The notes below the pieces were generated by a model. That model did no database searches and had not been told where the DNA came from. It saw only the letters and a program-made list of their open reading frames with translations. Shown here in pieces: positions 1-64,000 of a stretch of DNA of 64,000 bases; the first letter of the stretch is position 1; each line of letters starts with the position of its first letter. The position numbers were made by a program, and so were the translations under genes. Location: NCBI GenBank assembly GCA_039984955.1, contig JBDWTN010000007.1:372001-436000 (forward strand), read 5' to 3'. The DNA comes from Marinobacter alexandrii. Its GTDB lineage: Bacteria; Bacteroidota; Bacteroidia; Cytophagales; Cyclobacteriaceae.

Positions 1-1756
1 AGAAGTATGCTTTGTTGACAAGAATTATCAACCTGCTCCTGTCAATTCAAAAGTACTGGATATCATTCGTGACAAGCATTTCACCTATGAACATGCAAGC
101 TATAATGCAGAGATCAATTTGGACCCTCTTGAATTTACGCATGAAAGCCTCAACACTTTGGAAGCAAACCTGATCAAGCATATCAGTTATTTGACAAGCA
201 CTGCAAAGACAATCGATACTGACGTTGTGCTAGTAGGTATTCTTCCCACCATTGAAAGAGAACACTTGACCTCTGATTTCTTCACCCCTATCGGTCGATA
301 CAAGACCATAAATGATCTGTTTAGTGCAACGAGAGGTGAACCTTATGAATTCAGAATCGAAGGAGCTGACCAGCTAATTACCAAGCATGATAATACCATG
401 TTCGAGGGATGTACTACAAGTTTTCAAGTTCATTTACAAGTTAGTGCTGAAGACTTCTCTAAGAAATACAATTGGGCGCAAGTCATAGCCGGGCCTGTAT
501 TGTCTATGGCTACCAACTCACCTTTGCTACTCGGCAAGCGTTTGTGGAGAGAGACGCGTATAGCCCTTTTCCAGCAGTCAATAGATGAGCGTAAATCTAC
601 TCATGGCCTCCTTGAAAAAGCCCCAAGAGTCACTTTTGGAACACACTGGATCAGTAATTCCATCACGGAGATATTTAAAGATGATATTACCCGATATCCG
701 GTACTGCTGCAAAGCCTGGATACAGAAGATTCATTAGATCTACTCAAAAAGGGTGAAATCCCAAAACTAAAAGCATTAAGCATAAACAATGGCTCAGTAT
801 ACCGATGGAACAGGGGATGCTACGGCATCACTAACGGGAAGCCTCACTTAAGAATAGAATGCAGATACATTCCATCCGGCCCCACGGTGGTGGATGAAGT
901 GGCAAATTCTGCTTTCTGGCTTGGATTGATGAATGCACCACCCGACGAATACAAAGACTTGTCTAAGTTGATAGACTTTGAAGATGCCCGCTCAAACTTT
1001 ATCAAAGCTGCTAGAATGGGCTTAGGTGCTCAGTTCAAATGGATCAACCACAAACGTATTCCAGCAAAAGAATTGATTCTATCCGAACTACTTCCATTGG
1101 CCAAAGAAGGGCTCATTAAGGCTGGAATAGTCTCAAGAGATATTCAAAAGTACCTCGGAGTTATTGAAGATAGAGTCAAAACAGAAAGTACAGGATCTCA
1201 ATGGATGCTAGACGCATATAAGGAGTTCAAAAAAGAAAGCACTCCTTCCATTGCAGCAATGAATCTCACGAACGTAATGATCAAACAGCAAAAAAAGAAC
1301 ATTCCTATTCATCGATGGAAATCAACTTTTAATAAAGAAGAAATCGATCTATCACGCGATTTAAAAGCTGCGCAAATAATGTCCAGGGATTTGTTCACTG
1401 TGCGAGAGGATGATCCTGTAAAGCTTGCGAGCAATATGATGATCTGGAAAAATGTAAGACACATTCCGGTAGAGGATAAAAACGGGAAACTAAGGGGCCT
1501 TATCACCTCCAATCAAATACAAAAAGGACTTGGAAATACAGCAGAAATCATAGTAAAAGAAATAATGCTAAATGACCCAATCTCTATAAGCCCTGAAACA
1601 GACATAACAGAGGTAACAAAACTCATGACAGAACAAAACTTGAGCGGCCTACCTGTCACAGATAATGGTTATTTGGTCGGCATCATTACTGAACGTGATT
1701 TTATGAGACTTATTAAAAAATGGTTGAACCAAAAGAAAAGCCAATGGAACCGGTAA
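1..1756 (+). CDS. Glutamate-cysteine-ligase-like (GCS2-type) enzyme fused to a CBS pair, 5' partial
   Basis: The reading frame is open from base 2 of the window without a stop, so the true start lies upstream; the TTG at 119 is only an internal codon. The first part resembles the GCS2/carboxylate-amine ligase fold (KRLWRETRIALFQQS, then LRIECRYIPSGPTVVDE, the Arg/Glu-rich core of that family). The last 120 or so residues hold two CBS motifs (IMSRDLFTV..HIPVEDKNGKLRGLIT and IMLNDPISI..GLPVTDNGYLVGIIT), which usually bind adenine nucleotides and regulate the attached domain. Substrate is unknown; ligation of an amino acid to a carboxylate is inferred. It overlaps the aspartoacylase-like gene downstream, suggesting translational coupling and perhaps a make/break pair for an amide bond. 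Confidence 0.75.
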   Translation, partial: EVCFVDKNYQPAPVNSKVLDIIRDKHFTYEHASYNAEINLDPLEFTHESLNTLEANLIKHISYLTSTAKTIDTDVVLVGILPTIEREHLTSDFFTPIGRYKTINDLFSATRGEPYEFRIEGADQLITKHDNTMFEGCTTSFQVHLQVSAEDFSKKYNWAQVIAGPVLSMATNSPLLLGKRLWRETRIALFQQSIDERKSTHGLLEKAPRVTFGTHWISNSITEIFKDDITRYPVLLQSLDTEDSLDLLKKGEIPKLKALSINNGSVYRWNRGCYGITNGKPHLRIECRYIPSGPTVVDEVANSAFWLGLMNAPPDEYKDLSKLIDFEDARSNFIKAARMGLGAQFKWINHKRIPAKELILSELLPLAKEGLIKAGIVSRDIQKYLGVIEDRVKTESTGSQWMLDAYKEFKKESTPSIAAMNLTNVMIKQQKKNIPIHRWKSTFNKEEIDLSRDLKAAQIMSRDLFTVREDDPVKLASNMMIWKNVRHIPVEDKNGKLRGLITSNQIQKGLGNTAEIIVKEIMLNDPISISPETDITEVTKLMTEQNLSGLPVTDNGYLVGIITERDFMRLIKKWLNQKKSQWNR

Positions 1757-2922
1757 TCATACCCATCAACAATAAAAATAAATCACAACTCAAACGAATC
1801 ATTGGAACTTATGATCGAGGTGAATCAGGCACAACAATCATCTGCTTTTGTAGCATTCATGGCAATGAGCCGACAGGAAAAATAGCTTTTGAGCGCGTCA
1901 TAGAAACTCTCAGGAGATTAGAACCCGATTTCGAAGGAAAAATCATCGGCGTATGGGGGAATATGACAGCAAGTACAGAGCACGAAAGGTTTATAGATAT
2001 GGACTTGAACAGGGTGTGGACAGAAGAGCGCATAAAAATGTTGGATGAAGGATATGAAGATTTTCCTGAAGACCTTGTTGAAGATTTAGAGCAGAAGTAT
2101 TTGTGGAAAATAATTCATCAGGAAATAGCAAAAAGCTTAGGACCCATAATTTTTCTAGATCTTCACACGACTTCTTCAGAGAGTCAGCCATTTATATCCA
2201 TCAATGATACGTTGAAAAATCGCTTCTTCGCAAGAAGATATCCACTTCCCATTATCCTCGGATTAGAAGAACATCTTGATGGAACGATCCTTAGCTACAT
2301 CAATGAACTTGGACACATTGCCATCGGGGTTGAGGGAGGACAACATGATGCCCTATCTTCCATAGAAAATCATGAAGCCATCATTTGGTCTACTCTATCA
2401 TTCGCAGACTGCATAAACAGCACTCAAATACCAGAGGCGAAACATACGTATGAAGTATTAGCTAAGAATGCCCTAGATGGTAAAAGGATATTTGAGGTAA
2501 GATATAGGCATCAGGTAGATACTAATTCATCATTTACTATGAACTCTGGATACATAAATTTTCAGCCGGTTCGAAAAAATGAGGTTTTAGCAAAAGAGTT
2601 GGACAGCCAGGTGCAATCTCCAGAAAAAGGTCGGTTATTCATGCCTTTGTATCAAAAGCTTGGAAATGATGGGTTTTTCATTGTGAGAGAAATTAGAAAA
2701 TTTTGGCTAGACGTATCAGCATTTCTTAGAAAAATCCATTTCCATCGCTTCATCCAGTTCTTACCTGGAATTGGAAAGTATAAGGAATTGGATCACACCA
2801 TAGTGGTTAATAGAAAAATTGCGAGATGGTACGTGATTGACTTTTTTCACCTGCTAGGATTTCGCAGAAAACTAAAAGAGGGCAACAAAATGATCTTTAT
2901 TCGAAGACCTCATGATCTCTAA
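1720..2922 (+). CDS. Succinylglutamate desuccinylase/aspartoacylase family zinc hydrolase
   Basis: Zn-dependent carboxypeptidase-fold amidohydrolase of the AstE/AspA family. Visible zinc ligands are H47 and E50 in SIHGNEPTG and H149 in FLDLHTTSSE; R98 in MDLNRVW is the usual substrate-binding arginine. At about 400 residues it is longer than AstE (about 320), with an extra C-terminal part rich in basic and aromatic residues. Two starts are possible: the ATG at 1720, which overlaps the upstream gene by 37 bases, or the ATG at 1744 with a 13-base overlap. The overlap with the GCS2-CBS gene suggests one operon; the natural amide substrate cannot be read from the sequence. Confidence 0.8.
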   Translation: MVEPKEKPMEPVIIPINNKNKSQLKRIIGTYDRGESGTTIICFCSIHGNEPTGKIAFERVIETLRRLEPDFEGKIIGVWGNMTASTEHERFIDMDLNRVWTEERIKMLDEGYEDFPEDLVEDLEQKYLWKIIHQEIAKSLGPIIFLDLHTTSSESQPFISINDTLKNRFFARRYPLPIILGLEEHLDGTILSYINELGHIAIGVEGGQHDALSSIENHEAIIWSTLSFADCINSTQIPEAKHTYEVLAKNALDGKRIFEVRYRHQVDTNSSFTMNSGYINFQPVRKNEVLAKELDSQVQSPEKGRLFMPLYQKLGNDGFFIVREIRKFWLDVSAFLRKIHFHRFIQFLPGIGKYKELDHTIVVNRKIARWYVIDFFHLLGFRRKLKEGNKMIFIRRPHDL

Positions 2923-2935
2923 AACAAAACATTGA

Positions 2936-4327
2936 ATGAACATACGAATTAAGTTTTTAGGTGCAGCCAAGACAGTTACTGGATCAAAATATTTATTAGA
3001 TATTGATAATTTACGATTGCTGGTTGACTGTGGATTGTTCCAAGGTGTTCGTGACCTGCGAGAACGAAATTGGAATGAATTCCCTATTGACCCCAAGACG
3101 ATTAATGCAGTAGTGCTCACGCATGCTCATATAGATCACTCGGGTTATCTCCCCAGGTTGGTCAGACAGGGATTCAGTGGCCCAATTTATTGCACTGAAG
3201 CTACGGCAGATTTACTTGAAGTCATGCTGCTCGATGCTGCTAAACTACAAGAAGAAGAAGCCGAATGGGCTCATAAGAAAGGATATTCAAGGCACTCATC
3301 TCCACAACCTTTATTTACCATTGAAGACGCTAAAAAAGCACTTTCAATGCTTCAAGGTCATCCTTATGAAAAATCTGTACACTTGAATTCTAAGGTAGAA
3401 ATTGTTTTTTCAGATGCTGGGCATATTTTGGGCTCATCTATCGTGTCTATGCAAATAGCAGGCAATGAGCAGATGAAGAAAATTATCTTTTCAGGAGACT
3501 TAGGTCCTGCTAATCATCCGGTGCTTCATCCATCCAAAAAGCTTCAAGAAGCTGATATCATACTTGTAGAATCCACTTATGGAAACCGAGAAGTGAAGAC
3601 TGAAAATCCTATTCTCCTTTTTCAAGAAATCATCAATGAGACACTTCAAAATGATGGATGTCTTCTCATTCCCTCTTTTGCTGTAGGCAGAACACAAGCC
3701 ATTTTGTACTACCTTAAACAACTTTTGGAACAAGGGTTGATCCCGAATGTGCCTGTTTACATTGACAGTCCAATGGCCATAAGCGCAACAGCACTTTACA
3801 GGAAACATCACGAATACCACAAATTAAAAAAAGCAGATTCTCCCAGTATTTTCGACTACAAAAATTTCCACTATCTACAGCCTCAGGATGCTTCAGTAGC
3901 GTTGAATAATGTCACTAAAAATGCAATCATCATCTCAGCAAGTGGCATGTGTGCAGGTGGAAGGATACTCCATCATCTATATCATAGACTGCCCAGAGAA
4001 AATGACACGGTTTTGTTTGTAGGCTATCAGGCAGAAGGTACGCGAGGGCGAAAAATCTTGGAAGGTGATGAGTTTGTGAGCATTTTCGGGCAACATGTTC
4101 CGATAAAATGTAACATCAGAAAACTCAACGGTTTCTCAGCTCATGGAGATAAAACAGAAATCCTTGATTGGCTAAGGCATTTCACTAATCCGCCCAAGCG
4201 GACATTCATCGTGCATGGAGAAGCAGAGAGCTCCTATCAATTAGCCAGGTCTATAAGAAAGATGGAGTGGAAAAATGTCATCGTCCCCGAATACTTAGAA
4301 TCGTTTCAACTTTTTGAACATATCTGA
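2936..4327 (+). CDS. Metallo-beta-lactamase fold beta-CASP ribonuclease-like protein
   Basis: Bacterial homologue of the CPSF73/Ysh1 type of RNA-processing nuclease. The HxHxDH zinc motif is intact at residues 63-68 (LTHAHIDHSG), followed by GHILGSS, FSGDLG, the beta-CASP signature SASGMCAGGRILHH, FSAHGD and a terminal VHGE, in the expected order. The length (463 residues) is typical. No signal peptide, so cytoplasmic. It starts 13 bases after the aspartoacylase-like gene and is probably in the same transcript. RNA endo/exonuclease activity is family knowledge; the target RNA is unknown. Confidence 0.88.
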   Translation: MNIRIKFLGAAKTVTGSKYLLDIDNLRLLVDCGLFQGVRDLRERNWNEFPIDPKTINAVVLTHAHIDHSGYLPRLVRQGFSGPIYCTEATADLLEVMLLDAAKLQEEEAEWAHKKGYSRHSSPQPLFTIEDAKKALSMLQGHPYEKSVHLNSKVEIVFSDAGHILGSSIVSMQIAGNEQMKKIIFSGDLGPANHPVLHPSKKLQEADIILVESTYGNREVKTENPILLFQEIINETLQNDGCLLIPSFAVGRTQAILYYLKQLLEQGLIPNVPVYIDSPMAISATALYRKHHEYHKLKKADSPSIFDYKNFHYLQPQDASVALNNVTKNAIIISASGMCAGGRILHHLYHRLPRENDTVLFVGYQAEGTRGRKILEGDEFVSIFGQHVPIKCNIRKLNGFSAHGDKTEILDWLRHFTNPPKRTFIVHGEAESSYQLARSIRKMEWKNVIVPEYLESFQLFEHI

Positions 4328-4353
4328 TACCTCGCTACAATCAATTTTCTAGC

Positions 4354-4365
4354 TGATCTACATCA
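4354..4365. promoter_or_regulatory. FNR/Crp-like box before the SDR gene
   Basis: TGATCTACATCA fits TGA-N6-TCA, centred 69 bases before the SDR start codon. One of 22 such dyads in the intergenic regions of this window; binding by an FNR-type regulator is inferred. Confidence 0.5.
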
Positions 4366-4414
4366 TTTCCTGAAGAGTTTTTCTAACTGAATTTGCAGTA
4401 AGAATTCAATCACT

Positions 4415-4422
4415 AAAGGAGA
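4415..4422 (+). promoter_or_regulatory. Strong Shine-Dalgarno sequence of the SDR gene
   Basis: AAAGGAGA sits six bases before the ATG at 4429. Most starts in this window show no clear Shine-Dalgarno, as is normal in Bacteroidota, so this stands out and fixes the start. Confidence 0.6.
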
Positions 4423-4428
4423 TAAATT

Positions 4429-5199
4429 ATGAAACGATTAGAAGGAAAAGTAGCGGTAGTAACAGGAGCATCTCTGGGCATTGGTGAAGCTACAGCCGAG
4501 CTCTTTGCAAAAGAGGGCGCCAAAGTGGCAGTTACTGATGTACTGGATGAAGAGGGAAGAAAAGTGGTCGACAAAATAGTACGACTCGGTGGAGAAGCTG
4601 CTTATTGGCACCTTGATGTGACAGATGAAAAAGAAGTAAGTACCGTCTTAAAGGAAGTATTTGATAAATGGGGAAAGCTGAATGTACTGGTAAACAATGC
4701 CGGAATTGCTGGAGCTAATGCACCTACCGATCAGGTTACTGAAGAAGAATGGGATCAAGTGATGGCCGTCAATGTGAAAGGTGTATTCTTCTGCACCAAG
4801 CATGCTGTTCCTTACATGAAAAAAAGTGGTCCTTCAAGTATCATCAATTTGTCATCCATTTATGGAATCATAAGTGCCCCTGATATTCCTCCATATCATG
4901 CATCGAAAGGAGCTGTAAGGTCAATGTCCAAAACAGATGCGCTATTGTATGCATCGGAACAAATTCGTGCAAACTCTATTCATCCTGGTTTTATCTGGAC
5001 TCCTCTCGTAGAAGATTTTTTAGGTCAAAGTGGAGGCAGCATCGAAGAAGGAAGAAAAGCCACTGACGAGCTTCACCCCATCGGACACATGGGAGAGCCT
5101 GACGATATCGCATATGGCGCCTTGTATCTGGCTTCCGACGAATCAAAGTTTGTAACCGGAGAGGAGCTGGTTATTGATGGTGGATATACAGCTCAATAA
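4429..5199 (+). CDS. Short-chain dehydrogenase/reductase (classical SDR)
   Basis: NAD(P)-dependent Rossmann oxidoreductase of 256 residues. The cofactor motif TGASLGIG is at residues 12-19, NNAG at 89-92, and the catalytic Ser142/143, Tyr156 and Lys160 lie in LSSIYGI and YHASK. D37 and D40 in VTDVLD after beta-2 suggest NAD(H) rather than NADP(H). It ends with the common IDGGYTAQ. It resembles glucose/cyclic-alcohol dehydrogenases, but SDR substrates cannot be called from motifs. It has its own upstream spacer with an FNR-like box and a strong Shine-Dalgarno, which points to induced, high-level expression. Confidence 0.88.
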   Translation: MKRLEGKVAVVTGASLGIGEATAELFAKEGAKVAVTDVLDEEGRKVVDKIVRLGGEAAYWHLDVTDEKEVSTVLKEVFDKWGKLNVLVNNAGIAGANAPTDQVTEEEWDQVMAVNVKGVFFCTKHAVPYMKKSGPSSIINLSSIYGIISAPDIPPYHASKGAVRSMSKTDALLYASEQIRANSIHPGFIWTPLVEDFLGQSGGSIEEGRKATDELHPIGHMGEPDDIAYGALYLASDESKFVTGEELVIDGGYTAQ

Positions 5200-5223
5200 A
5201 TTCCTGATTTCAACAGAAAAATT

Positions 5224-5811
5224 ATGAAAAAAGCAAGATTACTATTACTCACAATAGTATGTGCATGTAGTTCGGTACAGATATTCACAGATTATGACAA
5301 GGAAGCTGCTTTTGCCGGTTATTTAACATTTGAGATGGGGCCTCCTTCAGAGAATTTACCAAACGATCCGATCATCAATGATCTGAATGGTCAGCGGATA
5401 AGAAAAGCCATTGCTCGTCAACTAGAAGCTCGTGGCTACAGACAAGCTCCTCAGGCCGATTTAATGGTCAATATCTATGTGAAAATAGAGCAGAAAACAG
5501 AAGAGGTAACTCGATATGACGGACCATATTTTCCTTATCATTCAAGATTCTGGTACTACGGGTATTGGGGAAATTATTACAATTTTTGGGGTTCAGGATG
5601 GGGCTACACTACCGTCCATGTTCGAGACTATGACGAAGGAACACTCATCGTGGATCTTGTAGATACCAAAACAAAAAGACTGGTGTGGCACGGTGTTGCC
5701 ACAGGCACTCCTGAAAAGTTCAAAAAGAAAACGGAAGAGCGAATAAATGAAGTAATTGAAAGAATGTTTGATGAATACCCATATCGTGCAGGGGATGGCT
5801 TCCAAAATTGA
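5224..5811 (+). CDS. DUF4136 family lipoprotein
   Basis: 195 residues starting with a short hydrophobic leader and a Cys near position 15 (TIVCACSSV), a plausible lipobox, so probably a periplasmic or outer-membrane-facing lipoprotein. The body matches the DUF4136 pattern: IRKAIARQLEARGYRQ, then ADLMVNIYVK, a Tyr/Gly/Trp-rich central stretch, and VDLVDTKTKRLVWHGVATG near the C-terminus. Function of the family is unknown. It lies 24 bases after the SDR gene and may share its transcript. Confidence 0.8.
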   Translation: MKKARLLLLTIVCACSSVQIFTDYDKEAAFAGYLTFEMGPPSENLPNDPIINDLNGQRIRKAIARQLEARGYRQAPQADLMVNIYVKIEQKTEEVTRYDGPYFPYHSRFWYYGYWGNYYNFWGSGWGYTTVHVRDYDEGTLIVDLVDTKTKRLVWHGVATGTPEKFKKKTEERINEVIERMFDEYPYRAGDGFQN

Positions 5812-5883
5812 CTAAGGTCCAGAATATCACAAACCTCAACGATTTACTATCTTCCTTTGAAAAACTAGATTGAACTAACTAAA

Positions 5884-6801
5884 ATGAAAAATAACTCCAT
5901 TGGCATCATTGGAATGGGTTGGGTCGGGTCCAGTGTTGCAATATCAATACTGCAAAAAGGGTTGTGTAAAAAATTGTTGTTAAATGACATCAATATGGAC
6001 ATTGCTGAAGGCGAGGCAATGGACTTAAACCATGGGTCTTCATTTTTTCCCACTGCTGATACACAGGCTTGCTCTATACAAGACATGAAGCATTGCGATG
6101 TGATAGTAATAACGGCTGGCCGAGGTGGAAGACCAGGCGAAACCCGATTGGATTTACTCAAAGAGAATATCAAAATCGTGAAAGATATCTCATCCCAATT
6201 AAAAGAATATAAAGGCATATTAGTCATTGTATCAAACCCCGTGGACGTACTGACTTATTACTATCAAAAATTCACCGGTTTGCCAGTTGAACGAGTCATA
6301 GGCACAGGGACTATGCTAGATACCGCACGTCTTCGCGAGATGATTGGTAAGCGGATAAAGGTTGACCCTAAAAGCATTCATGCCAATGTCATTGCCGAGC
6401 ATGGAGATTCAGAAGTAGTGCTATGGTCCTCAGCAATGGTGGGTGGCATGCCCCTTCGAAACTGGGAAGGTTGGTCTACCTCCGATGAAGAAAACATCAC
6501 TATCCAGGTTCGCAAAGCAGCTCAAGAGATTATTAAACGAAAGGGAGCTACCAATCATGCTATTGGATTGGTAACAGCAACACTGCTGAAATGGTTAATG
6601 TATGGGCACAAAAGAGTGTGCAACATTTCCTCTACACTCAATGGTCCCTATGGATTAAGTGATATCGCACTTTCTGTACCTACCCTCATTGGTGAAAATG
6701 GAATTGACCGACTCATCGAAGTAGAAATGACTTCTTCAGAACAAGAAAAACTAGCACTTTCCGCTCAAGTATTGCGGAGGGCCATTGACAGTGTGGCGTA
6801 G
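5884..6801 (+). CDS. Lactate/malate dehydrogenase family 2-hydroxyacid dehydrogenase
   Basis: 305 residues with the NAD motif G10-x-G12-x-x-G15, D35 for the adenosine ribose, catalytic H173 in AEHGDSE, and the D146/R149 pair in LDTARL. The active-site loop reads AGRGGRPGETR (78-88). At the position that discriminates lactate (Gln102) from malate (Arg102) dehydrogenases this protein has Gly82, so neither assignment is safe; a different or bulkier 2-oxoacid is possible. The rest (SNPVDVLTYYYQK, EHGDSEVVLWS) looks more LDH- than MDH-like. It follows the DUF4136 gene by 72 bases. Confidence 0.82.
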   Translation: MKNNSIGIIGMGWVGSSVAISILQKGLCKKLLLNDINMDIAEGEAMDLNHGSSFFPTADTQACSIQDMKHCDVIVITAGRGGRPGETRLDLLKENIKIVKDISSQLKEYKGILVIVSNPVDVLTYYYQKFTGLPVERVIGTGTMLDTARLREMIGKRIKVDPKSIHANVIAEHGDSEVVLWSSAMVGGMPLRNWEGWSTSDEENITIQVRKAAQEIIKRKGATNHAIGLVTATLLKWLMYGHKRVCNISSTLNGPYGLSDIALSVPTLIGENGIDRLIEVEMTSSEQEKLALSAQVLRRAIDSVA

Positions 6802-6822
6802 TAATGTGTAGGATGTTTCTCT

Positions 6823-7320
6823 CTATTTCGTACACTTCTTAATAAGCTTATACGCCCAATCATAATGGCTGGATGTGGCTGAAATCAGATAGGCTCCTAA
6901 AGAAGTAGTTCCTGTCCATTTATATCTTTTCTTTTCAAACAGTTCCTCATCTGAATGCTTATTTATAAGATCACTCATTTTTTTGTGTGTACCTGCAAAT
7001 AACTCTCTAGACTTTTCCAGGGAATTGCCGGAATACTTTTTCTGAATTTCCCGATTGAGGTCAGGAACAGTTTTCCAGGTATATCCTTTAGCAGGAATAT
7101 CAGGCTTCTCTCCAGTCATTCCAACTTTATACCAGTCTATCACCATAAGATGCCAGTGATGCAAATGGCATATCACGTCACTAATATTTCTATTGAGTGT
7201 GCCTTCTGGAAAATCACTTTGCCTTTTTATCTCGAGCAGTTGATCTATGAAATCATTCAGTTTTTGATAGTTTTTATCACTTAGTGATACTAACTCATTC
7301 TTTGTTGTTGGTCTTGGCAT
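6823..7320 (-). CDS. ClbS/DfsB (DUF1706) family four-helix-bundle protein
   Basis: 165 residues. It carries the hallmarks of the DUF1706/ClbS family: an N-terminal RPTTKNEL, an early NRNISDVICHLHHWHLM helix, a GYTWKT segment, and a C-terminal TSSHYDWAYKLIKK helix. ClbS itself protects against colibactin by opening its cyclopropane; most family members have no known substrate. The DinB-like bundle is cytoplasmic. It is convergent with the dehydrogenase gene (22-base gap) and is followed upstream by a DNA alkylation repair gene. A remnant of a paralogue lies near 9.45 kb. Confidence 0.82.
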   Translation of the reverse strand: MPRPTTKNELVSLSDKNYQKLNDFIDQLLEIKRQSDFPEGTLNRNISDVICHLHHWHLMVIDWYKVGMTGEKPDIPAKGYTWKTVPDLNREIQKKYSGNSLEKSRELFAGTHKKMSDLINKHSDEELFEKKRYKWTGTTSLGAYLISATSSHYDWAYKLIKKCTK

Positions 7321-7359
7321 AATTATAAAATTTGTTTTCTCATTAAATTTCTCTGGCTA

Positions 7360-8112
7360 CTACTTTTTCATGGCCACTGCTCTTTTGTCCTTCGGCATTT
7401 TTTCAATAGCGTAACGTAAAGCAGTGCGAGGCATCTCAGCCTTGTTCTTCATAACAAAATCAAATACTTCATCTTGATGATGTTTGCTTGCCACTTTGAG
7501 CATCCAGCCGTATCCCTTTTGTACTAAATCATCTGTGTCCATCAATAATATATCAGCAAGCATCAAGATTTTCTCCAAAAACTTACCCTTCCTGGCCGGA
7601 ACTATTAGTGATACAGTAGCCGCTCTTCGCATCCATCTATTCGGAGATTGAGCCCATACTTTCAACTCTTCCAAGTATTGAGGGTACATCTCCAGGAAGC
7701 TCCCAATCGTATGATTGCAAAGTGTATCGCATGATGCCCAGTTGTTCACATATGACTCTACCCAATGCTGAAATACTTCAAAATCCTCTTCCTGAAATTT
7801 CTTTCGAATAGAATAAGACCACTCACATGCCACAAAAGCTTCTTCCAGATAGCCAGATTTCCACAATTCTGTACATAAATCAAACAAGGTTGCTTTGGGA
7901 GTGCCACTCAAAACTTTGTAATACTTCTTTGCAATCTTGCGCACAATGGCAGTTTTCGTCCCGTAGTATTTGATGGGCTCCTTAAAAAAGTGCTTCCCAG
8001 ACAGGCGTGTCTTTTCGTCTACATTACGTTGAATATCCTCTTTGACATGCTTGATTACATCTTCGAAGATTATAGAGGAGTTATTCATTCCATTGATCAC
8101 TTTAGAGAGCAT
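7360..8112 (-). CDS. AlkD-like DNA alkylation repair HEAT-repeat protein
   Basis: 250 residues, largely helical, matching the DNA alkylation repair (AlkC/AlkD) superfamily: YYGTKTAIVRKIAKKYYK near residues 50-66, then ACEWSYSIRKKFQEEDF, SPNRWMRRAATVSLI and QKGYGWMLKVASKHH, the last being a conserved AlkD-like block. Members remove bulky or cationic alkylated bases without base flipping. The gene is 39 bases upstream of the ClbS-like gene on the same strand, so both are likely one damage-defence transcript; a function against genotoxins is inferred. Confidence 0.85.
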   Translation of the reverse strand: MLSKVINGMNNSSIIFEDVIKHVKEDIQRNVDEKTRLSGKHFFKEPIKYYGTKTAIVRKIAKKYYKVLSGTPKATLFDLCTELWKSGYLEEAFVACEWSYSIRKKFQEEDFEVFQHWVESYVNNWASCDTLCNHTIGSFLEMYPQYLEELKVWAQSPNRWMRRAATVSLIVPARKGKFLEKILMLADILLMDTDDLVQKGYGWMLKVASKHHQDEVFDFVMKNKAEMPRTALRYAIEKMPKDKRAVAMKK

Positions 8113-8121
8113 AGGACTATC

Positions 8122-8477
8122 TCAAATAATAAATGTTCCTAAATCGTAGTGAGATCTTCCCGAAGCAGGATAGTCCTTTGCTTCCTCGAGATGGGCATTC
8201 TTAAAGACAGAGCTCTTATATGTTTCATTCTCGCCCTTAAAAACTTTAAATAAATATCCGGGTGTCTTTCCAGAAAAGAGCCACCTACCTTATAGTCTTT
8301 GCTGTGCACAATAATTTGAGCATGTCCAAAATCATCTAGTGAGGATTCACCTAAATAATCGTCTACCACCAGATCCTTATCAAAGAAATGCACAACATAA
8401 TCATCTCCCTTCAAGGGTTCCTTATTTTCCTTGCTGATCAATTTTACATGTAAATGGACGTCTTCTTTCTTTTTCAT
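8122..8477 (-). pseudogene. Transthyretin-like/C2-like small protein gene with a -1 frameshift
   Basis: The zero frame starts at the ATG at 8477 (a GTG at 8504 is an alternative) and stops at 8139, but after HPDIYLK its residues turn into an arginine-rich tail that does not fit the family. Reading in the -1 frame from there gives VFKGENETYKSSVFKNA, HLEEAKDYPASGRSHYDL, ending at 8122, a natural continuation of the usual DLYFKV beta-strand. The switch falls on T-TTA-AAG (minus strand, 8244-8250), a canonical slippery heptamer. So this is a one-base deletion, a sequencing error, or programmed frameshifting. The intact protein would be about 118 residues, cytoplasmic, function unknown. Confidence 0.6.
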
Positions 8478-8504
8478 GTGTATTGCATATTTTTTAATTA
8501 GCAC

Positions 8505-8683
8505 TTAATGGAATTTAATGTAAGCCTCTTATCATTTTTAGGACGGTATGAAATAAGATTCTTATGGACATTCCATGATAGAATCTAGGCCGCTTGCAGG
8601 AGTGATACTATGATTAAAGTCAGGCTTTGATACTGAAAAATGTCCTGTTTCAAAACCTGTGGTTAGGCGTTGTTTAAAGGATC
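8505..8683. other. Intergenic stretch without recognisable gene
   Basis: Holds the upstream region of the transthyretin-like gene. In one minus-strand frame a short piece (SFKQRLTTGFETGHFS) may be a further decayed continuation of the eIF2B-like pseudogene, but this is weak. No box or terminator seen. Confidence 0.3.
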
Positions 8684-9029
8684 TCAGATGGTCCCACTGT
8701 AACTATGTACGAGTACCCAGAGTCCTTGATGGTTGAGGTGTTTTGATAAACGTCTGGCAATTGGTACTTCAATATTCTTCCAGGTCTTTTTATACCTGTG
8801 TAAATACCTTAAAAACCCTCGTCCGATTCCGGGCTTCATCTTCATTGATGAAATGATGTATAATAACCATGGCTGGATCAATCGTCCCTAATCTTTCAAA
8901 AGCCAAGCAAAGTTCTTCCTCTGGAATATCTCTTTGATCCAGTGACAAAATGATCTTGTCAAGAAGTATCGTTGATCCCGACTCATGATCTTCCAAAATA
9001 GCATCGATTTCCCTTCTAAATTCTTCCAT
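8684..9029 (-). pseudogene. Decayed eIF2B/ribose-1,5-bisphosphate-isomerase-like gene
   Basis: From the ATG at 9029 the frame reads MEEFRREIDAILEDHESGST, then LLDKI and LGTIDPAMVIIHHFINE, which has the layout of the eIF2B-alpha-like N-terminal helical domain (xDxxSGSxxLLxKAL ... ARPSMxxLxN). It stops at 8790. The minus-strand frame of 8684-8881 continues with KKTWKNIEVPIARRLSKHL and GLWVLVHSYSGTI, matching the family's 'gd.vLthSySsTv' strand, then stops. At least two frame changes and loss of the catalytic C-terminal half make it non-functional. The assignment is by eye and only moderately sure. Confidence 0.45.
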
Positions 9030-9083
9030 AACTATTCTCATTGGGTGTACCACGAAGCAACTTATTAACACGAACTGTTTCCA

Positions 9084-9095
9084 TGAACATGATCA
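9084..9095. promoter_or_regulatory. FNR/Crp-like box upstream of the eIF2B-like pseudogene
   Basis: TGAACATGATCA, centred 60 bases before the pseudogene ATG at 9029. Its neighbourhood (CCATGAACATGATCA) is nearly the same as the box at 43707 (CCATGAACACGATCA). Suggests the dead gene once belonged to the same regulon. Confidence 0.45.
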
Positions 9096-9347
9096 GTTAA
9101 AAGCATAATGCTTATCAGCTAAAAACCACTTTGATGGCGTATCTCATGCTTATAATCTGAGTTTGGCTTGAATGACCTAAAATCAAGAGTTTATCAATTC
9201 CTGAAACACTTCATAATAACCTAATTTCGAGCTAAATATTTATCAAGAATCATCAAAACATGTCATCTTGATTGAAAAGAAAGATCTTTCTTCAACTCAG
9301 AGATCCTTTAAGAAAAAGTAATGATTTTTGAAGTTACGAAGATTCTT

Positions 9348-9375
9348 CCTGCGTCCGCCTGAACGGACGGGCAGG
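9348..9375. repeat. GC-rich imperfect palindrome
   Basis: CCTGCGTCCG, a six-base loop CCTGAA, then CGGACGGGCAGG: a hairpin with one bulge, markedly more GC-rich than its surroundings. Looks like a dispersed palindromic (REP-type) element; only one copy was noticed in this window. Confidence 0.5.
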
Positions 9376-9400
9376 TCAGAAAGACAGGTTTTGGTGATTC

Positions 9401-9538
9401 TTAAATCGAACTGAGGTTAATAAGTTTATAGGCCCAATCTCCATGACTGGAAGTTGCCGTAATGGCTATGCATAAGAGTTCTGCGATTTGTGATGGAACT
9501 TCTTGATAAGCATCAACCCTAAGACTGATGAGGATCAT
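9401..9538 (-). pseudogene. C-terminal remnant of a ClbS/DfsB-like gene
   Basis: The minus strand reads AELLCIAITATSSHGDWAYK then LINLSSI and a stop at 9401. The block ATSSHGDWAYKLI matches ATSSHYDWAYKLI at the end of the intact ClbS-like protein encoded at 6823-7320. Only the last helix is recognisable; upstream the frame soon loses similarity. A fragment of a duplicated paralogue is the simplest reading. Confidence 0.6.
9526..9537. promoter_or_regulatory. FNR/Crp-like box upstream of the cytochrome c lipoprotein
   Basis: TGATGAGGATCA, a TGA-N6-TCA dyad centred about 97 bases before the start at 9629. It overlaps the ClbS-like remnant. Confidence 0.45.
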
Positions 9539-9628
9539 TTTCTTTGTTTTCCTTAACTACTACTCTTAAGACATTGATGAATGAACCATAGTGTAATTAA
9601 ATACTCAATTTAGATATAGCATTTATTT

Positions 9629-10108
9629 ATGTCAGTTAAGAATAAATACAAAACGTTGTGTAATCTGCGAAATTATTTAAAGGTGTTCACCCTATTGTGT
9701 GGAGCCTTGCTAGTAAGTAGTTGCAATGAGCAAGCACGCGGATTTGCATTGCCTGAAGGTGAAGTTCTTGAAGGAAAAGTTATCTATATGAAGTTTTCTT
9801 GCAATGAATGCCATAGTATTTCGGATATCGAGTGGAAAGGCGGAAGTGATAGCCTTAACATACCTCTCGGTGGTGAAGTAACTAATAAGAAAACTTATGG
9901 AGGTTTGGTTACCTCAGTTATCAATCCTTCTCATGAAATCGCACAGCAATACAAACAAGAGGGCTCTACCGAAGAAGGTCTTTCAAAGATGGAGAATTAC
10001 AATGAAGTGATGACTATCCAAGAACTCATTGATCTAGTGGCTTTTCTTCAATCGGAGTATAAAATAAAAGCGCCACCAGAAAATTATTACTATCCTTACC
10101 CTCGTTAA
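9629..10108 (+). CDS. Monohaem cytochrome c lipoprotein
   Basis: 159 residues. A hydrophobic leader ends in LLVSSC32, a lipobox, so the protein is probably anchored in a membrane facing the periplasm. C58-N-E-C61-H62 is a CxxCH haem c site; a possible axial Met is in the C-terminal YNEVMTIQELIDLVAFLQ, the usual last helix of class I cytochromes. Likely an electron carrier; partner unknown. It stands alone between a decayed region and an oppositely oriented gene, with an FNR-like box upstream, which would fit control by oxygen or electron-acceptor supply. Confidence 0.8.
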   Translation: MSVKNKYKTLCNLRNYLKVFTLLCGALLVSSCNEQARGFALPEGEVLEGKVIYMKFSCNECHSISDIEWKGGSDSLNIPLGGEVTNKKTYGGLVTSVINPSHEIAQQYKQEGSTEEGLSKMENYNEVMTIQELIDLVAFLQSEYKIKAPPENYYYPYPR

Positions 10109-10343
10109 GGATGATTTATGCTTAGAGCATATGATCGGCCTTTTCAGGCCAAAAATGACCATACGGAAAGATTCAGTTTATCTAAAAGAATAAAGGAAAG
10201 TTACGGTTACTTCTCGATGATAAGACAAAACCACCACTAATATTCTTATTAAGGTTACCCATAGGAAAGACAGCTATTTTCTTATCTTTAGGTAAAGCTT
10301 CAATAAAACCTAGAAGTCGACGGTAGTTTGAATCACTTAACAA

Positions 10344-11009
10344 TCATTCAAATAAAACCAGCATCTGAGCTGCCTCCACGCACCTTCCCATGTCATTCAA
10401 ACCAATGGTTCCTGGATAAAATCTTCGCTCATCATTCAGATCTTTTATTTTGTAATACATTTCCTCATGATCCGCATTTGCCACCTTCTTTGAACTACCA
10501 TATCCAGCCGCTTTTAGGACAAAGGCAAATGTATGATTGACCCATTTAATCCTGGAAAGATCAGTTAGCTTCCAGAGTGTATCCACTTCCTCCTTGTCCA
10601 GACCAGTATCTTTAACAAACTGCTTTCTTTTCGAGCTTTCATTGATAAATTCAAATAACTGGAGTGTACTTGCAATACCTGTTTTCTTTAATATGTCTAC
10701 TGTAATCTGGCTCATTCCTGGAAAATCCTTAATCCTGTTTGGTTTGGGATGAAAGCCGTTAACTACTCTCCTAGGCACAGTAAGGTAATCTTCCGGAAGA
10801 CCGCTTTTGCTAGCAAATTCTTGGAGATTAGACTTACTTCTCAATATTATTCTCAATTGCTCAAGGTTGTCAATTCCTAGTTTCTTTATGCTTTTCAAAT
10901 GATCGATATTATCCCTTAATATCATCCAGCTTGGAATAAGATTTGATGTCTCCAACCATTCCTTGAAGAACTCGATCGTCATTTTTTCAAGGTTGATGTA
11001 ATAGCTCAT
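10344..11009 (-). CDS. DUF4332-like helix-hairpin-helix protein
   Basis: 221 residues, no signal peptide or membrane segment. It contains repeated helix-hairpin-helix-like units: IKKLGIDNLEQLRIILRS, FPGMSQITVDILKKTGI with STLQLFEFI, and WVNHTFAFVLKAAGYGSSKK with VANADHEEMYYKI, as in DUF4332 proteins, which resemble the DNA-binding HhH domains of Lig/Pol families. It ends with FYPGTIGLNDMGRCVEAAQM. Nucleic acid or protein binding is inferred; the biological role is unknown. The next gene upstream, a membrane protein, is 27 bases away on the same strand. Confidence 0.6.
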   Translation of the reverse strand: MSYYINLEKMTIEFFKEWLETSNLIPSWMILRDNIDHLKSIKKLGIDNLEQLRIILRSKSNLQEFASKSGLPEDYLTVPRRVVNGFHPKPNRIKDFPGMSQITVDILKKTGIASTLQLFEFINESSKRKQFVKDTGLDKEEVDTLWKLTDLSRIKWVNHTFAFVLKAAGYGSSKKVANADHEEMYYKIKDLNDERRFYPGTIGLNDMGRCVEAAQMLVLFE

Positions 11010-11036
11010 ATAATTTATTTTTGATTATCTCTTGCT

Positions 11037-11444
11037 TCAATTATAACTCTCATTAAACACGACTACTAGCGAAGTTCCGTAGCACAGAGCTACCAAAATG
11101 AAAATTGCCAGCATACTATATTGTACAGTTGGATTTTGAGAGCCTTGAGGATAAATGATCTGTAAAACCACTCTCATACTCCATAGAATAGTCGAGATAC
11201 CCAACATTACACCCAATGAAAATTGATCTTGGATAATCCTGAATACAAAAAGCAAATTGGCCACACCCAGAAGTAAAAGTGATAATGAGAAGAAAATGTT
11301 AATCGCTCTAACTGCTACTATCAGCTCAGTAGCTGTCTTATAGATATAACTATACCAATCCCAAATCTGTGGCGCGAAGAAGTGCCAGATTCCAAAAATG
11401 ATAGAAGCAATGCTCCCTATTGATGTAAGAATTTTTACGAGCAT
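11037..11444 (-). CDS. Small four-helix integral membrane protein
   Basis: 135 residues with about four hydrophobic segments (near residues 1-20, 48-70, 76-95 and 108-130) and short polar loops, including FGIWHFFAPQIWDWYSYIYK. Not recognised as a named family; some resemblance to DoxX-like or DUF-type small membrane proteins only by topology. Same strand and close spacing as the DUF4332-like and toroid genes. Confidence 0.6.
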   Translation of the reverse strand: MLVKILTSIGSIASIIFGIWHFFAPQIWDWYSYIYKTATELIVAVRAINIFFSLSLLLLGVANLLFVFRIIQDQFSLGVMLGISTILWSMRVVLQIIYPQGSQNPTVQYSMLAIFILVALCYGTSLVVVFNESYN

Positions 11445-11498
11445 ATTTAAGTTTTTATCAAGCGGATAGGATATTAATAATTGACCATTTTTGGAGAT

Positions 11499-12434
11499 TC
11501 ATGTCGATTTTATTTTGCTAAACCGCCTCAATATCCTCATAGCTCTCAGCGTATTCCAGCGACTGGGTTTACCTGCTTTTTCCATCTCAAAATGCACTTG
11601 TCCTGGATGCTTGGCTTGCACATTCCAGGTTTGATCCTTGTTTCGCTTTTTTAGCAACACTTTCATTGCCTCTTCCATGCGATTATCCCAAGGTGTCTTC
11701 GAATACTGGAAATAGTCCAATGCCTTCAGTATATCATACCTCCATCGGCATGGGTATGATAATTTTAAGAAGTCTTTACGAATAATATCACCTGTTCTGT
11801 CGGAGATAAAAAGTTGATGTTGCAGGATAAATTCTATGGATGACTTTTGAGCAGACTGTAATTCTTCTAATCTGTATGTGTATCCATTTCGCTCATACTC
11901 TGTTATTCCTTCTAGTATAGATAGCGTGCTGTGTAAAGAGCTATGGATTGCTCCGGATCTATTAGACCTACAATTAAATCCACCATCCTCCATAAGTTGA
12001 GACAAAATGAAGTCAACCACCGATTGAAGCTGTACTTCCTCGGATTGAAAGTAACAGGCATAATTAAGAAACATCCCATTAAGGCAAACATCACTTACTT
12101 GTACCGTTCCTGCAGGATTAATGCCACCATCTTCCCCCTTTTCATTCATTAAAATCAAAATGATGGCTTCTTTTAATAAAGGATGATTTGGTGATATGCA
12201 AAGGTTTCTTAAATCCATAAGTGTGTAGTGAGATGAAGTCCATTTCGGTTGATAAAATTTCTTCCCCCAGTGACCGTCAAAGTTTCTTCTGGATAAGAAC
12301 TCACTCCCCCAACCTTCGATGGCTATCCTACCTTGAAGGTCTTTTCGATCGTTATCTAATAAATCCCTATGCACCTGATATTGAATGGAAACATCTCCAT
12401 CCAATAACCAGTCTATGATTTGATCGTTATTCAT
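11499..12434 (-). CDS. Alpha/alpha-toroid (prenyltransferase/squalene-cyclase-like repeat) protein
   Basis: 311 residues without signal peptide. Repeats of the terpenoid-cyclase/prenyltransferase type are visible: RRNFDGHWGKKFYQPKWTSS, EKGEDGGINPAGT, QLMEDGGFNCRSNRSG and KDQTWNVQAKHPGQVHF, each with the helix-'dGGf' pattern of an alpha/alpha-toroid. It lacks the DCTAE/DxDD motifs of true cyclases, so catalysis is not supported. Close to a GT4 protein whose C-terminal half is also toroid-like. Function unknown. Confidence 0.6.
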   Translation of the reverse strand: MNNDQIIDWLLDGDVSIQYQVHRDLLDNDRKDLQGRIAIEGWGSEFLSRRNFDGHWGKKFYQPKWTSSHYTLMDLRNLCISPNHPLLKEAIILILMNEKGEDGGINPAGTVQVSDVCLNGMFLNYACYFQSEEVQLQSVVDFILSQLMEDGGFNCRSNRSGAIHSSLHSTLSILEGITEYERNGYTYRLEELQSAQKSSIEFILQHQLFISDRTGDIIRKDFLKLSYPCRWRYDILKALDYFQYSKTPWDNRMEEAMKVLLKKRNKDQTWNVQAKHPGQVHFEMEKAGKPSRWNTLRAMRILRRFSKIKST

Positions 12435-12447
12435 CTTGGAACAAAAG

Positions 12448-13056
12448 CTATGGCATGGTTCTGAATATTATATCCCACAATGGAGAAGAAACTCCAAATG
12501 CCTTTTCAGGATTCTTATAATGATGAATCGCATGATTAGTCCACAAAGTTTTCCAGAAGTTTTTTGGGGGATCAAATGCATGCACCATGTAATGAATCCA
12601 TAGATAGGTAGCATAACCCATTAAAAATCCGGGTAAAAAGGCAAAGACGAGACTTCCCAAAAGAAATTTAAAAAAGAAAAAAAATCCCACACTGAGCAAA
12701 GCACTCAGGGGAATAGGCATAGCCAATCGATCCTTGTCTTTTGGATAATCATGATGTACTCCATGAATGGTGTAAGTAAACTTCGCAGCGTGATCTGTTT
12801 TGATTGGAAAATGAAATAAGAATCGATGCATCAAGTATTCTACCAATGTAAAAGTCAGAAAGCCTGCCATAAACAAGAGTACGGTACTCACTAGTGTGAT
12901 GAATGAATGCTGAAACCCATGGTACAAGAGTCCTATAGATATCATTGAAAAAAACACTAGAGGTACAGCAATATGTGTTCTGGTAATCTTCTCCAAAAGC
13001 TTATTGCTAAAAAGCTGTTTAGTGCCTTTTGTGTGAGGTTTATTCGTAATTTCCAT
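12448..13056 (-). CDS. Fatty acid hydroxylase/sterol desaturase superfamily membrane enzyme
   Basis: 202 residues, about four membrane helices, and the histidine clusters of di-iron membrane hydroxylases: HRFLFH (about residue 78), HGVHHDYPKDKDRL, HYMVHAF and NHAIHHY near the C-terminus, ending with GVSSPLWDIIFRT. This arrangement is closest to fatty acid 2-hydroxylases without the cytochrome b5 domain; carotenoid or sterol-like lipids are alternatives. It needs O2, so its box 41 bases before the start may mark repression or micro-oxic control. It is 13 bases upstream of the toroid gene, same strand. Confidence 0.82.
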   Translation of the reverse strand: MEITNKPHTKGTKQLFSNKLLEKITRTHIAVPLVFFSMISIGLLYHGFQHSFITLVSTVLLFMAGFLTFTLVEYLMHRFLFHFPIKTDHAAKFTYTIHGVHHDYPKDKDRLAMPIPLSALLSVGFFFFFKFLLGSLVFAFLPGFLMGYATYLWIHYMVHAFDPPKNFWKTLWTNHAIHHYKNPEKAFGVSSPLWDIIFRTMP

Positions 13057-13091
13057 ATCTGAATATCATTACTAAATCCTCCAAAATAATA

Positions 13092-13103
13092 TGATCAAGC
13101 TCA
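13092..13103. promoter_or_regulatory. FNR/Crp-like box before the fatty acid hydroxylase gene
   Basis: TGATCAAGCTCA, centred 41 bases upstream of the start codon at 13056. So close to the start that it may overlap the core promoter; repression or activation cannot be told. Confidence 0.45.
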
Positions 13104-13219
13104 TTGAAAAATATGTTTCTTCTTATCTGATTTGAGGAAGTGATTGTCTTATAAAATTCGGTTTGCATCATTCTATGAATGAACCTTTTCCTTCATAATA
13201 GAGATTATCACATTCTTTA

Positions 13220-15514
13220 TTATGAAACCTTAATGGTTAGTAGTTTTTGCTTAACACCATGGTTTTTGAATGGCAAATATCTGACTGGACGATCTGCTGC
13301 TTTTCTTTTGTAGGACTCCATTATCAATCTGGACATCAGATAACATACTGTGGACTCAGCTCCTTCATTGAGATTTGGATGATCTTCTTCCAGCCCATCA
13401 TAGCAACCTCCAGATATGGGGTTGTAAATAATTTGATTGAGATGGTTATTTCCCAAAAACCACTCAAAAGCTGTTTTTAAGTAATCCTTGTATTTTTTAT
13501 CTCCTGATATTCTATAAAAATTATCCAACGCGAGTATGGTGTAAGCCACATCAATAGGTTGCTCTCCATAATGAGTATTCTCTTCACCCTTATGCATCCA
13601 GCCTCTATTGGAAATGACTTTGATTTTCCCTTTTTTGAAAATCTTTGAGATCAAAAAGTCAAGCGATTTGATTGCTACTGCCTTTTTATGGTCATTCTTA
13701 ATCAACTCGCTTGATAACATAAGGGCCTCCGGCAACACGCTATTGGCATAAGTGAGATACCCTTCAAACCAATACCAATCATCGTGTGACTGATCTTGGT
13801 AATGCTGGATAAGTCGATTACTTAGGCTTTCTACAATCTCCGTAAATGTCTGGTTCTTAAGGTATTGATGATGGTAATAAAGACCTTTAATTACAAATGC
13901 CATAGAACGAGGGGATTTGACTCTAATCATCCAGTCCGCGGCTTGAGACAAAGCGATGATGGCTTTCGTAACAAGATCATGCGGCAGAACTTTGTGGTTC
14001 GCCACGAGGTAGCCCAACGCCCAGACCGCACGACCATTAGAATCTTCCAAATTTGTATAATGATTCTGCTTATGAAACTCTCCATAGATATCTACATAAT
14101 TATTGAACCTCCCGTTAGGCTTCTGACAGTATTTAATGAATGTAAAATATTTTTCAATTAAGATTAAGTCCTCTGGATTTTGAAACTGAGAATAGTGCAT
14201 GATAGTGCCTATCATCGCCCTTGCATTGTCGTCCAGCGTGAAGCCAGAGGACAGGTCTGGAATACCTAATGATGAAAACTGTAGAATACCCTCATCGGTG
14301 GTCATCCTTTTTAGATGCTGGAGTGAAATATTTGGATAACTGTACTCGAATTGATCTTCTGATGGCAAACATTTCTTGAATAGATCAGCATATTGAATAG
14401 CCACATTTTCCCAGACAGTTATCCGAGTTTTATGAAAAGCATTTAATGACATCTCCACCCGCTTATTATGACTGGAAAGGAGTTCATTTGTTTCATTTGC
14501 CAATTGTGTATGGTCTTCAAAATCAATTATTCTTCCTACATTTTCATCCAACATTTCAAGCGCATGCGGTATAGGTGTGGAGACTATCGGACATGCGCAG
14601 CTAAGTGCATAGGCAAATGTTCCGCTCACTGCTTGATTAGGATCCTTCGATGTAAACAAGTACACATCGGTCATCTGCAGATACTCTAATAGTTCATCAA
14701 GTGATAAGTATTTATTGATGAATAAGACATGCTCTTCAATACCCAGTTTCTTCACTAAACGTTTTAGTTTACTACGATAAGTTTCTCCATCTCGCTTTAC
14801 CAGCTCGGGATGTGTTTTTCCTAATACAAGGAACTTTACACTTGGATGGGAAGCTATGATATCCGGAAGAGCCTTAAGAGTAGTTTCGATACTCTTATTC
14901 GGACCAAGTAAGCCAAAAGTGGATAAAATTAAATGACCACTTAAGTCATATTTTTCTTTGAGTGATTCTGGCTTTTTCCAATTAACCAAATGCGTTCCAT
15001 GAGGGATAACAACCACTTTCTTCTTACTAATCCGATAGAATTTTCCAAGCACGTTCGAAGCATTTTTTGTCATCACCACCACTTTTTGCGATTTGGAAAT
15101 GATCTTTTCAACTACCTTTTTTAATTCCTTATTTGGAGAAGGTAGCACGGTATGGAATGTGGTATAGATAGGTTTTTTCAACTGTCCTAATAGATCCAAA
15201 AGGCTCTGTCCGTATTTACCTATAAATAATCCAAATTCGTGCTGAAAGCAAACCCCTACTATGTATCCATCTTCATTGATGTCATTTGCCACATCCTCTA
15301 CATCCTCAGGGTCTGTAACATCCAGTTGATAACTAACTTCCTCTGGATAGTTTCTCTCCACTTTTCCATTATCCAAAGCGCAGACTTCTATTTGAAATGT
15401 TTCTCCAAATTGCCTGCTAAGTGCAGAAATTAAATCCAAGCTAAATGTGGCAATACCACATTCACGAGGTGGGTAACTGGTGAAAAACACTATCTTCTTC
15501 TTTTGCTGGTTCAT
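13220..15514 (-). CDS. GT4-type glycosyltransferase fused to an alpha/alpha-toroid domain
   Basis: 764 residues. Residues 1 to about 380 are a GT-B glycosyltransferase of the GT4 type (FFTSYPPRECGIATFSLDLI at the start, STFGLLGPNKSIETTLKALP in the middle, then ALSCACPIVSTPIPHALEML). The typical EX7E catalytic motif is not evident: the segment reads NQAVSGTFAYALSCACP. From about 400 to 750 there is a helical region with FTLDDNARAMIG, EDSNGRAVWALGYL and HYGEQPIDVAYTILAL, typical of an alpha/alpha toroid. It is two bases from a GH130 gene; such pairs are frequent in Bacteroidota and suggest synthesis and turnover of a mannoside. Confidence 0.78.
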   Translation of the reverse strand: MNQQKKKIVFFTSYPPRECGIATFSLDLISALSRQFGETFQIEVCALDNGKVERNYPEEVSYQLDVTDPEDVEDVANDINEDGYIVGVCFQHEFGLFIGKYGQSLLDLLGQLKKPIYTTFHTVLPSPNKELKKVVEKIISKSQKVVVMTKNASNVLGKFYRISKKKVVVIPHGTHLVNWKKPESLKEKYDLSGHLILSTFGLLGPNKSIETTLKALPDIIASHPSVKFLVLGKTHPELVKRDGETYRSKLKRLVKKLGIEEHVLFINKYLSLDELLEYLQMTDVYLFTSKDPNQAVSGTFAYALSCACPIVSTPIPHALEMLDENVGRIIDFEDHTQLANETNELLSSHNKRVEMSLNAFHKTRITVWENVAIQYADLFKKCLPSEDQFEYSYPNISLQHLKRMTTDEGILQFSSLGIPDLSSGFTLDDNARAMIGTIMHYSQFQNPEDLILIEKYFTFIKYCQKPNGRFNNYVDIYGEFHKQNHYTNLEDSNGRAVWALGYLVANHKVLPHDLVTKAIIALSQAADWMIRVKSPRSMAFVIKGLYYHHQYLKNQTFTEIVESLSNRLIQHYQDQSHDDWYWFEGYLTYANSVLPEALMLSSELIKNDHKKAVAIKSLDFLISKIFKKGKIKVISNRGWMHKGEENTHYGEQPIDVAYTILALDNFYRISGDKKYKDYLKTAFEWFLGNNHLNQIIYNPISGGCYDGLEEDHPNLNEGAESTVCYLMSRLIMESYKRKAADRPVRYLPFKNHGVKQKLLTIKVS

Positions 15515-15516
15515 AA

Positions 15517-16551
15517 TTAATCCTTTTTAAGCTGGTTTAGTAATTCGTTTAATTTGATAGTGGCCACTCCTACTCTTTGATCTGCAGCTCCGTAATAGAT
15601 GTATAAGTGATCTTCTGCCACGATTGCCCCCGATGGAAAAATGATATTGTTCACTATTCCCTCTTTTTCCCATTTAAGTGTTGGTGAAATCAATGGGTTC
15701 TTCAATCGGGCAATCTCTATTTGGGGATTATGAAGGTTTAATAAGGCTGCAGAAGCATGATACTTGAATCCTTGTGGAGTATCCTGAGCGGCGTGGTATA
15801 TCAACAACCATCCCTTTTCCGTTTCAATTGGAGGACACCCTCCTCCTATGTGACTAGACTCGTAGTAAAGCATAGGATCCATCACGATGTGTTTCTCCAG
15901 GTTCATAAAATAGTCCTTCCAAAATTCGTGAGTGAGTTCTTCAAAACTGTTGAAATAAACAATTTGAATTCCTGGGTGAATGCGATGCAGCAACGCAAAT
16001 TTTCCATTGATTCTCCTGGGGAAAAACATCAGGTTTTTATCCCAAATTTTCAACTTACCAGCTACCTCAGGTCCTAGCCCATGCTCCTTGAAAATTTTAT
16101 AATGAAAAAAGTATTTCTCATTTAGGCCAGGGGAGCATTCTACAAGATGTTTGTACTCTCGATAAGTTAGTTGCGGAGTAATCACCCCTCTTTTTTCAAA
16201 CTTTTTAAGATCGCGAGAAGTGGCTACTGCTCCTGCTGCATTTATTCTATCATAAGCCGTATATGTCATATAATATGTGTCATCCACTTTGGCTATGCGA
16301 GGATCTTCTATCCCCTGAGATTCGTATTTATGCTCGGGAAATAAGATCGGTTTTTTATGTCTTTTTCCTACTCGATCTGGCGTGTCAAGGCGACAATAGC
16401 CGATAGAGCTATAATTACCCACTCTTACCGCTCGATAAAAGAGATGGATGCTATTATTATCAGCAATCACCGCAGGATTGAACACTCCTTCGTTTTCAAA
16501 ACCCAATTCCGTTTTGTCCAGAAGCATTCCTAATTTCTTGATTTTCTGCAT
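15517..16551 (-). CDS. GH130 family beta-mannoside phosphorylase-like protein
   Basis: 344 residues forming a five-bladed beta-propeller. Family markers are NPAVIADNNSIHLFYRAVRV, then GIEDPRI with the catalytic Asp, YYMTYTAYD, GGCPPIETEKGWLLIYH and the late IYYGAADQRVGVA. GH130 enzymes phosphorolyse or hydrolyse beta-mannosidic bonds; which one cannot be decided here. No signal peptide, so cytoplasmic, which favours phosphorolysis of stored or recycled mannoside. The gene starts the transcript that continues into the GT4 fusion two bases later. An FNR-like box lies 55 bases upstream. Confidence 0.85.
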   Translation of the reverse strand: MQKIKKLGMLLDKTELGFENEGVFNPAVIADNNSIHLFYRAVRVGNYSSIGYCRLDTPDRVGKRHKKPILFPEHKYESQGIEDPRIAKVDDTYYMTYTAYDRINAAGAVATSRDLKKFEKRGVITPQLTYREYKHLVECSPGLNEKYFFHYKIFKEHGLGPEVAGKLKIWDKNLMFFPRRINGKFALLHRIHPGIQIVYFNSFEELTHEFWKDYFMNLEKHIVMDPMLYYESSHIGGGCPPIETEKGWLLIYHAAQDTPQGFKYHASAALLNLHNPQIEIARLKNPLISPTLKWEKEGIVNNIIFPSGAIVAEDHLYIYYGAADQRVGVATIKLNELLNQLKKD

Positions 16552-16600
16552 GATTTAAGATTTGAAGGCTTAATCAACATGCTCTGGCTTGAATGAACCA

Positions 16601-16612
16601 TGAGGTAGGTCA
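16601..16612. promoter_or_regulatory. FNR/Crp-like box between GH130 and kinase genes
   Basis: TGAGGTAGGTCA, shared almost exactly with the box before the DUF302 gene (35385). Lies between divergent genes, 55 bases from the GH130 start and 112 from the kinase ATG at 16719 (73 from an ATG at 16680), so it could serve both. Confidence 0.5.
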
Positions 16613-16718
16613 ATTTTTTGACTGATCCTTAAAGCTGTCTCAGACCTGATCAAGGTTATGCATTTTGATGAGATAATTCATGGAAGCATATGTATTCAGT
16701 CTCTATTTTGATTCTGAA

Positions 16719-17228
16719 ATGAGTAGGATGATTGTAGTTGTCTTAGGATTACCTGGATCAGGTAAAAGCTACTTCGCAGAAAAGTTTGCAGAAGTAATAG
16801 GAGCACATTACATCAGTTCGGATCAAGTGAGAGTAACACTCTTTGAGGAGAAAGATTACTCATTGAGAGCAAAGGAAAAAGTATATCATGAGATGTTGAG
16901 ACTAGCAAAAGACTCATTAAAGAATGAAAATGATGTAGTACTAGATGGCACTTTCTATTTGAAAAAATGGAGAGGAGTGGTAAGAAGCACTTTTGAGAGA
17001 ATAGCCAAATGTTACTTCATAGAAGTACAAGCTTCTGAAGCATTGATAAAAAAGCGAATTCAGAAGAAAAGATTTTTTAGTGATGCAGATTTTGGAGTGT
17101 ATCAACAATTGAAGAGGGTATTTCAACCGATGAAAAGGCCACACTTGGAGCTTGATTCAACGAATGAAAACATAGAGGAAATGATCAAAATATCATTGGA
17201 TTACATACAGCTAAATAAAGAAATATGA
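16719..17228 (+). CDS. P-loop kinase-like protein (COG0645 type)
   Basis: The Walker A motif GLPGSGKS lies about 10 residues after the Met at 16719; ATGs at 16680 and 16728 are alternatives, and the latter gives the usual MIVVVLGLPGSGKS start. DVVLDGTFY is a Walker-B-like strand. It resembles the small zeta-toxin/gluconate-kinase-like ATPases of COG0645. The stop overlaps the next start as ATGA, so translation is coupled. In Mycobacterium (Rv2004c) and many Proteobacteria the two domains form one polypeptide, usually with the kinase at the C-terminus. Substrate unknown; phosphorylation of a small molecule is inferred. Confidence 0.75.
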   Translation: MSRMIVVVLGLPGSGKSYFAEKFAEVIGAHYISSDQVRVTLFEEKDYSLRAKEKVYHEMLRLAKDSLKNENDVVLDGTFYLKKWRGVVRSTFERIAKCYFIEVQASEALIKKRIQKKRFFSDADFGVYQQLKRVFQPMKRPHLELDSTNENIEEMIKISLDYIQLNKEI

Positions 17229-18277
17229 AAAGGAAAGAAATTGAATCATTGGTACAATCACTTAAAAAAGAAGGGGAAGTACAACTGATTGAGACGCATA
17301 TCTCATGGATCGTTCTCACTGAGGAGTTTGCATACAAATTTAAGAAACCTATCAGGTATTCGTTTCTGAACTATTTCAAACTGGCCCGACGAAAATACTA
17401 TTGTGAACGAGAGGTTGAGCTAAACAGCAGGTACAGCGATATCTATCTCGGAGTGGTCCCCATTTATAAGTCTGAGGGAAAAATACAGTTCAAAGGTGAT
17501 GAGTTGATTGATTATGGAGTGAAAATGAAAAAAATCAATTCAGACTTTCAAATGGATCATATGATTGAAAACAACCTGGCAACCTCAAAAGCGATAGGTA
17601 AGCTTGCCAAAACAATCGCACAATTCCACCACGACGCTGATGTTACAAGAACAAACTTCTCCGTAAGGGATGCCTGTCAAAAATTCAATGATATATACAC
17701 GATCAAAAACTTCCTTTATCAAGAACTAGGTTTAAAAGCAGAGCAGCAAATCAATGATGCGATTTTGGAAAGCAATCATTACTTAAATAGCAACATCGAT
17801 CTTTTTAATAACAGGGTTAGATATGGATTTGTAAGAGATGTCCATGGAGACCTTCATTCAAAAAACATCTTCTTACTCAATGAGCCTATCCTATTTGACT
17901 GCATTGAGTTTAATGATGACTTCCGGCAGATAGATGTGCTCGATGAGATCGCTTTTTTGTGCATGGATTTGGAAGCCAGAGAGAGGGAAGATCTCAGTAA
18001 AAATTTTACTACGGCATATCTTAACACTTTCCCAATCATCAGTAGTGTAAAAGAGGAGCGGCTTTTTGCATACTATAAATGCTATAGAGCTAATGTAAGA
18101 GCAAAGGTTAATGCTTTACGAGCTAAGCAAGCTGAAAATACGCAAGAAAAGCATCGTCTTCTTCAAGAGGTCTCAAAATACCTGGACTTGATGACCAAGT
18201 ATGTATCACAATTTACTGGGAGTAAGACCATAGAAACTTTCGAGGTAATATATGATTACAATCAACTTTTTGTATGA
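17225..18277 (+). CDS. Aminoglycoside-phosphotransferase-like protein (COG2187 type)
   Basis: 350 residues with a protein-kinase-like APH fold: VETHISWIVLT-type N-lobe followed by FAYKFKKPIRYSFLNY (the Lys of the nucleotide site), catalytic loop FVRDVHGDLHSKNIFLL and the metal site LFDCIEFNDDFRQIDVLDE. This matches COG2187, the partner domain of COG0645 in fused proteins such as Rv2004c, a DosR-regulon member. Overlap of four bases with the kinase gene shows an obligate pair. Antibiotic resistance is unlikely; the natural substrate is unknown. Confidence 0.78.
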   Translation: MKRKEIESLVQSLKKEGEVQLIETHISWIVLTEEFAYKFKKPIRYSFLNYFKLARRKYYCEREVELNSRYSDIYLGVVPIYKSEGKIQFKGDELIDYGVKMKKINSDFQMDHMIENNLATSKAIGKLAKTIAQFHHDADVTRTNFSVRDACQKFNDIYTIKNFLYQELGLKAEQQINDAILESNHYLNSNIDLFNNRVRYGFVRDVHGDLHSKNIFLLNEPILFDCIEFNDDFRQIDVLDEIAFLCMDLEAREREDLSKNFTTAYLNTFPIISSVKEERLFAYYKCYRANVRAKVNALRAKQAENTQEKHRLLQEVSKYLDLMTKYVSQFTGSKTIETFEVIYDYNQLFV

Positions 18278-18372
18278 TGAGTATGATGGAAGATCCATAG
18301 AGTATCAAGTAGAATAAATAACATTAATAGATCATGACTCTGGAATTCTAGGTGGATCCAGGTCTAGCATCC

Positions 18373-18397
18373 AAAGGCGGTTAAACCCGCCTTTTTT
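18373..18397 (+). terminator. Rho-independent terminator after the kinase pair
   Basis: AAAGGCGG, loop of six, CCGCCTTT, then a T-run. It separates the kinase/phosphotransferase operon from ppsA. Confidence 0.85.
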
Positions 18398-18405
18398 AGT
18401 GTAAA

Positions 18406-18417
18406 TGATAATGATCA
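18406..18417. promoter_or_regulatory. FNR/Crp-like box before ppsA
   Basis: TGATAATGATCA (TGAT-N4-ATCA), centred 82 bases upstream of the ATG at 18494 and just after the terminator, so it can only belong to ppsA. Confidence 0.55.
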
Positions 18418-18493
18418 TCAACTATACGGACGCCAGTCATAAAACCGATTTCTAGCCTAACCTATATTGAGAATATACTCAAATCAGAAAGCC

Positions 18494-20914
18494 ATGGATC
18501 AATACATCAAACCATTTCAGAACATCACCATTCATGATATCGATCAATATGGAGGAAAAAATGCCTCGCTTGGAGAAATGATCCATCATCTCAAACCCAG
18601 AGGAATTCGCGTTCCAGATGGATTTGCGTTAAATGCTAAAGCCTACTGGCATTTCATCAATCAAAATAATTTTTATTCTGAACTATCTAAGATAGTCGAT
18701 CAACTGGATACCAAAGGATTTGCTAATCTGCAAAAAGTCGGTACTGAAGCGAGATTACTTCTACTCAAAGGAATCGTCCCTCTTGATCTGACTAACGAAA
18801 TACTAAAAGCATTTAAAGAATTGAAAGGAAAAGATCAACTGCAAGTTGCGGTGAGAAGCAGTGCCACAGCTGAAGACCTACCTGAAGCCAGTTTTGCAGG
18901 AATGCAGGAAAGCTATTTAAACATTGATACGGAGACCGAACTACTTGAAGCCATTTTAAAATGCTACGCTTCATTGTTTACAGACCGAGCTATCAAATAC
19001 CGTGTAGACAATGGATTCGATCACATGCAAGTAGCTCTTTCTATTGGGGTGCAACAGATGATTCGGTCTGATCTTGCTTGCTCAGGAGTGACTTTCACTA
19101 TCGACCCAGAGAGTGGTTTTGAAGATGTGGTGCTGATCAGTGGCAGCTGGGGTTTGGGGGAAAACATTGTAAAGGGAGCGGTAACACCCGATGAATTTTA
19201 TGTTTTCAAACCCTCACTGGAAAATGGCAATCAGGCCATCATTTCTAAAAACTTGGGTAGTAAGGAAAAAACCATGGTTTACACTGAACCATTAGCCGAT
19301 GAAGTGCTAGAGGTAGAGACCAAAACCATCAATATCAACACCGATACTGAAAAACAAAAACAGTATATACTTAGCGACAAAGAAGTGTTGCAACTAGCAC
19401 GATGGTCAGTCATTATAGAAGATCACTATGAAAGGCCTATGGATCTGGAATGGGCAAAAGATGGAATTGATGAGGAATTATACATCCTTCAAGCACGTCC
19501 GGAGACAGTGCATTCCAATAAGGATCCTTATACATTCAAAGAATTCAAACTTCTGGAGGAAGGGGAGGTATTGGTAGAAGGAAAAAATGTAGGAAGTGCG
19601 ATTGCAAGTGGAAAGGCAAAGGTTTTAAGCTCACCAAAGGAAATTGGCAAACTGAAACAAGGTGATGTGTTAGTCACACAGATTACCAATCCTGACTGGG
19701 ATCCTGTACTCAAGAAAGTATCAGCTATCGTTACTGATAGAGGAGGTAGAACCAGCCATGCGGCAATCGTAGCAAGAGAAACTGGAGCAGTAGCGGTAGT
19801 AGGAGCAGGTAATGCTACGAAAGCCATAAAAGACGGACAGATCGTTACCGTCTCCTGCGCAGAAGGGAACAGGGGATTGGTTTTCGAAGGTGAATTGAAT
19901 TGGGTTAGTACAGCAATAGATATATCAAATATGCAACTACCGGAAACAGGTGTGAAATTTATCCTGGCAGATCCGGGACAAGCTTTCAAGCTGGCAAAAC
20001 TTCCTAATAATGGTGTGGGTTTAATGAGATTAGAGTTTGTTATCAGCAATACCATAAAAGTTCATCCTATGGCACTTGTGGATTTTAAGCGCATTCAAGA
20101 TGAAGAGGTGCGTACTCAAATACTCCATTTGACTGAAGGATATGAAAATAAAAAAGAATATTTCATTGAAAAGCTTTCCATGTCAGTTGCTACCATCGCT
20201 GCGGCATTTTATCCCAAAGAAGTGATTGTGAGGATGAGTGATTTTAAAACGAATGAATACGCCAATTTAATTGGTGGGAAATATTTTGAACCGCATGAGG
20301 AAAACCCCATGATAGGCTGGAGGGGTGCGTCTAGATACTATCATCCTGCCTATAAGGAAGGCTTCCGTCTAGAGTGCGAAGCGATGAGGCATGTGAGAGA
20401 TGAAATGGGTCTTGATAATGTAAAACTCATGATTCCTTTTTGTCGGACACCTGAAGAAGGAAGGAAAGTACTTGACTTAATGGAAGAATACGGTTTGGTG
20501 CAAGGGAAAAACGGATTAGAGATTTATATGATGATAGAGATCCCCAGTAATGTGGTACAAGCTGAGCAGTTTGCTGAGATATTTGATGGATTTTCGATAG
20601 GCTCCAATGACCTAACACAACTTACATTGGGTGTGGATAGAGATTCTGAAATTTTGAATGACCTTTTCGATGCAAAAAACACAAGTGTAAAGTCTATGAT
20701 TAGAGATACTATAATGGTCGCTAAGCATGCGGGTATTAAAGTCGGACTCTGTGGACAAGCTCCAAGTGATGATCCTCAATTCGCCAAGTTCCTGGTTCAG
20801 CAAGGAATTGACAGTGTATCATTCAATCCTGATGCCCTATGGAGGGGCATTGAAAACATCAATGAGGCGGAGGCAGATCTACATAGAAAAGTAGAATTGT
20901 CCTCTATAGATTAA
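18494..20914 (+). CDS. ppsA: Phosphoenolpyruvate synthase
   Basis: About 806 residues, the normal length. Order: N-terminal ATP-grasp pyruvate/phosphate-dikinase domain (YGGKNASLGEM; AVRSSATAEDLPEASFAGM), the swivelling phosphohistidine domain with catalytic His in TDRGGRTSHAAIVARE, and the PEP-binding TIM barrel (MLxE-like GLMRLEF; FSIGSNDLTQLTLGVDRDS; VGLCGQAPSD with the catalytic Cys). Converts pyruvate + ATP + water to PEP + AMP + Pi. The ATG at 18494 is preferred to the TTG at 18467. Position inside a stress island, with an FNR-like box, suggests a role in carbon recycling under energy limitation. Confidence 0.93.
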   Translation: MDQYIKPFQNITIHDIDQYGGKNASLGEMIHHLKPRGIRVPDGFALNAKAYWHFINQNNFYSELSKIVDQLDTKGFANLQKVGTEARLLLLKGIVPLDLTNEILKAFKELKGKDQLQVAVRSSATAEDLPEASFAGMQESYLNIDTETELLEAILKCYASLFTDRAIKYRVDNGFDHMQVALSIGVQQMIRSDLACSGVTFTIDPESGFEDVVLISGSWGLGENIVKGAVTPDEFYVFKPSLENGNQAIISKNLGSKEKTMVYTEPLADEVLEVETKTININTDTEKQKQYILSDKEVLQLARWSVIIEDHYERPMDLEWAKDGIDEELYILQARPETVHSNKDPYTFKEFKLLEEGEVLVEGKNVGSAIASGKAKVLSSPKEIGKLKQGDVLVTQITNPDWDPVLKKVSAIVTDRGGRTSHAAIVARETGAVAVVGAGNATKAIKDGQIVTVSCAEGNRGLVFEGELNWVSTAIDISNMQLPETGVKFILADPGQAFKLAKLPNNGVGLMRLEFVISNTIKVHPMALVDFKRIQDEEVRTQILHLTEGYENKKEYFIEKLSMSVATIAAAFYPKEVIVRMSDFKTNEYANLIGGKYFEPHEENPMIGWRGASRYYHPAYKEGFRLECEAMRHVRDEMGLDNVKLMIPFCRTPEEGRKVLDLMEEYGLVQGKNGLEIYMMIEIPSNVVQAEQFAEIFDGFSIGSNDLTQLTLGVDRDSEILNDLFDAKNTSVKSMIRDTIMVAKHAGIKVGLCGQAPSDDPQFAKFLVQQGIDSVSFNPDALWRGIENINEAEADLHRKVELSSID

Positions 20915-20926
20915 AGTGTACTAAAA

Positions 20927-21040
20927 AAGCTATCTCAAAAGCCTTTTAAAGCTATTTCATTCTGAGAAATGAAGAATTTCGAACATTTAAAATTGATAAA
21001 TTCTTCTCTTAAATTCAGAACGAAATTTTTGAGATAGCTT
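20927..21040. repeat. Palindromic element at a convergent junction, copy 1
   Basis: Perfect 14-base arms AAGCTATCTCAAAA (20927-20940) and its complement (21027-21040) enclose an imperfect inner palindrome containing TTCATTCTGAGAAATGAAG. The inner sequence matches copy 2 (42593-42711). It lies between ppsA (+) and the barrel gene (-), so it may act as a bidirectional terminator or be a small mobile palindromic repeat. Confidence 0.75.
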
Positions 21041-21068
21041 CTTTGGGTGAAACTTAATCACTTATACT

Positions 21069-21686
21069 TCAGAAATTTAATGAAGCACCAATTCCAAAAG
21101 AAACATAGTTCAAATCTACTTCTGTCTCGGTGTTACCGATCGTCAAGTCTCTTGACAAGGAACGGTACCTTACGGTAGGTATTAATCTCCACCTCTCAGA
21201 CAATGAAAATACAATTCCTCCGCCTGCTTGCCATCCAAACCCATGATCCGAGTCAGAAATTAACTCGCCATCGTCATCTTCTACTTCTATATGATTGTAT
21301 AATGCTCCTGCACGAACAATAAAGTCCAGATCGGATGCGCCAATCGGATGTATGAACTGCAAGCCAAACGTATATCCCGTTTCTTCAAAATCCATATCAG
21401 TACCCGCAAAAGACTCGTCAGATTTAAACTTATTCCAACTCCATCCTGCATAGGCAGATAAATGTGGCATAAATCGGTAAGAAAAGGTACCCTCAAAACC
21501 AAAACCCGTATTTAAATCTGCATCACCAAGGTCTTTGGTTGCAACATTTACTCCCGGTCTCACTTCAACACTCCAAACATCTTGGGCAAGTGATGTATGG
21601 GATATAAAGTAGACTATCAGACTAAGAACTGACACGCTAAATTTTCTGGTGAAAATCCCAGAAAGAATCATTTTTTTCGTTTCCAT
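21069..21686 (-). CDS. Outer-membrane beta-barrel protein (OmpW/OmpA-like porin fold)
   Basis: 205 residues with a signal peptide ending in SLAQ-D and an amphipathic beta-strand pattern throughout: VEVRPGVNVATKDLGD, FGFEGTFSYRFMPHLSAYAG, TGYTFGLQFIHPI, FGWQAGGGIVFSL, and a C-terminal YVSFGIGASLNF ending in Phe, typical of barrels inserted by BamA. About eight strands. Function unknown; such small barrels are porins or envelope sensors. A TGA-N6-TCA box lies 50 bases upstream. Confidence 0.8.
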   Translation of the reverse strand: METKKMILSGIFTRKFSVSVLSLIVYFISHTSLAQDVWSVEVRPGVNVATKDLGDADLNTGFGFEGTFSYRFMPHLSAYAGWSWNKFKSDESFAGTDMDFEETGYTFGLQFIHPIGASDLDFIVRAGALYNHIEVEDDDGELISDSDHGFGWQAGGGIVFSLSERWRLIPTVRYRSLSRDLTIGNTETEVDLNYVSFGIGASLNF

Positions 21687-21730
21687 AGCTTTTTTACTTT
21701 AAAACAGCGATGCGACCTGAGGACTATACA

Positions 21731-21742
21731 TGATAGAGATCA
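21731..21742. promoter_or_regulatory. FNR/Crp-like box before the outer-membrane barrel gene
   Basis: TGATAGAGATCA (TGAT-N4-ATCA), centred 50 bases upstream of the start at 21686; the other neighbour's 3' end faces it, so it serves only the barrel gene. Confidence 0.55.
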
Positions 21743-21771
21743 GTTGCATGTATGATTCTGAATTTGAGTGG

Positions 21772-22755
21772 TCAATTCAAGATTACCTCTTCGAGATTTC
21801 TTCTGGGCGCATAATTAGCTGGTGATGCATATCCTATCCTCAAAATGATGTTGGGGTAATCTCCATTAATGGGCAGCTCTTTTCGCAATTCTTGGGATAG
21901 TGATTGTATTTCGCAAGGAGGATTGAGATAAGCATTGGCAATTCCGAGTGAAGTGAGTTGAAGCAACAGCTTCTGGAGATCCATGCCCAGCTCGACCCAT
22001 TCCTCTACTATCGCCATGGATTTTGTCGTGAACAAAACAAAATAAGACGAAGAAGCAATCTTTTGTAGATCAGACTTATTCTGTTTTTTAGGTGTTAAAA
22101 ATGAATGAACGATCAGTCGGCCAAGGAAACCTGGAAGTGATGGAGAATTCATCACTTTATATGTCAGTCCACTCTGGGTCTTCGAAATCTGCGAATCGTT
22201 GAATCTGATCCAGGATAATAGCTCATTTTTAAATGCCTTGCTTTTCATCTGGATTTCGTTTCCATAGCCAATATACTCTTTAAGCGTTTCAAAGGTCTCT
22301 TCCCCATTCTTGAAAAAGTATGTATTCATGGCATTCTCTTGTGCAAAGGATAGCAATTGTCCCATTGCCTCCTGCGTAATTTGCTCCTCATCGAAGTGCC
22401 CTCTATTCGTTTGACGCTTCTCTATCCATTTGATCATATCTCTTTGATCAACTTGTTCTCCTTTTTCGAATACTATCTTGACAAAGTAGTCCTGTTCTAA
22501 TTTTTCAACACTTTTTGTGGCGCTAAGTCCGAAATGAGGTGCGAGTATGCCGATATTGTACGCTGCACATCCCAAACTGATATAGAGTTCTCTATTCTGA
22601 GGATCCACCACAGGTAGTGATCTGCTAAAGTCAGGATGTATCTCTATCCTATCCCCAAAGAGTAAAAATTTCCAGGGTTGTGAGTTGTGTCCAGAAGGAG
22701 CCTTGGTTCCATAATGGACTAATGTCTTTAATGTTTCCAGCTTTAGTGTATCCAT
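21772..22755 (-). CDS. Acg-type nitroreductase-family FMN protein
   Basis: 327 residues with a nitroreductase fold: ETLKTLVHYGTKAPSGHNSQ (APSGHNSQPW is the FMN-phosphate site), RELYISLGCAAYNIGILAPH, and a second half with VELGMDLQKLLLQLTSLGIAN plus NIILRIGYA. The single long chain resembles the Acg family (Rv2032, Rv3127, Rv3131 of M. tuberculosis), which holds two half-domains in one chain and may store flavin rather than reduce nitro compounds. Ten bases from the upstream gene for a bactofilin-like membrane protein, so one operon. Enzyme activity is not proven by sequence. Confidence 0.8.
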   Translation of the reverse strand: MDTLKLETLKTLVHYGTKAPSGHNSQPWKFLLFGDRIEIHPDFSRSLPVVDPQNRELYISLGCAAYNIGILAPHFGLSATKSVEKLEQDYFVKIVFEKGEQVDQRDMIKWIEKRQTNRGHFDEEQITQEAMGQLLSFAQENAMNTYFFKNGEETFETLKEYIGYGNEIQMKSKAFKNELLSWIRFNDSQISKTQSGLTYKVMNSPSLPGFLGRLIVHSFLTPKKQNKSDLQKIASSSYFVLFTTKSMAIVEEWVELGMDLQKLLLQLTSLGIANAYLNPPCEIQSLSQELRKELPINGDYPNIILRIGYASPANYAPRRNLEEVILN

Positions 22756-22765
22756 ATCAAATCAT

Positions 22766-23944
22766 TTAATCTCCTATCATCTTACTCAAACGAGGTGATA
22801 TAAGGGATCCATAAGCAGTGCTGACAACTAGAATGGAAATCAAAATTCCAATAAAAGGAATAAATGAAAGAACTCTTAATCCAAGAAATACGAGCATGGA
22901 GATAACCATTAGCATTCCGTTACTCCACTTTTTACTATATCTTTTGTTGATGCCGTAGGTAATAATTACAGAAGAAATAGAGAAAGCAAAAAACAAGCTA
23001 AGAATCAGCAGTGTCAGTAGTACTAACCCAACTGGTATACCTATGATAACGGTGATACAAATTCCTGCCAAAAGAGGAAGGAGTATGAAATATAGTGCCC
23101 CAAACCCAAAGTTTTTTGCAAAGGATTTATTGATTTGTTTCCCTGCTTTCGTAAATATTTTTCCAAATAATGAAATAAGCAGAAAGATGATAAAAAGGAT
23201 TGATAATAGGTAAATGACCCAAAAAGCAACCATCCCAAAGCCAAAATATTTCCAGTCCCAGGTATACTCATCTGGCTCAAGATCAGCATTAAACTGGGCC
23301 TGGCCTGCTTTCATGAATGGATTGAAGTCAATATCACTTTCAGTCCAATAATCAAGGGAAGATTCAAAGTTTGTTTGATCGCTCACTTCTATTTCATTCG
23401 AAGCGATGGAAGCGTTTCCTTGAAACGTACCGTTCAAGCTCAGCTCATCAGCTTCAATTTCTGTTTCTTTCATCACAGTTCCGTTCACGAAAACCTCTCC
23501 AGCGATAATCTTTAAGTTGCCCTTGACAGTTCCATTCATTTGAACATACCCTCCCAAAATGATCAAATCACCTCCGATGATTACTTCACTATTCACCTGA
23601 ACTGATCCTCCAGCTACTATAAGATCTCCATTGACGTTTTTTAGTACTTTGATACTTCCGCCGGCAATTCTTGCATCATCCCCTATCCACCCATTCAGAA
23701 GTATTTCCGAGCCTGCAAGAGTGGCATCTTTAACAATGGTGTCATTAACTGTGATAATTGCTCCTGCAGAATTGAGGTCTCCTCTAATGACCGCATCGAT
23801 CGTTACGTTCGCTCCAGCCAAATAAAGGTTTCCTTCTACAGGTTTTGAAATCCTTTGCTCCTCTCCTGCTTTGAATTGTGATGCATTTAAACTGAATATA
23901 CTCAGCAGAAATATGTAAAAACTAATGATTCTGACATTTTTCAT
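22766..23944 (-). CDS. Bactofilin-like beta-helix protein with C-terminal membrane domain
   Basis: 392 residues: signal peptide (to about 21), then about 150 residues of short repeats with the bactofilin pattern (GDLNSAGAIITVNDTI, GDLIVAGGSVQVNSEV, GDLIILGGYVQMNGTV, GNLKIIAGEVFVNGTV), a parallel beta-helix. A linker follows, then about four membrane helices from residue 230 on. Unlike true cytoplasmic bactofilins, the helix would face the periplasm. Role is probably envelope scaffolding; this is inference. First gene of an operon with the Acg-type protein. Confidence 0.72.
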   Translation of the reverse strand: MKNVRIISFYIFLLSIFSLNASQFKAGEEQRISKPVEGNLYLAGANVTIDAVIRGDLNSAGAIITVNDTIVKDATLAGSEILLNGWIGDDARIAGGSIKVLKNVNGDLIVAGGSVQVNSEVIIGGDLIILGGYVQMNGTVKGNLKIIAGEVFVNGTVMKETEIEADELSLNGTFQGNASIASNEIEVSDQTNFESSLDYWTESDIDFNPFMKAGQAQFNADLEPDEYTWDWKYFGFGMVAFWVIYLLSILFIIFLLISLFGKIFTKAGKQINKSFAKNFGFGALYFILLPLLAGICITVIIGIPVGLVLLTLLILSLFFAFSISSVIITYGINKRYSKKWSNGMLMVISMLVFLGLRVLSFIPFIGILISILVVSTAYGSLISPRLSKMIGD

Positions 23945-24025
23945 GATTTCTAATCTTTACTTCGAAATCACAGGACAGAATGCCAAAAAAGCGATGACTT
24001 AAAAAAGCATTTTACACAATCTATA

Positions 24026-25585
24026 TCAGGATTTATCCTTAAATCTTACAGGAATAGTTACCTTGAATGTAGTACCATTGCTTTGAGAGCTCTTGAACGA
24101 AATTTCTCCACCGAGTAATTCAATATACCTTTTTACGATACTCAGCCCCAGACCTGTCCCTTGAAAATTTCTGGTATTGTTAGCCCTGAAAAATCGCTCG
24201 AACAGGTGAATTTGATCTTCTTCAGGAATACCTATCCCCTTATCCTCTATCTCACAGACAACCATTTCTTTAGAAATAAACTCACAACGCAGGTAGATAG
24301 GTTTATTCTCAGGAGAGTATTTTATCGCATTTGAAACAAGATTAACCAGAACATTTCTAACTAATTTCTTGTCTGTAGTCATTGTTTGTGCAATTCCCGA
24401 ATGTGAGGATTCTAATGTTTGACCAGGCTTAAGAATCGGAGAAAGTGAAGATTCTACTTCTTCAAAGACATCTTCCATTTCAAAAGGTTCTGGTTGACAA
24501 GCCACCCTTCCTTCATTTAAGCGATCCAAAGAGAGAAAATCTTCTAAAATTCCATTCAAGTGATCCACTGATGATTTGATCCGATTAACATGCTTCAGCC
24601 TTTTATCATCCGATTCTGTATCTGGATACTTTGATATTAATGAGGCTGATGATAGTATGGTACTCAATGGCGTTCTGAATTCATGTGATGCCAGAGAAAC
24701 AAATTTTGATTTCATTTCACTTAAGCCTCTTTCCTTATTCAGTAACTCTTGAAGTTCTTTTGTCCTTTCCTCTACCTCTTTTTCAAGGCCTTTACTGTAC
24801 GACCTCAGTTTTTCCTCACTTTCCTGCAATGCCGTCAGTATTTTCTTCTTCTCCGTGATATCCATGCCGGAGCTAAGTGAGCCTACGACTTTACCATCTT
24901 CATTCGTAACTACGGTATTTTGCCAGTGAATTAACTTTTTATGTCCAGACTTGGTGACTACATGATTATCATATACCCGATAGTCTTCAGTTCCCTTCAG
25001 AACACCCAGAAACACCTCCTCAAGATCATCTTTATCTTCAATTGAAAGTTCAAACCAGTTTTTCCCCAGCAATTCTTCTTCCGTATACTCAAGAACCTCA
25101 CATCCCTTTTTATTAATATCAATAACTTCTCCCTTCATATTTAACGCAAGCAGAATGACTTCTGCTACATTGAAATACTGCCTGTTGATATCTTTTGATT
25201 GTTCAGAGTGATTTCTCTCGGGCTCATCCGTCACAAAAATTATGAGAATATCCTCCTCCCCAGGAACATGCGTTATACTAAGGGCCACTGGAAACTCAAA
25301 CCCATCGTTCCGTATTCCGATTATATTGGGTTGTCTTAAGTTCTTCTTTTTGGTTTGAATCTCTTCAATATCCCAAATTCCATCCATCGGGATTAACAAA
25401 TTGAACATTTTACCGTTCAGGACTTCCTTCTCATACCCAAACATTTGAAAGGCAGATTTAGAAGCCGATATAATGTGCCCCTTGCTATCCACTACAATGA
25501 TTGATTCCTTTGTCGAGTCAAGAAACGCACGACAGAAAGGATCATCTATGAATGCAAAAGTATTTTTGGTGAGTACTTTTGTCAT
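24026..25585 (-). CDS. Double-PAS sensor histidine kinase
   Basis: 519 residues, no membrane segment. Two PAS domains (about residues 12-125 and 132-250), a coiled coil, HisKA with phospho-acceptor His in LASHEFRTPLST, and HATPase_c with NLVSNAIKYSPENKP (N box), EDKGIGIPEE (G1) and GTGLGLSIVKRY (G2). It is a soluble kinase, so an internal signal such as redox or energy state is likely. No response regulator is adjacent; the degenerate receiver at 36.8 kb is not a normal partner. The upstream region has a perfect palindrome. Confidence 0.9.
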   Translation of the reverse strand: MTKVLTKNTFAFIDDPFCRAFLDSTKESIIVVDSKGHIISASKSAFQMFGYEKEVLNGKMFNLLIPMDGIWDIEEIQTKKKNLRQPNIIGIRNDGFEFPVALSITHVPGEEDILIIFVTDEPERNHSEQSKDINRQYFNVAEVILLALNMKGEVIDINKKGCEVLEYTEEELLGKNWFELSIEDKDDLEEVFLGVLKGTEDYRVYDNHVVTKSGHKKLIHWQNTVVTNEDGKVVGSLSSGMDITEKKKILTALQESEEKLRSYSKGLEKEVEERTKELQELLNKERGLSEMKSKFVSLASHEFRTPLSTILSSASLISKYPDTESDDKRLKHVNRIKSSVDHLNGILEDFLSLDRLNEGRVACQPEPFEMEDVFEEVESSLSPILKPGQTLESSHSGIAQTMTTDKKLVRNVLVNLVSNAIKYSPENKPIYLRCEFISKEMVVCEIEDKGIGIPEEDQIHLFERFFRANNTRNFQGTGLGLSIVKRYIELLGGEISFKSSQSNGTTFKVTIPVRFKDKS

Positions 25586-25946
25586 TGAATTGGTTCCTTA
25601 AAGCTGATTAAATTCTATAGTAACTTACATTTTTTAATGAAAGATCCTATCGAATCATTAAATAATGATAGATAAATAGAATATATCTAATACATAAACA
25701 ATTTTAATGTTATTCTAACATTAAAATAAGCTAAGACAGGGTAAATCTGGGTGTATATCCAAAAAAATCGAAGTTTAATCAAACTAAAGATAGTCATTCA
25801 GAACTCTTATTCCTAAGAAGGAATCGAACAGATAATAACCAGCTATTCCAAGTCCAATATCTTCAGGAATGGAAGGCTATTAAATACAAGAAGATTTGGC
25901 TTGGCCAAACAGCCTGATTGTATTTTCAAACACTGTTAAGAATTCA
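25586..25946. other. Long intergenic spacer upstream of the histidine kinase
   Basis: 361 bases without a gene. It holds the 16-base palindrome ATCATT-AAAT-AATGAT (25654-25669), the longer perfect dyad at 25702-25726, and the small hairpin TTTGGC-TTG-GCCAAA (25895-25909) just after the 3' end of the DUF6544-like gene. Confidence 0.5.
25702..25726. promoter_or_regulatory. Perfect palindrome upstream of the histidine kinase gene
   Basis: Arms TTTTAATGTTA and TAACATTAAAA, a perfect 11-base inverted repeat around TTC. The spacing is that of an operator for a dimeric helix-turn-helix regulator; it lies about 130 bases before the kinase start. AT-richness makes chance palindromes more likely. Confidence 0.45.
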
Positions 25947-27044
25947 TCAGCGGTAAATGGCATACTCATTCGTTTGATTATAGTTTATCTCTTGAATGTT
26001 AAATTCCCCATAGACAAACTCCCCATCCGGATAGTGCCAGATAGCCTCTCCGTAAGAGGGAAGATGATATCCATTAAAGTTTTTATAATCGGATATAGGT
26101 GTAGAATAACGGTACTTTCTCCTATCTAAGTCATACCTGTCTTCAGAAACAAAGTTTACAAGTTGGCCATCCTTATTGAAATGTAAGGTGGCAGAAACAC
26201 TAATTCCTTTGTTTGTAAGTGTCGCTTCTGCAGTTGTGTCATTGATCACCTTCCAGGAGATATTCTCATTAATCAAAGCTGCTGGAGCCAATATGCAAAG
26301 ATCATTTAGAAAAGTAACAGTCTCTGCTTTGAATAACGTCTCTCCCTCTTCATCCATTACCGGAAAAAGAGCCATCACCCTGACCTGCATTTGTGATACC
26401 ATGTCGTGATAAGAATGGTAGCCATAGGTAGGCAGTCCGCTTACCTTAGCTTTCATGAAAAAGAACCTTGACGATTCATCAAAAAAATTGTACTGAGATG
26501 ATTTGAAGTGGAACCATGCACCTTCTTTCTTACGCATCTTGCCATTCATAGACACTTTCATGCTTTTAATTCTAGGATGTCCTACCACTCCTACATAGTT
26601 CAGATATTTTGCAACGACATGAGGAAGGTGCTTTAGATCTTCCTGTGTAATTAGTTCTTCTTCAATTACTTGCCTTTCGAATTGTTCAGTTACATCCTGT
26701 TCATATTGCTGTTGAAATCTGTCCTCGGCATACTGAACTAGTGCTACTGAGAAAACGAGCAAGTTTACGAGAGATGCAGCTTTAGCATCTTGCCAGAAAA
26801 TAAAAATAAGAAGTTGGGATAGTGCCACTGCCATGAATCCAAAGAAGTACCAATCCTCATGTGCCAGAAAGGAAAGTGCGAGGTAAATGAACAGCAGCCC
26901 AATAATGAGCCATAAAATCCCAAAGGGCTTTGAAATTTTCTTCTGTAACTGAGATACAGTTGCCAGATTAAATGCCTTTACAAAACCGAGTAAATGAATC
27001 CACCCATGAAAAAGTAGCAGAAAGGCATATAGATATCTCAGCAT
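25947..27044 (-). CDS. Membrane protein of the DUF6544/DUF6920 type
   Basis: 365 residues. About four hydrophobic helices in the first 115 residues (YLYAFLLLFHGWIHLLGF, ILWLIIGLLFIYLALSF, and two more), then a soluble beta-rich domain of about 250 residues with KMRKKEGAWFHFKSSQYNFF, DMVSQMQVRVMALFPV and FNGYHLPSYGEAIWHYPDGE. The soluble part resembles lipid-binding-like DUF6544/6920 domains; function is unknown. Three bases downstream of a lipoprotein gene. Confidence 0.65.
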   Translation of the reverse strand: MLRYLYAFLLLFHGWIHLLGFVKAFNLATVSQLQKKISKPFGILWLIIGLLFIYLALSFLAHEDWYFFGFMAVALSQLLIFIFWQDAKAASLVNLLVFSVALVQYAEDRFQQQYEQDVTEQFERQVIEEELITQEDLKHLPHVVAKYLNYVGVVGHPRIKSMKVSMNGKMRKKEGAWFHFKSSQYNFFDESSRFFFMKAKVSGLPTYGYHSYHDMVSQMQVRVMALFPVMDEEGETLFKAETVTFLNDLCILAPAALINENISWKVINDTTAEATLTNKGISVSATLHFNKDGQLVNFVSEDRYDLDRRKYRYSTPISDYKNFNGYHLPSYGEAIWHYPDGEFVYGEFNIQEINYNQTNEYAIYR

Positions 27045-27047
27045 CTC

Positions 27048-27599
27048 CTAGTTTGGTTTGCTCACTTTCTGATAAACCACCAGACTTTTCAAATTTTTAT
27101 CGTCGAATAATTTAGCAAATCCTTTTCTGGTAGGATTAACAACCATCTTAACCGTTTCTCCACACTCATTTTTGACCTCTCTCACTGTACCTAAATTCTT
27201 TAAAGAGGAAATATCATCTGGGATATTGAAACAGTAAAAAGTCAGTTGATCATCTTTTAAATCTACTATATGGATGCCCCAATCTTCCTCATCAAATTTG
27301 TAGTTTAGAAGGTATCTTTTCTTGTAATACTTCAGAATGTTGTCTTCAGAAATTGAAAATATCGTGTCTAATCTTGACTCTCCAAAGTAGTATGGATCTA
27401 CGCGGATACTCTTTGATGAAATAATCAAACCCGTGGAATCAATAGGATCAAAATATTCTCCTACGAACTTAGTTTTAAATTGATTTTGCGACTTCTTAAA
27501 AGAAGGTTGAGCCGTTTCGAAAAGTATAGGTGCAGCACAACTACCAAGCAAAACACTTACTAAGATTAAAGCACTACAGATGTTTATGGTCTTTTTCAT
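27048..27599 (-). CDS. Hypothetical lipoprotein
   Basis: 183 residues. The leader ends in VLLGSC, a clear lipobox with Cys at position 21. The rest is mixed alpha/beta with few recognisable motifs (FVGEYFDPIDSTGLIISSKS, NILKYYKKRYLLNY). I do not recognise a family. Same operon as the DUF6544-like membrane protein, divergent from an Hsp20 gene across a spacer with an FNR-like box. Confidence 0.6.
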   Translation of the reverse strand: MKKTINICSALILVSVLLGSCAAPILFETAQPSFKKSQNQFKTKFVGEYFDPIDSTGLIISSKSIRVDPYYFGESRLDTIFSISEDNILKYYKKRYLLNYKFDEEDWGIHIVDLKDDQLTFYCFNIPDDISSLKNLGTVREVKNECGETVKMVVNPTRKGFAKLFDDKNLKSLVVYQKVSKPN

Positions 27600-27705
27600 T
27601 TTTAACCAATCCTACCTTGAAGAAACTCCTTCTTCCATGATGCGCGTCAGCTAATAAGGTGGATTCGATCAGTAGTAAACTCTATATAAGGATCATCAAA
27701 ATAAA

Positions 27706-27717
27706 TGAGACACATCA
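27706..27717. promoter_or_regulatory. FNR/Crp-like box before the first Hsp20 gene
   Basis: TGAGACACATCA, centred 61 bases before the Hsp20 ATG at 27773 and 112 bases from the divergent lipoprotein gene. Confidence 0.5.
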
Positions 27718-27772
27718 GTGAAGGTGCTATCAATTTCAGCCTCATTTATGATTAAATAAAATGTCATAAGCT

Positions 27773-28210
27773 ATGAATCTGCATAGAAGAAAAAATCATG
27801 TGTTCGGTAGGATTGGTGATCGATACAGCTCGTTTATTGATTCAGATCATTTTTTAGGTCGAAACGCATTTGAAGAAAGTTGGATGACTCGGCCAGTTAC
27901 CAATGTCCGTGAAGACGAAAGTCAATATGAATTAGAAGTTGGTTTGCCAGGCTATTTAAAAAAAGACATTCAGTTATCTGTAGATGGTCATGTGTTAAGA
28001 ATTGTCGCCGAAACGAAAGGAGCAAAAAAGGATGATCAGCGCAGCAGGTATATTCAAAAGGAGATAGATACAGATCGGATAGAACGAACTTTCCATCTGT
28101 CATCCCTAATTGATGCTGACAAAATAACAAGCAATTATGAAAACGGGTTGCTACGAATCACTTTACCCTTTGTAGACAAAAGCAAATCAAAAGCAATTTC
28201 TGTTTCTTAA
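27773..28210 (+). CDS. Hsp20/alpha-crystallin small heat shock protein (copy 1)
   Basis: 145 residues with one alpha-crystallin domain from about 40 to 140: NVREDESQYELEVGLPGYLK, ERTFHLSSLIDADKI, and the late NGLLRITLPF that carries the dimer/oligomer strand. ATP-independent holdase that binds unfolding proteins. The N-terminal arm is short and basic. First gene of a likely operon with the flavodoxin-like and membrane genes. Confidence 0.9.
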   Translation: MNLHRRKNHVFGRIGDRYSSFIDSDHFLGRNAFEESWMTRPVTNVREDESQYELEVGLPGYLKKDIQLSVDGHVLRIVAETKGAKKDDQRSRYIQKEIDTDRIERTFHLSSLIDADKITSNYENGLLRITLPFVDKSKSKAISVS

Positions 28211-28219
28211 TATTCAACC

Positions 28220-28732
28220 ATGAAAATCCTTAAAAACATATTGAAAGTGCTAGCAATTCTCGTTCTGGCATTTTTCGCCTTCGCTTTTTGGTACAAAAAT
28301 ACGTACGCAATGGAGGAGGTTGCTACCTATGAAATCAATGACCCTGATCTTGAAAACAAGGTATTGATAGCTACGCAAGGAAGTAAATACAAAAATGTGC
28401 TGGTAGAAAGCGTCATTGATTCGCTGAGCCAGAGTCAGATTTACATCAAAGTCATTGATGTATCTGCAATTGAAAATCAAAATGTAGATGATTGGGATGC
28501 TATCATATTGATACATACCTGGGAATACGGTAAACCTCCCGAAGCTGTGGAATCATTCATGGATGGAAAACAAGACCTTTCCAAGATATTTTCGGTCATT
28601 ACTTCCGGATCTGGAGAAGAAAAAATGGAGGGGGTGGATGCCATAACCGGAGCATCTAAAAAAGAAGACATGGAAAGTCATAGGTCAGCCATTCTGCAGT
28701 TCTTAAATCAGAATCTTACTCCAAATGACTGA
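28220..28732 (+). CDS. Membrane-anchored flavodoxin-like protein
   Basis: 170 residues with one N-terminal membrane helix (LKVLAILVLAFFAFAFW) and a soluble domain outside. The latter looks like a flavodoxin-like alpha/beta fold: VLIATQGSKYKNVLVESVI, then DWDAIILIHTWEYGKPPEAV and SVITSGSGEEK at positions expected for the P-loop, 50s loop and 90s loop, though the P-loop is not canonical for FMN. Function unknown; the Gly/Ser-rich SGSG loop could bind phosphate. Nine bases after the Hsp20 gene, same strand. Confidence 0.55.
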   Translation: MKILKNILKVLAILVLAFFAFAFWYKNTYAMEEVATYEINDPDLENKVLIATQGSKYKNVLVESVIDSLSQSQIYIKVIDVSAIENQNVDDWDAIILIHTWEYGKPPEAVESFMDGKQDLSKIFSVITSGSGEEKMEGVDAITGASKKEDMESHRSAILQFLNQNLTPND

Positions 28733-28759
28733 ATTACCTCTCAGAAATGGAAATAGACC

Positions 28760-29209
28760 ATGTTTTTTCAGCTTATCATTTCTAATGTAATAGCACTCGC
28801 ACTTCTTTTTGTATGTTGGAAGTATCCCAGGTATGGACGATATGCATACGGTGTGATTTTCTTAATAGCAGGTGTAGTCAACATCATGACCACCTGGGCT
28901 GGTCCATCTGTATATCTCCAGTATAGAAATCATGTCATTTTGAAAGTCTATCGAGCATTTATTGATGGCTACTTTGAGCAACATATCCAGGAAATCATCC
29001 TAGTCATTGCAATTGGCCAATTCCTTCTTGCATTGGGGTTCTTCTATGGTAGCTTCTTACTAAAACCTGCTATAATTGGAGGGATTGTTTTTTCCATTGC
29101 TCTGATTCCTCTAGGCATTGGTGCAGCCTTACCTTTACCTATCATCATGGGATTCTCTCTGTGGGTGCTACTTGCTAAGGGTAGTCACTTTGATAAAGTT
29201 CTCACTTAA
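28760..29209 (+). CDS. Integral membrane protein with four or more helices
   Basis: 149 residues, nearly all hydrophobic, with about five segments (IISNVIALALLFVCW, YGVIFLIAGVVNIMTTW, ILVIAIGQFLLALGFFYG, IIGGIVFSIALIPLGIG, IIMGFSLWVLL). No known family seen. It closes the Hsp20/flavodoxin-like operon and overlaps the 3' end of the convergent universal stress protein gene by four bases. Confidence 0.6.
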   Translation: MFFQLIISNVIALALLFVCWKYPRYGRYAYGVIFLIAGVVNIMTTWAGPSVYLQYRNHVILKVYRAFIDGYFEQHIQEIILVIAIGQFLLALGFFYGSFLLKPAIIGGIVFSIALIPLGIGAALPLPIIMGFSLWVLLAKGSHFDKVLT

Positions 29210-30048
29210 CCTATTGGAGATACATGCTGGATCAGAATAGGGTAATCAGCTACCAAGCTCATCTTTTTGGTTATACTATCGTGGAAAATGTCTTGAATCC
29301 AGGAATACTTATGAGTAACTAAAACCAATAGGTCTGCATTATTTTTAGTAACGTAATTATCAATAGCCGAGGCTACATTTTCACTATGGACTTGATCAAA
29401 GGCTAACTTTTCATTTTTCAACTTATCCTGGTAAACATCTTGTAAAAGAAGACGTACCTCTTTGTCATTTTTTGTTCGTTTCTTGTTGACATGTAACAAT
29501 GTAAGCTGAGGATTGAAAACTTGCATAAGCATCATAACGGAACTTAAAGCAGGAATATCTTCCACTTTATAATTAGATGCGTAAACAACATTTTCAATCT
29601 TTTTAAAAGGACAACCAAAGGGAACCACTAAAATGGGTAAAGAAATTTTACCAATAATATGGTTAGTATGAGTTCCCAAGAAGAACTGGCTAATGTCACT
29701 GTTACCATCAGTGCCCATCACCACTAAGTCATATTTTTTTGATTCAATCTCATTCCTCAAAGAAGCTTCCATACTTGGCGTATAGCTTCCAACTTTAGGT
29801 CGGCATTGGATCGCAAAGTTGTCCTTAACCATGTCGCAATAGGTCTCTAAGCGTTCTAACGCGACAAATTCCTTTTTTCCTCCCACATCAATACCCCCTG
29901 CTACTGCAGAAACATCCTCTAGTGATGGTTCATGCACAACATGAAACAATGTCAATTCTGCTTTTAAGTAATTAGCCAGGTTAGCTGCGTATTCAACCGC
30001 ATTATTTGCAGTTTCAGAAAAATCCACAGGACAAATGATTCTTTTCAT
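29206..30048 (-). CDS. Tandem universal stress protein (copy 1)
   Basis: 280 residues, two USP domains. The first has an intact ATP motif (GTDG, nine residues, GT in VMGTDGNSDISQFFLGTH); the second (VTHKYSWIQDIFHDS) lacks the glycines. So only one half should bind nucleotide. The start overlaps the stop of the CDP-alcohol phosphatidyltransferase by four bases (ATGA), which couples translation. Cytoplasmic; the role is stress survival in the known cases. Confidence 0.9.
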   Translation of the reverse strand: MKRIICPVDFSETANNAVEYAANLANYLKAELTLFHVVHEPSLEDVSAVAGGIDVGGKKEFVALERLETYCDMVKDNFAIQCRPKVGSYTPSMEASLRNEIESKKYDLVVMGTDGNSDISQFFLGTHTNHIIGKISLPILVVPFGCPFKKIENVVYASNYKVEDIPALSSVMMLMQVFNPQLTLLHVNKKRTKNDKEVRLLLQDVYQDKLKNEKLAFDQVHSENVASAIDNYVTKNNADLLVLVTHKYSWIQDIFHDSITKKMSLVADYPILIQHVSPIG

Positions 30049-30692
30049 GATTTTTGGATGTTATTTTCACGTAAAACCTTTCTCTCTTTCTTGGCTAGTA
30101 CCCAAAACAACCCCTTGACATCTGACTTCCATTTGGGGAATATTAGAATAAGGATAATCTCCTCTACTGTTTCCAAAATGCTCAGGATGATTGTTAAATA
30201 AAACAGCCAGTATTCAACGCCAATAAAAAACAGCCAAAGCATAAAAACTGCCTGGAAAACTGCAGACGTCTTGGCCAAATACGTATGAAAACTGCTTGGC
30301 ATACCATACTTCCAGTAAGCAATGAATAGCTGAAGAATATAAAAACTAAAAGCAAAAATGAGGAGACCTGCCTGTTCCATAACAAAGGCATTCTCAAACC
30401 AAATAATACCTATCAACCCAACTGTAAAAGTGATAGCATCTCCAATACTATCAAATTGAGACCCGCGCTGTGTTACAATATTCATTCGTCTGGCAAGAAA
30501 CCCATCTAAAGCATCCGTCAGAAAACTGATTAGTAGTAAAGTGCTGAACAAAACTCTTGCATCTACGAATATCAGAATCAATAAAAATGGTGCAACAATA
30601 ATCCTATACAGGGATAACCAATCAGGAAGACTAAGCTTACGCTTTGGAGATCGAATCCACGAAATGTTCATGTTAGTCCAGTGTCTGTTCAA
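30045..30692 (-). CDS. CDP-alcohol phosphatidyltransferase
   Basis: 215 residues and about six membrane helices. The family signature DxxDGxxAR-x8-GxxxDxxxD is complete: DALDGFLARRMNIVTQRGSQ followed by FDSIGDA. Transfers a phosphatidyl or similar group from CDP-alcohol to an acceptor alcohol in the inner membrane. The acceptor cannot be told. It overlaps its neighbours on both sides (20 bases with the upstream hypothetical, four with the USP), a tight three-gene operon that links lipid synthesis to stress proteins. Confidence 0.88.
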   Translation of the reverse strand: MNRHWTNMNISWIRSPKRKLSLPDWLSLYRIIVAPFLLILIFVDARVLFSTLLLISFLTDALDGFLARRMNIVTQRGSQFDSIGDAITFTVGLIGIIWFENAFVMEQAGLLIFAFSFYILQLFIAYWKYGMPSSFHTYLAKTSAVFQAVFMLWLFFIGVEYWLFYLTIILSILETVEEIILILIFPKWKSDVKGLFWVLAKKERKVLRENNIQKS

Positions 30693-31089
30693 AATGATCC
30701 TTAACCATAGCTTTGAATTGATTCTTTGTCATGCTATCTGCTGCCTCCAATACCACAGATCTAACTGACAAATTTTTCATTTTGGAAATTTCCTTTTCCA
30801 ATCCAATCTTAGCCTCTGCAGGGCCAGTAACGTATAACCTCTTTACCGGTAGGAGTTCTTCAATCACTTTTTGAAAATAGTTTTTCAACTGATGATCTTT
30901 CCTCCTGTAGAGAGCAGTTTCTGATACAGCATCCTGTGGTCCATAAGGCGTAGATGACCCAGATCCACCATGCAAGTGGTAAGTCTCTACATTAGAACTA
31001 ATAATTTTCATATTGATTTGTCCGAACCTTTGATAGACAATCCAAGATTGCCTCTCATCAATCCAAACACCTTTATCCAAATCTTTCAT
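30673..31089 (-). CDS. Small protein with remote resemblance to bacterial eRF1-like proteins
   Basis: 138 residues, no signal peptide. The N-terminal strand pair GVWIDERQSWIVYQRFG, the motif NVETYHLHGGSGSS, and RLYVTGPAEAKIGLEKEI recall the bacterial eRF1-like (VLRF1/host-attachment) superfamily, whose members include the DosR-regulon protein Rv2629; the resemblance is by eye and the GGQ-like loop is absent. No reliable function. First gene of the operon with the CDP-alcohol phosphatidyltransferase and USP. Confidence 0.5.
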   Translation of the reverse strand: MKDLDKGVWIDERQSWIVYQRFGQINMKIISSNVETYHLHGGSGSSTPYGPQDAVSETALYRRKDHQLKNYFQKVIEELLPVKRLYVTGPAEAKIGLEKEISKMKNLSVRSVVLEAADSMTKNQFKAMVKDHFEQTLD

Positions 31090-31159
31090 TGTATCTTTTT
31101 TAAAGAAATAGGAGAAATTACTTCCTCCTATTCCATCATTAAAACCAGCTATTCCTGTT

Positions 31160-31597
31160 TTAGGAAATCTTAATTTCCTTTTTTGGTACTGTTGTCTCCT
31201 TCGTTTTTGGCAAGCTCAATGAGAGTATACCCTCCTTGTAAGAAGCCTTTATTTTGTCTTCATCTACGTTTTCCGGGAGAGAAAATGATCTGGAAAAAGA
31301 ACTATAGCTAAACTCTTTTCTGGAGTAGCCATCATCCTTATCTTCAGTCTCACTTTCCTTTTCTGAGCTAATAGATAGCATGCCATTTTCTACGTCTACT
31401 TGAAAATCATTCTTCTCCATTCCAGGTGCCGCTAGTTCTACTACATATTCCTTTTCCTTTTCCTGAATGTTTGCCGCCGGAACACTAGAAGTCCAATTGG
31501 TTCCATTAAAAGCCGGCAATCTATCCTCGTCAAAGAAGTCTGAAAATAGGCTTGGCATGCTTGAAAATAATCTGGGTGTTTTAACTAAGAGTGACAT
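31160..31597 (-). CDS. Hsp20/alpha-crystallin small heat shock protein (copy 2)
   Basis: 145 residues. Alpha-crystallin domain with VPAANIQEKEKEYVVELAAP, FSYSSFSRSFSLPENVDEDK and EGILSLSLPK, followed by an IKI-type C-terminal end (KKEIKIS) that normally caps the neighbouring subunit. It diverges clearly from copy 1 and is not a recent duplicate. A strong Shine-Dalgarno (AAGGAGG) stands before its ATG. It is upstream of, and 70 bases from, the hypothetical/CDP-alcohol operon. Confidence 0.9.
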   Translation of the reverse strand: MSLLVKTPRLFSSMPSLFSDFFDEDRLPAFNGTNWTSSVPAANIQEKEKEYVVELAAPGMEKNDFQVDVENGMLSISSEKESETEDKDDGYSRKEFSYSSFSRSFSLPENVDEDKIKASYKEGILSLSLPKTKETTVPKKEIKIS

Positions 31598-31911
31598 TTT
31601 AAACCTCCTTTTTTTTAAACAATTAATTTTTGATTAATCTAACAGTGAATGGAAAGGAGATCAATGATAGGTCTCAAGCACTTTTCTGATCTAAGTCAGG
31701 GTTCGATGATTTTTCAGAAAATTATGATTTAATGACCTCAGTCACTCCCTCACAAGCTTGATTCACACGTGCACCCAGAGCTCCCCCTCAAAGAATCCTC
31801 TTCGAGATATGAGTAACTCAACTTTATGAATTTTAATCAGTCTAGTTGCTGATTTTACTCATGTATTCAATTTAATTGAGAGGATAGCTTTAGTCGAAAG
31901 TTGAAGTAAAA
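31598..31911. promoter_or_regulatory. Divergent control region with two FNR/Crp-like boxes
   Basis: Spacer of 314 bases between Hsp20 (-) and USP (+) genes. Boxes are TGATCTAAGTCA (31687-31698; centred 95 bases from the Hsp20 start) and TGACCTCAGTCA (31733-31744). A further 13-base palindrome TCAATTTAATTGA (31866-31878) lies about 40 bases before the USP start. No gene seen. Confidence 0.5.
31604..31610 (-). promoter_or_regulatory. Perfect Shine-Dalgarno of the second Hsp20 gene
   Basis: Minus strand AAGGAGG, six bases before the ATG at 31597. Such a full anti-16S match is rare in Bacteroidota and suggests very strong translation. Confidence 0.65.
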
Positions 31912-32808
31912 ATGAAAGACATAAAAAGAATCCTTATTGCATTGGACTTTACTGAAATGGATCAGTACTTAATTGGTTTTTTATCCAAAAACAAGCAATT
32001 ATTTACGAATCTGGAACAGGCTTATTTCATACATGTAGAACGTGACTTGGGCTCAGAAGAAAGTGACAAGCCTATAGATGAAGTGCTCATGCAAAAAGAA
32101 AAGAATGAGGTGTCTTCTTTAGATGATGAGTGGCTAAAGTCAAGAGCTAGTTTCCACATCATAGAAGGTGATCCACTAAAAGAAATACTGAATTGGTCAG
32201 AAATAAAAAAAGTGGACCTGCTCATGGTAGGGCATAAAAAGTTAGAGAATGGAAGCGGCATTCTTATGCAACGACTCGCACGAAAGATCAGAACATCAGT
32301 ACTTGTCATACCACCTAAGAATATCGAAGTTCATAAACTTCTTATTCCACTTGATTTTTCAGATCACTCAGAACAAGCAATAAAGCTTGCCGTGCAAATA
32401 GGCGACTTAGCAAAAGATTCAGAGCTGGTCGGACATCACTTATTCCAAGTACCTACAGGATACACTAAAACTGGAAAGACCTATGAAGAAATGGAAACAA
32501 TTATGCATGGGCATGCTGAAACCAATTTCAACAACTTTCTAAAGAAGTGCAAAATCAGTGAAAACAAGATCCAGAAGAGAATTGAACACTCAAAATTTTC
32601 AACTGTTTCCGATACGATCATACAGACTAGTCAAGATCTGCAATCTGACATGATCATCATTGGTTCCAAAGGCCAAACGTTTGCTTCATGGGTATTGCTG
32701 GGAAGTATTGCGGAGCGATTGATTGTAAAAAATTATCGTGCGGCCCTCCTCATTGTTAAGAAGAAGAATGAAAATTTTGGATTCTGGGAAGCATTCAAAA
32801 AAATATAA
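31912..32808 (+). CDS. Tandem universal stress protein (copy 2)
   Basis: 298 residues in two USP domains. Here the second domain has the intact ATP motif (GSKG, nine residues, GS in IIGSKGQTFASWVLLGS) while the first (VGHKKLENGSGILMQ) is degenerate, the reverse of copy 1. It lies five bases before the likely start of the P-type ATPase gene, so the two are co-transcribed, as usp Rv1996 and ctpF (Rv1997) are in M. tuberculosis. Confidence 0.9.
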   Translation: MKDIKRILIALDFTEMDQYLIGFLSKNKQLFTNLEQAYFIHVERDLGSEESDKPIDEVLMQKEKNEVSSLDDEWLKSRASFHIIEGDPLKEILNWSEIKKVDLLMVGHKKLENGSGILMQRLARKIRTSVLVIPPKNIEVHKLLIPLDFSDHSEQAIKLAVQIGDLAKDSELVGHHLFQVPTGYTKTGKTYEEMETIMHGHAETNFNNFLKKCKISENKIQKRIEHSKFSTVSDTIIQTSQDLQSDMIIIGSKGQTFASWVLLGSIAERLIVKNYRAALLIVKKKNENFGFWEAFKKI

Positions 32809-32812
32809 GGAT

Positions 32813-35365
32813 ATGAACGTGGCTGCCTATCAAGGTCTATCAACAGCAGAAGTCCTAAACCGGCTGGAGAAGTATGGGAAAAATGAGATTATTGATTCCA
32901 GAAAACACAGCATATGGTTGATCCTTGGTAGACAGTTTAGTTCACCGCTCATACTTATACTAATAGCTGCTGCCTTTATATCTTTTGCTATTGGGTATCT
33001 ACCAGAACAGGAGCCACACCTTGTTGATACCATACTGATACTAGCCATTGTGTTAATATCAGGTGTATTAGGGTTTATTCAAGATTATAAAGCTGAAAAA
33101 ACAATCAAAGCTTTGCAACAGATGTCTTATCCCAGATCCAGGGTTATTAGAGACAATCAAGAACAACTGATATTAGCTAGTGAACTAGTCCCAGGAGATT
33201 TACTTATAGTAGAAGCAGGTGATATGGTCACTGCAGATGGCGAAGTAATTGAATCTTTTCACCTGGATATAGATGAATCCATCTTAACAGGAGAATCTCA
33301 GGCTGTTCATAAAATCGAAGGGGAATTAGTCTTCAAAAACACCATTGCAAACAGTGGGCTTGGAAAAGTGCATGTCACTTCTACTGGAATGCATACCAAA
33401 ATCGGTAAGGTAGCCTCTGAGCTACAAAAGGTAGAAGAAGAACGTTCTAGCTTTCAAGTCGAACTCTCTGGGCTAAGCAGGAAACTATCGCTCATCACTT
33501 TCTTTATCACTATTGTTATCGGAGTTGTGGGTGTATTCAAATTTGGATTTTATACCTCCATCCTTACGGCCATTTCGCTTGCAGTAGCTGCTATTCCTGA
33601 GGGATTGCCTGCAGTAGTGGTACTTGCTTTGGCCATTGGTGCAGGGAAAATGTTTAAGAAAAATGCATTGATCAGAAAACTTCCGATCGTAGAATCCATA
33701 GGTGCTGTTGATGTTATTTGTACGGATAAGACTGGAACACTCACGCTGAATGAGATGACGGTTACTACCACCTTCTTTAATAGAAAAGAGCATACGGCAT
33801 CCGCGCTACAAGCAAATGAATTGAGTCATACCGCTAACATGCTCTTTCTATGTGCTCATACCTGCAATCATGCTTCTTCTGGGTTTCGCGAAGATGGCTC
33901 AGAGTATTACCTGGGGGATCAGACAGAAATTGCATTAAAGAAAGCTGCACTTATACAACTCAGTGCTCAACCCCTTCCTCATTATCGAAAGATCAATGAA
34001 ATACCCTTCGATTCGGAAAGAAAACGGATGACTGTATTGGTTGAAGATAAAACAGGAGTTCATACCGCATTTACAAAGGGAGCGCCTGAAGTGCTTTTAA
34101 CCAAATGCACTCATATTCTGGAAGGAAATGAAGTGGTTCCGATGACTAAGAAACTCAGCAATGAGCTTATGGAACAAACTGATGTTTTTGCTTCGCAAGC
34201 ACTTCGTGTGATGGGCTTTGCCTACAAAAGAGCTGAATCCGATCATGAACATCTTGATGAGGGGCTTACATGGATTGGTTTACAAGCAATGATTGACCCC
34301 CCTAGAAAAGAAGCAAAGCAAGCATTGGAGGATTGCAAAAATGCTGGCATCCGTGTAATCATGATTACGGGGGACAATCCAGTCACTGCTCAGGCAATTG
34401 CGCGGCAAGTAGGATTGGATAGCAAAAATGTGCTTACTGGGGGAGAGTTAGATCAACTCAGTGACCTTGAGCTTGAAGATTACTTAAAAAGTGACACGAA
34501 CATATTTGCAAGAACAGATCCATTTCACAAATTGAGGATACTCGAACTGCTAGAGAAAGATCATACGGTGGCGATGACTGGCGATGGAGTAAACGATGCA
34601 CTAGCTATTAAACGCTCAGTGGTAGGTATAGCGATGGGTAAAAAAGGAACCGAAGTAGCAAAGCAAGCCAGTGATATAGTCTTACTTGATGACAACTTTA
34701 GTTCAATCAGAGATGCGATAAAGGAAGGTCGCACCATCTTTGATAATACTAGAAAATTCATAGACTATTTACTGACCTGTAATCTGGCTGAGGTAACGTT
34801 AATTTTCTTTATCACTCTTTTTTTCTCATTCTCAGAACCCATCCTCTACCCTGTTCAATTGCTTTGGATCAATCTTTTGACGGACGGCTTGGTCGCCTTG
34901 GCTCTGGGAGCTGATCCTCCTGCTAAAGACATTATGCAAAGAGCTCCGAGGAAAAACGGAGAGCCCCTCATTGATAAAAAGCTGGCATGGTTGATTGGAT
35001 TGATTGGATTAAAGAAAGCAGCTGTCTTGGTTGTTACTTTTCTGCTGGTTCTACCACAAGGTTTAGATATTGCCAGATCAACGTTACTAACAGGAATTGT
35101 CCTTTTCGAATTTGTCAGAATAGGCGCTATTCGATATGGTGAGAAATTGGGATGGTTTGACAATAAGTGGTTAGTCATGGGCCTGGTTGTCTCATTGATA
35201 CTCCAAGTCGGTCTTATCTATTCACCTTGGAACCACTTCTTTTACCTGACTCCATTGGGCATGCATGAATGGCTTGTGCTCATTGTTGGAGTTGTCATTG
35301 GGTACCTGCTAGCCATTCTAATTACCCGGCTGGTAAGCAGATTTTTTAATACAACGAAAGGCTGA
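32813..35365 (+). CDS. Ca2+-type P-type ATPase (CtpF/PMCA/SERCA-like)
   Basis: 850 residues from the ATG at 32813; an ATG at 32738 would overlap the USP gene by 71 bases and adds a basic stretch unlike the family. Actuator TGES in ILTGESQAV, phosphorylation site DKTGTLT, and hinge TGDGVND are intact. Membrane residues support Ca2+: PEGLP in M4 (E309-like), NLAE in M5 and NLLTDG in M6, matching SERCA Ca2+ ligands N768/E771/N796/D800. So a Ca2+ exporter (or Mn2+) of the inner membrane. It follows the USP gene by four bases. Confidence 0.9.
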   Translation: MNVAAYQGLSTAEVLNRLEKYGKNEIIDSRKHSIWLILGRQFSSPLILILIAAAFISFAIGYLPEQEPHLVDTILILAIVLISGVLGFIQDYKAEKTIKALQQMSYPRSRVIRDNQEQLILASELVPGDLLIVEAGDMVTADGEVIESFHLDIDESILTGESQAVHKIEGELVFKNTIANSGLGKVHVTSTGMHTKIGKVASELQKVEEERSSFQVELSGLSRKLSLITFFITIVIGVVGVFKFGFYTSILTAISLAVAAIPEGLPAVVVLALAIGAGKMFKKNALIRKLPIVESIGAVDVICTDKTGTLTLNEMTVTTTFFNRKEHTASALQANELSHTANMLFLCAHTCNHASSGFREDGSEYYLGDQTEIALKKAALIQLSAQPLPHYRKINEIPFDSERKRMTVLVEDKTGVHTAFTKGAPEVLLTKCTHILEGNEVVPMTKKLSNELMEQTDVFASQALRVMGFAYKRAESDHEHLDEGLTWIGLQAMIDPPRKEAKQALEDCKNAGIRVIMITGDNPVTAQAIARQVGLDSKNVLTGGELDQLSDLELEDYLKSDTNIFARTDPFHKLRILELLEKDHTVAMTGDGVNDALAIKRSVVGIAMGKKGTEVAKQASDIVLLDDNFSSIRDAIKEGRTIFDNTRKFIDYLLTCNLAEVTLIFFITLFFSFSEPILYPVQLLWINLLTDGLVALALGADPPAKDIMQRAPRKNGEPLIDKKLAWLIGLIGLKKAAVLVVTFLLVLPQGLDIARSTLLTGIVLFEFVRIGAIRYGEKLGWFDNKWLVMGLVVSLILQVGLIYSPWNHFFYLTPLGMHEWLVLIVGVVIGYLLAILITRLVSRFFNTTKG

Positions 35366-35384
35366 AAAAGATCACGTAAGTCGA

Positions 35385-35396
35385 TGAGGTAGGTCA
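35385..35396. promoter_or_regulatory. FNR/Crp-like box before the DUF302 gene
   Basis: TGAGGTAGGTCA, centred 59 bases before the ATG at 35450. ATGAGGTAGGTCA recurs as a whole at 16600, so the two are closely related operators. Confidence 0.55.
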
Positions 35397-35449
35397 TTAC
35401 ATAAGATGGATCATATTGTCAACTTAGCTTTCTTATCAACCAGCGTAAA

Positions 35450-35836
35450 ATGAGCTACTACATCAATAAGTCCGTCTCCAAAGGTTTCGAACAAACTGTA
35501 CAGCGCACCATTGATCTTTTAGAAAGAGAAGGGTTTGGTGTATTGACAGAGATCAATGTCAATGAGGTCTTGAAGAAGAAATTGGATCTTGATTTTCCCA
35601 AGTATAAAATATTAGGTGCATGCAATCCTGCTTTCGCTCATGAGGCCCTTATGAAAGAAAACAAAGTGGGAACTATGTTGCCTTGCAATGTTATCGTTAG
35701 AGAAGATGGAAAAATGAGTGTTGAAGTCGCCGCAGTTGACCCCTTAGCTTCCATGCAAGCCATTGATAATCCCGCATTAAAAAATACTGCTAAAAACGTA
35801 AAAGAGCGCTTATCCCGCGTCATCAGGGATGTTTAA
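35450..35836 (+). CDS. DUF302 family protein
   Basis: 128 residues, no leader. The typical DUF302 pattern: a first helix (FEQTVQRTIDLLEREGFGVL), then INVNEVLKKKLDLDFPKYK, ILGACNPAFAHEAL and VGTMLPCNVIVRED. A small alpha/beta fold with a conserved ACNP...A site of unknown function, often found near redox or metal genes. First gene of a likely operon with the sigma factor (31-base gap) under the FNR-like box. Confidence 0.88.
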   Translation: MSYYINKSVSKGFEQTVQRTIDLLEREGFGVLTEINVNEVLKKKLDLDFPKYKILGACNPAFAHEALMKENKVGTMLPCNVIVREDGKMSVEVAAVDPLASMQAIDNPALKNTAKNVKERLSRVIRDV

Positions 35837-35867
35837 CTTATTTTTTCAACCTTAAAACTATGGAACC

Positions 35868-36737
35868 ATGCAGCAACTCACCATTACTGACAACATCACA
35901 AGAGTCGATTGTGATTCACTTAATAAGTACTTTAAAGAGATATCCAGAGAACATTTATTGACGGCAGAAGAGGAAGTCGAAATAGTCAGACGGATCAAGA
36001 AAGGAGATCATCGCGCCAAAGACAAACTTGTCAAAGCCAACTTGCGATTTGTGGTGTCTATCGCTAAACAGTACCAAAATGGGCCCGTGCCACTAAGTGA
36101 TTTGATCAATGAAGGAAATATCGGCTTGATAAAAGCGGCTGAGCGCTTTGATGAAACTCGTGGCTTTAAATTTATCTCTTATGCTGTCTGGTGGATTCGT
36201 CAGGCTATTCTTACAGCTTTAGATGAACAATCCAGAGTCATTAGAGTGCCCTCACATAAGATTTCGAATATGTCCAAAATCAAAAAAATCAAAGAGGGAT
36301 GGGCCAAGAAAAATGGCCGTTATCCAACAAGTGCTGAACTAGCAGAGGACATGAACATGGACGAAGAGGATATAAATGAAACAATCAGCACATTCAATTC
36401 CACCTCTTCACTGGACGCTATATGCAGCATGGATGGAGATCACTCACTGATGGATCTTATTACTGATAAAGCAAGTGATGAAGAGCTAGAACAAACGAGT
36501 TATTTCGAGCAACTTAAGAATGATGTAAGCCACATATTGGCCAGGCTAAATGAGCGGGAAAAAGAAATTGTAGAAATGGTATTTGGTATAGATTGTCCAA
36601 GCCCACTTTCTCTCGATGAAATCAGTAAACATTTGGGTATCTCAAGGGAAAGGATACGTCAAATCAAGGAGAAAGCATTGAAGAAACTATCCTTTCATGC
36701 CATAAGGAAAAAAATTAAAAAACTTACAGCAGCTTAA
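35868..36737 (+). CDS. Alternative RpoD-like (group 2) sigma-70 factor
   Basis: 289 residues with regions 1.2, 2, 3 and 4. Region 2: ANLRFVVSIAKQYQNGPVPLSDLINEGNIG and FKFISYAVWWIRQAI, nearly identical to housekeeping RpoD. It differs from the usual Bacteroidota RpoD in GPVPLSD (normally GLSLGD) and VPSHKISNMSKIKKI (normally LPLNRVGSLNKI), i.e. in region 3.0. Region 4 ends in LGISRERIRQIKEKALKKL. Region 1.1 is absent. It is therefore a second RpoD paralogue, probably directing stress-specific transcription. Confidence 0.88.
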   Translation: MQQLTITDNITRVDCDSLNKYFKEISREHLLTAEEEVEIVRRIKKGDHRAKDKLVKANLRFVVSIAKQYQNGPVPLSDLINEGNIGLIKAAERFDETRGFKFISYAVWWIRQAILTALDEQSRVIRVPSHKISNMSKIKKIKEGWAKKNGRYPTSAELAEDMNMDEEDINETISTFNSTSSLDAICSMDGDHSLMDLITDKASDEELEQTSYFEQLKNDVSHILARLNEREKEIVEMVFGIDCPSPLSLDEISKHLGISRERIRQIKEKALKKLSFHAIRKKIKKLTAA

Positions 36738-36740
36738 AAA

Positions 36741-36791
36741 TCCTTTTTTATCATGAAAGAAGCCAACACAAATCATAGAAATAAAAAAGGA
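36741..36791. repeat. Inverted repeat between sigma factor and receiver genes
   Basis: TCCTTTTTTAT (36741-36751) and its exact complement ATAAAAAAGGA (36781-36791), 29 bases apart. Might form a stem-loop terminator or attenuator between the two genes. Confidence 0.4.
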
Positions 36792-36810
36792 CTGTAGGTA
36801 GTATAACTAT

Positions 36811-37212
36811 ATGAAAAAATCAGTCCTTGTATTTGAGGATGATCCAGACTTGAAAGAGAACATAGCTGAGCTAATTCAACTCAATGGCTTTCCCGTCAAA
36901 ACACACTCGCCTGTTAGCCTCGAAACCATCTCACAGGAAGGGCAAAATGCAATTGCCATTTGTAATGCTTCTACTATCGTTTGCCCTATAGAATCATTTA
37001 TCAGCTTACTTAAAAAGAAGGTTGCTCAAGTGATTGTATTATGTACAGATCTTCAGGACCCAAGAATCAGTGAGGCTGATGAGAAAATCGTCATGCCTTT
37101 TGATGAGAAAGTGTTGGTCACTGCTTTACAAAATTGTTCATCACCGACTAAGAAATTCTTCAAGAATGACACACTGAAAAGTGTATTCAAGTTAACCTTG
37201 ACCGGTATTTAA
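36811..37212 (+). CDS. Degenerate response-regulator receiver domain protein
   Basis: 133 residues shaped like a lone CheY-type receiver: VLVFEDDPDLKENIAELIQL has the acidic pair of the Mg2+ site, but the phospho-acceptor strand reads AIAICNASTI, with Asn at the place of the conserved Asp, and the KPF motif is MPF in IVMPFDEKVL, losing the Lys. So it cannot be phosphorylated in the normal way. A phosphorylation-independent partner switch for the sigma factor or a kinase is possible. 73 bases after the sigma gene. Confidence 0.75.
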   Translation: MKKSVLVFEDDPDLKENIAELIQLNGFPVKTHSPVSLETISQEGQNAIAICNASTIVCPIESFISLLKKKVAQVIVLCTDLQDPRISEADEKIVMPFDEKVLVTALQNCSSPTKKFFKNDTLKSVFKLTLTGI

Positions 37213-37218
37213 TTGCTT

Positions 37219-39156
37219 TTAGTTGGACAATACAGTTGAGTCATTTCCTGGTATTTTCTCTCCTAATATTTTTTCTAAATCTTGACGGTATAGGGTTTCT
37301 TTTTTGAGTAGTTCTTCAGCCAAGGTTATTAGCTTACTTTGATTCTTTTTCAAGATTTCTTCCGTTTTATGTGACATTTTTTTCACCAAGCTTCTAACTT
37401 CTTTATCTATAAGCTGGGCTGTTTCTTCACCATATGGTTTACCAAAAAATTGCTCATTTCTACCTGTAGAGTCAAAATAGCTTAGATTACCCATTTCTTC
37501 CCCTAACCCATAGTAAGCTATGAGTGTATAGGCAAGTTTAGTCACTTTCTCAAGGTCATCTAATGCTCCTGATGAAGCTTCATCAAAAATCAATAACTCT
37601 GCCATCCTACCACCTAAGGCAATGCACATTTGGCTTAAGAACTGTGACTTGGTATAGATCTGATGTTCCTCTGGAAGATACCAGGCAGCTCCCAAAGATT
37701 TTCCCCTGGGAATGATAGATACTTTTATAAGCGGATCGGCATCCCTAATCATCCAACTAACTAGAGCATGACCCGCTTCATGGTGAGCCACAATATTTCT
37801 TTCTGTAGGGGAGATGATCTTACTTTTCTTCTCAAGTCCTCCGATGATCCGATCCATAGCACGTACAAAATCCTCCTTTCCTACTGCTTTTTTGTTGTTT
37901 CTTGCTGCTATCAATGCTGCTTCGTTACAAACATTGGCAATGTCAGCCCCAGAGAAACCGGGAGTTTGAGAGGCTAAAAAATCAACATCTAGGTTTTCAG
38001 CCAACTTTAAGGGTCGCAGATGAACATTAAAAATGGCACTTCTTTCTACTTTATTAGGTAATTCAAGATAAATGTGCCTATCAAATCTTCCAGGTCTGAT
38101 AAGAGCTCTATCCAGCATATCCGCTCTATTGGTAGCTGCAATCACAATAACCCCTGAATTAGAACTAAATCCATCCATCTCAGTCAAAAGTTGATTGAGT
38201 GTATTTTCTCGTTCATCATTTGACTGAAAGGCTTTTACATTCCCTCTACTCCTACCAATTGCATCTATTTCATCTATAAAGACGATACAAGGAGCTTTTT
38301 CCTTTGCCCTATTAAACAAATCACGCACCCTCGAAGCTCCTACTCCCACAAACATTTCTACAAATTCAGATCCTGAAATAGAAAAGAAGGGAACAAGAGA
38401 TTCTCCTGCGATCGCCTTTACCAAAAGCGTCTTTCCAGTTCCTGGAGGACCAACCAATATGACTCCTTTGGGAATTTTTGCTCCTAATTCAGTATACCTT
38501 ACTGGATTTTGTAAAAAGTCTACAATCTCTTTCATTTCAATTTTTGCTTCTTCCAAGCCTGCCACATCATCGAAGGTTATTAATTGTTTACTATTTGCAT
38601 CTCTAAATCGAGCAGTGGTTTTTCCAAAATTGAAAAGAGACTTTCCTCCGTCCACACCCTTGCCCGATCGTCTCAACATATAAAGCCAAAATAGAAGTAG
38701 TAAGCCAAAGGGCAGCAAAAAACTAAGTCCATCAAACCAATTAGTCCGCGTTTCATATTTTACTTCAACATGCTTTTCAGAAAGTATTTCTTCTTGTGCC
38801 TTAGATAGGTTTTTTTCAAAGGTTTCTACCGAACCGATCTGAAAGAAGTAATGGGGTCCTTTTGAATGAGACTGGCTTATATCTTCATACTTTCCTTGCC
38901 TATCAGACCGAATGAATATCTCAACAATTTCCTTATTTACCACTACCACATAATCCACATCCTCTGAAGAAAGGAGCTCACTTTTAAACTTATTCCAAGT
39001 TATCTCACTGGGCTTGACATTTTCTTTAACTAAATAATAAAGCCCCAGAAAGAGAATAATTATGACCAGATATGACCAGATATTAAATGGTTGAGATTTG
39101 TTAGTCCCATCGCTCTTTTGCTTCCTTCTCAATTCGTCCAGATTCTGATTGTTCAT
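37219..39156 (-). CDS. ftsH: ATP-dependent zinc metalloprotease FtsH
   Basis: 645 residues. Two membrane helices (about 26-43 and 146-163) flank a periplasmic domain; then AAA+ ([19 protein letters not shown], arginine finger in [13 protein letters not shown]) and the M41 protease with HEAGH and the third zinc ligand in [13 protein letters not shown]. Degrades membrane and regulatory proteins. The genome is expected to have a housekeeping ftsH elsewhere; this copy sits in the stress island, has a divergent FNR-box region upstream, and is probably a stress paralogue. Divergence from a main copy cannot be checked here. Confidence 0.93.
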
Positions 39157-39334
39157 AGCTTTTGTGTTTGAACTTCAATTAAAGAGCAACTATCAAGAAA
39201 CGGGGTGATAATCCTCAACATGATGATTGATTATCATCAACCGCTGATCATTTTCAAGGGCTACTATGATCCTAATCATTCCTTTTGAATAGCTAAAAAG
39301 GCTAGGTTGGTAATTCTATATCAACGCATTATTC
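39157..39334. promoter_or_regulatory. Divergent control region with four FNR/Crp-like boxes
   Basis: Four dyads in 73 bases: TGATAATCCTCA (39206-39217), TGATTATCATCA (39228-39239, which with its flanks is TTGATTATCATCAA, a perfect TTGAT-N4-ATCAA box at 39227-39240), TGATCATTTTCA (39245-39256) and TGATCCTAATCA (39267-39278). They lie between ftsH (-) and the exchanger gene (+). The densest cluster in the window. Confidence 0.65.
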
Positions 39335-40285
39335 ATGAGTGATTTTGGGCTACTCTTACTTGGAATACTCGGACTATGGCTAGGAACTGAGCTGGTCGTC
39401 AGGAAGGCGATTATTCTGACCAAGCGTTTTAACGTCTCATCCGTATTCATTGGTTTATCCATCCTGGCATTCGGAACTGATCTGCCTGAATTGATCGTAG
39501 CAATTAATGGAGCCATTCATAGCTCTAGGGGCATAGATAGTTCAGGGGTTATCGTAGGAAATGCCATCGGAAGCTCCATCAGTCAAATAAGCATCATCAT
39601 TGGATTAACAGCTGTTGTTCACTTTCTGGCGGCTGGTAAAATTCAGATACGTCACTTAGCCGTTGAACTTATTGGGTCTATTGTTTTATTAGCCTTGGTT
39701 GGCTTTGATTATGTCATTACATGGAACGATGGAGCCATTCTAATCATTGCTTTTCTCATCTATTTCCTAACTCATCTAAACAGGGAAAGGGCAAATGAAA
39801 TTCAGGAAGTCAAGGAAAAAACCATATTACTTAACACTACCTCTCACGTCTTATTATTAATCCTCGGACTGGGAATCGTTATTCTTTCTTCCGAATTGAC
39901 GATAAACAAAGCGCTTAATCTGGCCAATCAATGGAATGTCAATCAATCATTTATTGGTGCTGTGATTATCGGTCTTGGAACGAGTCTTCCCGAATTGGCC
40001 ATTTCCATTAGTGCCATTTTAAAGGATAAGCCGGGGCTTTCTATTGGCAACATTATCGGCAGCAATATCTTTGATATACTGGTTCCAATAGGTATTAGTT
40101 CACTCATTTCTAATATCTATATTGAAAAATCTATCTTACTTTTTGACATGCCCTTTTTGTTAGTGTTGTCGATCGTAGTGATTTACTTTCTAAGTAAAAA
40201 GAAGGGACTACAAAAAAAGGAAGGAATTGGGCTTACCCTCCTCTATCTCACTTATGTATTTCTGAAGTACATTCTGTGGCAATAG
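39335..40285 (+). CDS. Ca2+/Na+ (or cation/proton) exchanger of the CaCA family
   Basis: 316 residues, ten predicted membrane helices, with the two inverted alpha-repeats: GTDLPELIVAINGAI with GNAIGSSISQISIIIG, and GTSLPELAISISAIL with GNIIGSNIFDILVPIG, the YrbG pattern. The acidic residues of both repeats are present. Exports Ca2+ at the expense of Na+ or H+. It sits 4 kb from the Ca2+-type ATPase, which together would give two routes for Ca2+ removal. Confidence 0.92.
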   Translation: MSDFGLLLLGILGLWLGTELVVRKAIILTKRFNVSSVFIGLSILAFGTDLPELIVAINGAIHSSRGIDSSGVIVGNAIGSSISQISIIIGLTAVVHFLAAGKIQIRHLAVELIGSIVLLALVGFDYVITWNDGAILIIAFLIYFLTHLNRERANEIQEVKEKTILLNTTSHVLLLILGLGIVILSSELTINKALNLANQWNVNQSFIGAVIIGLGTSLPELAISISAILKDKPGLSIGNIIGSNIFDILVPIGISSLISNIYIEKSILLFDMPFLLVLSIVVIYFLSKKKGLQKKEGIGLTLLYLTYVFLKYILWQ

Positions 40286-41059
40286 CTACTTTTCCTTCAA
40301 CTCTTCTTGCAGTCTTTCCATCCGTAGTTTAGCTGGGAAGTATCCCATTTCAAAAGATGTCGTAAATGCATTCAGAGCCTCTTCAAGACTCTTCTTTTTC
40401 CGTTTTGGGGCCAGTCTGATCTTATTTGCAAGCTCCTCCAGCCCCTCACCCTCTGCAAAATAAATCTCAGCCTCACTTAACCTTACAACCTCCATGAGCC
40501 CAATGATTTCCATCTGAGCAAGTGCAACATCCATCCTTGAAAAGTTGAGAGATTTTTGTGTTTTCTCAAGCTGTGATTCAGTGATTTCCAACCGGCCTTT
40601 CAGCGAATCTTCTAGGTTACGGTATTCGTTGACACTTATTTGCAAGCGATTAATTTCATCATTCTTTTGATCTACCGTAGTTTTTAAACGATCTATTTGA
40701 ATGGAATAGGTACCGCTTATTTTTTCTAACTCTCTGATTGCCCATTCTGTCTTTTGAAAGTATTGATTAAGGTTTTTTACCTTTTGTATATAATCTTTAT
40801 CATCCACTCCTTTCTTCAGATCCAGAATTACAGACCTTCTCCTAAGGTCAATGGAATCAAGGTATTGCCCGACTACTTCAAATAGCTGAATAGTATATTC
40901 TTTAGACTCTAAAGCTGCCTCAAGCGAATCCACTTTAAGGTGTAAGGCCGTGTTTTCATTCCTAGTCTCAGAATAACAGCCGGTCAATAAGAAGAAAAAT
41001 AGTACCCAAATTGAAGCTTTGGAAAGAGCATAATGTCTATTTGCTGATTTTGATTCCAT
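40286..41059 (-). CDS. Coiled-coil lipoprotein of unknown function
   Basis: 257 residues. The N-terminal ASIWVLFFFLLTGC is a lipobox at about residue 28. From 40 to 190 there is a nearly continuous coiled coil with heptads (LHLKVDSLEAALESKEYTI, RLKTTVDQKNDEINRLQ and more). The end has an AEGEGLEELANKIRLAPKRK and a helical SLEEALNAFTTSFEMGYFPA that looks TPR-like. Likely periplasmic. No family recognised. Gap of three bases to the YciE-like gene upstream, so one operon. Confidence 0.65.
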   Translation of the reverse strand: MESKSANRHYALSKASIWVLFFFLLTGCYSETRNENTALHLKVDSLEAALESKEYTIQLFEVVGQYLDSIDLRRRSVILDLKKGVDDKDYIQKVKNLNQYFQKTEWAIRELEKISGTYSIQIDRLKTTVDQKNDEINRLQISVNEYRNLEDSLKGRLEITESQLEKTQKSLNFSRMDVALAQMEIIGLMEVVRLSEAEIYFAEGEGLEELANKIRLAPKRKKKSLEEALNAFTTSFEMGYFPAKLRMERLQEELKEK

Positions 41060-41062
41060 CTT

Positions 41063-41557
41063 TCAGTGAATAGCTCTAAGGTTGATCTCTTCTTTAGCTA
41101 GCCCTGAAAGCATACGATCTGTATTCTTTTCCTCTGCCAAAGATTCTCTTAGGAGTATAGCTACATTCTTTTCCGCCAATTCTTCAGCATAAGTACAGAG
41201 CGTACCATAGCTGGCAATGTTGTGATGATTTAGGTGTTGGATAGATGCAATAATACCCGCATCCCTAACGTCATCATCAGTACACCTCATTTCCAATTCA
41301 AATGCTTCATCAATAAGCCCTTTCACGCCCATGTTATTCTCACCATGAATGTTTCTTTCCAGCAATGAAAAAACATCTTCTAATCGCTCCATTTGCTCTC
41401 GCGTTTTTCCTATATGCACATCGATAGCCCCTTGCAAAGCGTTTGAAGTCGTCTGCTCCCTTAATTTTTTTAATGCTTCTAACTGCTGCCTCTCTCCATC
41501 TTTCTGCTCTTTGAGCTGTTCGACAAAGAGTCCCATAAAATCAATAATATTTTTCAT
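41063..41557 (-). CDS. YciE/YciF (DUF892) ferritin-like protein
   Basis: 164 residues from the ATG at 41557 (an upstream ATG at 41602 adds an unlikely leader). Four long helices: FMGLFVEQLKEQKDGERQQL, DVHIGKTREQMERLEDVFSLLE, IIASIQHLNHHNIASYGTLC and LLRESLAEEKNTDRMLSGLA, with Glu/His repeats of a di-iron four-helix bundle (E..E, H...E, EAFELE). DUF892 proteins are induced in stress and starvation in enterobacteria; ferroxidase activity is inferred. Two FNR-like boxes lie before the start. Confidence 0.8.
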   Translation of the reverse strand: MKNIIDFMGLFVEQLKEQKDGERQQLEALKKLREQTTSNALQGAIDVHIGKTREQMERLEDVFSLLERNIHGENNMGVKGLIDEAFELEMRCTDDDVRDAGIIASIQHLNHHNIASYGTLCTYAEELAEKNVAILLRESLAEEKNTDRMLSGLAKEEINLRAIH

Positions 41558-41602
41558 AACTCTTTTTCTTATAAACCAGATCAATAAATAGGTCTGACTC
41601 AC

Positions 41603-41636
41603 TGATGCGCTTCATCTTAATAAATGATCCTGCTCA
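41603..41636. promoter_or_regulatory. Pair of FNR/Crp-like boxes between YciE-like and YtfI-like genes
   Basis: TGATGCGCTTCA (41603-41614) and TGATCCTGCTCA (41625-41636), 22 bases apart (two helical turns). They lie 51-73 bases before the YciE-like start and 53-75 bases before the gene at 41684, so could regulate both. Confidence 0.5.
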
Positions 41637-41683
41637 TTCCCAATGATCATACGATCTGATAAATTAATGAAGAACAAAAAATC

Positions 41684-42187
41684 ATGATCGTTTTAATTAT
41701 TACCGTCATTCTTCTTGCCCTAATCGCATGGGTTTTGTTTACCCCCATCATTTTGAGGATGGATACTATACATCATATCTATGATTTAAGACTTTTCGGT
41801 GTAGTTCGTACCTGGCTCGATCTGGAACAGGATGAATTAACCTTTCATCTCAAGCTACCATTCTATCATTATCGGGCAAATCCATCATTCGAGCGATCTG
41901 AAACTATTAAAAAGAAGAAAAAACCTGAGCGCAAGAATTTTTCTTTCAAACAAGCCAAACGGATAAGGAATGTTCTTCGCTCATTTAGGTTCAGTACTCT
42001 TAAAGCAGCTCTAGATACAGGCAATTATGCTGTAAACGCTCAATTGATTCCGTTAGGTGTATTTCTAATGAATAAAGGGTTCCCTGTCCACATCAATTTT
42101 CAAGGAAACTCTTACCTAATGCTAGAGGTCCGAAATACATTTTGGAGGATAAGCACTGCTTACTTAAACATCAGAAAATACAATTAA
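41684..42187 (+). CDS. YtfI/DUF2953-like membrane-anchored protein
   Basis: 167 residues with one N-terminal membrane helix (IVLIITVILLALIAWVLF), then a short beta-rich part (DLRLFGVVRTWLDLEQDELT, FHLKLPFYHY), a lysine-rich linker and a C-terminal FRISTAYLNI-like segment. It is 23 bases before a GerW/YtfJ-like gene; in Bacillus the neighbour of ytfJ is ytfI (DUF2953), of similar size and topology, so I name it by context plus topology. The family match by sequence is weak. Function unknown. Confidence 0.55.
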   Translation: MIVLIITVILLALIAWVLFTPIILRMDTIHHIYDLRLFGVVRTWLDLEQDELTFHLKLPFYHYRANPSFERSETIKKKKKPERKNFSFKQAKRIRNVLRSFRFSTLKAALDTGNYAVNAQLIPLGVFLMNKGFPVHINFQGNSYLMLEVRNTFWRISTAYLNIRKYN

Positions 42188-42210
42188 TGTTTTACATAAA
42201 TATTTAAACC

Positions 42211-42579
42211 ATGGAAATGCATATCGAAGAATTATTAGAACAAATCACAAAGTTCATCAAATCGGAAGCCACTACAGACACTATTATGGGAGATCTCTTC
42301 AAGCTAGGTCAGTTTGAATGTGTTCCTGTCATACGTGTAGGAATGGGTTTTGGAAGTGGTGCTGGTGGTGGAAAGGCCCCTAAAAGCTCTGAAGGAGAAG
42401 GTGGTGGAGCTGGTGGAGGAATGGGTATAGAGCCAATAGGATTTCTAGTCACTAAGGATGATGAAATATCATTTATCGGTGTGAGTAAATCAAGCAAGGG
42501 AATAGCTGCTGCTTTTGAAAAAATCCCCGATCTCGTTGAAAAAATGATCTCGAAAAAGGAGAAAGAAGAAACCGCTTAG
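42211..42579 (+). CDS. GerW/YtfJ family protein
   Basis: 122 residues, matching the GerW (YtfJ) family: a helix (EELLEQITKFIKSEATTDTI), VIRVGMGFGSGAGGGKAP, a Gly-rich loop GEGGGAGGGMG, and IEPIGFLVTKDDEISFIGV. In Bacillus it is a spore protein, but the family is also widespread in non-sporulating bacteria; a sporulation role here is not supported by neighbours. Cytoplasmic. Preceded by a DUF2953-like gene, the same partner as in Bacillus. Confidence 0.85.
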   Translation: MEMHIEELLEQITKFIKSEATTDTIMGDLFKLGQFECVPVIRVGMGFGSGAGGGKAPKSSEGEGGGAGGGMGIEPIGFLVTKDDEISFIGVSKSSKGIAAAFEKIPDLVEKMISKKEKEETA

Positions 42580-42592
42580 GTCTCTGAAGATT

Positions 42593-42711
42593 AATGAGAC
42601 TGTCTCAAAAGAATTAAAATAATGTCATTCTGAGGAACGGAGTATCTCAAAGTGTGATAATCCTCCATTCTCAAAGACAGGTTCAGGATAACATTTTGAG
42701 ACAGTCTCATT
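42593..42711. repeat. Palindromic element at a convergent junction, copy 2
   Basis: Perfect 18-base arms: AATGAGACTGTCTCAAAA (42593-42610) and its complement (42694-42711). The interior has GTCATTCTGAGGAACGGAG, like the TTCATTCTGAGAAATGAAG of copy 1 (20927-21040). The right arm covers the stop codon of the USP gene at 42707. Lies between the GerW-like (+) and USP (-) genes. Confidence 0.8.
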
Positions 42712-43588
42712 CATACCTGCTATCCTTTTCCATCCGATACGATCTCAAGTCGGAATCCTCAGCATGAAAAACAAGAAGTGGTATATCTGTCCTGTAAAAC
42801 ACTTTTTTCGTTATACTTCCGGAAAATAACTGGGCTAATAAACTCAATTTAGATTTTGAAGTTGCTAAAAGATCTACGTTGTAATTATTCACAAATTTCT
42901 CCAATTGCTTAGGCACATTTTTTCCTAGAATGAAATGCCATGATATGTCATTGTCCGGCAGCATATCATCTATATCAAATCTGAAGTCTTTCATCATTTT
43001 ACTCTCCCATTCATCATCCTTCTCGCCAGAAGTCACTCTAATTACAGAAAGTTCTGAATCAAAACGATTGGCTAATTCTTCCAAAAACAAAAGATCATCC
43101 TGATCAGTGTCATGATAATCAAGGGCAAAAGCTATATTCTTCGGCGTGTCAAAAGACGAGGCTTGAGGAACGATAAGGAGTCGGCATTGAACCTTATCCA
43201 ATACTTTCCCAGTTATCGATCCGAAAACAAATTTATCAAGCGGCCCCCTGCTTTCGGTTCCAATAATCAATAAGTCGTAATCCCAACTATTTGCATAGGA
43301 AATGATTTTTTCCAAGGCAAACCCTTCCTCATTGATTATTTCACATTCAAGGTGAAATTTTTGTGTAATATCGGCCTGAATAGACTCCAATTCTGACAAA
43401 GCTGATTTTCTGAAATACGCTAACTCCTCTTGGTGACTTTTCGTTTTTATGTCCAGGTTTGCTGGCGTAGTGTGATAGGCATGCAAGAGGTTCAATTTTG
43501 CATCAAAAGCTCTAGCGATATTTATCCCATAAGCTAAAGCGTTGCTACTTACCTCAGAAAAGTCAAGTGGTATTAGAATGGATTTCAT
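42707..43588 (-). CDS. Tandem universal stress protein (copy 3)
   Basis: About 293 residues from the ATG at 43588 (MKSILIPLDFSEVSS is the normal USP start; an ATG at 43630 is an alternative). Domain 1 has IGTESRGPLDKFVFGSI, a slightly changed nucleotide motif; domain 2 (ATSKSKLSLLAQLFSGS) has lost its first glycines. Its stop codon is inside the palindromic element copy 2. Divergent from cbpA with a shared control region. Confidence 0.88.
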   Translation of the reverse strand: MKSILIPLDFSEVSSNALAYGINIARAFDAKLNLLHAYHTTPANLDIKTKSHQEELAYFRKSALSELESIQADITQKFHLECEIINEEGFALEKIISYANSWDYDLLIIGTESRGPLDKFVFGSITGKVLDKVQCRLLIVPQASSFDTPKNIAFALDYHDTDQDDLLFLEELANRFDSELSVIRVTSGEKDDEWESKMMKDFRFDIDDMLPDNDISWHFILGKNVPKQLEKFVNNYNVDLLATSKSKLSLLAQLFSGSITKKVFYRTDIPLLVFHAEDSDLRSYRMEKDSRYE

Positions 43589-43635
43589 TGCATCATCTTT
43601 AGCCTGAATTTCCAAATAAGATGATATCAATGCAA

Positions 43636-43718
43636 TGACTTAAATCCCTTTTGTGACTGACAAATGATAGTTTTTGTAATGGCATGATTTAAGTCAATTT
43701 CATCCATGAACACGATCA
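43636..43718. promoter_or_regulatory. Control region between USP and cbpA with two boxes and a dyad
   Basis: TGATTTAAGTCA (43685-43696) and TGAACACGATCA (43707-43718) fit TGA-N6-TCA. In addition TGACTTAAATC (43636-43646) is the exact complement of GATTTAAGTCA (43686-43696), giving an 11-base inverted pair 39 bases apart. Could let a dimer or tetramer bind two sites, one per gene. Confidence 0.5.
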
Positions 43719-43775
43719 TTTAGAAAAAAGCCTGGGTCATTTATGTTTATCCTAAATAAGATTCAACGGTCTGGA

Positions 43776-44693
43776 ATGGATTACAAAGATTATTATCAGG
43801 TACTAGGAGTTAACAAAACAGCTTCACAGAATGAAATAAAAAAAGCCTACAGGAAACTGGCGGTAAAATATCACCCTGACAAAAATCCTGATGACAAGGT
43901 AGCTGAGGAGAAGTTTAAAGAAATCAGTGAGGCGCACGAGGTTTTGGGTGATCCAGAGAAGCGCAAAAAATATGATGAACTTGGTGCAAACTGGAAACAA
44001 TATCAAGAAGCTGGTTTTGATCCTTCGGGACAAAGGCATTCATCTGGTTGGTCAGGTGGTCAGCACTATGAGTTTGATGGAGATCCTTCGGAGATGTTTG
44101 GAAGTACTGAGTTTTCTGATTTTTTCGAAACACTTTTCGGTCAGAGAGGTAGAAGACGTGGCTATCAGCAGGAATTTTCAGGTGCTGACCTTGCGGGAGA
44201 GGTTGCCATTTCCCTCCAAGAAGCTTACTCTGGAACGGAGCGAATTGCAGATCTGGGATCTGAGAAAATTCGGCTTAAGATTAAGCCAGGATCGTACGAT
44301 GGCTTAAAGTTGAAGGTCAAAGGGAAAGGCCAAAAAAGTCCGCAAGGAAAGGCTGGTGATCTTTATTTGACCGTAAGAGTTCAAGATCATCCTTCCTATA
44401 AGAGACAAGGTGATGATATCTATATGGAGTTGGCAGTTGATCTTTTTACCGCTCTGCTTGGAGGGAATCAAGAAGTGACTACACTATCAGGAAAAGTAAA
44501 TGTCAAAGTACCCGAAGGCACACAAAACGCAAAAACGCTGCGACTAAAAGGAAAAGGAATGCCTATTTACGGCAAAAAAACACATGGAGACCTGTTTGTA
44601 AAGCTCACAATCAAATTACCCACTAAACTGACTTCTGAGCAAAAGAAAATAGCCAAACAATTGCAAGAAAGTTTTCAAATACAATATGCTTAA
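43776..44693 (+). CDS. cbpA: DnaJ-family co-chaperone CbpA
   Basis: About 305 residues from the ATG at 43776 ([12 protein letters not shown]; a start at 43743 is possible). J domain with HPD at YHPDKNPDD, a Gly/Phe-poor linker ([18 protein letters not shown]), then two C-terminal beta domains without the Zn-finger, as in Cbp[40 protein letters not shown], and [19 protein letters not shown]. Stimulates DnaK and, in E. coli, binds curved DNA in stationary phase. The gene after it encodes a small protein where CbpM often lies. Confidence 0.85.
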
Positions 44694-44696
44694 GCT

Positions 44697-45053
44697 ATGA
44701 AGTATTCTATCATAAAATCAGAACCTATCTTCTCAGATGAAACCATGTTGGATTTCATTGAAGCTATCAGAAACAGAGAATTCCTGTATCGAGCAAGTTC
44801 GCTAATGGAAACTGATGAGCAATTTGATCAGATGGTTGAGGCAGTAAATCGAGCTATGAAAGCATGTTTACTTAGAAAAATTCCAATACACGATCATTTC
44901 CAAGGCATTTATTTAACAAATGCAAAAACTCACGAAACTATCCAGGACTGGAAACTTTCCCGTCTTGGGTATGTACTTGTGATCTTAAACGGCGATCCCC
45001 GAAACCAACTCGTCGCTAAAACACAAATAGAACTAGCAAAGAGTCTGCTTTAG
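44697..45053 (+). CDS. Small protein after cbpA with a DinD/BRO-like motif
   Basis: 118 residues, three bases after the cbpA stop. It occupies the place of the CbpA inhibitor CbpM, but lacks the MerR-like CbpM sequence. Its C-terminal part WKLSRLGYVLVILNGDPRNQ then LVAKTQIELAKS resembles the 'xLSRxACYLIAxNGDPxKxEIAxAQxYF' motif of DinD/BRO/KilA-associated proteins. Neither function is established. Likely co-transcribed with cbpA. Confidence 0.5.
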   Translation: MKYSIIKSEPIFSDETMLDFIEAIRNREFLYRASSLMETDEQFDQMVEAVNRAMKACLLRKIPIHDHFQGIYLTNAKTHETIQDWKLSRLGYVLVILNGDPRNQLVAKTQIELAKSLL

Positions 45054-45079
45054 TCCTCGATCATCATCAGGCAATAACG

Positions 45080-45091
45080 TAATCTAAATCA
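45080..45091. promoter_or_regulatory. Near-match FNR/Crp-like box before the CBS-cupin gene
   Basis: TAATCTAAATCA; the complement TGATTTAGATTA differs from TGA-N6-TCA by one base. Centred 48 bases before the ATG at 45134. Listed with lower confidence. Confidence 0.3.
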
Positions 45092-45133
45092 TATTTTATC
45101 TCATTAGTTCACCCCTTTTTTATAAAAAAAATT

Positions 45134-45907
45134 ATGAAGACGCTTGTAAAGGAACTGATGACAAGTAAAGTCCATTCGATCGGAATATCGAATTCCCTCA
45201 TTGAAGCACGAGATATGCTACTGAAGTATCACATCCGTCATTTACCTGTAATGGATGATGACAAGTTGGTAGGAATACTAAGTAGAACGGACGTGATGAG
45301 ACTAAGCTTTGGCGATGTGTATGATGAAATAGAGACTGAAGCAGATGCCGCGCTTTACAATGCGCTTACCATTGAAGATGTAATGGTTAATCGTCCAAGA
45401 ACGGTGGCTTCAACCGATCCTATAAGTATAGCTTCAAGAATATTCATTGAAGAAGAGTATCATGCATTGCCCGTTTTGGAAGATGATAAACTAGCTGGCA
45501 TCATCACTACTACTGACGTGATTAGAAATTATCAACAAGAACAACACAGTGCTAAAATTCCCAAAAAATACACTGAGGAGCGACCATGGGGAAACTTTGA
45601 ACAGTTCTGTGAAAATCGACTTTGTACGGTTAAACTTATTAATGTCAATCCAAACGAAGAGTTGAGCCTTCAATATCATAGAAACAGGAATGAGTTCTGG
45701 AGAGTGGTGAAAGGAAAAGGTAAAGTAGTCATTGGTAAACAGGAATTAGATGCAAATGTTGATGACGAATTTTCTGTACCCGCTAAAACCAAACATCGCA
45801 TCATAACACAAGAATTTTCGTTGCAAATTCTTGAAATTTCTTATGGCTTGTTTGATGAAAAAGACATTGTTCGACTCATCGATAAATACCATCGAACACA
45901 ACAATAA
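45134..45907 (+). CDS. CBS-pair protein fused to a mannose-6-phosphate-isomerase-type cupin
   Basis: 257 residues. Two CBS motifs (residues about 5-60 and 75-135: LMTSKVHSI..HLPVMDDDKLVGILSRTDV and VMVNRPRTV..ALPVLEDDKLAGIITTTDV) are followed by a cupin (RPWGNFEQFCENRLCTVKLI, SLQYHRNRNEFWRVVKGKGK), the C-terminal domain of type II mannose-6-phosphate isomerases/GMP. The cupin keeps H and E metal ligands (HRNRNEFW), but the nucleotidyltransferase part is absent. The CBS part probably senses adenylate charge; enzyme activity is possible but unproven. Relation to the GH130 mannoside genes is inference. Confidence 0.78.
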   Translation: MKTLVKELMTSKVHSIGISNSLIEARDMLLKYHIRHLPVMDDDKLVGILSRTDVMRLSFGDVYDEIETEADAALYNALTIEDVMVNRPRTVASTDPISIASRIFIEEEYHALPVLEDDKLAGIITTTDVIRNYQQEQHSAKIPKKYTEERPWGNFEQFCENRLCTVKLINVNPNEELSLQYHRNRNEFWRVVKGKGKVVIGKQELDANVDDEFSVPAKTKHRIITQEFSLQILEISYGLFDEKDIVRLIDKYHRTQQ

Positions 45908-45942
45908 AGAACAATTCACAGTAGTTTCCTACTCCTCATTAT

Positions 45943-46806
45943 CTAGTTGAATAGATCAATGTTTTTTACCTTCTTGTCCAGCTTATAAGTCCAAACAGGA
46001 ATACTGATATGATTGATAGTATCTTCTGTCATACTTCCAGCAAGTAAGTGCGAAATTCCTCTTCGTGCGTGAGTAGCCATAGCGATCATATTTGCTTTAG
46101 ATTCCTGTGAATAAGCAAGTATCCCTTCTGCTGGAAAGACGCTACAGATAATGCATAACTCACTGTCCTGAAAACCATAAGTCTTCATCAGTGAGTCAAA
46201 TTTTTCCCTCACCACTTTTTCGTTTTCGATGTTGTGCGGTGTACGCACCCATACAAACTCCATAGAAGCCGAGAAGAATTTTTGAAGTTGTGCAAATTTT
46301 TTCATCAACTCATCTTGTATTTCTCGGATGTCAATGGGTACCAATATCTTTTTAATTGAATTCACTGAAGTCTTGGAAGGTATTGCTATCACAGGACATT
46401 TTACCTTTCTCACTATTTTTTCAGTGTTTGAGCCAATGAAGAACTCTCCCAAGCCTGAAGATCCATGTGTGCCTACGGCTATTAAGTCTATCCCTTCATC
46501 CGCTACTATATCTTTAATAGATTCTATAAGACTAAGCCCGGACACACATATTTCGCACTCAACATCCGCAGCGACTCTCTTTCTCAACCCTTCTAATTTT
46601 TCATTGATTTCTCGCTCAAATTCTTCAATTAGAGGTTGATAATTATAGGTCATTCCGTAACTAATATCATTGTAATAATTGAAGAATGCACTGTGAAGGA
46701 GTATTAGTTTAGCTTTTGACATTTTTGCGATTTCCACCGCAAACATTGCCGCAGAAATGCTTACCTCAGAAAAATCGACAGGTACTAATATTTTTTTCAT
46801 CATCAA
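45943..46806 (-). CDS. Tandem universal stress protein (copy 4)
   Basis: 287 residues; several ATGs follow each other at the start (46806, 46803, 46800). The first domain has a full ATP motif (GTHG, nine residues, GS in VGTHGSSGLGEFFIGS); the second (ATHARRGISHLLAGS) is partly degenerate. Cytoplasmic. Divergent from the CoA-transferase gene over a 220-base spacer with two FNR-like boxes. Confidence 0.9.
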   Translation of the reverse strand: MMMKKILVPVDFSEVSISAAMFAVEIAKMSKAKLILLHSAFFNYYNDISYGMTYNYQPLIEEFEREINEKLEGLRKRVAADVECEICVSGLSLIESIKDIVADEGIDLIAVGTHGSSGLGEFFIGSNTEKIVRKVKCPVIAIPSKTSVNSIKKILVPIDIREIQDELMKKFAQLQKFFSASMEFVWVRTPHNIENEKVVREKFDSLMKTYGFQDSELCIICSVFPAEGILAYSQESKANMIAMATHARRGISHLLAGSMTEDTINHISIPVWTYKLDKKVKNIDLFN

Positions 46807-46867
46807 TCTTTTTTCAAAGGTGCTTACTAATAAAAAATAGTCGCATGATAGCTGATAGGGTATTCTA

Positions 46868-46879
46868 TGATTTATATCA
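46868..46879. promoter_or_regulatory. FNR/Crp-like box before USP copy 4
   Basis: TGATTTATATCA; with its flanks it reads ATGAT-TTAT-ATCAA, 13 of 14 to the FNR consensus. It shares ATGATTTA and TCAATTTC with the box at 43685. Centred 67 bases from the USP start. Confidence 0.6.
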
Positions 46880-46960
46880 ATTTCTTCATTCCATCTTCAC
46901 AAATGGTGAAACATCCTATTTATCTAAATCAGAAAAGCTGAAAGACATCAAGTATCGGAC

Positions 46961-46972
46961 TGATAGTTATCA
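46961..46972. promoter_or_regulatory. FNR/Crp-like box before the CoA-transferase gene
   Basis: TGATAGTTATCA (five-base perfect arms), centred about 60 bases before the start at 47027. Confidence 0.6.
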
Positions 46973-47026
46973 GCATAGGATGATTACTCTGAGCTCACCT
47001 TTGCATTAACAATCATAAAGTCAATA

Positions 47027-48304
47027 ATGAAAACAGCATCTTCGGCCATAGAAGCCGTTTCATCTATTCAATCAGGTGAAAATATTTTTATCCATACAGG
47101 AGGAGCAGCTCCGCAATCGTTAGTCGATGCATTGACAAGAAGAGCTGATGAATTGGAAAATGTTCGTATCTATCAGATGCATACTGAAGGAAACGCTTCA
47201 TATGCTGAACCTCAATTCAGCAAAAGTTTCGAAGTAATTGCCATGTTTATTGGTAAAAACACAAGACAATGTGTCAATGAAGGATCTGGCGATTTTCTTC
47301 CATGCTTTTTTAGCGAAGTACCTATCATGATTAGAGAGGAAATTATACCAATTGATGTGGCACTAGTACAAGTATCTCCACCAGATAAACACGGATTTTG
47401 TTCACTAGGAATCTCCGTGGAAACAACTAAAGCCGCGGTAGATAAAGCAAAAAAAGTCATAGCGCAAATCAATCCTCAAATGCCACGAACTCATGGGGAT
47501 GGATTGATTCATATTGATAACTTCCATAGTGTATTTGAATATGAACAACTTCTTCCAGAAGTAGTACCTCACCCACTCTCCGAAATTGAAAAAAGGATAG
47601 GCGAAAATGTTGCTAGAATAATTGAAGATGGCGCGACACTTCAAATGGGAATTGGAGCAATACCCAATGCAACATTAGCGTGTCTCCATAATCACAAAGA
47701 CTTAGGTATCCATACTGAAATGTTTTCAGATGGAATTTTACCATTGGTCGAAAATGGTGTCATTAATAACAAATTAAAGAAAAAAAATACGGGTGTAATC
47801 GTATCTGGATTCCTAATTGGCACTCGAAAATTATATGACTTTGTAGATGATAACCCACAGGTGAGAATACTAGATATACAATACGTCAATGACATATCTG
47901 TTATTAGAAAGCAGCCTAAAATGACAAGTATCAATAGTGCTATTGAGATAGATCTGACAGGACAGGTTTGCGCAGACTCTATTGGCGAACGAATATATAG
48001 TGGTGTGGGTGGTCAAATGGATTTTATTAGAGGTGCTTCCCTTTCTCCTGGGGGGAAACCTATTATTGCCCTATCATCGCAAACAAGAAATGAGGAATCC
48101 AAAATAGTCTCCCAACTGAAGCCTGGTGCCGGAGTAGTTACCACTCGAGCACATATCCAATATGTGGCTACTGAATATGGAATTGTTAATCTCTATGGTA
48201 AAAGTCTAAAGGAGAGGGCTAAAGAATTGATAAAAATCGCTCATCCAAATCATCAAGAAAGTTTGGAAAAAGCATTGTTTGAGAGGTTTGGATGCATTTT
48301 ATGA
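47027..48304 (+). CDS. Acetyl-CoA hydrolase/transferase family CoA-transferase
   Basis: 425 residues. The family I CoA-transferase layout is visible: GENIFIHTGGAAPQSLVDAL at the start, VDVAL-type IPIDVALVQVSPPDKHGFCS, GIGAIPNATLACL, and the catalytic Glu in GIHTEMFSDG, then GVGGQMDFIRGA. Closest to 4-hydroxybutyrate/acetyl-CoA transferases (Cat1/Cat2). Transfers CoA between carboxylates without ATP, useful under energy limitation. Exact acids unknown. A second FNR-like box marks it as a member of the regulon. Confidence 0.88.
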   Translation: MKTASSAIEAVSSIQSGENIFIHTGGAAPQSLVDALTRRADELENVRIYQMHTEGNASYAEPQFSKSFEVIAMFIGKNTRQCVNEGSGDFLPCFFSEVPIMIREEIIPIDVALVQVSPPDKHGFCSLGISVETTKAAVDKAKKVIAQINPQMPRTHGDGLIHIDNFHSVFEYEQLLPEVVPHPLSEIEKRIGENVARIIEDGATLQMGIGAIPNATLACLHNHKDLGIHTEMFSDGILPLVENGVINNKLKKKNTGVIVSGFLIGTRKLYDFVDDNPQVRILDIQYVNDISVIRKQPKMTSINSAIEIDLTGQVCADSIGERIYSGVGGQMDFIRGASLSPGGKPIIALSSQTRNEESKIVSQLKPGAGVVTTRAHIQYVATEYGIVNLYGKSLKERAKELIKIAHPNHQESLEKALFERFGCIL

Positions 48305-48313
48305 TGTAGCTCA
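48302..48313. promoter_or_regulatory. FNR/Crp-like box before the peroxiredoxin gene
   Basis: TGATGTAGCTCA; it starts on the stop codon of the CoA-transferase gene and is centred 83 bases before the peroxiredoxin start. Confidence 0.4.
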
Positions 48314-48390
48314 TCAAAAAAATTGAAGGGAGTCATTGAGATTGTCACCTATTGACATCTAGTTTATTCATATCATAAAGTAACTACACA

Positions 48391-49116
48391 ATGGAGATAC
48401 TAGAAGAAAAGGAATATGCTGCAATGCCCCGAATCGGTGATCTTGCACCAGCTTTCAAAGCAATTACAACACAAGGAGAAATTAACTTTCCCAGTGACTA
48501 TAAAGGGAATTGGGTTATTTTTTTTAGTCATCCTGCGGACTTCACTCCCGTATGCACCTCTGAATTTATGACCTTCGCCTCCATGGAAGATAAGTTCGAA
48601 AAAGCAAATTGTAAGCTTGTCGGGCTCTCTGTTGATGGCTTGTATAGTCACATTGCATGGCTAAGAACCATACAAGAAAAGATCAAATTCAAAGGTATGG
48701 AAAATATTGAAGTCAAGTTTCCTTTGATTGAGGACATCTCCATGGAGATTGCAAAAAAATATGGAATGATCCAACCAAATGAAGACACCACCAAGGCAGT
48801 ACGGGCTGTATTTTTCATTGATCCTACAGGAATTATTAGGGCCATTATTTACTATCCTCTCAGTCTAGGAAGAAACTTCGATGAACTATACCGAGTGTTA
48901 ATTGGCTTGAAAACATCAGATGAATTTGATGTAGCTACTCCTGCAGATTGGGTTCCAGGTGATCATGTAATAATTCCTCCTGCAGGATCATGTGGAGTTG
49001 CAAAAGGTAGAATGGATGGACAAGAGGAAGGCCTAGATTGTAAGGATTGGTTTTTCTGTACCAAGGAACTAGACAAAAAAACTATCCTCGAAAAGGTCTT
49101 ACGATTAGAGAGTTAA
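48391..49116 (+). CDS. Peroxiredoxin of the Prx6/AhpC-TSA type
   Basis: 241 residues. The peroxidatic Cys lies in HPADFTPVCTSEF (PxxxTxxC motif), near residue 54; then FFIDPTGIIRAIIYYPLSLG and a C-terminal extension with further Cys residues (SCGVAKG, LDCKDWFFC), as in archaeal-type Prx6 with a resolving Cys. Reduces H2O2 and alkyl hydroperoxides. No partner reductase is adjacent. Likely last regulon gene of the island. Confidence 0.9.
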   Translation: MEILEEKEYAAMPRIGDLAPAFKAITTQGEINFPSDYKGNWVIFFSHPADFTPVCTSEFMTFASMEDKFEKANCKLVGLSVDGLYSHIAWLRTIQEKIKFKGMENIEVKFPLIEDISMEIAKKYGMIQPNEDTTKAVRAVFFIDPTGIIRAIIYYPLSLGRNFDELYRVLIGLKTSDEFDVATPADWVPGDHVIIPPAGSCGVAKGRMDGQEEGLDCKDWFFCTKELDKKTILEKVLRLES

Positions 49117-49176
49117 TAAAAATAGATTGGCATTGTTCAGGTGAACTTAAATTAGAAACAACTCGACAGACAAAAC

Positions 49177-49206
49177 AAAAAAAGCCCCATACGTATCGTA
49201 TGAGGC
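49177..49206 (-). terminator. Rho-independent terminator after the tRNA genes
   Basis: Minus strand GCCTCATACG, loop, CGTATGGGGC followed by a T-run; sits just after the tRNA-Arg 3' end. Confidence 0.8.
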
Positions 49207-49214
49207 CACAAGTG

Positions 49215-49288
49215 TGATTGCACAGGGACTCGAACCCCGAACCTGCTGCTTAGAAGGCAGCTGCTCTATCCAGTTGAGCTATGCAACC
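49215..49288 (-). tRNA. tRNA-Arg(TCT)
   Basis: 74 nt. Acceptor GGTTGCA/TGCAATC (one G-U), D stem GCTC/GAGC, anticodon stem GCTGC/GCAGC with loop CTTCTAA giving TCT, T arm with TTCGAGT. No encoded CCA. The terminator at 49177-49206 follows on the same strand. Confidence 0.93.
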
Positions 49289-49293
49289 ATGAT

Positions 49294-49535
<242 letters not shown>

Positions 49536-49695
49536 GTGGCATTAGCTAATGCTCTTTTAAGGCCAACATTATGACCAAAAACCCCTTTCAAAAACATCTT
49601 CTAAAGAAGGTTTCCTCTGAAAAGGAGTGCAAATATAAAAGTAACCTTCAAAAATCCATTTCGTTGACCCAATTCTTTAGTAATTTTCTTTTGCA

Positions 49696-50433
49696 ATGAA
49701 CAGAACTCAAATTTTATTAGCTCTCGTAATACTCAGTTTTATAGGAATGAGTTCCGTATTTCTTGACCTTCATTCTTTAGTCAGTGGTTCTGAAGTAGAG
49801 GAAATCTCCAAAAGAAAAGTTCGTGATGGAGAAATAAAGCAGTACACCAAGGATAAACGACTAAAAACAATCGTCAATTACAATAAAGGAATAAAGCATG
49901 GAGTATCCTATCTCTATCATGATGATGGCGAAACAGTTCTATTATCCATGCCATACAATAACGGCAAACGAGAAGGCACTTCAAAAAAATATTATAAAAG
50001 CGGAGTTCTGTATGCCTCTACTTCTTACCATGATGACCTACTTCATGGTAAACGAGAAATCTATTACTCGTCAGGACAAATAAAAGCTATCATCAACTAT
50101 GGTTTTGCAAAGCCCGGGGTTGGAACAGTAGAGTATCTAACGGATGGCACACTCAAACAAGCAAACTCAATCGAGATAACAGAGATAGGAAATAATTATT
50201 TTCTTTCTACCTCCCAGGAATGTAGAAACCTAAAGTTTTACATTGGTAAGTTGATCGAAGATCAATTTTTTGATGCTGTTCATCCTGACATCAAATTACT
50301 TCCAAAAGAAAATGGATCATATTTCGTTGACCTTAGTGTCTACACACCGAGTTTCTTAAAGTATCAAGATGTTGTATGCCATTGCGAAAGCTCTCAGGGT
50401 AATCCTATTATCATGAAAAAAAAGCTTTTCTAA
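49696..50433 (+). CDS. YwqK-like MORN-repeat protein
   Basis: 245 residues with an N-terminal signal anchor (LLALVILSFIGMSSVFL). Repeats of the MORN_2/YwqK type follow: GEIKQYTKDKRLKTIVNYNK, GKREGTSKKYYKSGVLYA and HGKREIYYSSGQIKAIINYG. The annotation 'YwqK antitoxin' used for this family is weakly supported. C-terminal third has no repeats. Not part of the stress island: no FNR-like box upstream. Probably surface- or envelope-related. Confidence 0.75.
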   Translation: MNRTQILLALVILSFIGMSSVFLDLHSLVSGSEVEEISKRKVRDGEIKQYTKDKRLKTIVNYNKGIKHGVSYLYHDDGETVLLSMPYNNGKREGTSKKYYKSGVLYASTSYHDDLLHGKREIYYSSGQIKAIINYGFAKPGVGTVEYLTDGTLKQANSIEITEIGNNYFLSTSQECRNLKFYIGKLIEDQFFDAVHPDIKLLPKENGSYFVDLSVYTPSFLKYQDVVCHCESSQGNPIIMKKKLF

Positions 50434-50554
50434 TACATACACTGCTACTCATCCTTAAAAAATGTTAATCTATAAAATTCTAGTGCCATCCATTGCGCTG
50501 TTCTGTTACATTTGCCCGCTGATAGATTCGTACCTAAAATAAAGTATTCAGTGC

Positions 50555-51523
50555 ATGAAGTGGGTTAATACAATCAGCACATTCGAGATCATCTTAATAG
50601 GAGTTTTCATACTTCTGTACTTAGTATTTATTTGGCGTGTTATTCGTACCACACAAAGACTAGGTCTTCCTGCCCGACGAGTTATTATAAAAACAATCAT
50701 TCGGACAATCTACTTTGGATTGATAGTCACCGCTCTTTTGGGACCAAGTTTTGGTGATACATCGAGAGAAGTGAAAACCGTTGGTAAAGACATCTTCGTC
50801 TGTATTGACTTAAGCCAATCAATGAATGCCTATGATGTTCAACCATCCAGATTGGAAAAAGTAAAATTTGAATTAAAAAATATTGTTGAAGCATTCAGTT
50901 CAGACAGAATTGGCTTGATCATGTTTAGTAGCGAGGCTTACATGCAATGCCCGCTCACCTATGACAACAATGCGCTTAACCTTTTTATTCAAACACTAAA
51001 TACTGGTATGGTACCTAACTTTGGAACTGACTTTGGGCCTCCGCTAGAAATGGCAACCGAAAAGTTAATCGCAGATGATACGGTGGTCACCAGATCAAAA
51101 TCTAAAATCACTATTTTAATCAGTGATGGCGAGGACTTTGGAGATAATACGGATGAGATAGCAGAAGAATTAGAATCTGAAGGAATCACATTATTCACGC
51201 TCGGGGTTGGCACAAAGCAAGGAAGTAAAATTCCTACTAGGAACGGATTTAAAACTGACCAAAGTGGGAATGAAGTAGTATCACAACTCAATTCAAGTTC
51301 ATTAGAAGATCTTGCGGAAAATACAGGAGGGGAATATTTCGAGATAAATGAATCAAGAAACGATGTTACTCGTTTGATAAATGCGATTAACAATGTAGAG
51401 GGAGAAATGCGCGATTCCAAGCAAGTAGATGCAACCCAAAATCGTTATTTCTATTTCTTAGGTCTAGCACTATTTTTGATGGTATTAGACGTATTATTTA
51501 GTGTGAAATTGATCAAACTATGA
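50555..51523 (+). CDS. BatB-like VWA-domain membrane protein
   Basis: 322 residues. Two N-terminal membrane helices (about 10-28 and 48-66), a VWA domain with the MIDAS motif DLSQSMNA (about residue 85), a TDFG segment and ISDGEDFGD, and one C-terminal helix (NRYFYFLGLALFLMVLDVLF). This is the BatB topology of Bacteroidota aerotolerance loci. It overlaps the TPR gene by four bases (ATGA). MoxR and BatA are not next to it. Confidence 0.85.
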   Translation: MKWVNTISTFEIILIGVFILLYLVFIWRVIRTTQRLGLPARRVIIKTIIRTIYFGLIVTALLGPSFGDTSREVKTVGKDIFVCIDLSQSMNAYDVQPSRLEKVKFELKNIVEAFSSDRIGLIMFSSEAYMQCPLTYDNNALNLFIQTLNTGMVPNFGTDFGPPLEMATEKLIADDTVVTRSKSKITILISDGEDFGDNTDEIAEELESEGITLFTLGVGTKQGSKIPTRNGFKTDQSGNEVVSQLNSSSLEDLAENTGGEYFEINESRNDVTRLINAINNVEGEMRDSKQVDATQNRYFYFLGLALFLMVLDVLFSVKLIKL

Positions 51524-52323
51524 GAATTTTTTTAGTCATCATATTAGCAGTCTTTATCAATGATCCGAAAGAGATCGCTAAAATCAATGCATTAAAGAAA
51601 GAAGCCCAAGCAGCTTATCTCGCTGAGGATTATGAGTTGGCACTTGCCAAATACACCATTCTTAGTGACTCACTAGGAGTAAATGATCCTGCAGTTAAAT
51701 TAAACCTGGCTCATGCTCATTATCATTTGGGCGACACTGCAGGAGCTAAATTGAATTATGGAAACTTGGCATCCTCGGAGAGTAACAAACTGAAGTCGAT
51801 AGCACTTCAACAACTTGGTGTGATGAGTAAAGAGGTGGGTAAACTGGAGGAAGCATTGCAGCAACTCAAATCTGCTATCAAAGCAGACCCTTCCAATCAA
51901 GAGGCACGATATAACTATGAGGTAGTGAAGAAATTACTTGAAGAGCAAAAAGAACAGGAGCAACAAAATCAAGATCAGCAAAATCAGGACGGAGAAGACG
52001 AGCAGGAACAAAATAAGGATCAGAAAAAAGACGGAGAACAAGAGGAACAAGAAAATAAAGACGGAGAAGATCAAGAGAAGTCCGAAGAAGAAAAAAAGAA
52101 CGAAGAGCAGAAGGAACAAGAGAAAAAAGAGGGTGAGGAAGAAGAGCAAGAGCAAGAAAAATCAAAAGAGGAAATGACGAAAGAGAAGTTGGAAGAGATG
52201 GGAATAACCGAAGAAAAAGCCAGGCAATTACTTGAAGCCATGCGTCAAAGTGAAATAAAGTACTTACAGCATCAGAAAAGAAAACCGACCAAACGTCCAC
52301 CAAGTGGTAAACCAGATTGGTAA
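51520..52323 (+). CDS. BatC-like TPR protein with a Glu/Lys/Gln-rich tail
   Basis: 267 residues. Signal peptide-like start, then about three TPR units (KKEAQAAYLAEDYELALAKY; GDTAGAKLNYGNLASSE; LEEALQQLKSAIKADPSNQE). From about 145 to 225 the chain is almost only E, K, Q, D and N (EQEQQNQDQQNQDGEDEQEQ...), a charged low-complexity spacer. Overlap with BatB-like gene suggests a complex in the periplasm. Confidence 0.85.
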   Translation: MRIFLVIILAVFINDPKEIAKINALKKEAQAAYLAEDYELALAKYTILSDSLGVNDPAVKLNLAHAHYHLGDTAGAKLNYGNLASSESNKLKSIALQQLGVMSKEVGKLEEALQQLKSAIKADPSNQEARYNYEVVKKLLEEQKEQEQQNQDQQNQDGEDEQEQNKDQKKDGEQEEQENKDGEDQEKSEEEKKNEEQKEQEKKEGEEEEQEQEKSKEEMTKEKLEEMGITEEKARQLLEAMRQSEIKYLQHQKRKPTKRPPSGKPDW

Positions 52324-52375
52324 GCAGCTACTATCTATACAGCTATTTTTTCCAATCTGATTTTACGATCTTTGC

Positions 52376-52406
52376 GTCCCGATCTGAACCATCGGGACTT
52401 TTTTTT
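52376..52406 (+). terminator. Rho-independent terminator after the BatB/BatC genes
   Basis: GTCCCGAT, seven-base loop CTGAACC, ATCGGGAC, then eight Ts. It precedes the thiolase gene. Confidence 0.85.
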
Positions 52407-52440
52407 GATTAACAACATATTAAGATAATCTAAACTCAAA

Positions 52441-53619
52441 ATGAAAGAAGTTTACATCGCAGCAGCAGTACGTACCCCAATAGGAAGTTTCGGAGGAAAA
52501 CTATCAGGCTTTTCAGCTACACAGCTTGGCACCATAGCTATTAAAGGAGCTCTTAAAAAATCTGGAGTTTCAGCAGAGGAAGTAAACGAAGTGTATATGG
52601 GTAATGTGCTTTCTGCAGGTCTTGGTCAAGCGCCCGCTAGGCAAGCAGCTATCGGAGCTGGAATAGGACACAACGTGCCATGCACTACCATCAATAAAGT
52701 ATGCTCGTCGGGAATGAAGTCTGTGATGTTGGGTGCCCAATCTGTTATGCTAGGTATCAACGATGTAGTAGTCGCTGGAGGAATGGAAAACATGTCAAAT
52801 GTTCCGTTTTACGTACCTAAAGCTCGATTTGGTTATAAGTATGGACATGGACAACTCACCGACGGGTTAATGCATGATGGACTATGGGAAGCTTATAATG
52901 AATTTCCTATGGGAAGCTGTGCAGATAACACCGCAAAAGAAATGAATATCTCGCGTGAAGCACAGGATGAATTTGCTATCAACTCATACAAGAAAGTTGC
53001 CGCTTCAACTGAGGCCGGAGAATTCAAAGATGAGATTGTTCCTGTTGAAATTCCGCAACGTAAAGGCGATCCAGTAATCATGGATGAAGATGAGGAATTC
53101 AGAAACGTGAATTACGATAAAATTCCTACTCTTAGACCTGTATTTAATAAAGACGGTACAGTAACAGCGGCTAATGCTTCCACTATCAATGATGGTGCTT
53201 CTGCACTTGTTCTTGTTAGCAAAGAAAAAGCAGAAGAGTTAGGATTGAAAGTGATTGCAAAGATCAAGGGGTTTGCAGATGCCGCACAAGATCCCATGTG
53301 GTTTACCACTGCTCCTTCATTGGCTGTGCCAAAAGCATTGGCACATGCTGGAGTTGATAAATCAGATGTAGATTTTTGGGAAGTGAATGAGGCCTTCTCT
53401 GCTGTAGCTCTGGCTAATCAGCAAGAATTGGAACTTGATGCTGATAAACTTAATGTCTTCGGTGGTGCTGTAGCGATGGGACATCCACTAGGTACTTCGG
53501 GAGCTAGAATCATTGCTACGCTTGTGAACGTACTTAACAAAAAAGGAGGCAAGATCGGCTGTGCAGGTATCTGTAACGGTGGTGGTGGTGCTTCTGCTAT
53601 TGTTGTAGAAAAAGTATAA
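52441..53619 (+). CDS. Acetyl-CoA C-acetyltransferase (thiolase)
   Basis: 392 residues. The nucleophile Cys is in NKVCSSGMKS, catalytic His in GHPLGTSGAR, and the second Cys in CAGICNGGGGASA; NEAFSAVALANQ is also conserved. Forms or splits acetoacetyl-CoA (type II biosynthetic/degradative thiolase). Cytoplasmic. Flanked by terminators on both sides, so it is transcribed alone. Confidence 0.93.
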   Translation: MKEVYIAAAVRTPIGSFGGKLSGFSATQLGTIAIKGALKKSGVSAEEVNEVYMGNVLSAGLGQAPARQAAIGAGIGHNVPCTTINKVCSSGMKSVMLGAQSVMLGINDVVVAGGMENMSNVPFYVPKARFGYKYGHGQLTDGLMHDGLWEAYNEFPMGSCADNTAKEMNISREAQDEFAINSYKKVAASTEAGEFKDEIVPVEIPQRKGDPVIMDEDEEFRNVNYDKIPTLRPVFNKDGTVTAANASTINDGASALVLVSKEKAEELGLKVIAKIKGFADAAQDPMWFTTAPSLAVPKALAHAGVDKSDVDFWEVNEAFSAVALANQQELELDADKLNVFGGAVAMGHPLGTSGARIIATLVNVLNKKGGKIGCAGICNGGGGASAIVVEKV

Positions 53620-53640
53620 CATTATATTAAAACACTAATG

Positions 53641-53677
53641 AAGAGGGGGTTACATTTGTATACCCCTCTTTAATTTT
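53641..53677 (+). terminator. Terminator after the thiolase gene
   Basis: AAGAGGGG (53641-53648) and CCCCTCTT (53663-53670) with TAATTTT following. Confidence 0.75.
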
Positions 53678-53683
53678 CAATTT

Positions 53684-54607
53684 ATGATGAAAGCATTTAC
53701 GCTGATTTTATTCTTGATTATCTCAAATGGTCTTGTTGCACAGCCTTTTGATCTTAGATTAAGGACTAAGAAAAAACAGGAACTTGAATATTCGATTACA
53801 ACTTCTTTAGCAATAACACAATTCGTAGATGGGGTGCAATCCCTTACAAAAATGGAAATCAAGAATGAGATTAGTCTGGAAGTTAAAAACATTCGAAACG
53901 ATAAGATAGAAATAACCTCACGCTACAAGAAACTGAGTCTCGATTTAGAATTTGAAGAATCCGCCATGTCTATAAATTCAGAAAGTACGGATGAGCGTGA
54001 TACTTTTTCCAAGATTTTAAGTCAGCTTGTAGATAAACCTTTTCAATTATCTATTTCTGAAAAAGGCGAAATACTTGAATTTAGTGGTCTATCCAAGATC
54101 ATTGATGGTGCTTTCACAGATTACAAAGAACTTCCACAAGCTAAAATTGATCAACTAAAAGGACAGTTAAACAAAGCATTTGGTGAAGAAGCCTTGAAAG
54201 GAAATATTCAATCTTTTATAACCATCTTTCCATCAAATCCAGTCAATGAAAAAGACACCTGGAGAATAGAAACATCATTTAATGATGGTATGTCAGCAAG
54301 CATTGAATCAGATTTTATTCTTGAGGATGTAAGAAAAAATCAAGCAAAAATTATATCTACGGGTATTATAGAATCATTAGATAAAGAAAAATATTTCGAA
54401 TTAAACGGCAATTATTTTAAGTACAACCTGGTAGGAACTACAGATTCTGATATTGTACTAGATCCTGAAACAGGTCAGGTAATTGAAGCAATTACTCATC
54501 AGGATATCAGCGGTGATTCTTTTCTTAAGCCAAATGATCATATCGATGAAGACGTCACCATTTCAATTGAAATTAGTAATAAGACAGTAATTACCCGCTT
54601 GAACTAA
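53684..54607 (+). CDS. DUF6263-like secreted protein
   Basis: 307 residues starting with a signal peptide (LILFLIISNGLVAQ). Beta-rich body with a KEKYFELNGNYFKYNLVGTT, GQVIEAITHQDISG segment typical of DUF6263 proteins of Bacteroidota; function unknown. Periplasmic or secreted. Stands alone. Confidence 0.6.
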   Translation: MMKAFTLILFLIISNGLVAQPFDLRLRTKKKQELEYSITTSLAITQFVDGVQSLTKMEIKNEISLEVKNIRNDKIEITSRYKKLSLDLEFEESAMSINSESTDERDTFSKILSQLVDKPFQLSISEKGEILEFSGLSKIIDGAFTDYKELPQAKIDQLKGQLNKAFGEEALKGNIQSFITIFPSNPVNEKDTWRIETSFNDGMSASIESDFILEDVRKNQAKIISTGIIESLDKEKYFELNGNYFKYNLVGTTDSDIVLDPETGQVIEAITHQDISGDSFLKPNDHIDEDVTISIEISNKTVITRLN

Positions 54608-54696
54608 CCACCTAATTTCGCCAAGGATTATAGAATCAAAAGCTGGTTTCTATATATCGGATTACTCATTCTGATCGATCGAACTGAATCCAAATA

Positions 54697-55539
54697 TTAA
54701 CTCAAAATCTTCCGAATAGACCTCCCCTCTTCAAGATATTTATTTATGGCACGTTCATCCTCTGCCTCTATCAACTTTTCTAGCTTTTCTAGTTCTCGCT
54801 TGTACGCACCAATTCCTTTCAAAACCATTTCTTTATTTTCCATAAAAATAGAACTCCACATGGATGGAGAACTTTTTGCTAATCTCACGGTAGATTCAAA
54901 CCCCGAACCTGCGAGATCCAAAATCACCTCACCGTCCTCTTCTTTTTTAAGTACTGTATTACTTAGTGCATAAGAAGTGATGTGACTTAGATGAGATATG
55001 TAAGCCAAATGTCGATCGTGCTCATCCGCGTCCATTTTGGTGATATAGAAACCTGCTTCCTTAGCTAGGGATTCAAACGTTTCCAATTTCATTGAATCGG
55101 ACTTTTCTGTATCGCAAAGAATGAGGTTTTTACCTTGGTACAGCGCTGCGAAAGCTGCTGCTGGGCCTGAATGTTCTGTTCCCGCAATAGGATGAGCAGC
55201 GATGTATTGAGCTCTTTTAGGATGTTCATTAACCGACTTACAGATAGATGCCTTGGTCGAGCCAAAATCAACCACAAACTGATCTGGCTTTAATAAATCT
55301 AAGACTTCTGGTAGCATTGTCTTAATTGCTTTGACGGGAATCGCAAGTACGACAACATCTGCCCACTCAACCCCATTGGTTATATCGCTAAAAGTTTTCT
55401 CGACAATCCCCAATTCTTGTGCCTTATCAGCCGATTCACGATTCTGATCAAAGCTCGCAAAATGTAAATTCTTTTTGCCTTTTAAGGAAAGTGAGAAGGA
55501 ACCTCCTATTAGACCAACACCCACAATTAGTAAATTCAT
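54697..55539 (-). CDS. tyrA: Prephenate dehydrogenase
   Basis: 280 residues. Rossmann motif VGVGLIGGS at residues 6-14; DFGSTKASI and AHPIAGTEHSGP hold the substrate-binding His/Ser; HLAYISHLSHITSYAL follows, and a C-terminal helical dimerisation domain. Oxidises prephenate to 4-hydroxyphenylpyruvate with NAD(P)+ in tyrosine synthesis. No ACT domain. Not in a visible aromatic operon. Confidence 0.9.
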   Translation of the reverse strand: MNLLIVGVGLIGGSFSLSLKGKKNLHFASFDQNRESADKAQELGIVEKTFSDITNGVEWADVVVLAIPVKAIKTMLPEVLDLLKPDQFVVDFGSTKASICKSVNEHPKRAQYIAAHPIAGTEHSGPAAAFAALYQGKNLILCDTEKSDSMKLETFESLAKEAGFYITKMDADEHDRHLAYISHLSHITSYALSNTVLKKEEDGEVILDLAGSGFESTVRLAKSSPSMWSSIFMENKEMVLKGIGAYKRELEKLEKLIEAEDERAINKYLEEGRSIRKILS

Positions 55540-55620
55540 TCTATAAATTTTAGCTTTGAAAGCAACGAATTTAGTTAGTGCATTTTTTGTGTACTAAAAA
55601 CCTTTGAGAATCGTTCTAAA

Positions 55621-56928
55621 ATGATGAAAACTCTTGCAACCACAACCTTACTCCTTTTCATTGTCTGCCTAGCTACTGCTCAGCAGACCATCAAAATTTT
55701 TTACGACCAAGGCCAGCTAAAAGAAGAATATAGAGTACTCAATGGAGATAGTTCCTTGGTGGATGGCGATTATAAGATGTATGACCCAAGTGGCAATGTC
55801 ATTATTGCAGGAAACTTTGATTCTGGTGCTAAAAATGGCATTTTCTACAATTACTATCCAGACGGAAACATTCAAAGACAAACTGTCTATCAGGACAACA
55901 GACGTGAAGGACTTACGAAGGTCTTTTCCCCTTCGGGTAAGGTAATACAAGAAGCAACCTTTGAGAAAGACACACTTGTAGGATCTGTGAAGTTGTATGA
56001 TGAGCAGGGCAAACTAAAAGGCATCACTTCATTCGAAAATGGAAAACCCAATGGGTCTGTGCTTTCCTACTATAGTGATGGCACAACTATCAAAGAAGAA
56101 ATAAGCTATGCCGATGGTAAACCAAACGGCATCACAAAGCACTTTTATGAAAGCGGAAAACTCAAGCTGGAAGCTAATTATCAGGCAGGCCTATTAGACG
56201 GCACTTATAAAACCTACTATCCAAGTGGCGATCTGGAAATGACCGTAATAAACAAGCGTGGAGAACGTACTGGATCTGTCAAAATGTATCATGAAAATGG
56301 TCAGTTGAAGGCGACAGGCATTTATGAAGATGGTACTCTTCAAGGGGATTACCTTGTATATTTTGACAATGGAGATGCAAAAAGCGAGTATAAGTACAAA
56401 GATGGCTATCGCATTGGCAAGAGCCTGGACTATCATAAAAATGGTCAAATTCGATTGAAGTCTATGTTTTCCAATGATGGATTAAGTGCTATCATCAAAG
56501 AATACAGTGAGAAAAAACAACTCACCTCTCAAAAAGAATTACTTAATGAATTACCTCACGGAACATGGAAATATTGGGATAGCAAGGGTCATTCACTTAA
56601 AGTAGAGCGCTTCGAAAAAGGAAAGAAGCATGGAATTCAAGAAATCTATGATAAGGGGGAGAAGAGTTCGATTACTGAATACCGATTTGGCAACAAGTAT
56701 GGTCCTCACACGGAGTTTTATCCAAACGGTAGTTTGAAGACAGAAGCCAATTACGAATTAAACAAGCTTGAGGGTAACTATATCGAATATCATAAAAACG
56801 GTCAAGTTGAGCATCAGGGAAAATATGTCAGAAATCGCAGGCATGGAGTCTGGAATTATTACGATAAAAAAGGAACTATTATTGATACGGTGACATACAA
56901 ACATGGGGAGAAAATAGAAAAAGACTGA
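55621..56928 (+). CDS. Large YwqK-like MORN-repeat secreted protein
   Basis: 435 residues. Signal peptide (LLLFIVCLATAQ), then at least 15 repeats of about 23 residues of the MORN_2 type (GNFDSGAKNGIFYNYYPDGN, GKPNGSVLSYYSDGT and so on), continuing to the end. Probably an extended beta-sheet on the cell surface or in the periplasm. Relation to the YwqK 'antitoxin' label is nominal. Related to the shorter repeat protein at 49.7 kb. Confidence 0.8.
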   Translation: MMKTLATTTLLLFIVCLATAQQTIKIFYDQGQLKEEYRVLNGDSSLVDGDYKMYDPSGNVIIAGNFDSGAKNGIFYNYYPDGNIQRQTVYQDNRREGLTKVFSPSGKVIQEATFEKDTLVGSVKLYDEQGKLKGITSFENGKPNGSVLSYYSDGTTIKEEISYADGKPNGITKHFYESGKLKLEANYQAGLLDGTYKTYYPSGDLEMTVINKRGERTGSVKMYHENGQLKATGIYEDGTLQGDYLVYFDNGDAKSEYKYKDGYRIGKSLDYHKNGQIRLKSMFSNDGLSAIIKEYSEKKQLTSQKELLNELPHGTWKYWDSKGHSLKVERFEKGKKHGIQEIYDKGEKSSITEYRFGNKYGPHTEFYPNGSLKTEANYELNKLEGNYIEYHKNGQVEHQGKYVRNRRHGVWNYYDKKGTIIDTVTYKHGEKIEKD

Positions 56929-56979
56929 CCTCTGGTAAATTTTCTTTAACTGAAATCCTTTTGCTGCGTAATAAGTCAC

Positions 56980-58116
56980 ATGCGCTTAAAGCTGGCCTCC
57001 ATAATTCTTATCGCTCTATTCTTTTGGGGATGTGATAAAGAAAAAATACCTGAAAGATTCTATCCGAGAAATGATCACCACGCTTATTGGTATTCATTGA
57101 AACAAGCCAATTTACTAAACTCTGCACTTGGCAAAGAGTGGTTAGCAGCTTCAGAAAATCCCTTTGATGATCAAATAAAAGTAACTCTACCCTACCAGGA
57201 AGCTTTTGTTATCTCAGACTTAAAACCTGATGCAATCGGCTATCGCTTTAGTGTGAAAAGAGGTCAAAGAATTCTTGTAGATATTCAATTAATAACTGAA
57301 GACACTACTCGGATTTTTGTTGATCTTTTCCGGGTTGAAAATGATAGTTTAAAAGAGTATCGTCAAGTTGCATCGGCTGACAGCACACTTCAATTAGGTT
57401 TTGAACCTCGGAGAGATGCTTCTTATTTATTAAGAATTCAGCCCGAACTTTTAAGAGGTGGAAATTTTTCCATTACCATTGAGAACGTTCCTACGCTGGC
57501 TTTTCCAGTTGCGGGGAAGAACAAAAGAGCTATTCAAAGTTTCTTTGGTGATCCGAGGGATGGAGGTCGGAGGGATCATCACGGAGTAGACATATTTGCT
57601 AAAAGGCATACCCCAATTATTGCTCCAACAAAAGCAGAGGTTCGCTTTGTCGGTGTGCGAGGGTTAGGAGGTAAGGTGGTTTGGTTATATGATCGAAAGC
57701 GAGGAACAAACCTCTATTTTGCGCACTTGCAAGAGCAAAAAGTTAAAAAATATCAGATGGTTAACCCTGGAGATACCATTGGAACTGTGGGTAATACCGG
57801 GAATGCTCGCTTCACTCCACCGCATTTACACTTTGGAATTTATAAAAATGGACCGATCAACCCATATGCATTTATTGTTGAAGAATACAAAAGACCTGAG
57901 CCCCTGATTCCAGATTCAATATTATTGGGAAGAAAAGTGATACTAAACAATCAGTTATTGCTCATGTCGGAGATGAGTCGTACTGCACAAGTAAAAGATA
58001 CTCTTTATGCAGGAGCCTCCATTTCCATCAATGCAGTAAATCACAATTACATACGTGTAACCAATGAAAGCGGATTAACTGGATTTCTAGATAAAAAAGA
58101 CACACGCAAATTCTAA
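56980..58116 (+). CDS. M23 family metallopeptidase lipoprotein
   Basis: 378 residues. Leader ends in LFFWGC (lipobox). The C-terminal half is a lysostaphin-type zinc peptidase: RRDHHGVDIFAKRHTP (H and D ligands), LYFAHLQEQKV and PHLHFGIYK (HxH). N-terminal part contains a beta-sandwich with GYRFSVKRGQRILVDIQL. Cuts peptide cross-links in peptidoglycan, or acts as a LytM-type regulator. The catalytic set is complete, so it is probably active. Confidence 0.88.
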   Translation: MRLKLASIILIALFFWGCDKEKIPERFYPRNDHHAYWYSLKQANLLNSALGKEWLAASENPFDDQIKVTLPYQEAFVISDLKPDAIGYRFSVKRGQRILVDIQLITEDTTRIFVDLFRVENDSLKEYRQVASADSTLQLGFEPRRDASYLLRIQPELLRGGNFSITIENVPTLAFPVAGKNKRAIQSFFGDPRDGGRRDHHGVDIFAKRHTPIIAPTKAEVRFVGVRGLGGKVVWLYDRKRGTNLYFAHLQEQKVKKYQMVNPGDTIGTVGNTGNARFTPPHLHFGIYKNGPINPYAFIVEEYKRPEPLIPDSILLGRKVILNNQLLLMSEMSRTAQVKDTLYAGASISINAVNHNYIRVTNESGLTGFLDKKDTRKF

Positions 58117-58136
58117 GAGAATCATTAACTTAAATC

Positions 58137-58454
58137 ATGATTTTCTTTCAAACAATTAAATCTTTTCTTCAAGACAAAGAATATCGAGATTTACTCCTTA
58201 CTGGAATAGCTATCCTAATTATTGGGACATTAGCATATCATGAATTGGAAGGCTGGAGCTACCTGGATTCTTTCTACTTCTCGTTTATCACACTTACAAC
58301 CATAGGGTTTGGAGATTTTGCACCTCAAACTGACGGTGGGAAAATTTTCACAATTTTGTATATCACGATCGGTGTTGGAATTATTCTCTCTTTCGTAAAC
58401 ACACTCTACCTCCATTATAGCAAGTCCATCAAAAAGAAGAAAAAGGGTAAATAA
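58137..58454 (+). CDS. Two-helix potassium channel protein
   Basis: 105 residues with two membrane helices around a pore loop with TTIGFGDF, the K+ selectivity filter (TxGFGD variant). Forms a tetrameric ion channel. No regulatory RCK domain, only a short lysine-rich C-terminus. 20 bases after the M23 peptidase gene. Confidence 0.88.
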   Translation: MIFFQTIKSFLQDKEYRDLLLTGIAILIIGTLAYHELEGWSYLDSFYFSFITLTTIGFGDFAPQTDGGKIFTILYITIGVGIILSFVNTLYLHYSKSIKKKKKGK

Positions 58455-58458
58455 AAAA

Positions 58459-58481
58459 AGCAGCTCTAAAGAGCTGCTTCT
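58459..58481. terminator. Bidirectional terminator between K+ channel and M16 genes
   Basis: AGCAGCTC-TAAA-GAGCTGCT (58459-58478) with A-run before and T-rich part after; the junction is convergent. Confidence 0.85.
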
Positions 58482-58503
58482 CTATTACATTCAGTATATC
58501 GGA

Positions 58504-59892
58504 TCAATTTCCTCCAAACTCTTTTTCGTAATCTTTGATTTGTTCTTCAATCTTCTTCTTATCCCCTACTATCACAACCTTCATATCTTCAGGCCTGATG
58601 TATTTGGATACCAACTCACTCACTTGCTCTGGAGTCACTGCATAAATGTTTTTTACTTTATCAGTTAAAAACGATTCGGGCAAATCATAAATATCCAGAT
58701 AAGAAAGCTGTCCAATGATTCCTCCAGGAGTAGAATTTTGTAGCACATAAATACCAGCTTCATAATTCTTTATCCCATCCAGTTCTTCTACTGAAGGGGC
58801 TTCATCTTGCAATCGATAGATCTCTTTCGTAATCTCACGAAGAGCAGGTCCGGTTACATCTGTTGTAACATCAGCCATCTCAAACCAAACTGCAGACTTG
58901 TATCTATCTGAAATAGTACTGTAGGGTGAGTACGTATACCCTTTGTCTTCTCGAATGTTACTCGTGATCCTTGATCCAAAAGATCCCCCTAAAAGAGAGT
59001 TGGTAATATCCAATGCCTGATAATCTGGACTTGAAGGGTCTGCCACAGGTAGACCAATCATAATAGTAGACTGTGGGGCATCCGGTCGGTCAATCATTTG
59101 AATATTATCAGCCAACTGTGGTTCTGCAACTGGATAATTAGCTTCTTCACCAACAATCCAATCTTTAAAACTATTTTCAATTGCTGCTTTTACTTCTCCT
59201 TCATCAAATTTACCTGCTACATAAACGGTCGTTCTCTTGGCACCAAAATTTGAAGAATAGAAGTTTTTAATCTTATCCAGATTATAAGTGTCTAGCATTT
59301 CATCCGTAGGAAAAGTTCTCCCATATGGATGATCAGGATAGATAGCGCCATAGAACTGACTAACAGCCTGAGACTGTGGTTGAGTCATACTAACACTCAA
59401 TTGCCTTTTCCTGTCATTGATCAATCGCTCAAGCTCATCTTCAGGAAAAGCTGGATTAATCAATACGTCAGCCATCAATTCAAGTGCTTTTGGAACAAAT
59501 TCGTAAAGCACTGATACATTGAGTGTTGTGCTATGTTGACCTACTCCAATCGAGAGGTCTCCACCCATACTTGCCACTTGATCTGCAATCTCATTGCCCG
59601 TACGGTTGATACTTCCTTCTTGCATTAAATCTCCAACAAGATCACTCAACCAAACCTCATCGGCTCCTTCATTGATATTTCCAGTTTTAATCACAATTTG
59701 AATCGTGGCTTTAGGAATAGATCCCCATTGCACCATCACTCCACTAAGGCCATTCTCAAGGCTGAAAACATCTTTTTCTGGTAAAGCAAAACCTTTAGGC
59801 TCCCCTCCGGCAGGTGGAGTTTCTTTTTCTTGTGCAATTCCAAAAACTGGAACCAAACACATCAATAGCATATATTTAAATATCGATTTCAT
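58504..59892 (-). CDS. M16 family peptidase-like protein without zinc motif
   Basis: 462 residues, signal peptide, insulinase-type two-domain fold: VWLSDLVGDLMQEGSINRTG replaces the HxxEH region, so it is probably the inactive partner of the M16 pair. It retains the second domain (ITSNIREDKGYTYSPYSTIS). Gap of six bases to the upstream active partner; they likely form a heterodimer in the periplasm. Confidence 0.88.
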   Translation of the reverse strand: MKSIFKYMLLMCLVPVFGIAQEKETPPAGGEPKGFALPEKDVFSLENGLSGVMVQWGSIPKATIQIVIKTGNINEGADEVWLSDLVGDLMQEGSINRTGNEIADQVASMGGDLSIGVGQHSTTLNVSVLYEFVPKALELMADVLINPAFPEDELERLINDRKRQLSVSMTQPQSQAVSQFYGAIYPDHPYGRTFPTDEMLDTYNLDKIKNFYSSNFGAKRTTVYVAGKFDEGEVKAAIENSFKDWIVGEEANYPVAEPQLADNIQMIDRPDAPQSTIMIGLPVADPSSPDYQALDITNSLLGGSFGSRITSNIREDKGYTYSPYSTISDRYKSAVWFEMADVTTDVTGPALREITKEIYRLQDEAPSVEELDGIKNYEAGIYVLQNSTPGGIIGQLSYLDIYDLPESFLTDKVKNIYAVTPEQVSELVSKYIRPEDMKVVIVGDKKKIEEQIKDYEKEFGGN

Positions 59893-59898
59893 ATCTAT

Positions 59899-61278
59899 TT
59901 AGTTTAGAGATTCAGCAGTTGGCTTCAAAGTCAAGATTGTCCGGTTAGTCGATCGTAAATACTCTTCAATTGTAGCATTTACATCTTCGACTGTTACTTT
60001 TTTAAACTCACTTTCTATAAGGTTAATTCTAGATGGATCATCATCAAATAACGCAAAACTGCAAAGCAAATCTGCTCTGCCAAATCCGAAGAAACCTCCA
60101 AGATTATCATACAAACTTGATCGAATTTTCACAATCGCATTGTCAAGCATTTCCTGAGTTACACCTGTAGCTTGCAAAGCTGCAATCACATCATCTATAG
60201 ATTGTACAATACTATCTGTATCGGCTCTATCATCATAGGTAAGGTTAAACATCCATTGCATTGGGCCTTTATAGTTAAACATGTTACCCAGGTAATTAAT
60301 ACCTCCTGAAACATTTGCAGTGTAACCATTCTCTTTCACCAATTCTTTATAAAGCAGGCTGTTATCGCCTTGAATAAGTATCTGGTCCAACAATCCCATT
60401 GCATAGTAGGATGTGCTATTTCGCTCAGGCATATGGTATGCAATCGCTATTGCTGGCTTGGTTGCCAATTTATCTTCCTTCTCGAATCGCTTCTCCTCTG
60501 TTTGTCTTTTTTCTGAAATGTCCGGAGTAGCAGGAAGCTCTGCTGTAGGAATATTTGCAAAATATTGATCAATCCATTTTTTGGCATCTTCCATTTCAAA
60601 GTCTCCTACCACAGATATTGCAGCATTATTTGGAGCATAGAATGTGTCAAAGAAGCTTTGAACATCAACCAAAGTGGCTGCATCTAAATCTTCCAAATCA
60701 CCATAGAAGTTATGTGCGTTGTACCAATTTTCATTAGCATATTGTGGCATATCTAACCATGGAAATCCACCGTAAGGTTGATTCAGCACATTTACTTTTA
60801 CCTCATTCTTCACGACTCCCTGCTGGTTCGTTAGATTATCCTGGGTGATATCCAGTCCTCGCATTCGATCTGCCTCTGCCCAAAGCATTGTTTCAAGCTT
60901 ATGTGCTGGCACAATTTCAAAGTAGTTTGTGAAGTCAAATCGAGTGGAGCCATTCAGAACTCCACCATTCTTTTGGACCAAGTTGATGAACTCCATTTTC
61001 CCAAGATTATTTGAACCTTGAAACATCATATGTTCAAATAAGTGAGCAAATCCGGTTCGGTCCTTTGGTTCAATTCTGAAGCCTATATTATAATAAGCAG
61101 CAATCACCACTGTTGGTGATGTTCGATCCTGTGATAGGATCACCTTCAAGCCATTATCCAGCTTATAATATTCTACCGGAACCTCAAATGAGGCCGATTC
61201 CTTCTTTTCTTCCTGAGGTGCGCAACTTGCTAGACACATCAGTGAAAAGGCCATAGCCAATAGTTTAGTGTACTTCAT
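59899..61278 (-). CDS. M16 family zinc peptidase
   Basis: 459 residues, lipoprotein leader (LMCLASC). The inverted zinc motif HLFEH (in FAHLFEHMMFQGSNN) and the distal Glu in NEVKVNVLNQPYG are present. Degrades peptides in the periplasm or on the outer membrane. The following gene is its HxxEH-less partner. Confidence 0.9.
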   Translation of the reverse strand: MKYTKLLAMAFSLMCLASCAPQEEKKESASFEVPVEYYKLDNGLKVILSQDRTSPTVVIAAYYNIGFRIEPKDRTGFAHLFEHMMFQGSNNLGKMEFINLVQKNGGVLNGSTRFDFTNYFEIVPAHKLETMLWAEADRMRGLDITQDNLTNQQGVVKNEVKVNVLNQPYGGFPWLDMPQYANENWYNAHNFYGDLEDLDAATLVDVQSFFDTFYAPNNAAISVVGDFEMEDAKKWIDQYFANIPTAELPATPDISEKRQTEEKRFEKEDKLATKPAIAIAYHMPERNSTSYYAMGLLDQILIQGDNSLLYKELVKENGYTANVSGGINYLGNMFNYKGPMQWMFNLTYDDRADTDSIVQSIDDVIAALQATGVTQEMLDNAIVKIRSSLYDNLGGFFGFGRADLLCSFALFDDDPSRINLIESEFKKVTVEDVNATIEEYLRSTNRTILTLKPTAESLN

Positions 61279-61380
61279 TGGTGTTTATATGATTAATGGA
61301 TTAGTAAGAAAATGAATTCTAATGTGATAAAAGAGTGTATTTACATTAATGGATTATAGTCCAATGTAATTGGAGCGTAT

Positions 61381-62550
61381 TTAATTAGAATAGCTAATTC
61401 TAAAAATGGTACCTCCTAAATCATCAGAAACTAGCATAGAGCCATCCGACGCAAAAATTGCATCAACAGGACGAGCCCAAGCTGTATTTGTTTCTTTGCT
61501 CAAAAACCCTGTTGCAAAATCCTCATAAGCTATCCCAGAACCATTCTGTTCAGTGACAAGAGTGATTTTATGCCCAGTGTGACCTACTTCAGGATCTCTA
61601 TTCCATGAGCCATGCTCTGCAATAAATATTTTACCCTGATACTCAGAAGGAAACATATCACTAGTACAGAATTTTAGGCCCAGAGGAGCAACGTGCGGAC
61701 CTAAGTTTTGCGCTGGTTGCACAAAATCAGAGCATGGATATTTATCACCAAACTCAGGATCCTTGATTTCACCAGCATGACAAAATGGATAACCAAAATG
61801 CTGACCTGCCTCTGAAACTCTGTTTAACTCACAAGATGGGGAATCATTCCCAAGCCAATCTCTTCCATTGTCTGTAAACCACATTTCACCTGTTTCAGGA
61901 TGCCAGGTAAATCCTACGGTGTTTCGTACGCCGTGAACATAGACTTCTCGGTCGGAACCATCTGGATTCATTCGAGTAATGCTCGCATACATTTCATTTT
62001 TACTTTCGCAAATATTACAAGGAGCTCCTACAGGTACATAGAGCTTGCCATCGGGTCCGAAGGCTATATATTTCCAGCCATGATGTCCATCAGTTGGATA
62101 ATCATCATAAATCTTTACAGGTTCAGGAGGGTTAGCCAAGTTCGTTTCTATATCGTCAAACCTCCAGAGTTTGGATACCTCAGCAACATATAATGACCCA
62201 TCTTTAAAAGCGATACCATTTGGCATACGCATATCACTTGCAATCACATACTTTTCGTCTGCTTTCCAATCTCCATCTGTATCTCTCAAAGCATAGACCT
62301 TATCTCCTCCTCTATTACTCACAAACAAAGTTCCATTTTCAGTTAGTGCCATTGATCGTGCATTATTAACTCTTGCAAACACATCAATTTTGAAGCCATC
62401 TGGAAGTTGAATAGAATCTAGACTTAGTCCCTCGTATGATACCAGTGACACTTCTTCTTCCGCCGGCTCTTCCGGTTCAGTACTATCTGGAGATTTCGAT
62501 GAACAGGAAGCGAGGAAAATCAATAGAATAGGTGAGAAAATTCTTAGCAT
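61381..62550 (-). CDS. PQQ-dependent sorbosone-dehydrogenase-like lipoprotein
   Basis: 389 residues. Lipobox LIFLASC. The body is a six-bladed SGL/GDH-B propeller: LPDGFKIDVFARVNNARSMA, GTLFVSNRGGDKVYALRD, PNGIAFKDGSLYVAEV, GWKYIAFGPDGKLYVPVGAP, FIAEHGSWNRDPEVGH. Family members are annotated L-sorbosone dehydrogenase; substrate unknown. Periplasmic. 103 bases upstream of the M16 pair. Confidence 0.85.
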   Translation of the reverse strand: MLRIFSPILLIFLASCSSKSPDSTEPEEPAEEEVSLVSYEGLSLDSIQLPDGFKIDVFARVNNARSMALTENGTLFVSNRGGDKVYALRDTDGDWKADEKYVIASDMRMPNGIAFKDGSLYVAEVSKLWRFDDIETNLANPPEPVKIYDDYPTDGHHGWKYIAFGPDGKLYVPVGAPCNICESKNEMYASITRMNPDGSDREVYVHGVRNTVGFTWHPETGEMWFTDNGRDWLGNDSPSCELNRVSEAGQHFGYPFCHAGEIKDPEFGDKYPCSDFVQPAQNLGPHVAPLGLKFCTSDMFPSEYQGKIFIAEHGSWNRDPEVGHTGHKITLVTEQNGSGIAYEDFATGFLSKETNTAWARPVDAIFASDGSMLVSDDLGGTIFRISYSN

Positions 62551-62699
62551 ATCGTTTTTTATTTCAAGTTAAATCATCCTATCGACAAAATGCATATTTC
62601 GTGCATAGATCGAAGGATTTAATGGTTAAATAGAATAATTATCAAATCCTGTGTTTTGTTATCTAGATTCGAAAATTCAAAACATTTCATGTTTTTCTT

Positions 62700-64000
62700 T
62701 TGGTGGTAATACGGTTTCTAATCATCTTTCCCCTTGTGGTGCAATCCATTTCAGGGTTTGCCCAAAATCAATCTTTTGATTATAACGGTAAAGTAATACC
62801 TCTAAGAGGAGACTGGAGCCTTGTTATGGGGTCATTTCTTTCCTATAAAGAAGTATTGGAAGATTCTTCCGCAACCCAGATCCAAGTGCCAGGAACATGG
62901 AATGATGTCAAATGGAATGAAGTTTCTATAGGTCCTTATGGGTATGGCACATACTATACGACGGTAATCCTTGATAAGACAATTAAAAATCAAACGCTGG
63001 CGCTGGATGTTTCTGAAATAAGCCTGGCCTACCAACTATACATTAATGATCAATTCATTGGTCAGGTAGGTACGCCAGGAACAAGTAAAGAAAATACCGA
63101 TCCTAAAATTGATGCTGAGGTCTTTGAATTCAACGCTTCACCCGGAGACACATTAGCCCTCATTTTTCATATCAGTAACTTCAGTCATGAAAGTGGAGGA
63201 TTGTGGTATGAGCCTAAAATCGGCCCTAGCGACAAAGTGCTGAGAAAGCATGATCTAAACAAATTTATTACACTGATTATGATAGGATGTATACTAATCG
63301 GTGGTGTTTTCCAGCTTTACATTTTCCTTAGAAAGCAAACCGAGAAATCCGGCCTTTACTTCTCTCTGGTTTGTTTAACAATCATCATGTTAATGATATC
63401 TCGCGGAAGCATGCCGATAATGGATTTGTTTCCTAATACTAGCTGGGTGGTATTGAAAAAAATAGTTTATCTCGCTGTATTTCTCATTGGCCCTTCAAAT
63501 GCACTCTTTCTAAGAGAAATATTTCCCAGGTATTTCAATAAATATATTATTAATTCGATGGCCATTATTGGTTTAGTGCTTTTCTGTTTTACCCTACTAG
63601 TCTCTCCTCGGATAAGCTATGCATTGGTCCCATATCATCATGTCTACAATATCCTAATAGGGATCTACTTATTCATTGTATTGATAAAAACTGCTATTGA
63701 TAATAAGTTTGGAGCAAGGTTCCTGTTAATAGGGTATTTATCTGGATTTTTCGCCGTACTCCACGACATACTCAGCAGCCAATATATTATCCCTGGGTAT
63801 TCCTTTTCAATGATTCATGTGGGTATCCTTCTATATATGCTCCAATTAATGGCACTATTAGGCGGGCGATACCTTTTCGCATTGGAAGGAAAAGAACAGC
63901 TTTCAAACCATCTGAAGAAAGTCAATAAAGAATTGGAAGAAATTGTTGCAAGAAGAACTAAAGCACTGAAAGACAAAAGTGATATAATTGAATTAAAGAA
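62700..64000 (+). CDS. 7TM-DISM receptor with N-terminal sensory domain, 3' partial
   Basis: The frame is open from a stop at 62664-62666 to the window end. No ATG fits; TTG at 62700 (or GTG at 62703) gives a signal peptide ending near FAQ. An extracytoplasmic 7TMR-DISMED2-like beta domain follows (YKEVLEDSSATQIQVPGTWN; YTTVILDKTI), then about seven membrane helices from 63.25 to 63.85 kb and a coiled coil (LKKVNKELEEIVARRTKALK) that normally leads into a histidine kinase, cyclase or GGDEF domain beyond the window. Confidence 0.75.
   Translation, partial: MVVIRFLIIFPLVVQSISGFAQNQSFDYNGKVIPLRGDWSLVMGSFLSYKEVLEDSSATQIQVPGTWNDVKWNEVSIGPYGYGTYYTTVILDKTIKNQTLALDVSEISLAYQLYINDQFIGQVGTPGTSKENTDPKIDAEVFEFNASPGDTLALIFHISNFSHESGGLWYEPKIGPSDKVLRKHDLNKFITLIMIGCILIGGVFQLYIFLRKQTEKSGLYFSLVCLTIIMLMISRGSMPIMDLFPNTSWVVLKKIVYLAVFLIGPSNALFLREIFPRYFNKYIINSMAIIGLVLFCFTLLVSPRISYALVPYHHVYNILIGIYLFIVLIKTAIDNKFGARFLLIGYLSGFFAVLHDILSSQYIIPGYSFSMIHVGILLYMLQLMALLGGRYLFALEGKEQLSNHLKKVNKELEEIVARRTKALKDKSDIIELK

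Follow-up and report, generated by a model that had tools for sequence, protein, structure and literature searches.

Tandem FNR-like dyads before stress genes of a Bacteroidota genome, with a receiver-Crp/Fnr fusion protein as their probable reader

The TGA-N6-TCA dyads in the spacers of a stress-gene island of Marinobacter alexandrii, which we studied in a stretch of 64,000 nucleotides (the window), are, with a probability that we put at about 0.73, the operators of one low-oxygen activator regulon of the FixL/FixK kind. Their reader would be REC-CRP, in which a receiver is fused to the DNA-binding half of a Crp/Fnr protein in one chain. What was computed directly is where the sites lie, how they are spaced, how they stand to the -7 box and how they go together with REC-CRP in the class Bacteroidia; binding, phosphorylation, activation, contact between dimers, the oxygen signal and the choice of kinase for the island protein we infer.

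Dyad density and the tandem unit

A sequence-only reading had listed 22 dyads between 4.3 and 48.4 kb and proposed a single FNR-like regulon. All 22 positions are exact TGA-N6-TCA and the TTGAT-N4-ATCAA copy that it placed at 39227 is present; its count was too low, as ten more dyads had been missed (8611, 9202, 9504, 16669, 27638, 31665, 31850, 35363, 46939 and 48324). The spacer length that it gave, 2.7 kb, was too short compared with 4.7 kb by our own gene calls (62 genes), which leaves its conclusion unaffected. With dyads overlapping a gene end counted as spacer, the spacers of this region (4,689 bp) hold 32 dyads, or 6.82 per kb, and its coding DNA holds 29 in 39.4 kb, or 0.74 per kb; the equal coding density that was to speak against the proposal was thus not seen. 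Nor are the neighbouring spacers equally dense, since those from 48.4 to 62.7 kb (1,429 bp) contain no dyad, bearing out the reported absence to the right of the island. Dyads lying fully within the 34 spacers number 29 versus 2.9 +/- 1.7 in 300 shuffles (maximum 8), and the whole window has 74, a number that not one of 100 dinucleotide shuffles attained (36.2 +/- 6.4).

The true unit is a tandem of two dyads with a start-to-start distance of exactly 22 bp. The window has nine such pairs; the genome has 16, against none for the reversed pattern used as control, and all but three of these fall within 77.6 kb of 4.88 Mb (binomial P 2e-21, for a span picked after the sites were known). This cluster of about 78 kb runs left beyond the window to C7:342,773, approximately 29 kb outside. 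TGAA half-sites, rare elsewhere, account for 6 of the 36 half-sites of the nine window pairs. Within 80 REC-CRP loci of other Bacteroidota (1.46 Mb) a spacing of 22 bp occurs 69 times, one of 23 bp 6 times and each remaining distance from 12 to 60 bp 0-4 times; 67 of the 69 pairs are intergenic, in DNA that is 91% coding by our own caller. A matrix built exclusively from these foreign loci gave 23 window matches of at least 10 bits (19 places, some scored on both strands) versus 0.25 per shuffled window, and no match of at least 10 bits in the 20 kb to the right of the window. Each dyad fixes just six bases, and one genome of the class, G310, has repeat-driven counts and was dropped; yet the shuffle and reversed-pattern controls, the low coding density and the little that the 69 foreign sites have in common outside the dyads leave chance, base composition or a repeat element with practically no weight as an explanation.

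Predicted operators of the window

Of 28 window matches of at least 8 bits, 18 were retained after matches inside genes and repeat readings of a tandem on its other strand had been set aside.

4332..4365, plus strand, predicted tandem operator, 2 mismatches, 17.7 bits; before SDR oxidoreductase gene 4429-5199, predicted +1 ~4401
9084..9117, minus strand, predicted tandem operator, 1 mismatch, 20.2 bits; leftward
9504..9537, plus strand, predicted tandem operator, exact, 25.9 bits; before gene 9629-10108
16647..16680, plus strand, predicted tandem operator, 1 mismatch, 19.3 bits; before small AAA-type gene 16680-17228
18406..18439, plus strand, predicted tandem operator, 1 mismatch, 18.5 bits; before PEP synthase gene 18467-20914 (match over cut-off)
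21731..21764, minus strand, predicted weak tandem operator, 8.5 bits; before outer-membrane beta-barrel gene 21069-21686
27638..27671, minus strand, predicted tandem operator, 1 mismatch, 21.1 bits; before gene 27048-27599 (no Pfam match)
31665..31698, minus strand, predicted tandem operator, exact, 26.2 bits; before Hsp20 gene 31160-31597
31828..31861, plus strand, predicted tandem operator, 2 mismatches, 15.9 bits; before Usp gene 31912-32808
35363..35396, plus strand, predicted tandem operator, exact, 29.4 bits; before DUF302 gene 35450-35836, next to which follows a sigma-70-type factor gene (35868-36737)
39206..39239, minus strand, predicted tandem operator, exact, 20.1 bits; before FtsH-type protease gene 37219-39156 (Peptidase_M41, AAA and FtsH_ext matches)
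39245..39278, plus strand, predicted tandem operator divergent from the preceding one, exact, 12.8 bits; before Na/Ca-exchanger-type gene 39335-40285 (Na_Ca_ex match)
41603..41636, both strands, predicted tandem operator, exact, 22.6 bits (+) and 21.5 bits (-); common to DUF892 gene 41063-41560 (-) and the divergent gene 41684-42187 (+), which has no Pfam match
43685..43718, plus strand, predicted tandem operator, exact, 27.6 bits; before DnaJ/CbpA-like gene 43743-44693
46846..46879, minus strand, predicted tandem operator, 2 mismatches, 18.5 bits; before Usp gene 45943-46806
46939..46972, plus strand, predicted tandem operator, exact, 30.9 bits (window maximum); before acetyl-CoA hydrolase/transferase gene 47027-48304
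48302..48335, plus strand, predicted tandem operator, exact, 18.1 bits; before peroxiredoxin gene 48391-49116 (AhpC/TSA with 1-Cys Prx C-terminus)

The target of 9084..9117 is unsure because the nearest leftward gene in our table starts 544 bp off. Gene 9629-10108 has no Pfam match; by eye, it shows a CxxCH word and a lipoprotein-like start. A nitroreductase-family gene (21772-22755) lacks a good site. The left window edge (1..4327) holds two further genes:

119-1756, plus strand, CBS-domain protein
2936-4327, plus strand, beta-CASP nuclease

Promoter geometry

In the REC-CRP loci of other species the tandem has a sigma-A -7 box at a constant distance: of 88 oriented site-gene pairs, 23 show TAnnTTTG there, and no other distance has more than 2. 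No box with 6/6 TAnnTTTG stands at that distance behind an exact dyad of the window; 5/6 matches are found there in 7 of 148 window dyad orientations, compared with an average of 0.98 at other distances. Activators of the Crp/Fnr family contact RNA polymerase from positions of the -41.5 and -63.5 type, and in class II activator promoters the near operator is centred at -41.5 from the start of transcription. According to PMC9723704, the TAnnTTTG box is located at -12 to -5, which, given the fixed distance, would place the near dyad at about -41.5 and the far dyad about 63.5 bases ahead of the predicted start. For 16 of the 18 retained window matches the predicted +1 falls between 11 nt inside and 56 nt before the annotated start. 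Where it lies inside, translation probably begins at a later Met in the AAA-type gene (+1 at 16716) and in the DnaJ/CbpA-like gene (+1 at 43754), and probably downstream of the listed TTG in the PEP synthase gene (+1 at 18475).

The sign of regulation is not readable from sequence alone, and lone dyads with no good partner occur in the spacers (e.g., 13092 and 21731), so the tandem might be a repressor operator or its dyads might be read singly by independent dimers that do not cooperate. We consider this unlikely: the -41.5/-63.5 placement is that of an activator, with no overlap of the -7 box, and the strict spacing argues for contact between neighbours.

REC-CRP as the candidate reader

The sequence-only reading had called for a Crp/Fnr homologue, and the genome has seven HTH_Crp_2 matches (one a fragment, one below the cut-off), the best of which ends about 0.5 kb from the window:

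C7:370473-371537, plus strand, REC-CRP gene, outside the window by ~0.46 kb on its left

Its product (P0001) matches Response_reg (4.7e-30), cNMP_binding (PF00027, 1.4e-17), HTH_Crp_2 (PF13545, 1.1e-16) and PF00325 (9.3e-9). Judged by this order of a cNMP-binding-like domain followed by HTH_Crp, REC-CRP is assigned to the Crp/Fnr superfamily. The receiver residues E8, D9, D52, T82 and K104, as expected of a response regulator, are invariant in 18 of 18 REC-CRPs, as are E315 and R319 of the recognition helix; in Crp/Fnr proteins the Glu and Arg of this helix read TGA. A paralogue is encoded on contig C6. The protein next to the island is the likeliest island reader, with the paralogue second.

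Two familiar identities were rejected for the island protein. It is not FNR proper, having no [4Fe-4S] four-Cys set; its two Cys (32 and 51) both lie in the receiver. The pocket in which CRP binds cAMP has a phosphate-binding Arg (and a Glu). A cAMP-binding CRP was also rejected, as FGELSIFDpGPRTSSA of M. tuberculosis CRP (3h3u) is replaced by FGYESLLE-GEYGESA, in which the phosphate-binding Arg (and Glu) are not matched.

Further candidate readers are the other intact Crp/Fnr proteins of the genome, C7:1178717, C7:358008 and C5:480678. Both C5:480678, with an E..SR-type helix, and C7:358008, inside the island, match HTH_Crp_2, and an exact tandem (C7:358775) lies upstream of the latter gene. 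That either is the reader seems improbable nonetheless, as both stand on long branches far from the group in which REC-CRP and the Cys-FNR clade fall together (92/91), apart from the plain Crp/Fnr proteins of the genome.

Association across the class

REC-CRP was found in 200 of 396 sampled class genomes. The tandem was counted in 394 of these, with our own genome and G310 left out. The 199 genomes with REC-CRP have 975 tandem pairs versus 124 expected (7.9-fold), and the 85 with only a Cys-FNR-clade relative, called by E-value alone with cysteines not inspected individually, have 178 versus 49.6 (3.6-fold). The 76 genomes with neither regulator show no excess (26 versus 29.3, 0.9-fold), which would also speak against the plain Crp/Fnr proteins as readers, to the extent that these genomes carry relatives of C5:480678 and C7:358008. 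At control gaps carriers have slightly more pairs per genome (12.4 versus 10.2), an excess far smaller than that at 22 bp. In 22 mixed families none of 20,000 permutations reached the observed tandem excess. An exact tandem is missing from 18 of the 199 genomes that carry REC-CRP.

The excess in genomes with only the Cys-FNR clade indicates that the receiver is dispensable for the 22-bp arrangement. It also raises the alternative that a conventional oxygen-sensing FNR with an Fe-S cluster on four Cys reads the dyads and REC-CRP is a co-occurring bystander. The Bacteroidota proteins of this clade (A3 alignment) share a near-identical recognition helix with REC-CRP, the same tandem being enriched in their genomes, but carry N-terminal cysteines in place of a receiver; C7, C10 and C109 are invariant and C35 nearly so (16 rows). 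Such a reader is very unlikely here. No Cys-FNR was found in this genome: the A3 profile gave two matches at E <= 1e-45 (best 1e-56), taken as the two REC-CRPs, and an N-terminal CxxC is absent from all of its Crp/Fnr proteins read out. This holds unless the gene is missing from the assembly, which is 99.9% complete. Moreover, the 150 REC-CRP genomes with no strong Cys-FNR-clade match keep a 6.1-fold tandem excess.

Kinases and the oxygen signal

REC-CRP usually follows a PAS kinase: at 71 of the 80 loci a kinase match ends no more than 600 bp ahead of it (median gap 9 bp). The haem His is present in 62 of these 71 kinases and both His and Arg in 36; His alone at the haem position is also found in generic PAS domains. 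FixL is the best solved relative of the kinase at one locus, L144 (1.2e-30). In our genome the C6 kinase has both FixL haem residues and the window kinase neither:

24026..25585, minus strand, PAS-PAS-HisKA-HATPase histidine kinase without FixL haem His and Arg

No kinase adjoins the island REC-CRP, and either of these is a possible partner of this orphan. The kinase beside its orthologue in genome G014 scores 306 bits with the C6 kinase versus 225 bits with the window kinase. The missing neighbour, the haem-less window kinase and these scores make the island signal the weakest step.

Among 87 genes next to tandem sites, COX1 was seen in 3 and FixO in 3; no respiratory oxidase was recognised within the window. 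In the C6 cluster a gene for a 722-residue FixO-containing (cbb3-type) oxidase is preceded by a 1-mismatch tandem and a 5/6 -7 box. The tandem with its -7 box at the fixed distance also precedes a small Usp-like ORF followed by a metal (CcoI-type) ATPase gene, a Usp gene and one of the radical-SAM (HemN-like) kind. Two leaders are short, 12 and 24 nt, but that of the oxidase measures 191 nt and the distance to the ATPase 443 nt. The CcoI-type ATPase operon adjoins the second REC-CRP.

Discussion

The proposal of a single regulon is supported by the spacer enrichment and the Crp/Fnr proteins, with the amendments that the box is a tandem, not a single dyad, and that the likely reader is not FNR proper. 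Sites also lie beyond both the proposed extent of 4.3-48.4 kb and the window, leftward as far as C7:342.7 kb and in the C6 respiration cluster. We infer that a PAS histidine kinase phosphorylates REC-CRP, and that two dimers would then sit side by side on the same DNA face, one per dyad, 22 bp making two helical turns. From about -41.5 and -63.5 the near and far dimers would touch RNA polymerase and activate. The signal is most likely falling oxygen, as suggested by the same box before the cbb3-type oxidase gene and the CcoI-type ATPase operon and by the adjoining C6 kinase with FixL haem residues. The window genes switched on would serve maintenance: Hsp20, universal stress proteins, DnaJ, FtsH, PEP synthase, acetyl-CoA hydrolase and peroxiredoxin.

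The likeness to FixL/FixK lies in the FixL-like PAS kinase of many loci, a Crp/Fnr reader free of Fe-S cysteines, the FNR-like box and the cbb3 oxidase genes among those behind the sites. In FixL-FixJ-FixK, however, a separate FixJ (receiver and NarL-type HTH) activates fixK, whereas here receiver and reader are one chain; the fixed tandem, the class Bacteroidia and the large stress island in the regulon are further differences. FNR/Anr of Proteobacteria share the TGA-N6-TCA core, a near dyad at -41.5 (here the predicted position) and the Crp/Fnr domains, but REC-CRP has a receiver instead of the Fe-S cysteines and its sites have a strict second dyad 22 bp upstream.

DosR/OsdR have an output domain of the LuxR/NarL type, unlike the HTH_Crp_2 output of REC-CRP. 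According to PMC5069765, the DosR/DevR and OsdR dormancy regulons of Actinobacteria likewise place an island with universal stress proteins under two-component control; the OsdR island adjoins its regulator and includes nitroreductase and pyruvate phosphate dikinase, and the OsdR box differs in sequence from our tandem. The window parallels, in content only, are four Usp genes, Hsp20, PEP synthase and the nitroreductase-family gene.

To our knowledge, low-oxygen regulation in Bacteroidota is little described, and among the matches listed from open-access literature we found no description of this regulator or of its tandem box. Our results fit a phosphorylation-controlled cousin of FNR, encoded beside the island and common in its class. 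It is an even bet that throughout the class one promoter code (dyads at -63.5/-41.5) and one DNA-binding module serve swappable sensors, either Fe-S Cys or a receiver with a PAS kinase, so that REC-CRP would be an FNR with its sensor exchanged that kept the regulon and the cooperative tandem and, in this genus, took over a clustered dormancy/stress island with DosR/OsdR-like content. If true, the island would parallel the dormancy islands of Actinobacteria in a different regulator family, the exchange between Fe-S sensor and receiver on one DNA reader would become directly testable, and about half of the sampled class genomes (200/396) would have a common, readable promoter code from which low-oxygen and stress regulons could be predicted.

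Dyads and 22-bp pairs in the island

The sequence-only reading had listed 22 FNR-like dyads, TGA-N6-TCA, in spacers of the stress-gene island at about 4.3-48.4 kb, had proposed them as a possible single regulon and had seen none in the spacers between 49.6 and 62.7 kb. An exact dyad is present at all 22 positions. After gene calling (62 genes, used for the split into spacer and coding DNA), the spacers from 4.3 to 48.4 kb were found to hold 32 dyads in 4,689 bp against 29 in the 39.4 kb of coding DNA between them, so the density is not equal, while the 1,429 bp of spacer from 48.4 to 62.7 kb hold none; both results agree with the proposal. The whole window contains 74 dyads against 36.2 ± 6.4 in shuffles, and 29 dyads lie fully within spacers against 2.9 ± 1.7 when each spacer is shuffled.

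Neighbouring dyads in the window are exactly 22 bp apart nine times, and no other distance up to 150 occurs more than three times. The corresponding pattern, TGA-N6-TCA-N10-TGA-N6-TCA (hereafter the pair or tandem), occurs at 16 places in the genome (4.88 Mb, 8 contigs) and its reversed form at none; gaps 0-30 combined give 79 occurrences, hence an average of about 2 for each of the other 30 gaps. Thirteen of the 16 pairs lie within 342.8-420.3 kb of C7, the contig of the window, nine of them inside the window (binomial P 2e-21 for the clustering, over a span set after the fact by the sites themselves). If as many as two mismatches are allowed, 29 matches occur in the window against 7.3 ± 2.7. 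The 73 bp at 39206-39278 accommodate two full tandem arrays, one for each of two divergent genes, with the inner dyads starting 17 bp apart.

Candidate regulators

The regulon proposal presupposed a Crp/Fnr-type protein, and seven HTH_Crp_2 matches were found in the genome, of which one is a fragment and another does not reach the cut-off. The best match ends at C7:371,510, 0.5 kb from the window, in a response regulator whose receiver is fused to a Crp/Fnr DNA-binding half (REC-CRP).

Crp/Fnr-type genes of the genome considered here
C7:370473-371537: island REC-CRP (P0001), 355 residues; receiver, cNMP-binding-like domain and Crp helix-turn-helix
C6:302030-303055: REC-CRP paralogue, 47% identical to P0001, directly behind a PAS kinase
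C7:358,014-358,643 (L024:6014-6643), minus: plain Crp/Fnr protein, 209 residues, within the island
C7:362,454-362,696 (L024:10454-10696, L021): Crp-type helix-turn-helix remnant of 80 residues, cut short

The active-site residues expected of a receiver are present in P0001 and do not vary among 18/18 relatives; the protein's two cysteines both lie in this domain. A classical FNR as reader of the dyads was rejected, no such protein having been found in the genome; cAMP is not supported as a ligand of REC-CRP, since P0001 is without the Arg and Glu with which the cAMP pocket holds its ligand. A weaker site (14.1 bits) is predicted before the island REC-CRP gene itself (L024:18386). The plain Crp/Fnr gene may be a target of the tandem-site system, because an exact tandem (C7:358,775) precedes it. 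The remnant, whose identity is 58% with the C6 REC-CRP (71 residues) and 34% with the island protein, adjoins an exact tandem at C7:362,290 and looks like a decayed third copy of the regulator.

The pair at REC-CRP loci of other Bacteroidota

GTDB genomes were scanned with an alignment of 18 REC-CRPs and the best 80 of 592 matched stretches (1.46 Mb) were taken; the groups named in their titles are all Bacteroidota. These best 80 contain 836 dyads, whose start-to-start distances fall 69 times at 22 bp, six times at 23 and 0-4 times elsewhere in 12-60. At least one pair is present in 42 of the 80 loci, and 67 of the 69 pairs are intergenic, though 91% of the DNA was called coding. The profile of the 69 sites reads aTGA[T/C/G]NNNN[A/G]TCAt twice, TGAA half-sites being rare (3%); the nine pairs of the window are laxer than this other-species profile, with TGAA in 6 of 36 half-sites.

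Promoter geometry was assessed on 88 site-gene pairs from the same best 80 of 592 loci, each site being oriented to the following gene (46 came from two-gene spacers and were entered in both directions). In 23 of the 88, the sigma-A -7 word TAnnTTTG starts 29.5 bp from the near-dyad centre; at any other distance it does so in at most two. A passage of PMC9723704 places that box at -12 to -5 in Flavobacterium psychrophilum; on this basis, the near dyad would be centred at -41.5 and the far dyad at -63.5. Among 148 orientations of exact window dyads, five of the six bases are found at the fixed distance in 7, against a mean of 0.98 at other distances, and all six in none.

A site matrix was trained on 70 sequences solely from the best 80 of the 592 other loci and applied to the 64-kb window and six 20-kb stretches, the whole-genome counts being from pattern search. 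At 10 bits or more, the window gave 23 hits (19 places) where shuffled windows averaged 0.25; the two 20-kb stretches on its left gave 8 and 3 hits, and the 20 kb to the right none. Of the 28 hits that reached 8 bits in the window, 18 were kept; the 10 set aside were second readings of a tandem on its other strand or fell within genes, and two of them, the leftward readings at 9504 and 46939, exceeded 20 bits. For 17 of the 18, the predicted +1 falls between 36 nt inside and 56 nt before the annotated start, and the eighteenth (9084, minus) is 544 nt away; at the three sites with a predicted +1 inside the gene, a later start codon can be read in the sequence.

Distribution of the pair in the class

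REC-CRP was called (E <= 1e-50, five candidates scored per genome, so that some carriers may be missed) in 200 of 396 genomes of the class Bacteroidia. The test was done without the own genome and G310, a genome whose 135 exact tandem matches and 68 matches to the reversed control mark a repeat family and not an operator set. The 199 carriers hold 975 exact pairs where gaps 12-31 predict 123.8, with 18 carriers at zero; the 195 non-carriers hold 234 against 99.4, with 107 at zero. Control-gap pairs are slightly commoner in carriers (12.4 vs 10.2 per genome). The difference between the groups gave P 4e-27, a value that ignores kinship; considering kinship, the within-family permutation is the safer test, and here (254 genomes, 22 mixed families) the mean with REC-CRP exceeded that without in 18/22 families and none of 20,000 permutations reached the excess. 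Among 148 genomes drawn from the phylum, 105 of them unlisted negatives, the 23 positives all fall in this one class. The class-wide association, as well as the sites, their spacing and their placement, is a computed fact.

A second search of 12 pair-rich non-carriers brought up no full-length REC-CRP; the receiver matches read out there lie in frames of 357-368 residues that end in kinase-like ATPase sequence, without the Crp half. In ten of the 12 (the exceptions being G170 and G327) there is a relative that lacks the receiver and bears an N-terminal CxxC; this group we call the Cys-FNR clade. Non-carriers were divided, by E-value alone, on their match to a profile built from 16 of these proteins: those with a strong match (n=85) hold 178 pairs against 49.6 expected, those with a weak match (n=34) 30 against 20.6, and those without a match (n=76) 26 against 29.3. 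Carriers without a strong Cys-FNR match (n=150) hold 567 against 93.3. As the excess is found with either protein alone, two related regulator groups, one with receivers and one with cysteines, go with one box. The counts do not support the receiver as what sets the 22-bp spacing, which is also seen where the Cys-FNR clade alone is present. A tree of 37 proteins places the two groups together (92/91), the REC group itself being poorly supported (24/98).

Candidate partner kinases

Among the best 80 of 592 loci, 71 have a same-strand kinase match that ends no more than 600 bp ahead of REC-CRP (median gap 9 bp), a count biased by the loci having been fetched around REC-CRP; one of the other nine, L172, has only 0.3 kb upstream. 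A tandem with up to one mismatch lies in the 2.2 kb before REC-CRP in 26 of these 80, mostly at distances that would place it ahead of the kinase; these stretches hold 33 of the 139 such sites in the 1.46 Mb, roughly double what an even spread would give. FixL is the closest solved relative of the kinase at locus L144. The haem His is present in 62 of the 71 adjacent kinases, and 36 have the Arg as well; a looser, alignment-free motif test matched 21.

No kinase lies beside the island REC-CRP. In another genome (G014), the kinase ahead of its orthologue (69%) matches the kinase at 24026-25585 (minus) of the window with 49% identity across 308 residues (225 bits); the score with the kinase beside the C6 REC-CRP is higher (306 bits). 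The window kinase, in which the haem residues are absent, was therefore dropped as the clear partner; from these sequence comparisons, the island REC-CRP may receive its input from this kinase, from the C6 kinase or from both. For the C6 REC-CRP and its kinase, identity to the counterparts in Ekhidna lutea DSM 19307 (L165) is 83% and 77%, and equal values are obtained with G007, a genome listed under that genus. On these values, the source of the window is probably an Ekhidna-like bacterium (family Cyclobacteriaceae).

Genes behind the sites and the proposed regulon

The 87 genes beside tandem sites in the best 80 of 592 loci include, for divergent spacers, the gene on either side (limit 260 bp), so that some are not targets. 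Their commonest Pfam domains are PAS kinases (10), the 2-hydroxyacid dehydrogenase catalytic domain (10) and Usp (8), followed by E1-E2 ATPase (6), ATPase-cat_bd (5), YceI (5), and COX1, FixO, BON and each of the three domains of REC-CRP (3 each). In the own genome, a respiration cluster with the same boxes lies next to the second kinase/REC-CRP operon (C6:275-303 kb; L026, L027); it includes a cbb3-type oxidase and a nitrous-oxide-reductase gene. Its sites are tandems, exact or with 1-2 mismatches, with 5 or 6 of the 6 bases of the -7 box at the fixed distance.

Genes of the C6 cluster with a predicted tandem site upstream
FixO-containing oxidase gene, 722 residues: site with -7 box, leader 191 nt
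Usp-like ORF, 77 residues, then a metal ATPase gene: leader 443 nt as far as the ATPase
Radical-SAM gene, read as HemN: leader 12 nt
Usp gene: leader 24 nt

Good sites in the window precede genes for an SDR oxidoreductase, PEP synthase, two Usp proteins, Hsp20, FtsH, a Na/Ca exchanger, DUF302 (then a sigma-70 factor), DUF892, a DnaJ/CbpA-like protein, acetyl-CoA hydrolase and peroxiredoxin. Other genes of the window include a beta-CASP nuclease at 2936-4327, probably an RNA-processing one (NCBIfam type VII CRISPR Cas14 model, 429.6 bits, cut-off 800; aCPSF1, 310 bits, cut-off 580); a 545-residue protein at 119-1756, in which Pfam recognises solely a C-terminal CBS pair and whose long N-terminal part we take to resemble glutamate-cysteine ligases; a 350-residue protein at 17225-18277, behind a small AAA-type gene, with no Pfam or NCBIfam match; and, inside this Bacteroidota stress island, a Spore_YtfJ-family protein at 42211-42579 (7e-19).

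By analogy with known Crp/Fnr and FixL biology, REC-CRP would bind the sites, be phosphorylated, act as an activator and answer to oxygen, and neighbouring dimers would presumably touch on the tandem. We regard a low-oxygen activator regulon, in which REC-CRP acts on tandem dyads, as the best reading, at roughly three chances in four, a figure slightly lowered because the partner kinase of the island REC-CRP is less clear. In gene content the island is like the OsdR/DevR dormancy islands, which a section of PMC5069765 describes as holding Usp, nitroreductase and pyruvate phosphate dikinase genes beside the regulator. We read it as a hold-out programme under oxygen shortage, made up of chaperones, protein turnover, energy salvage and peroxide defence.
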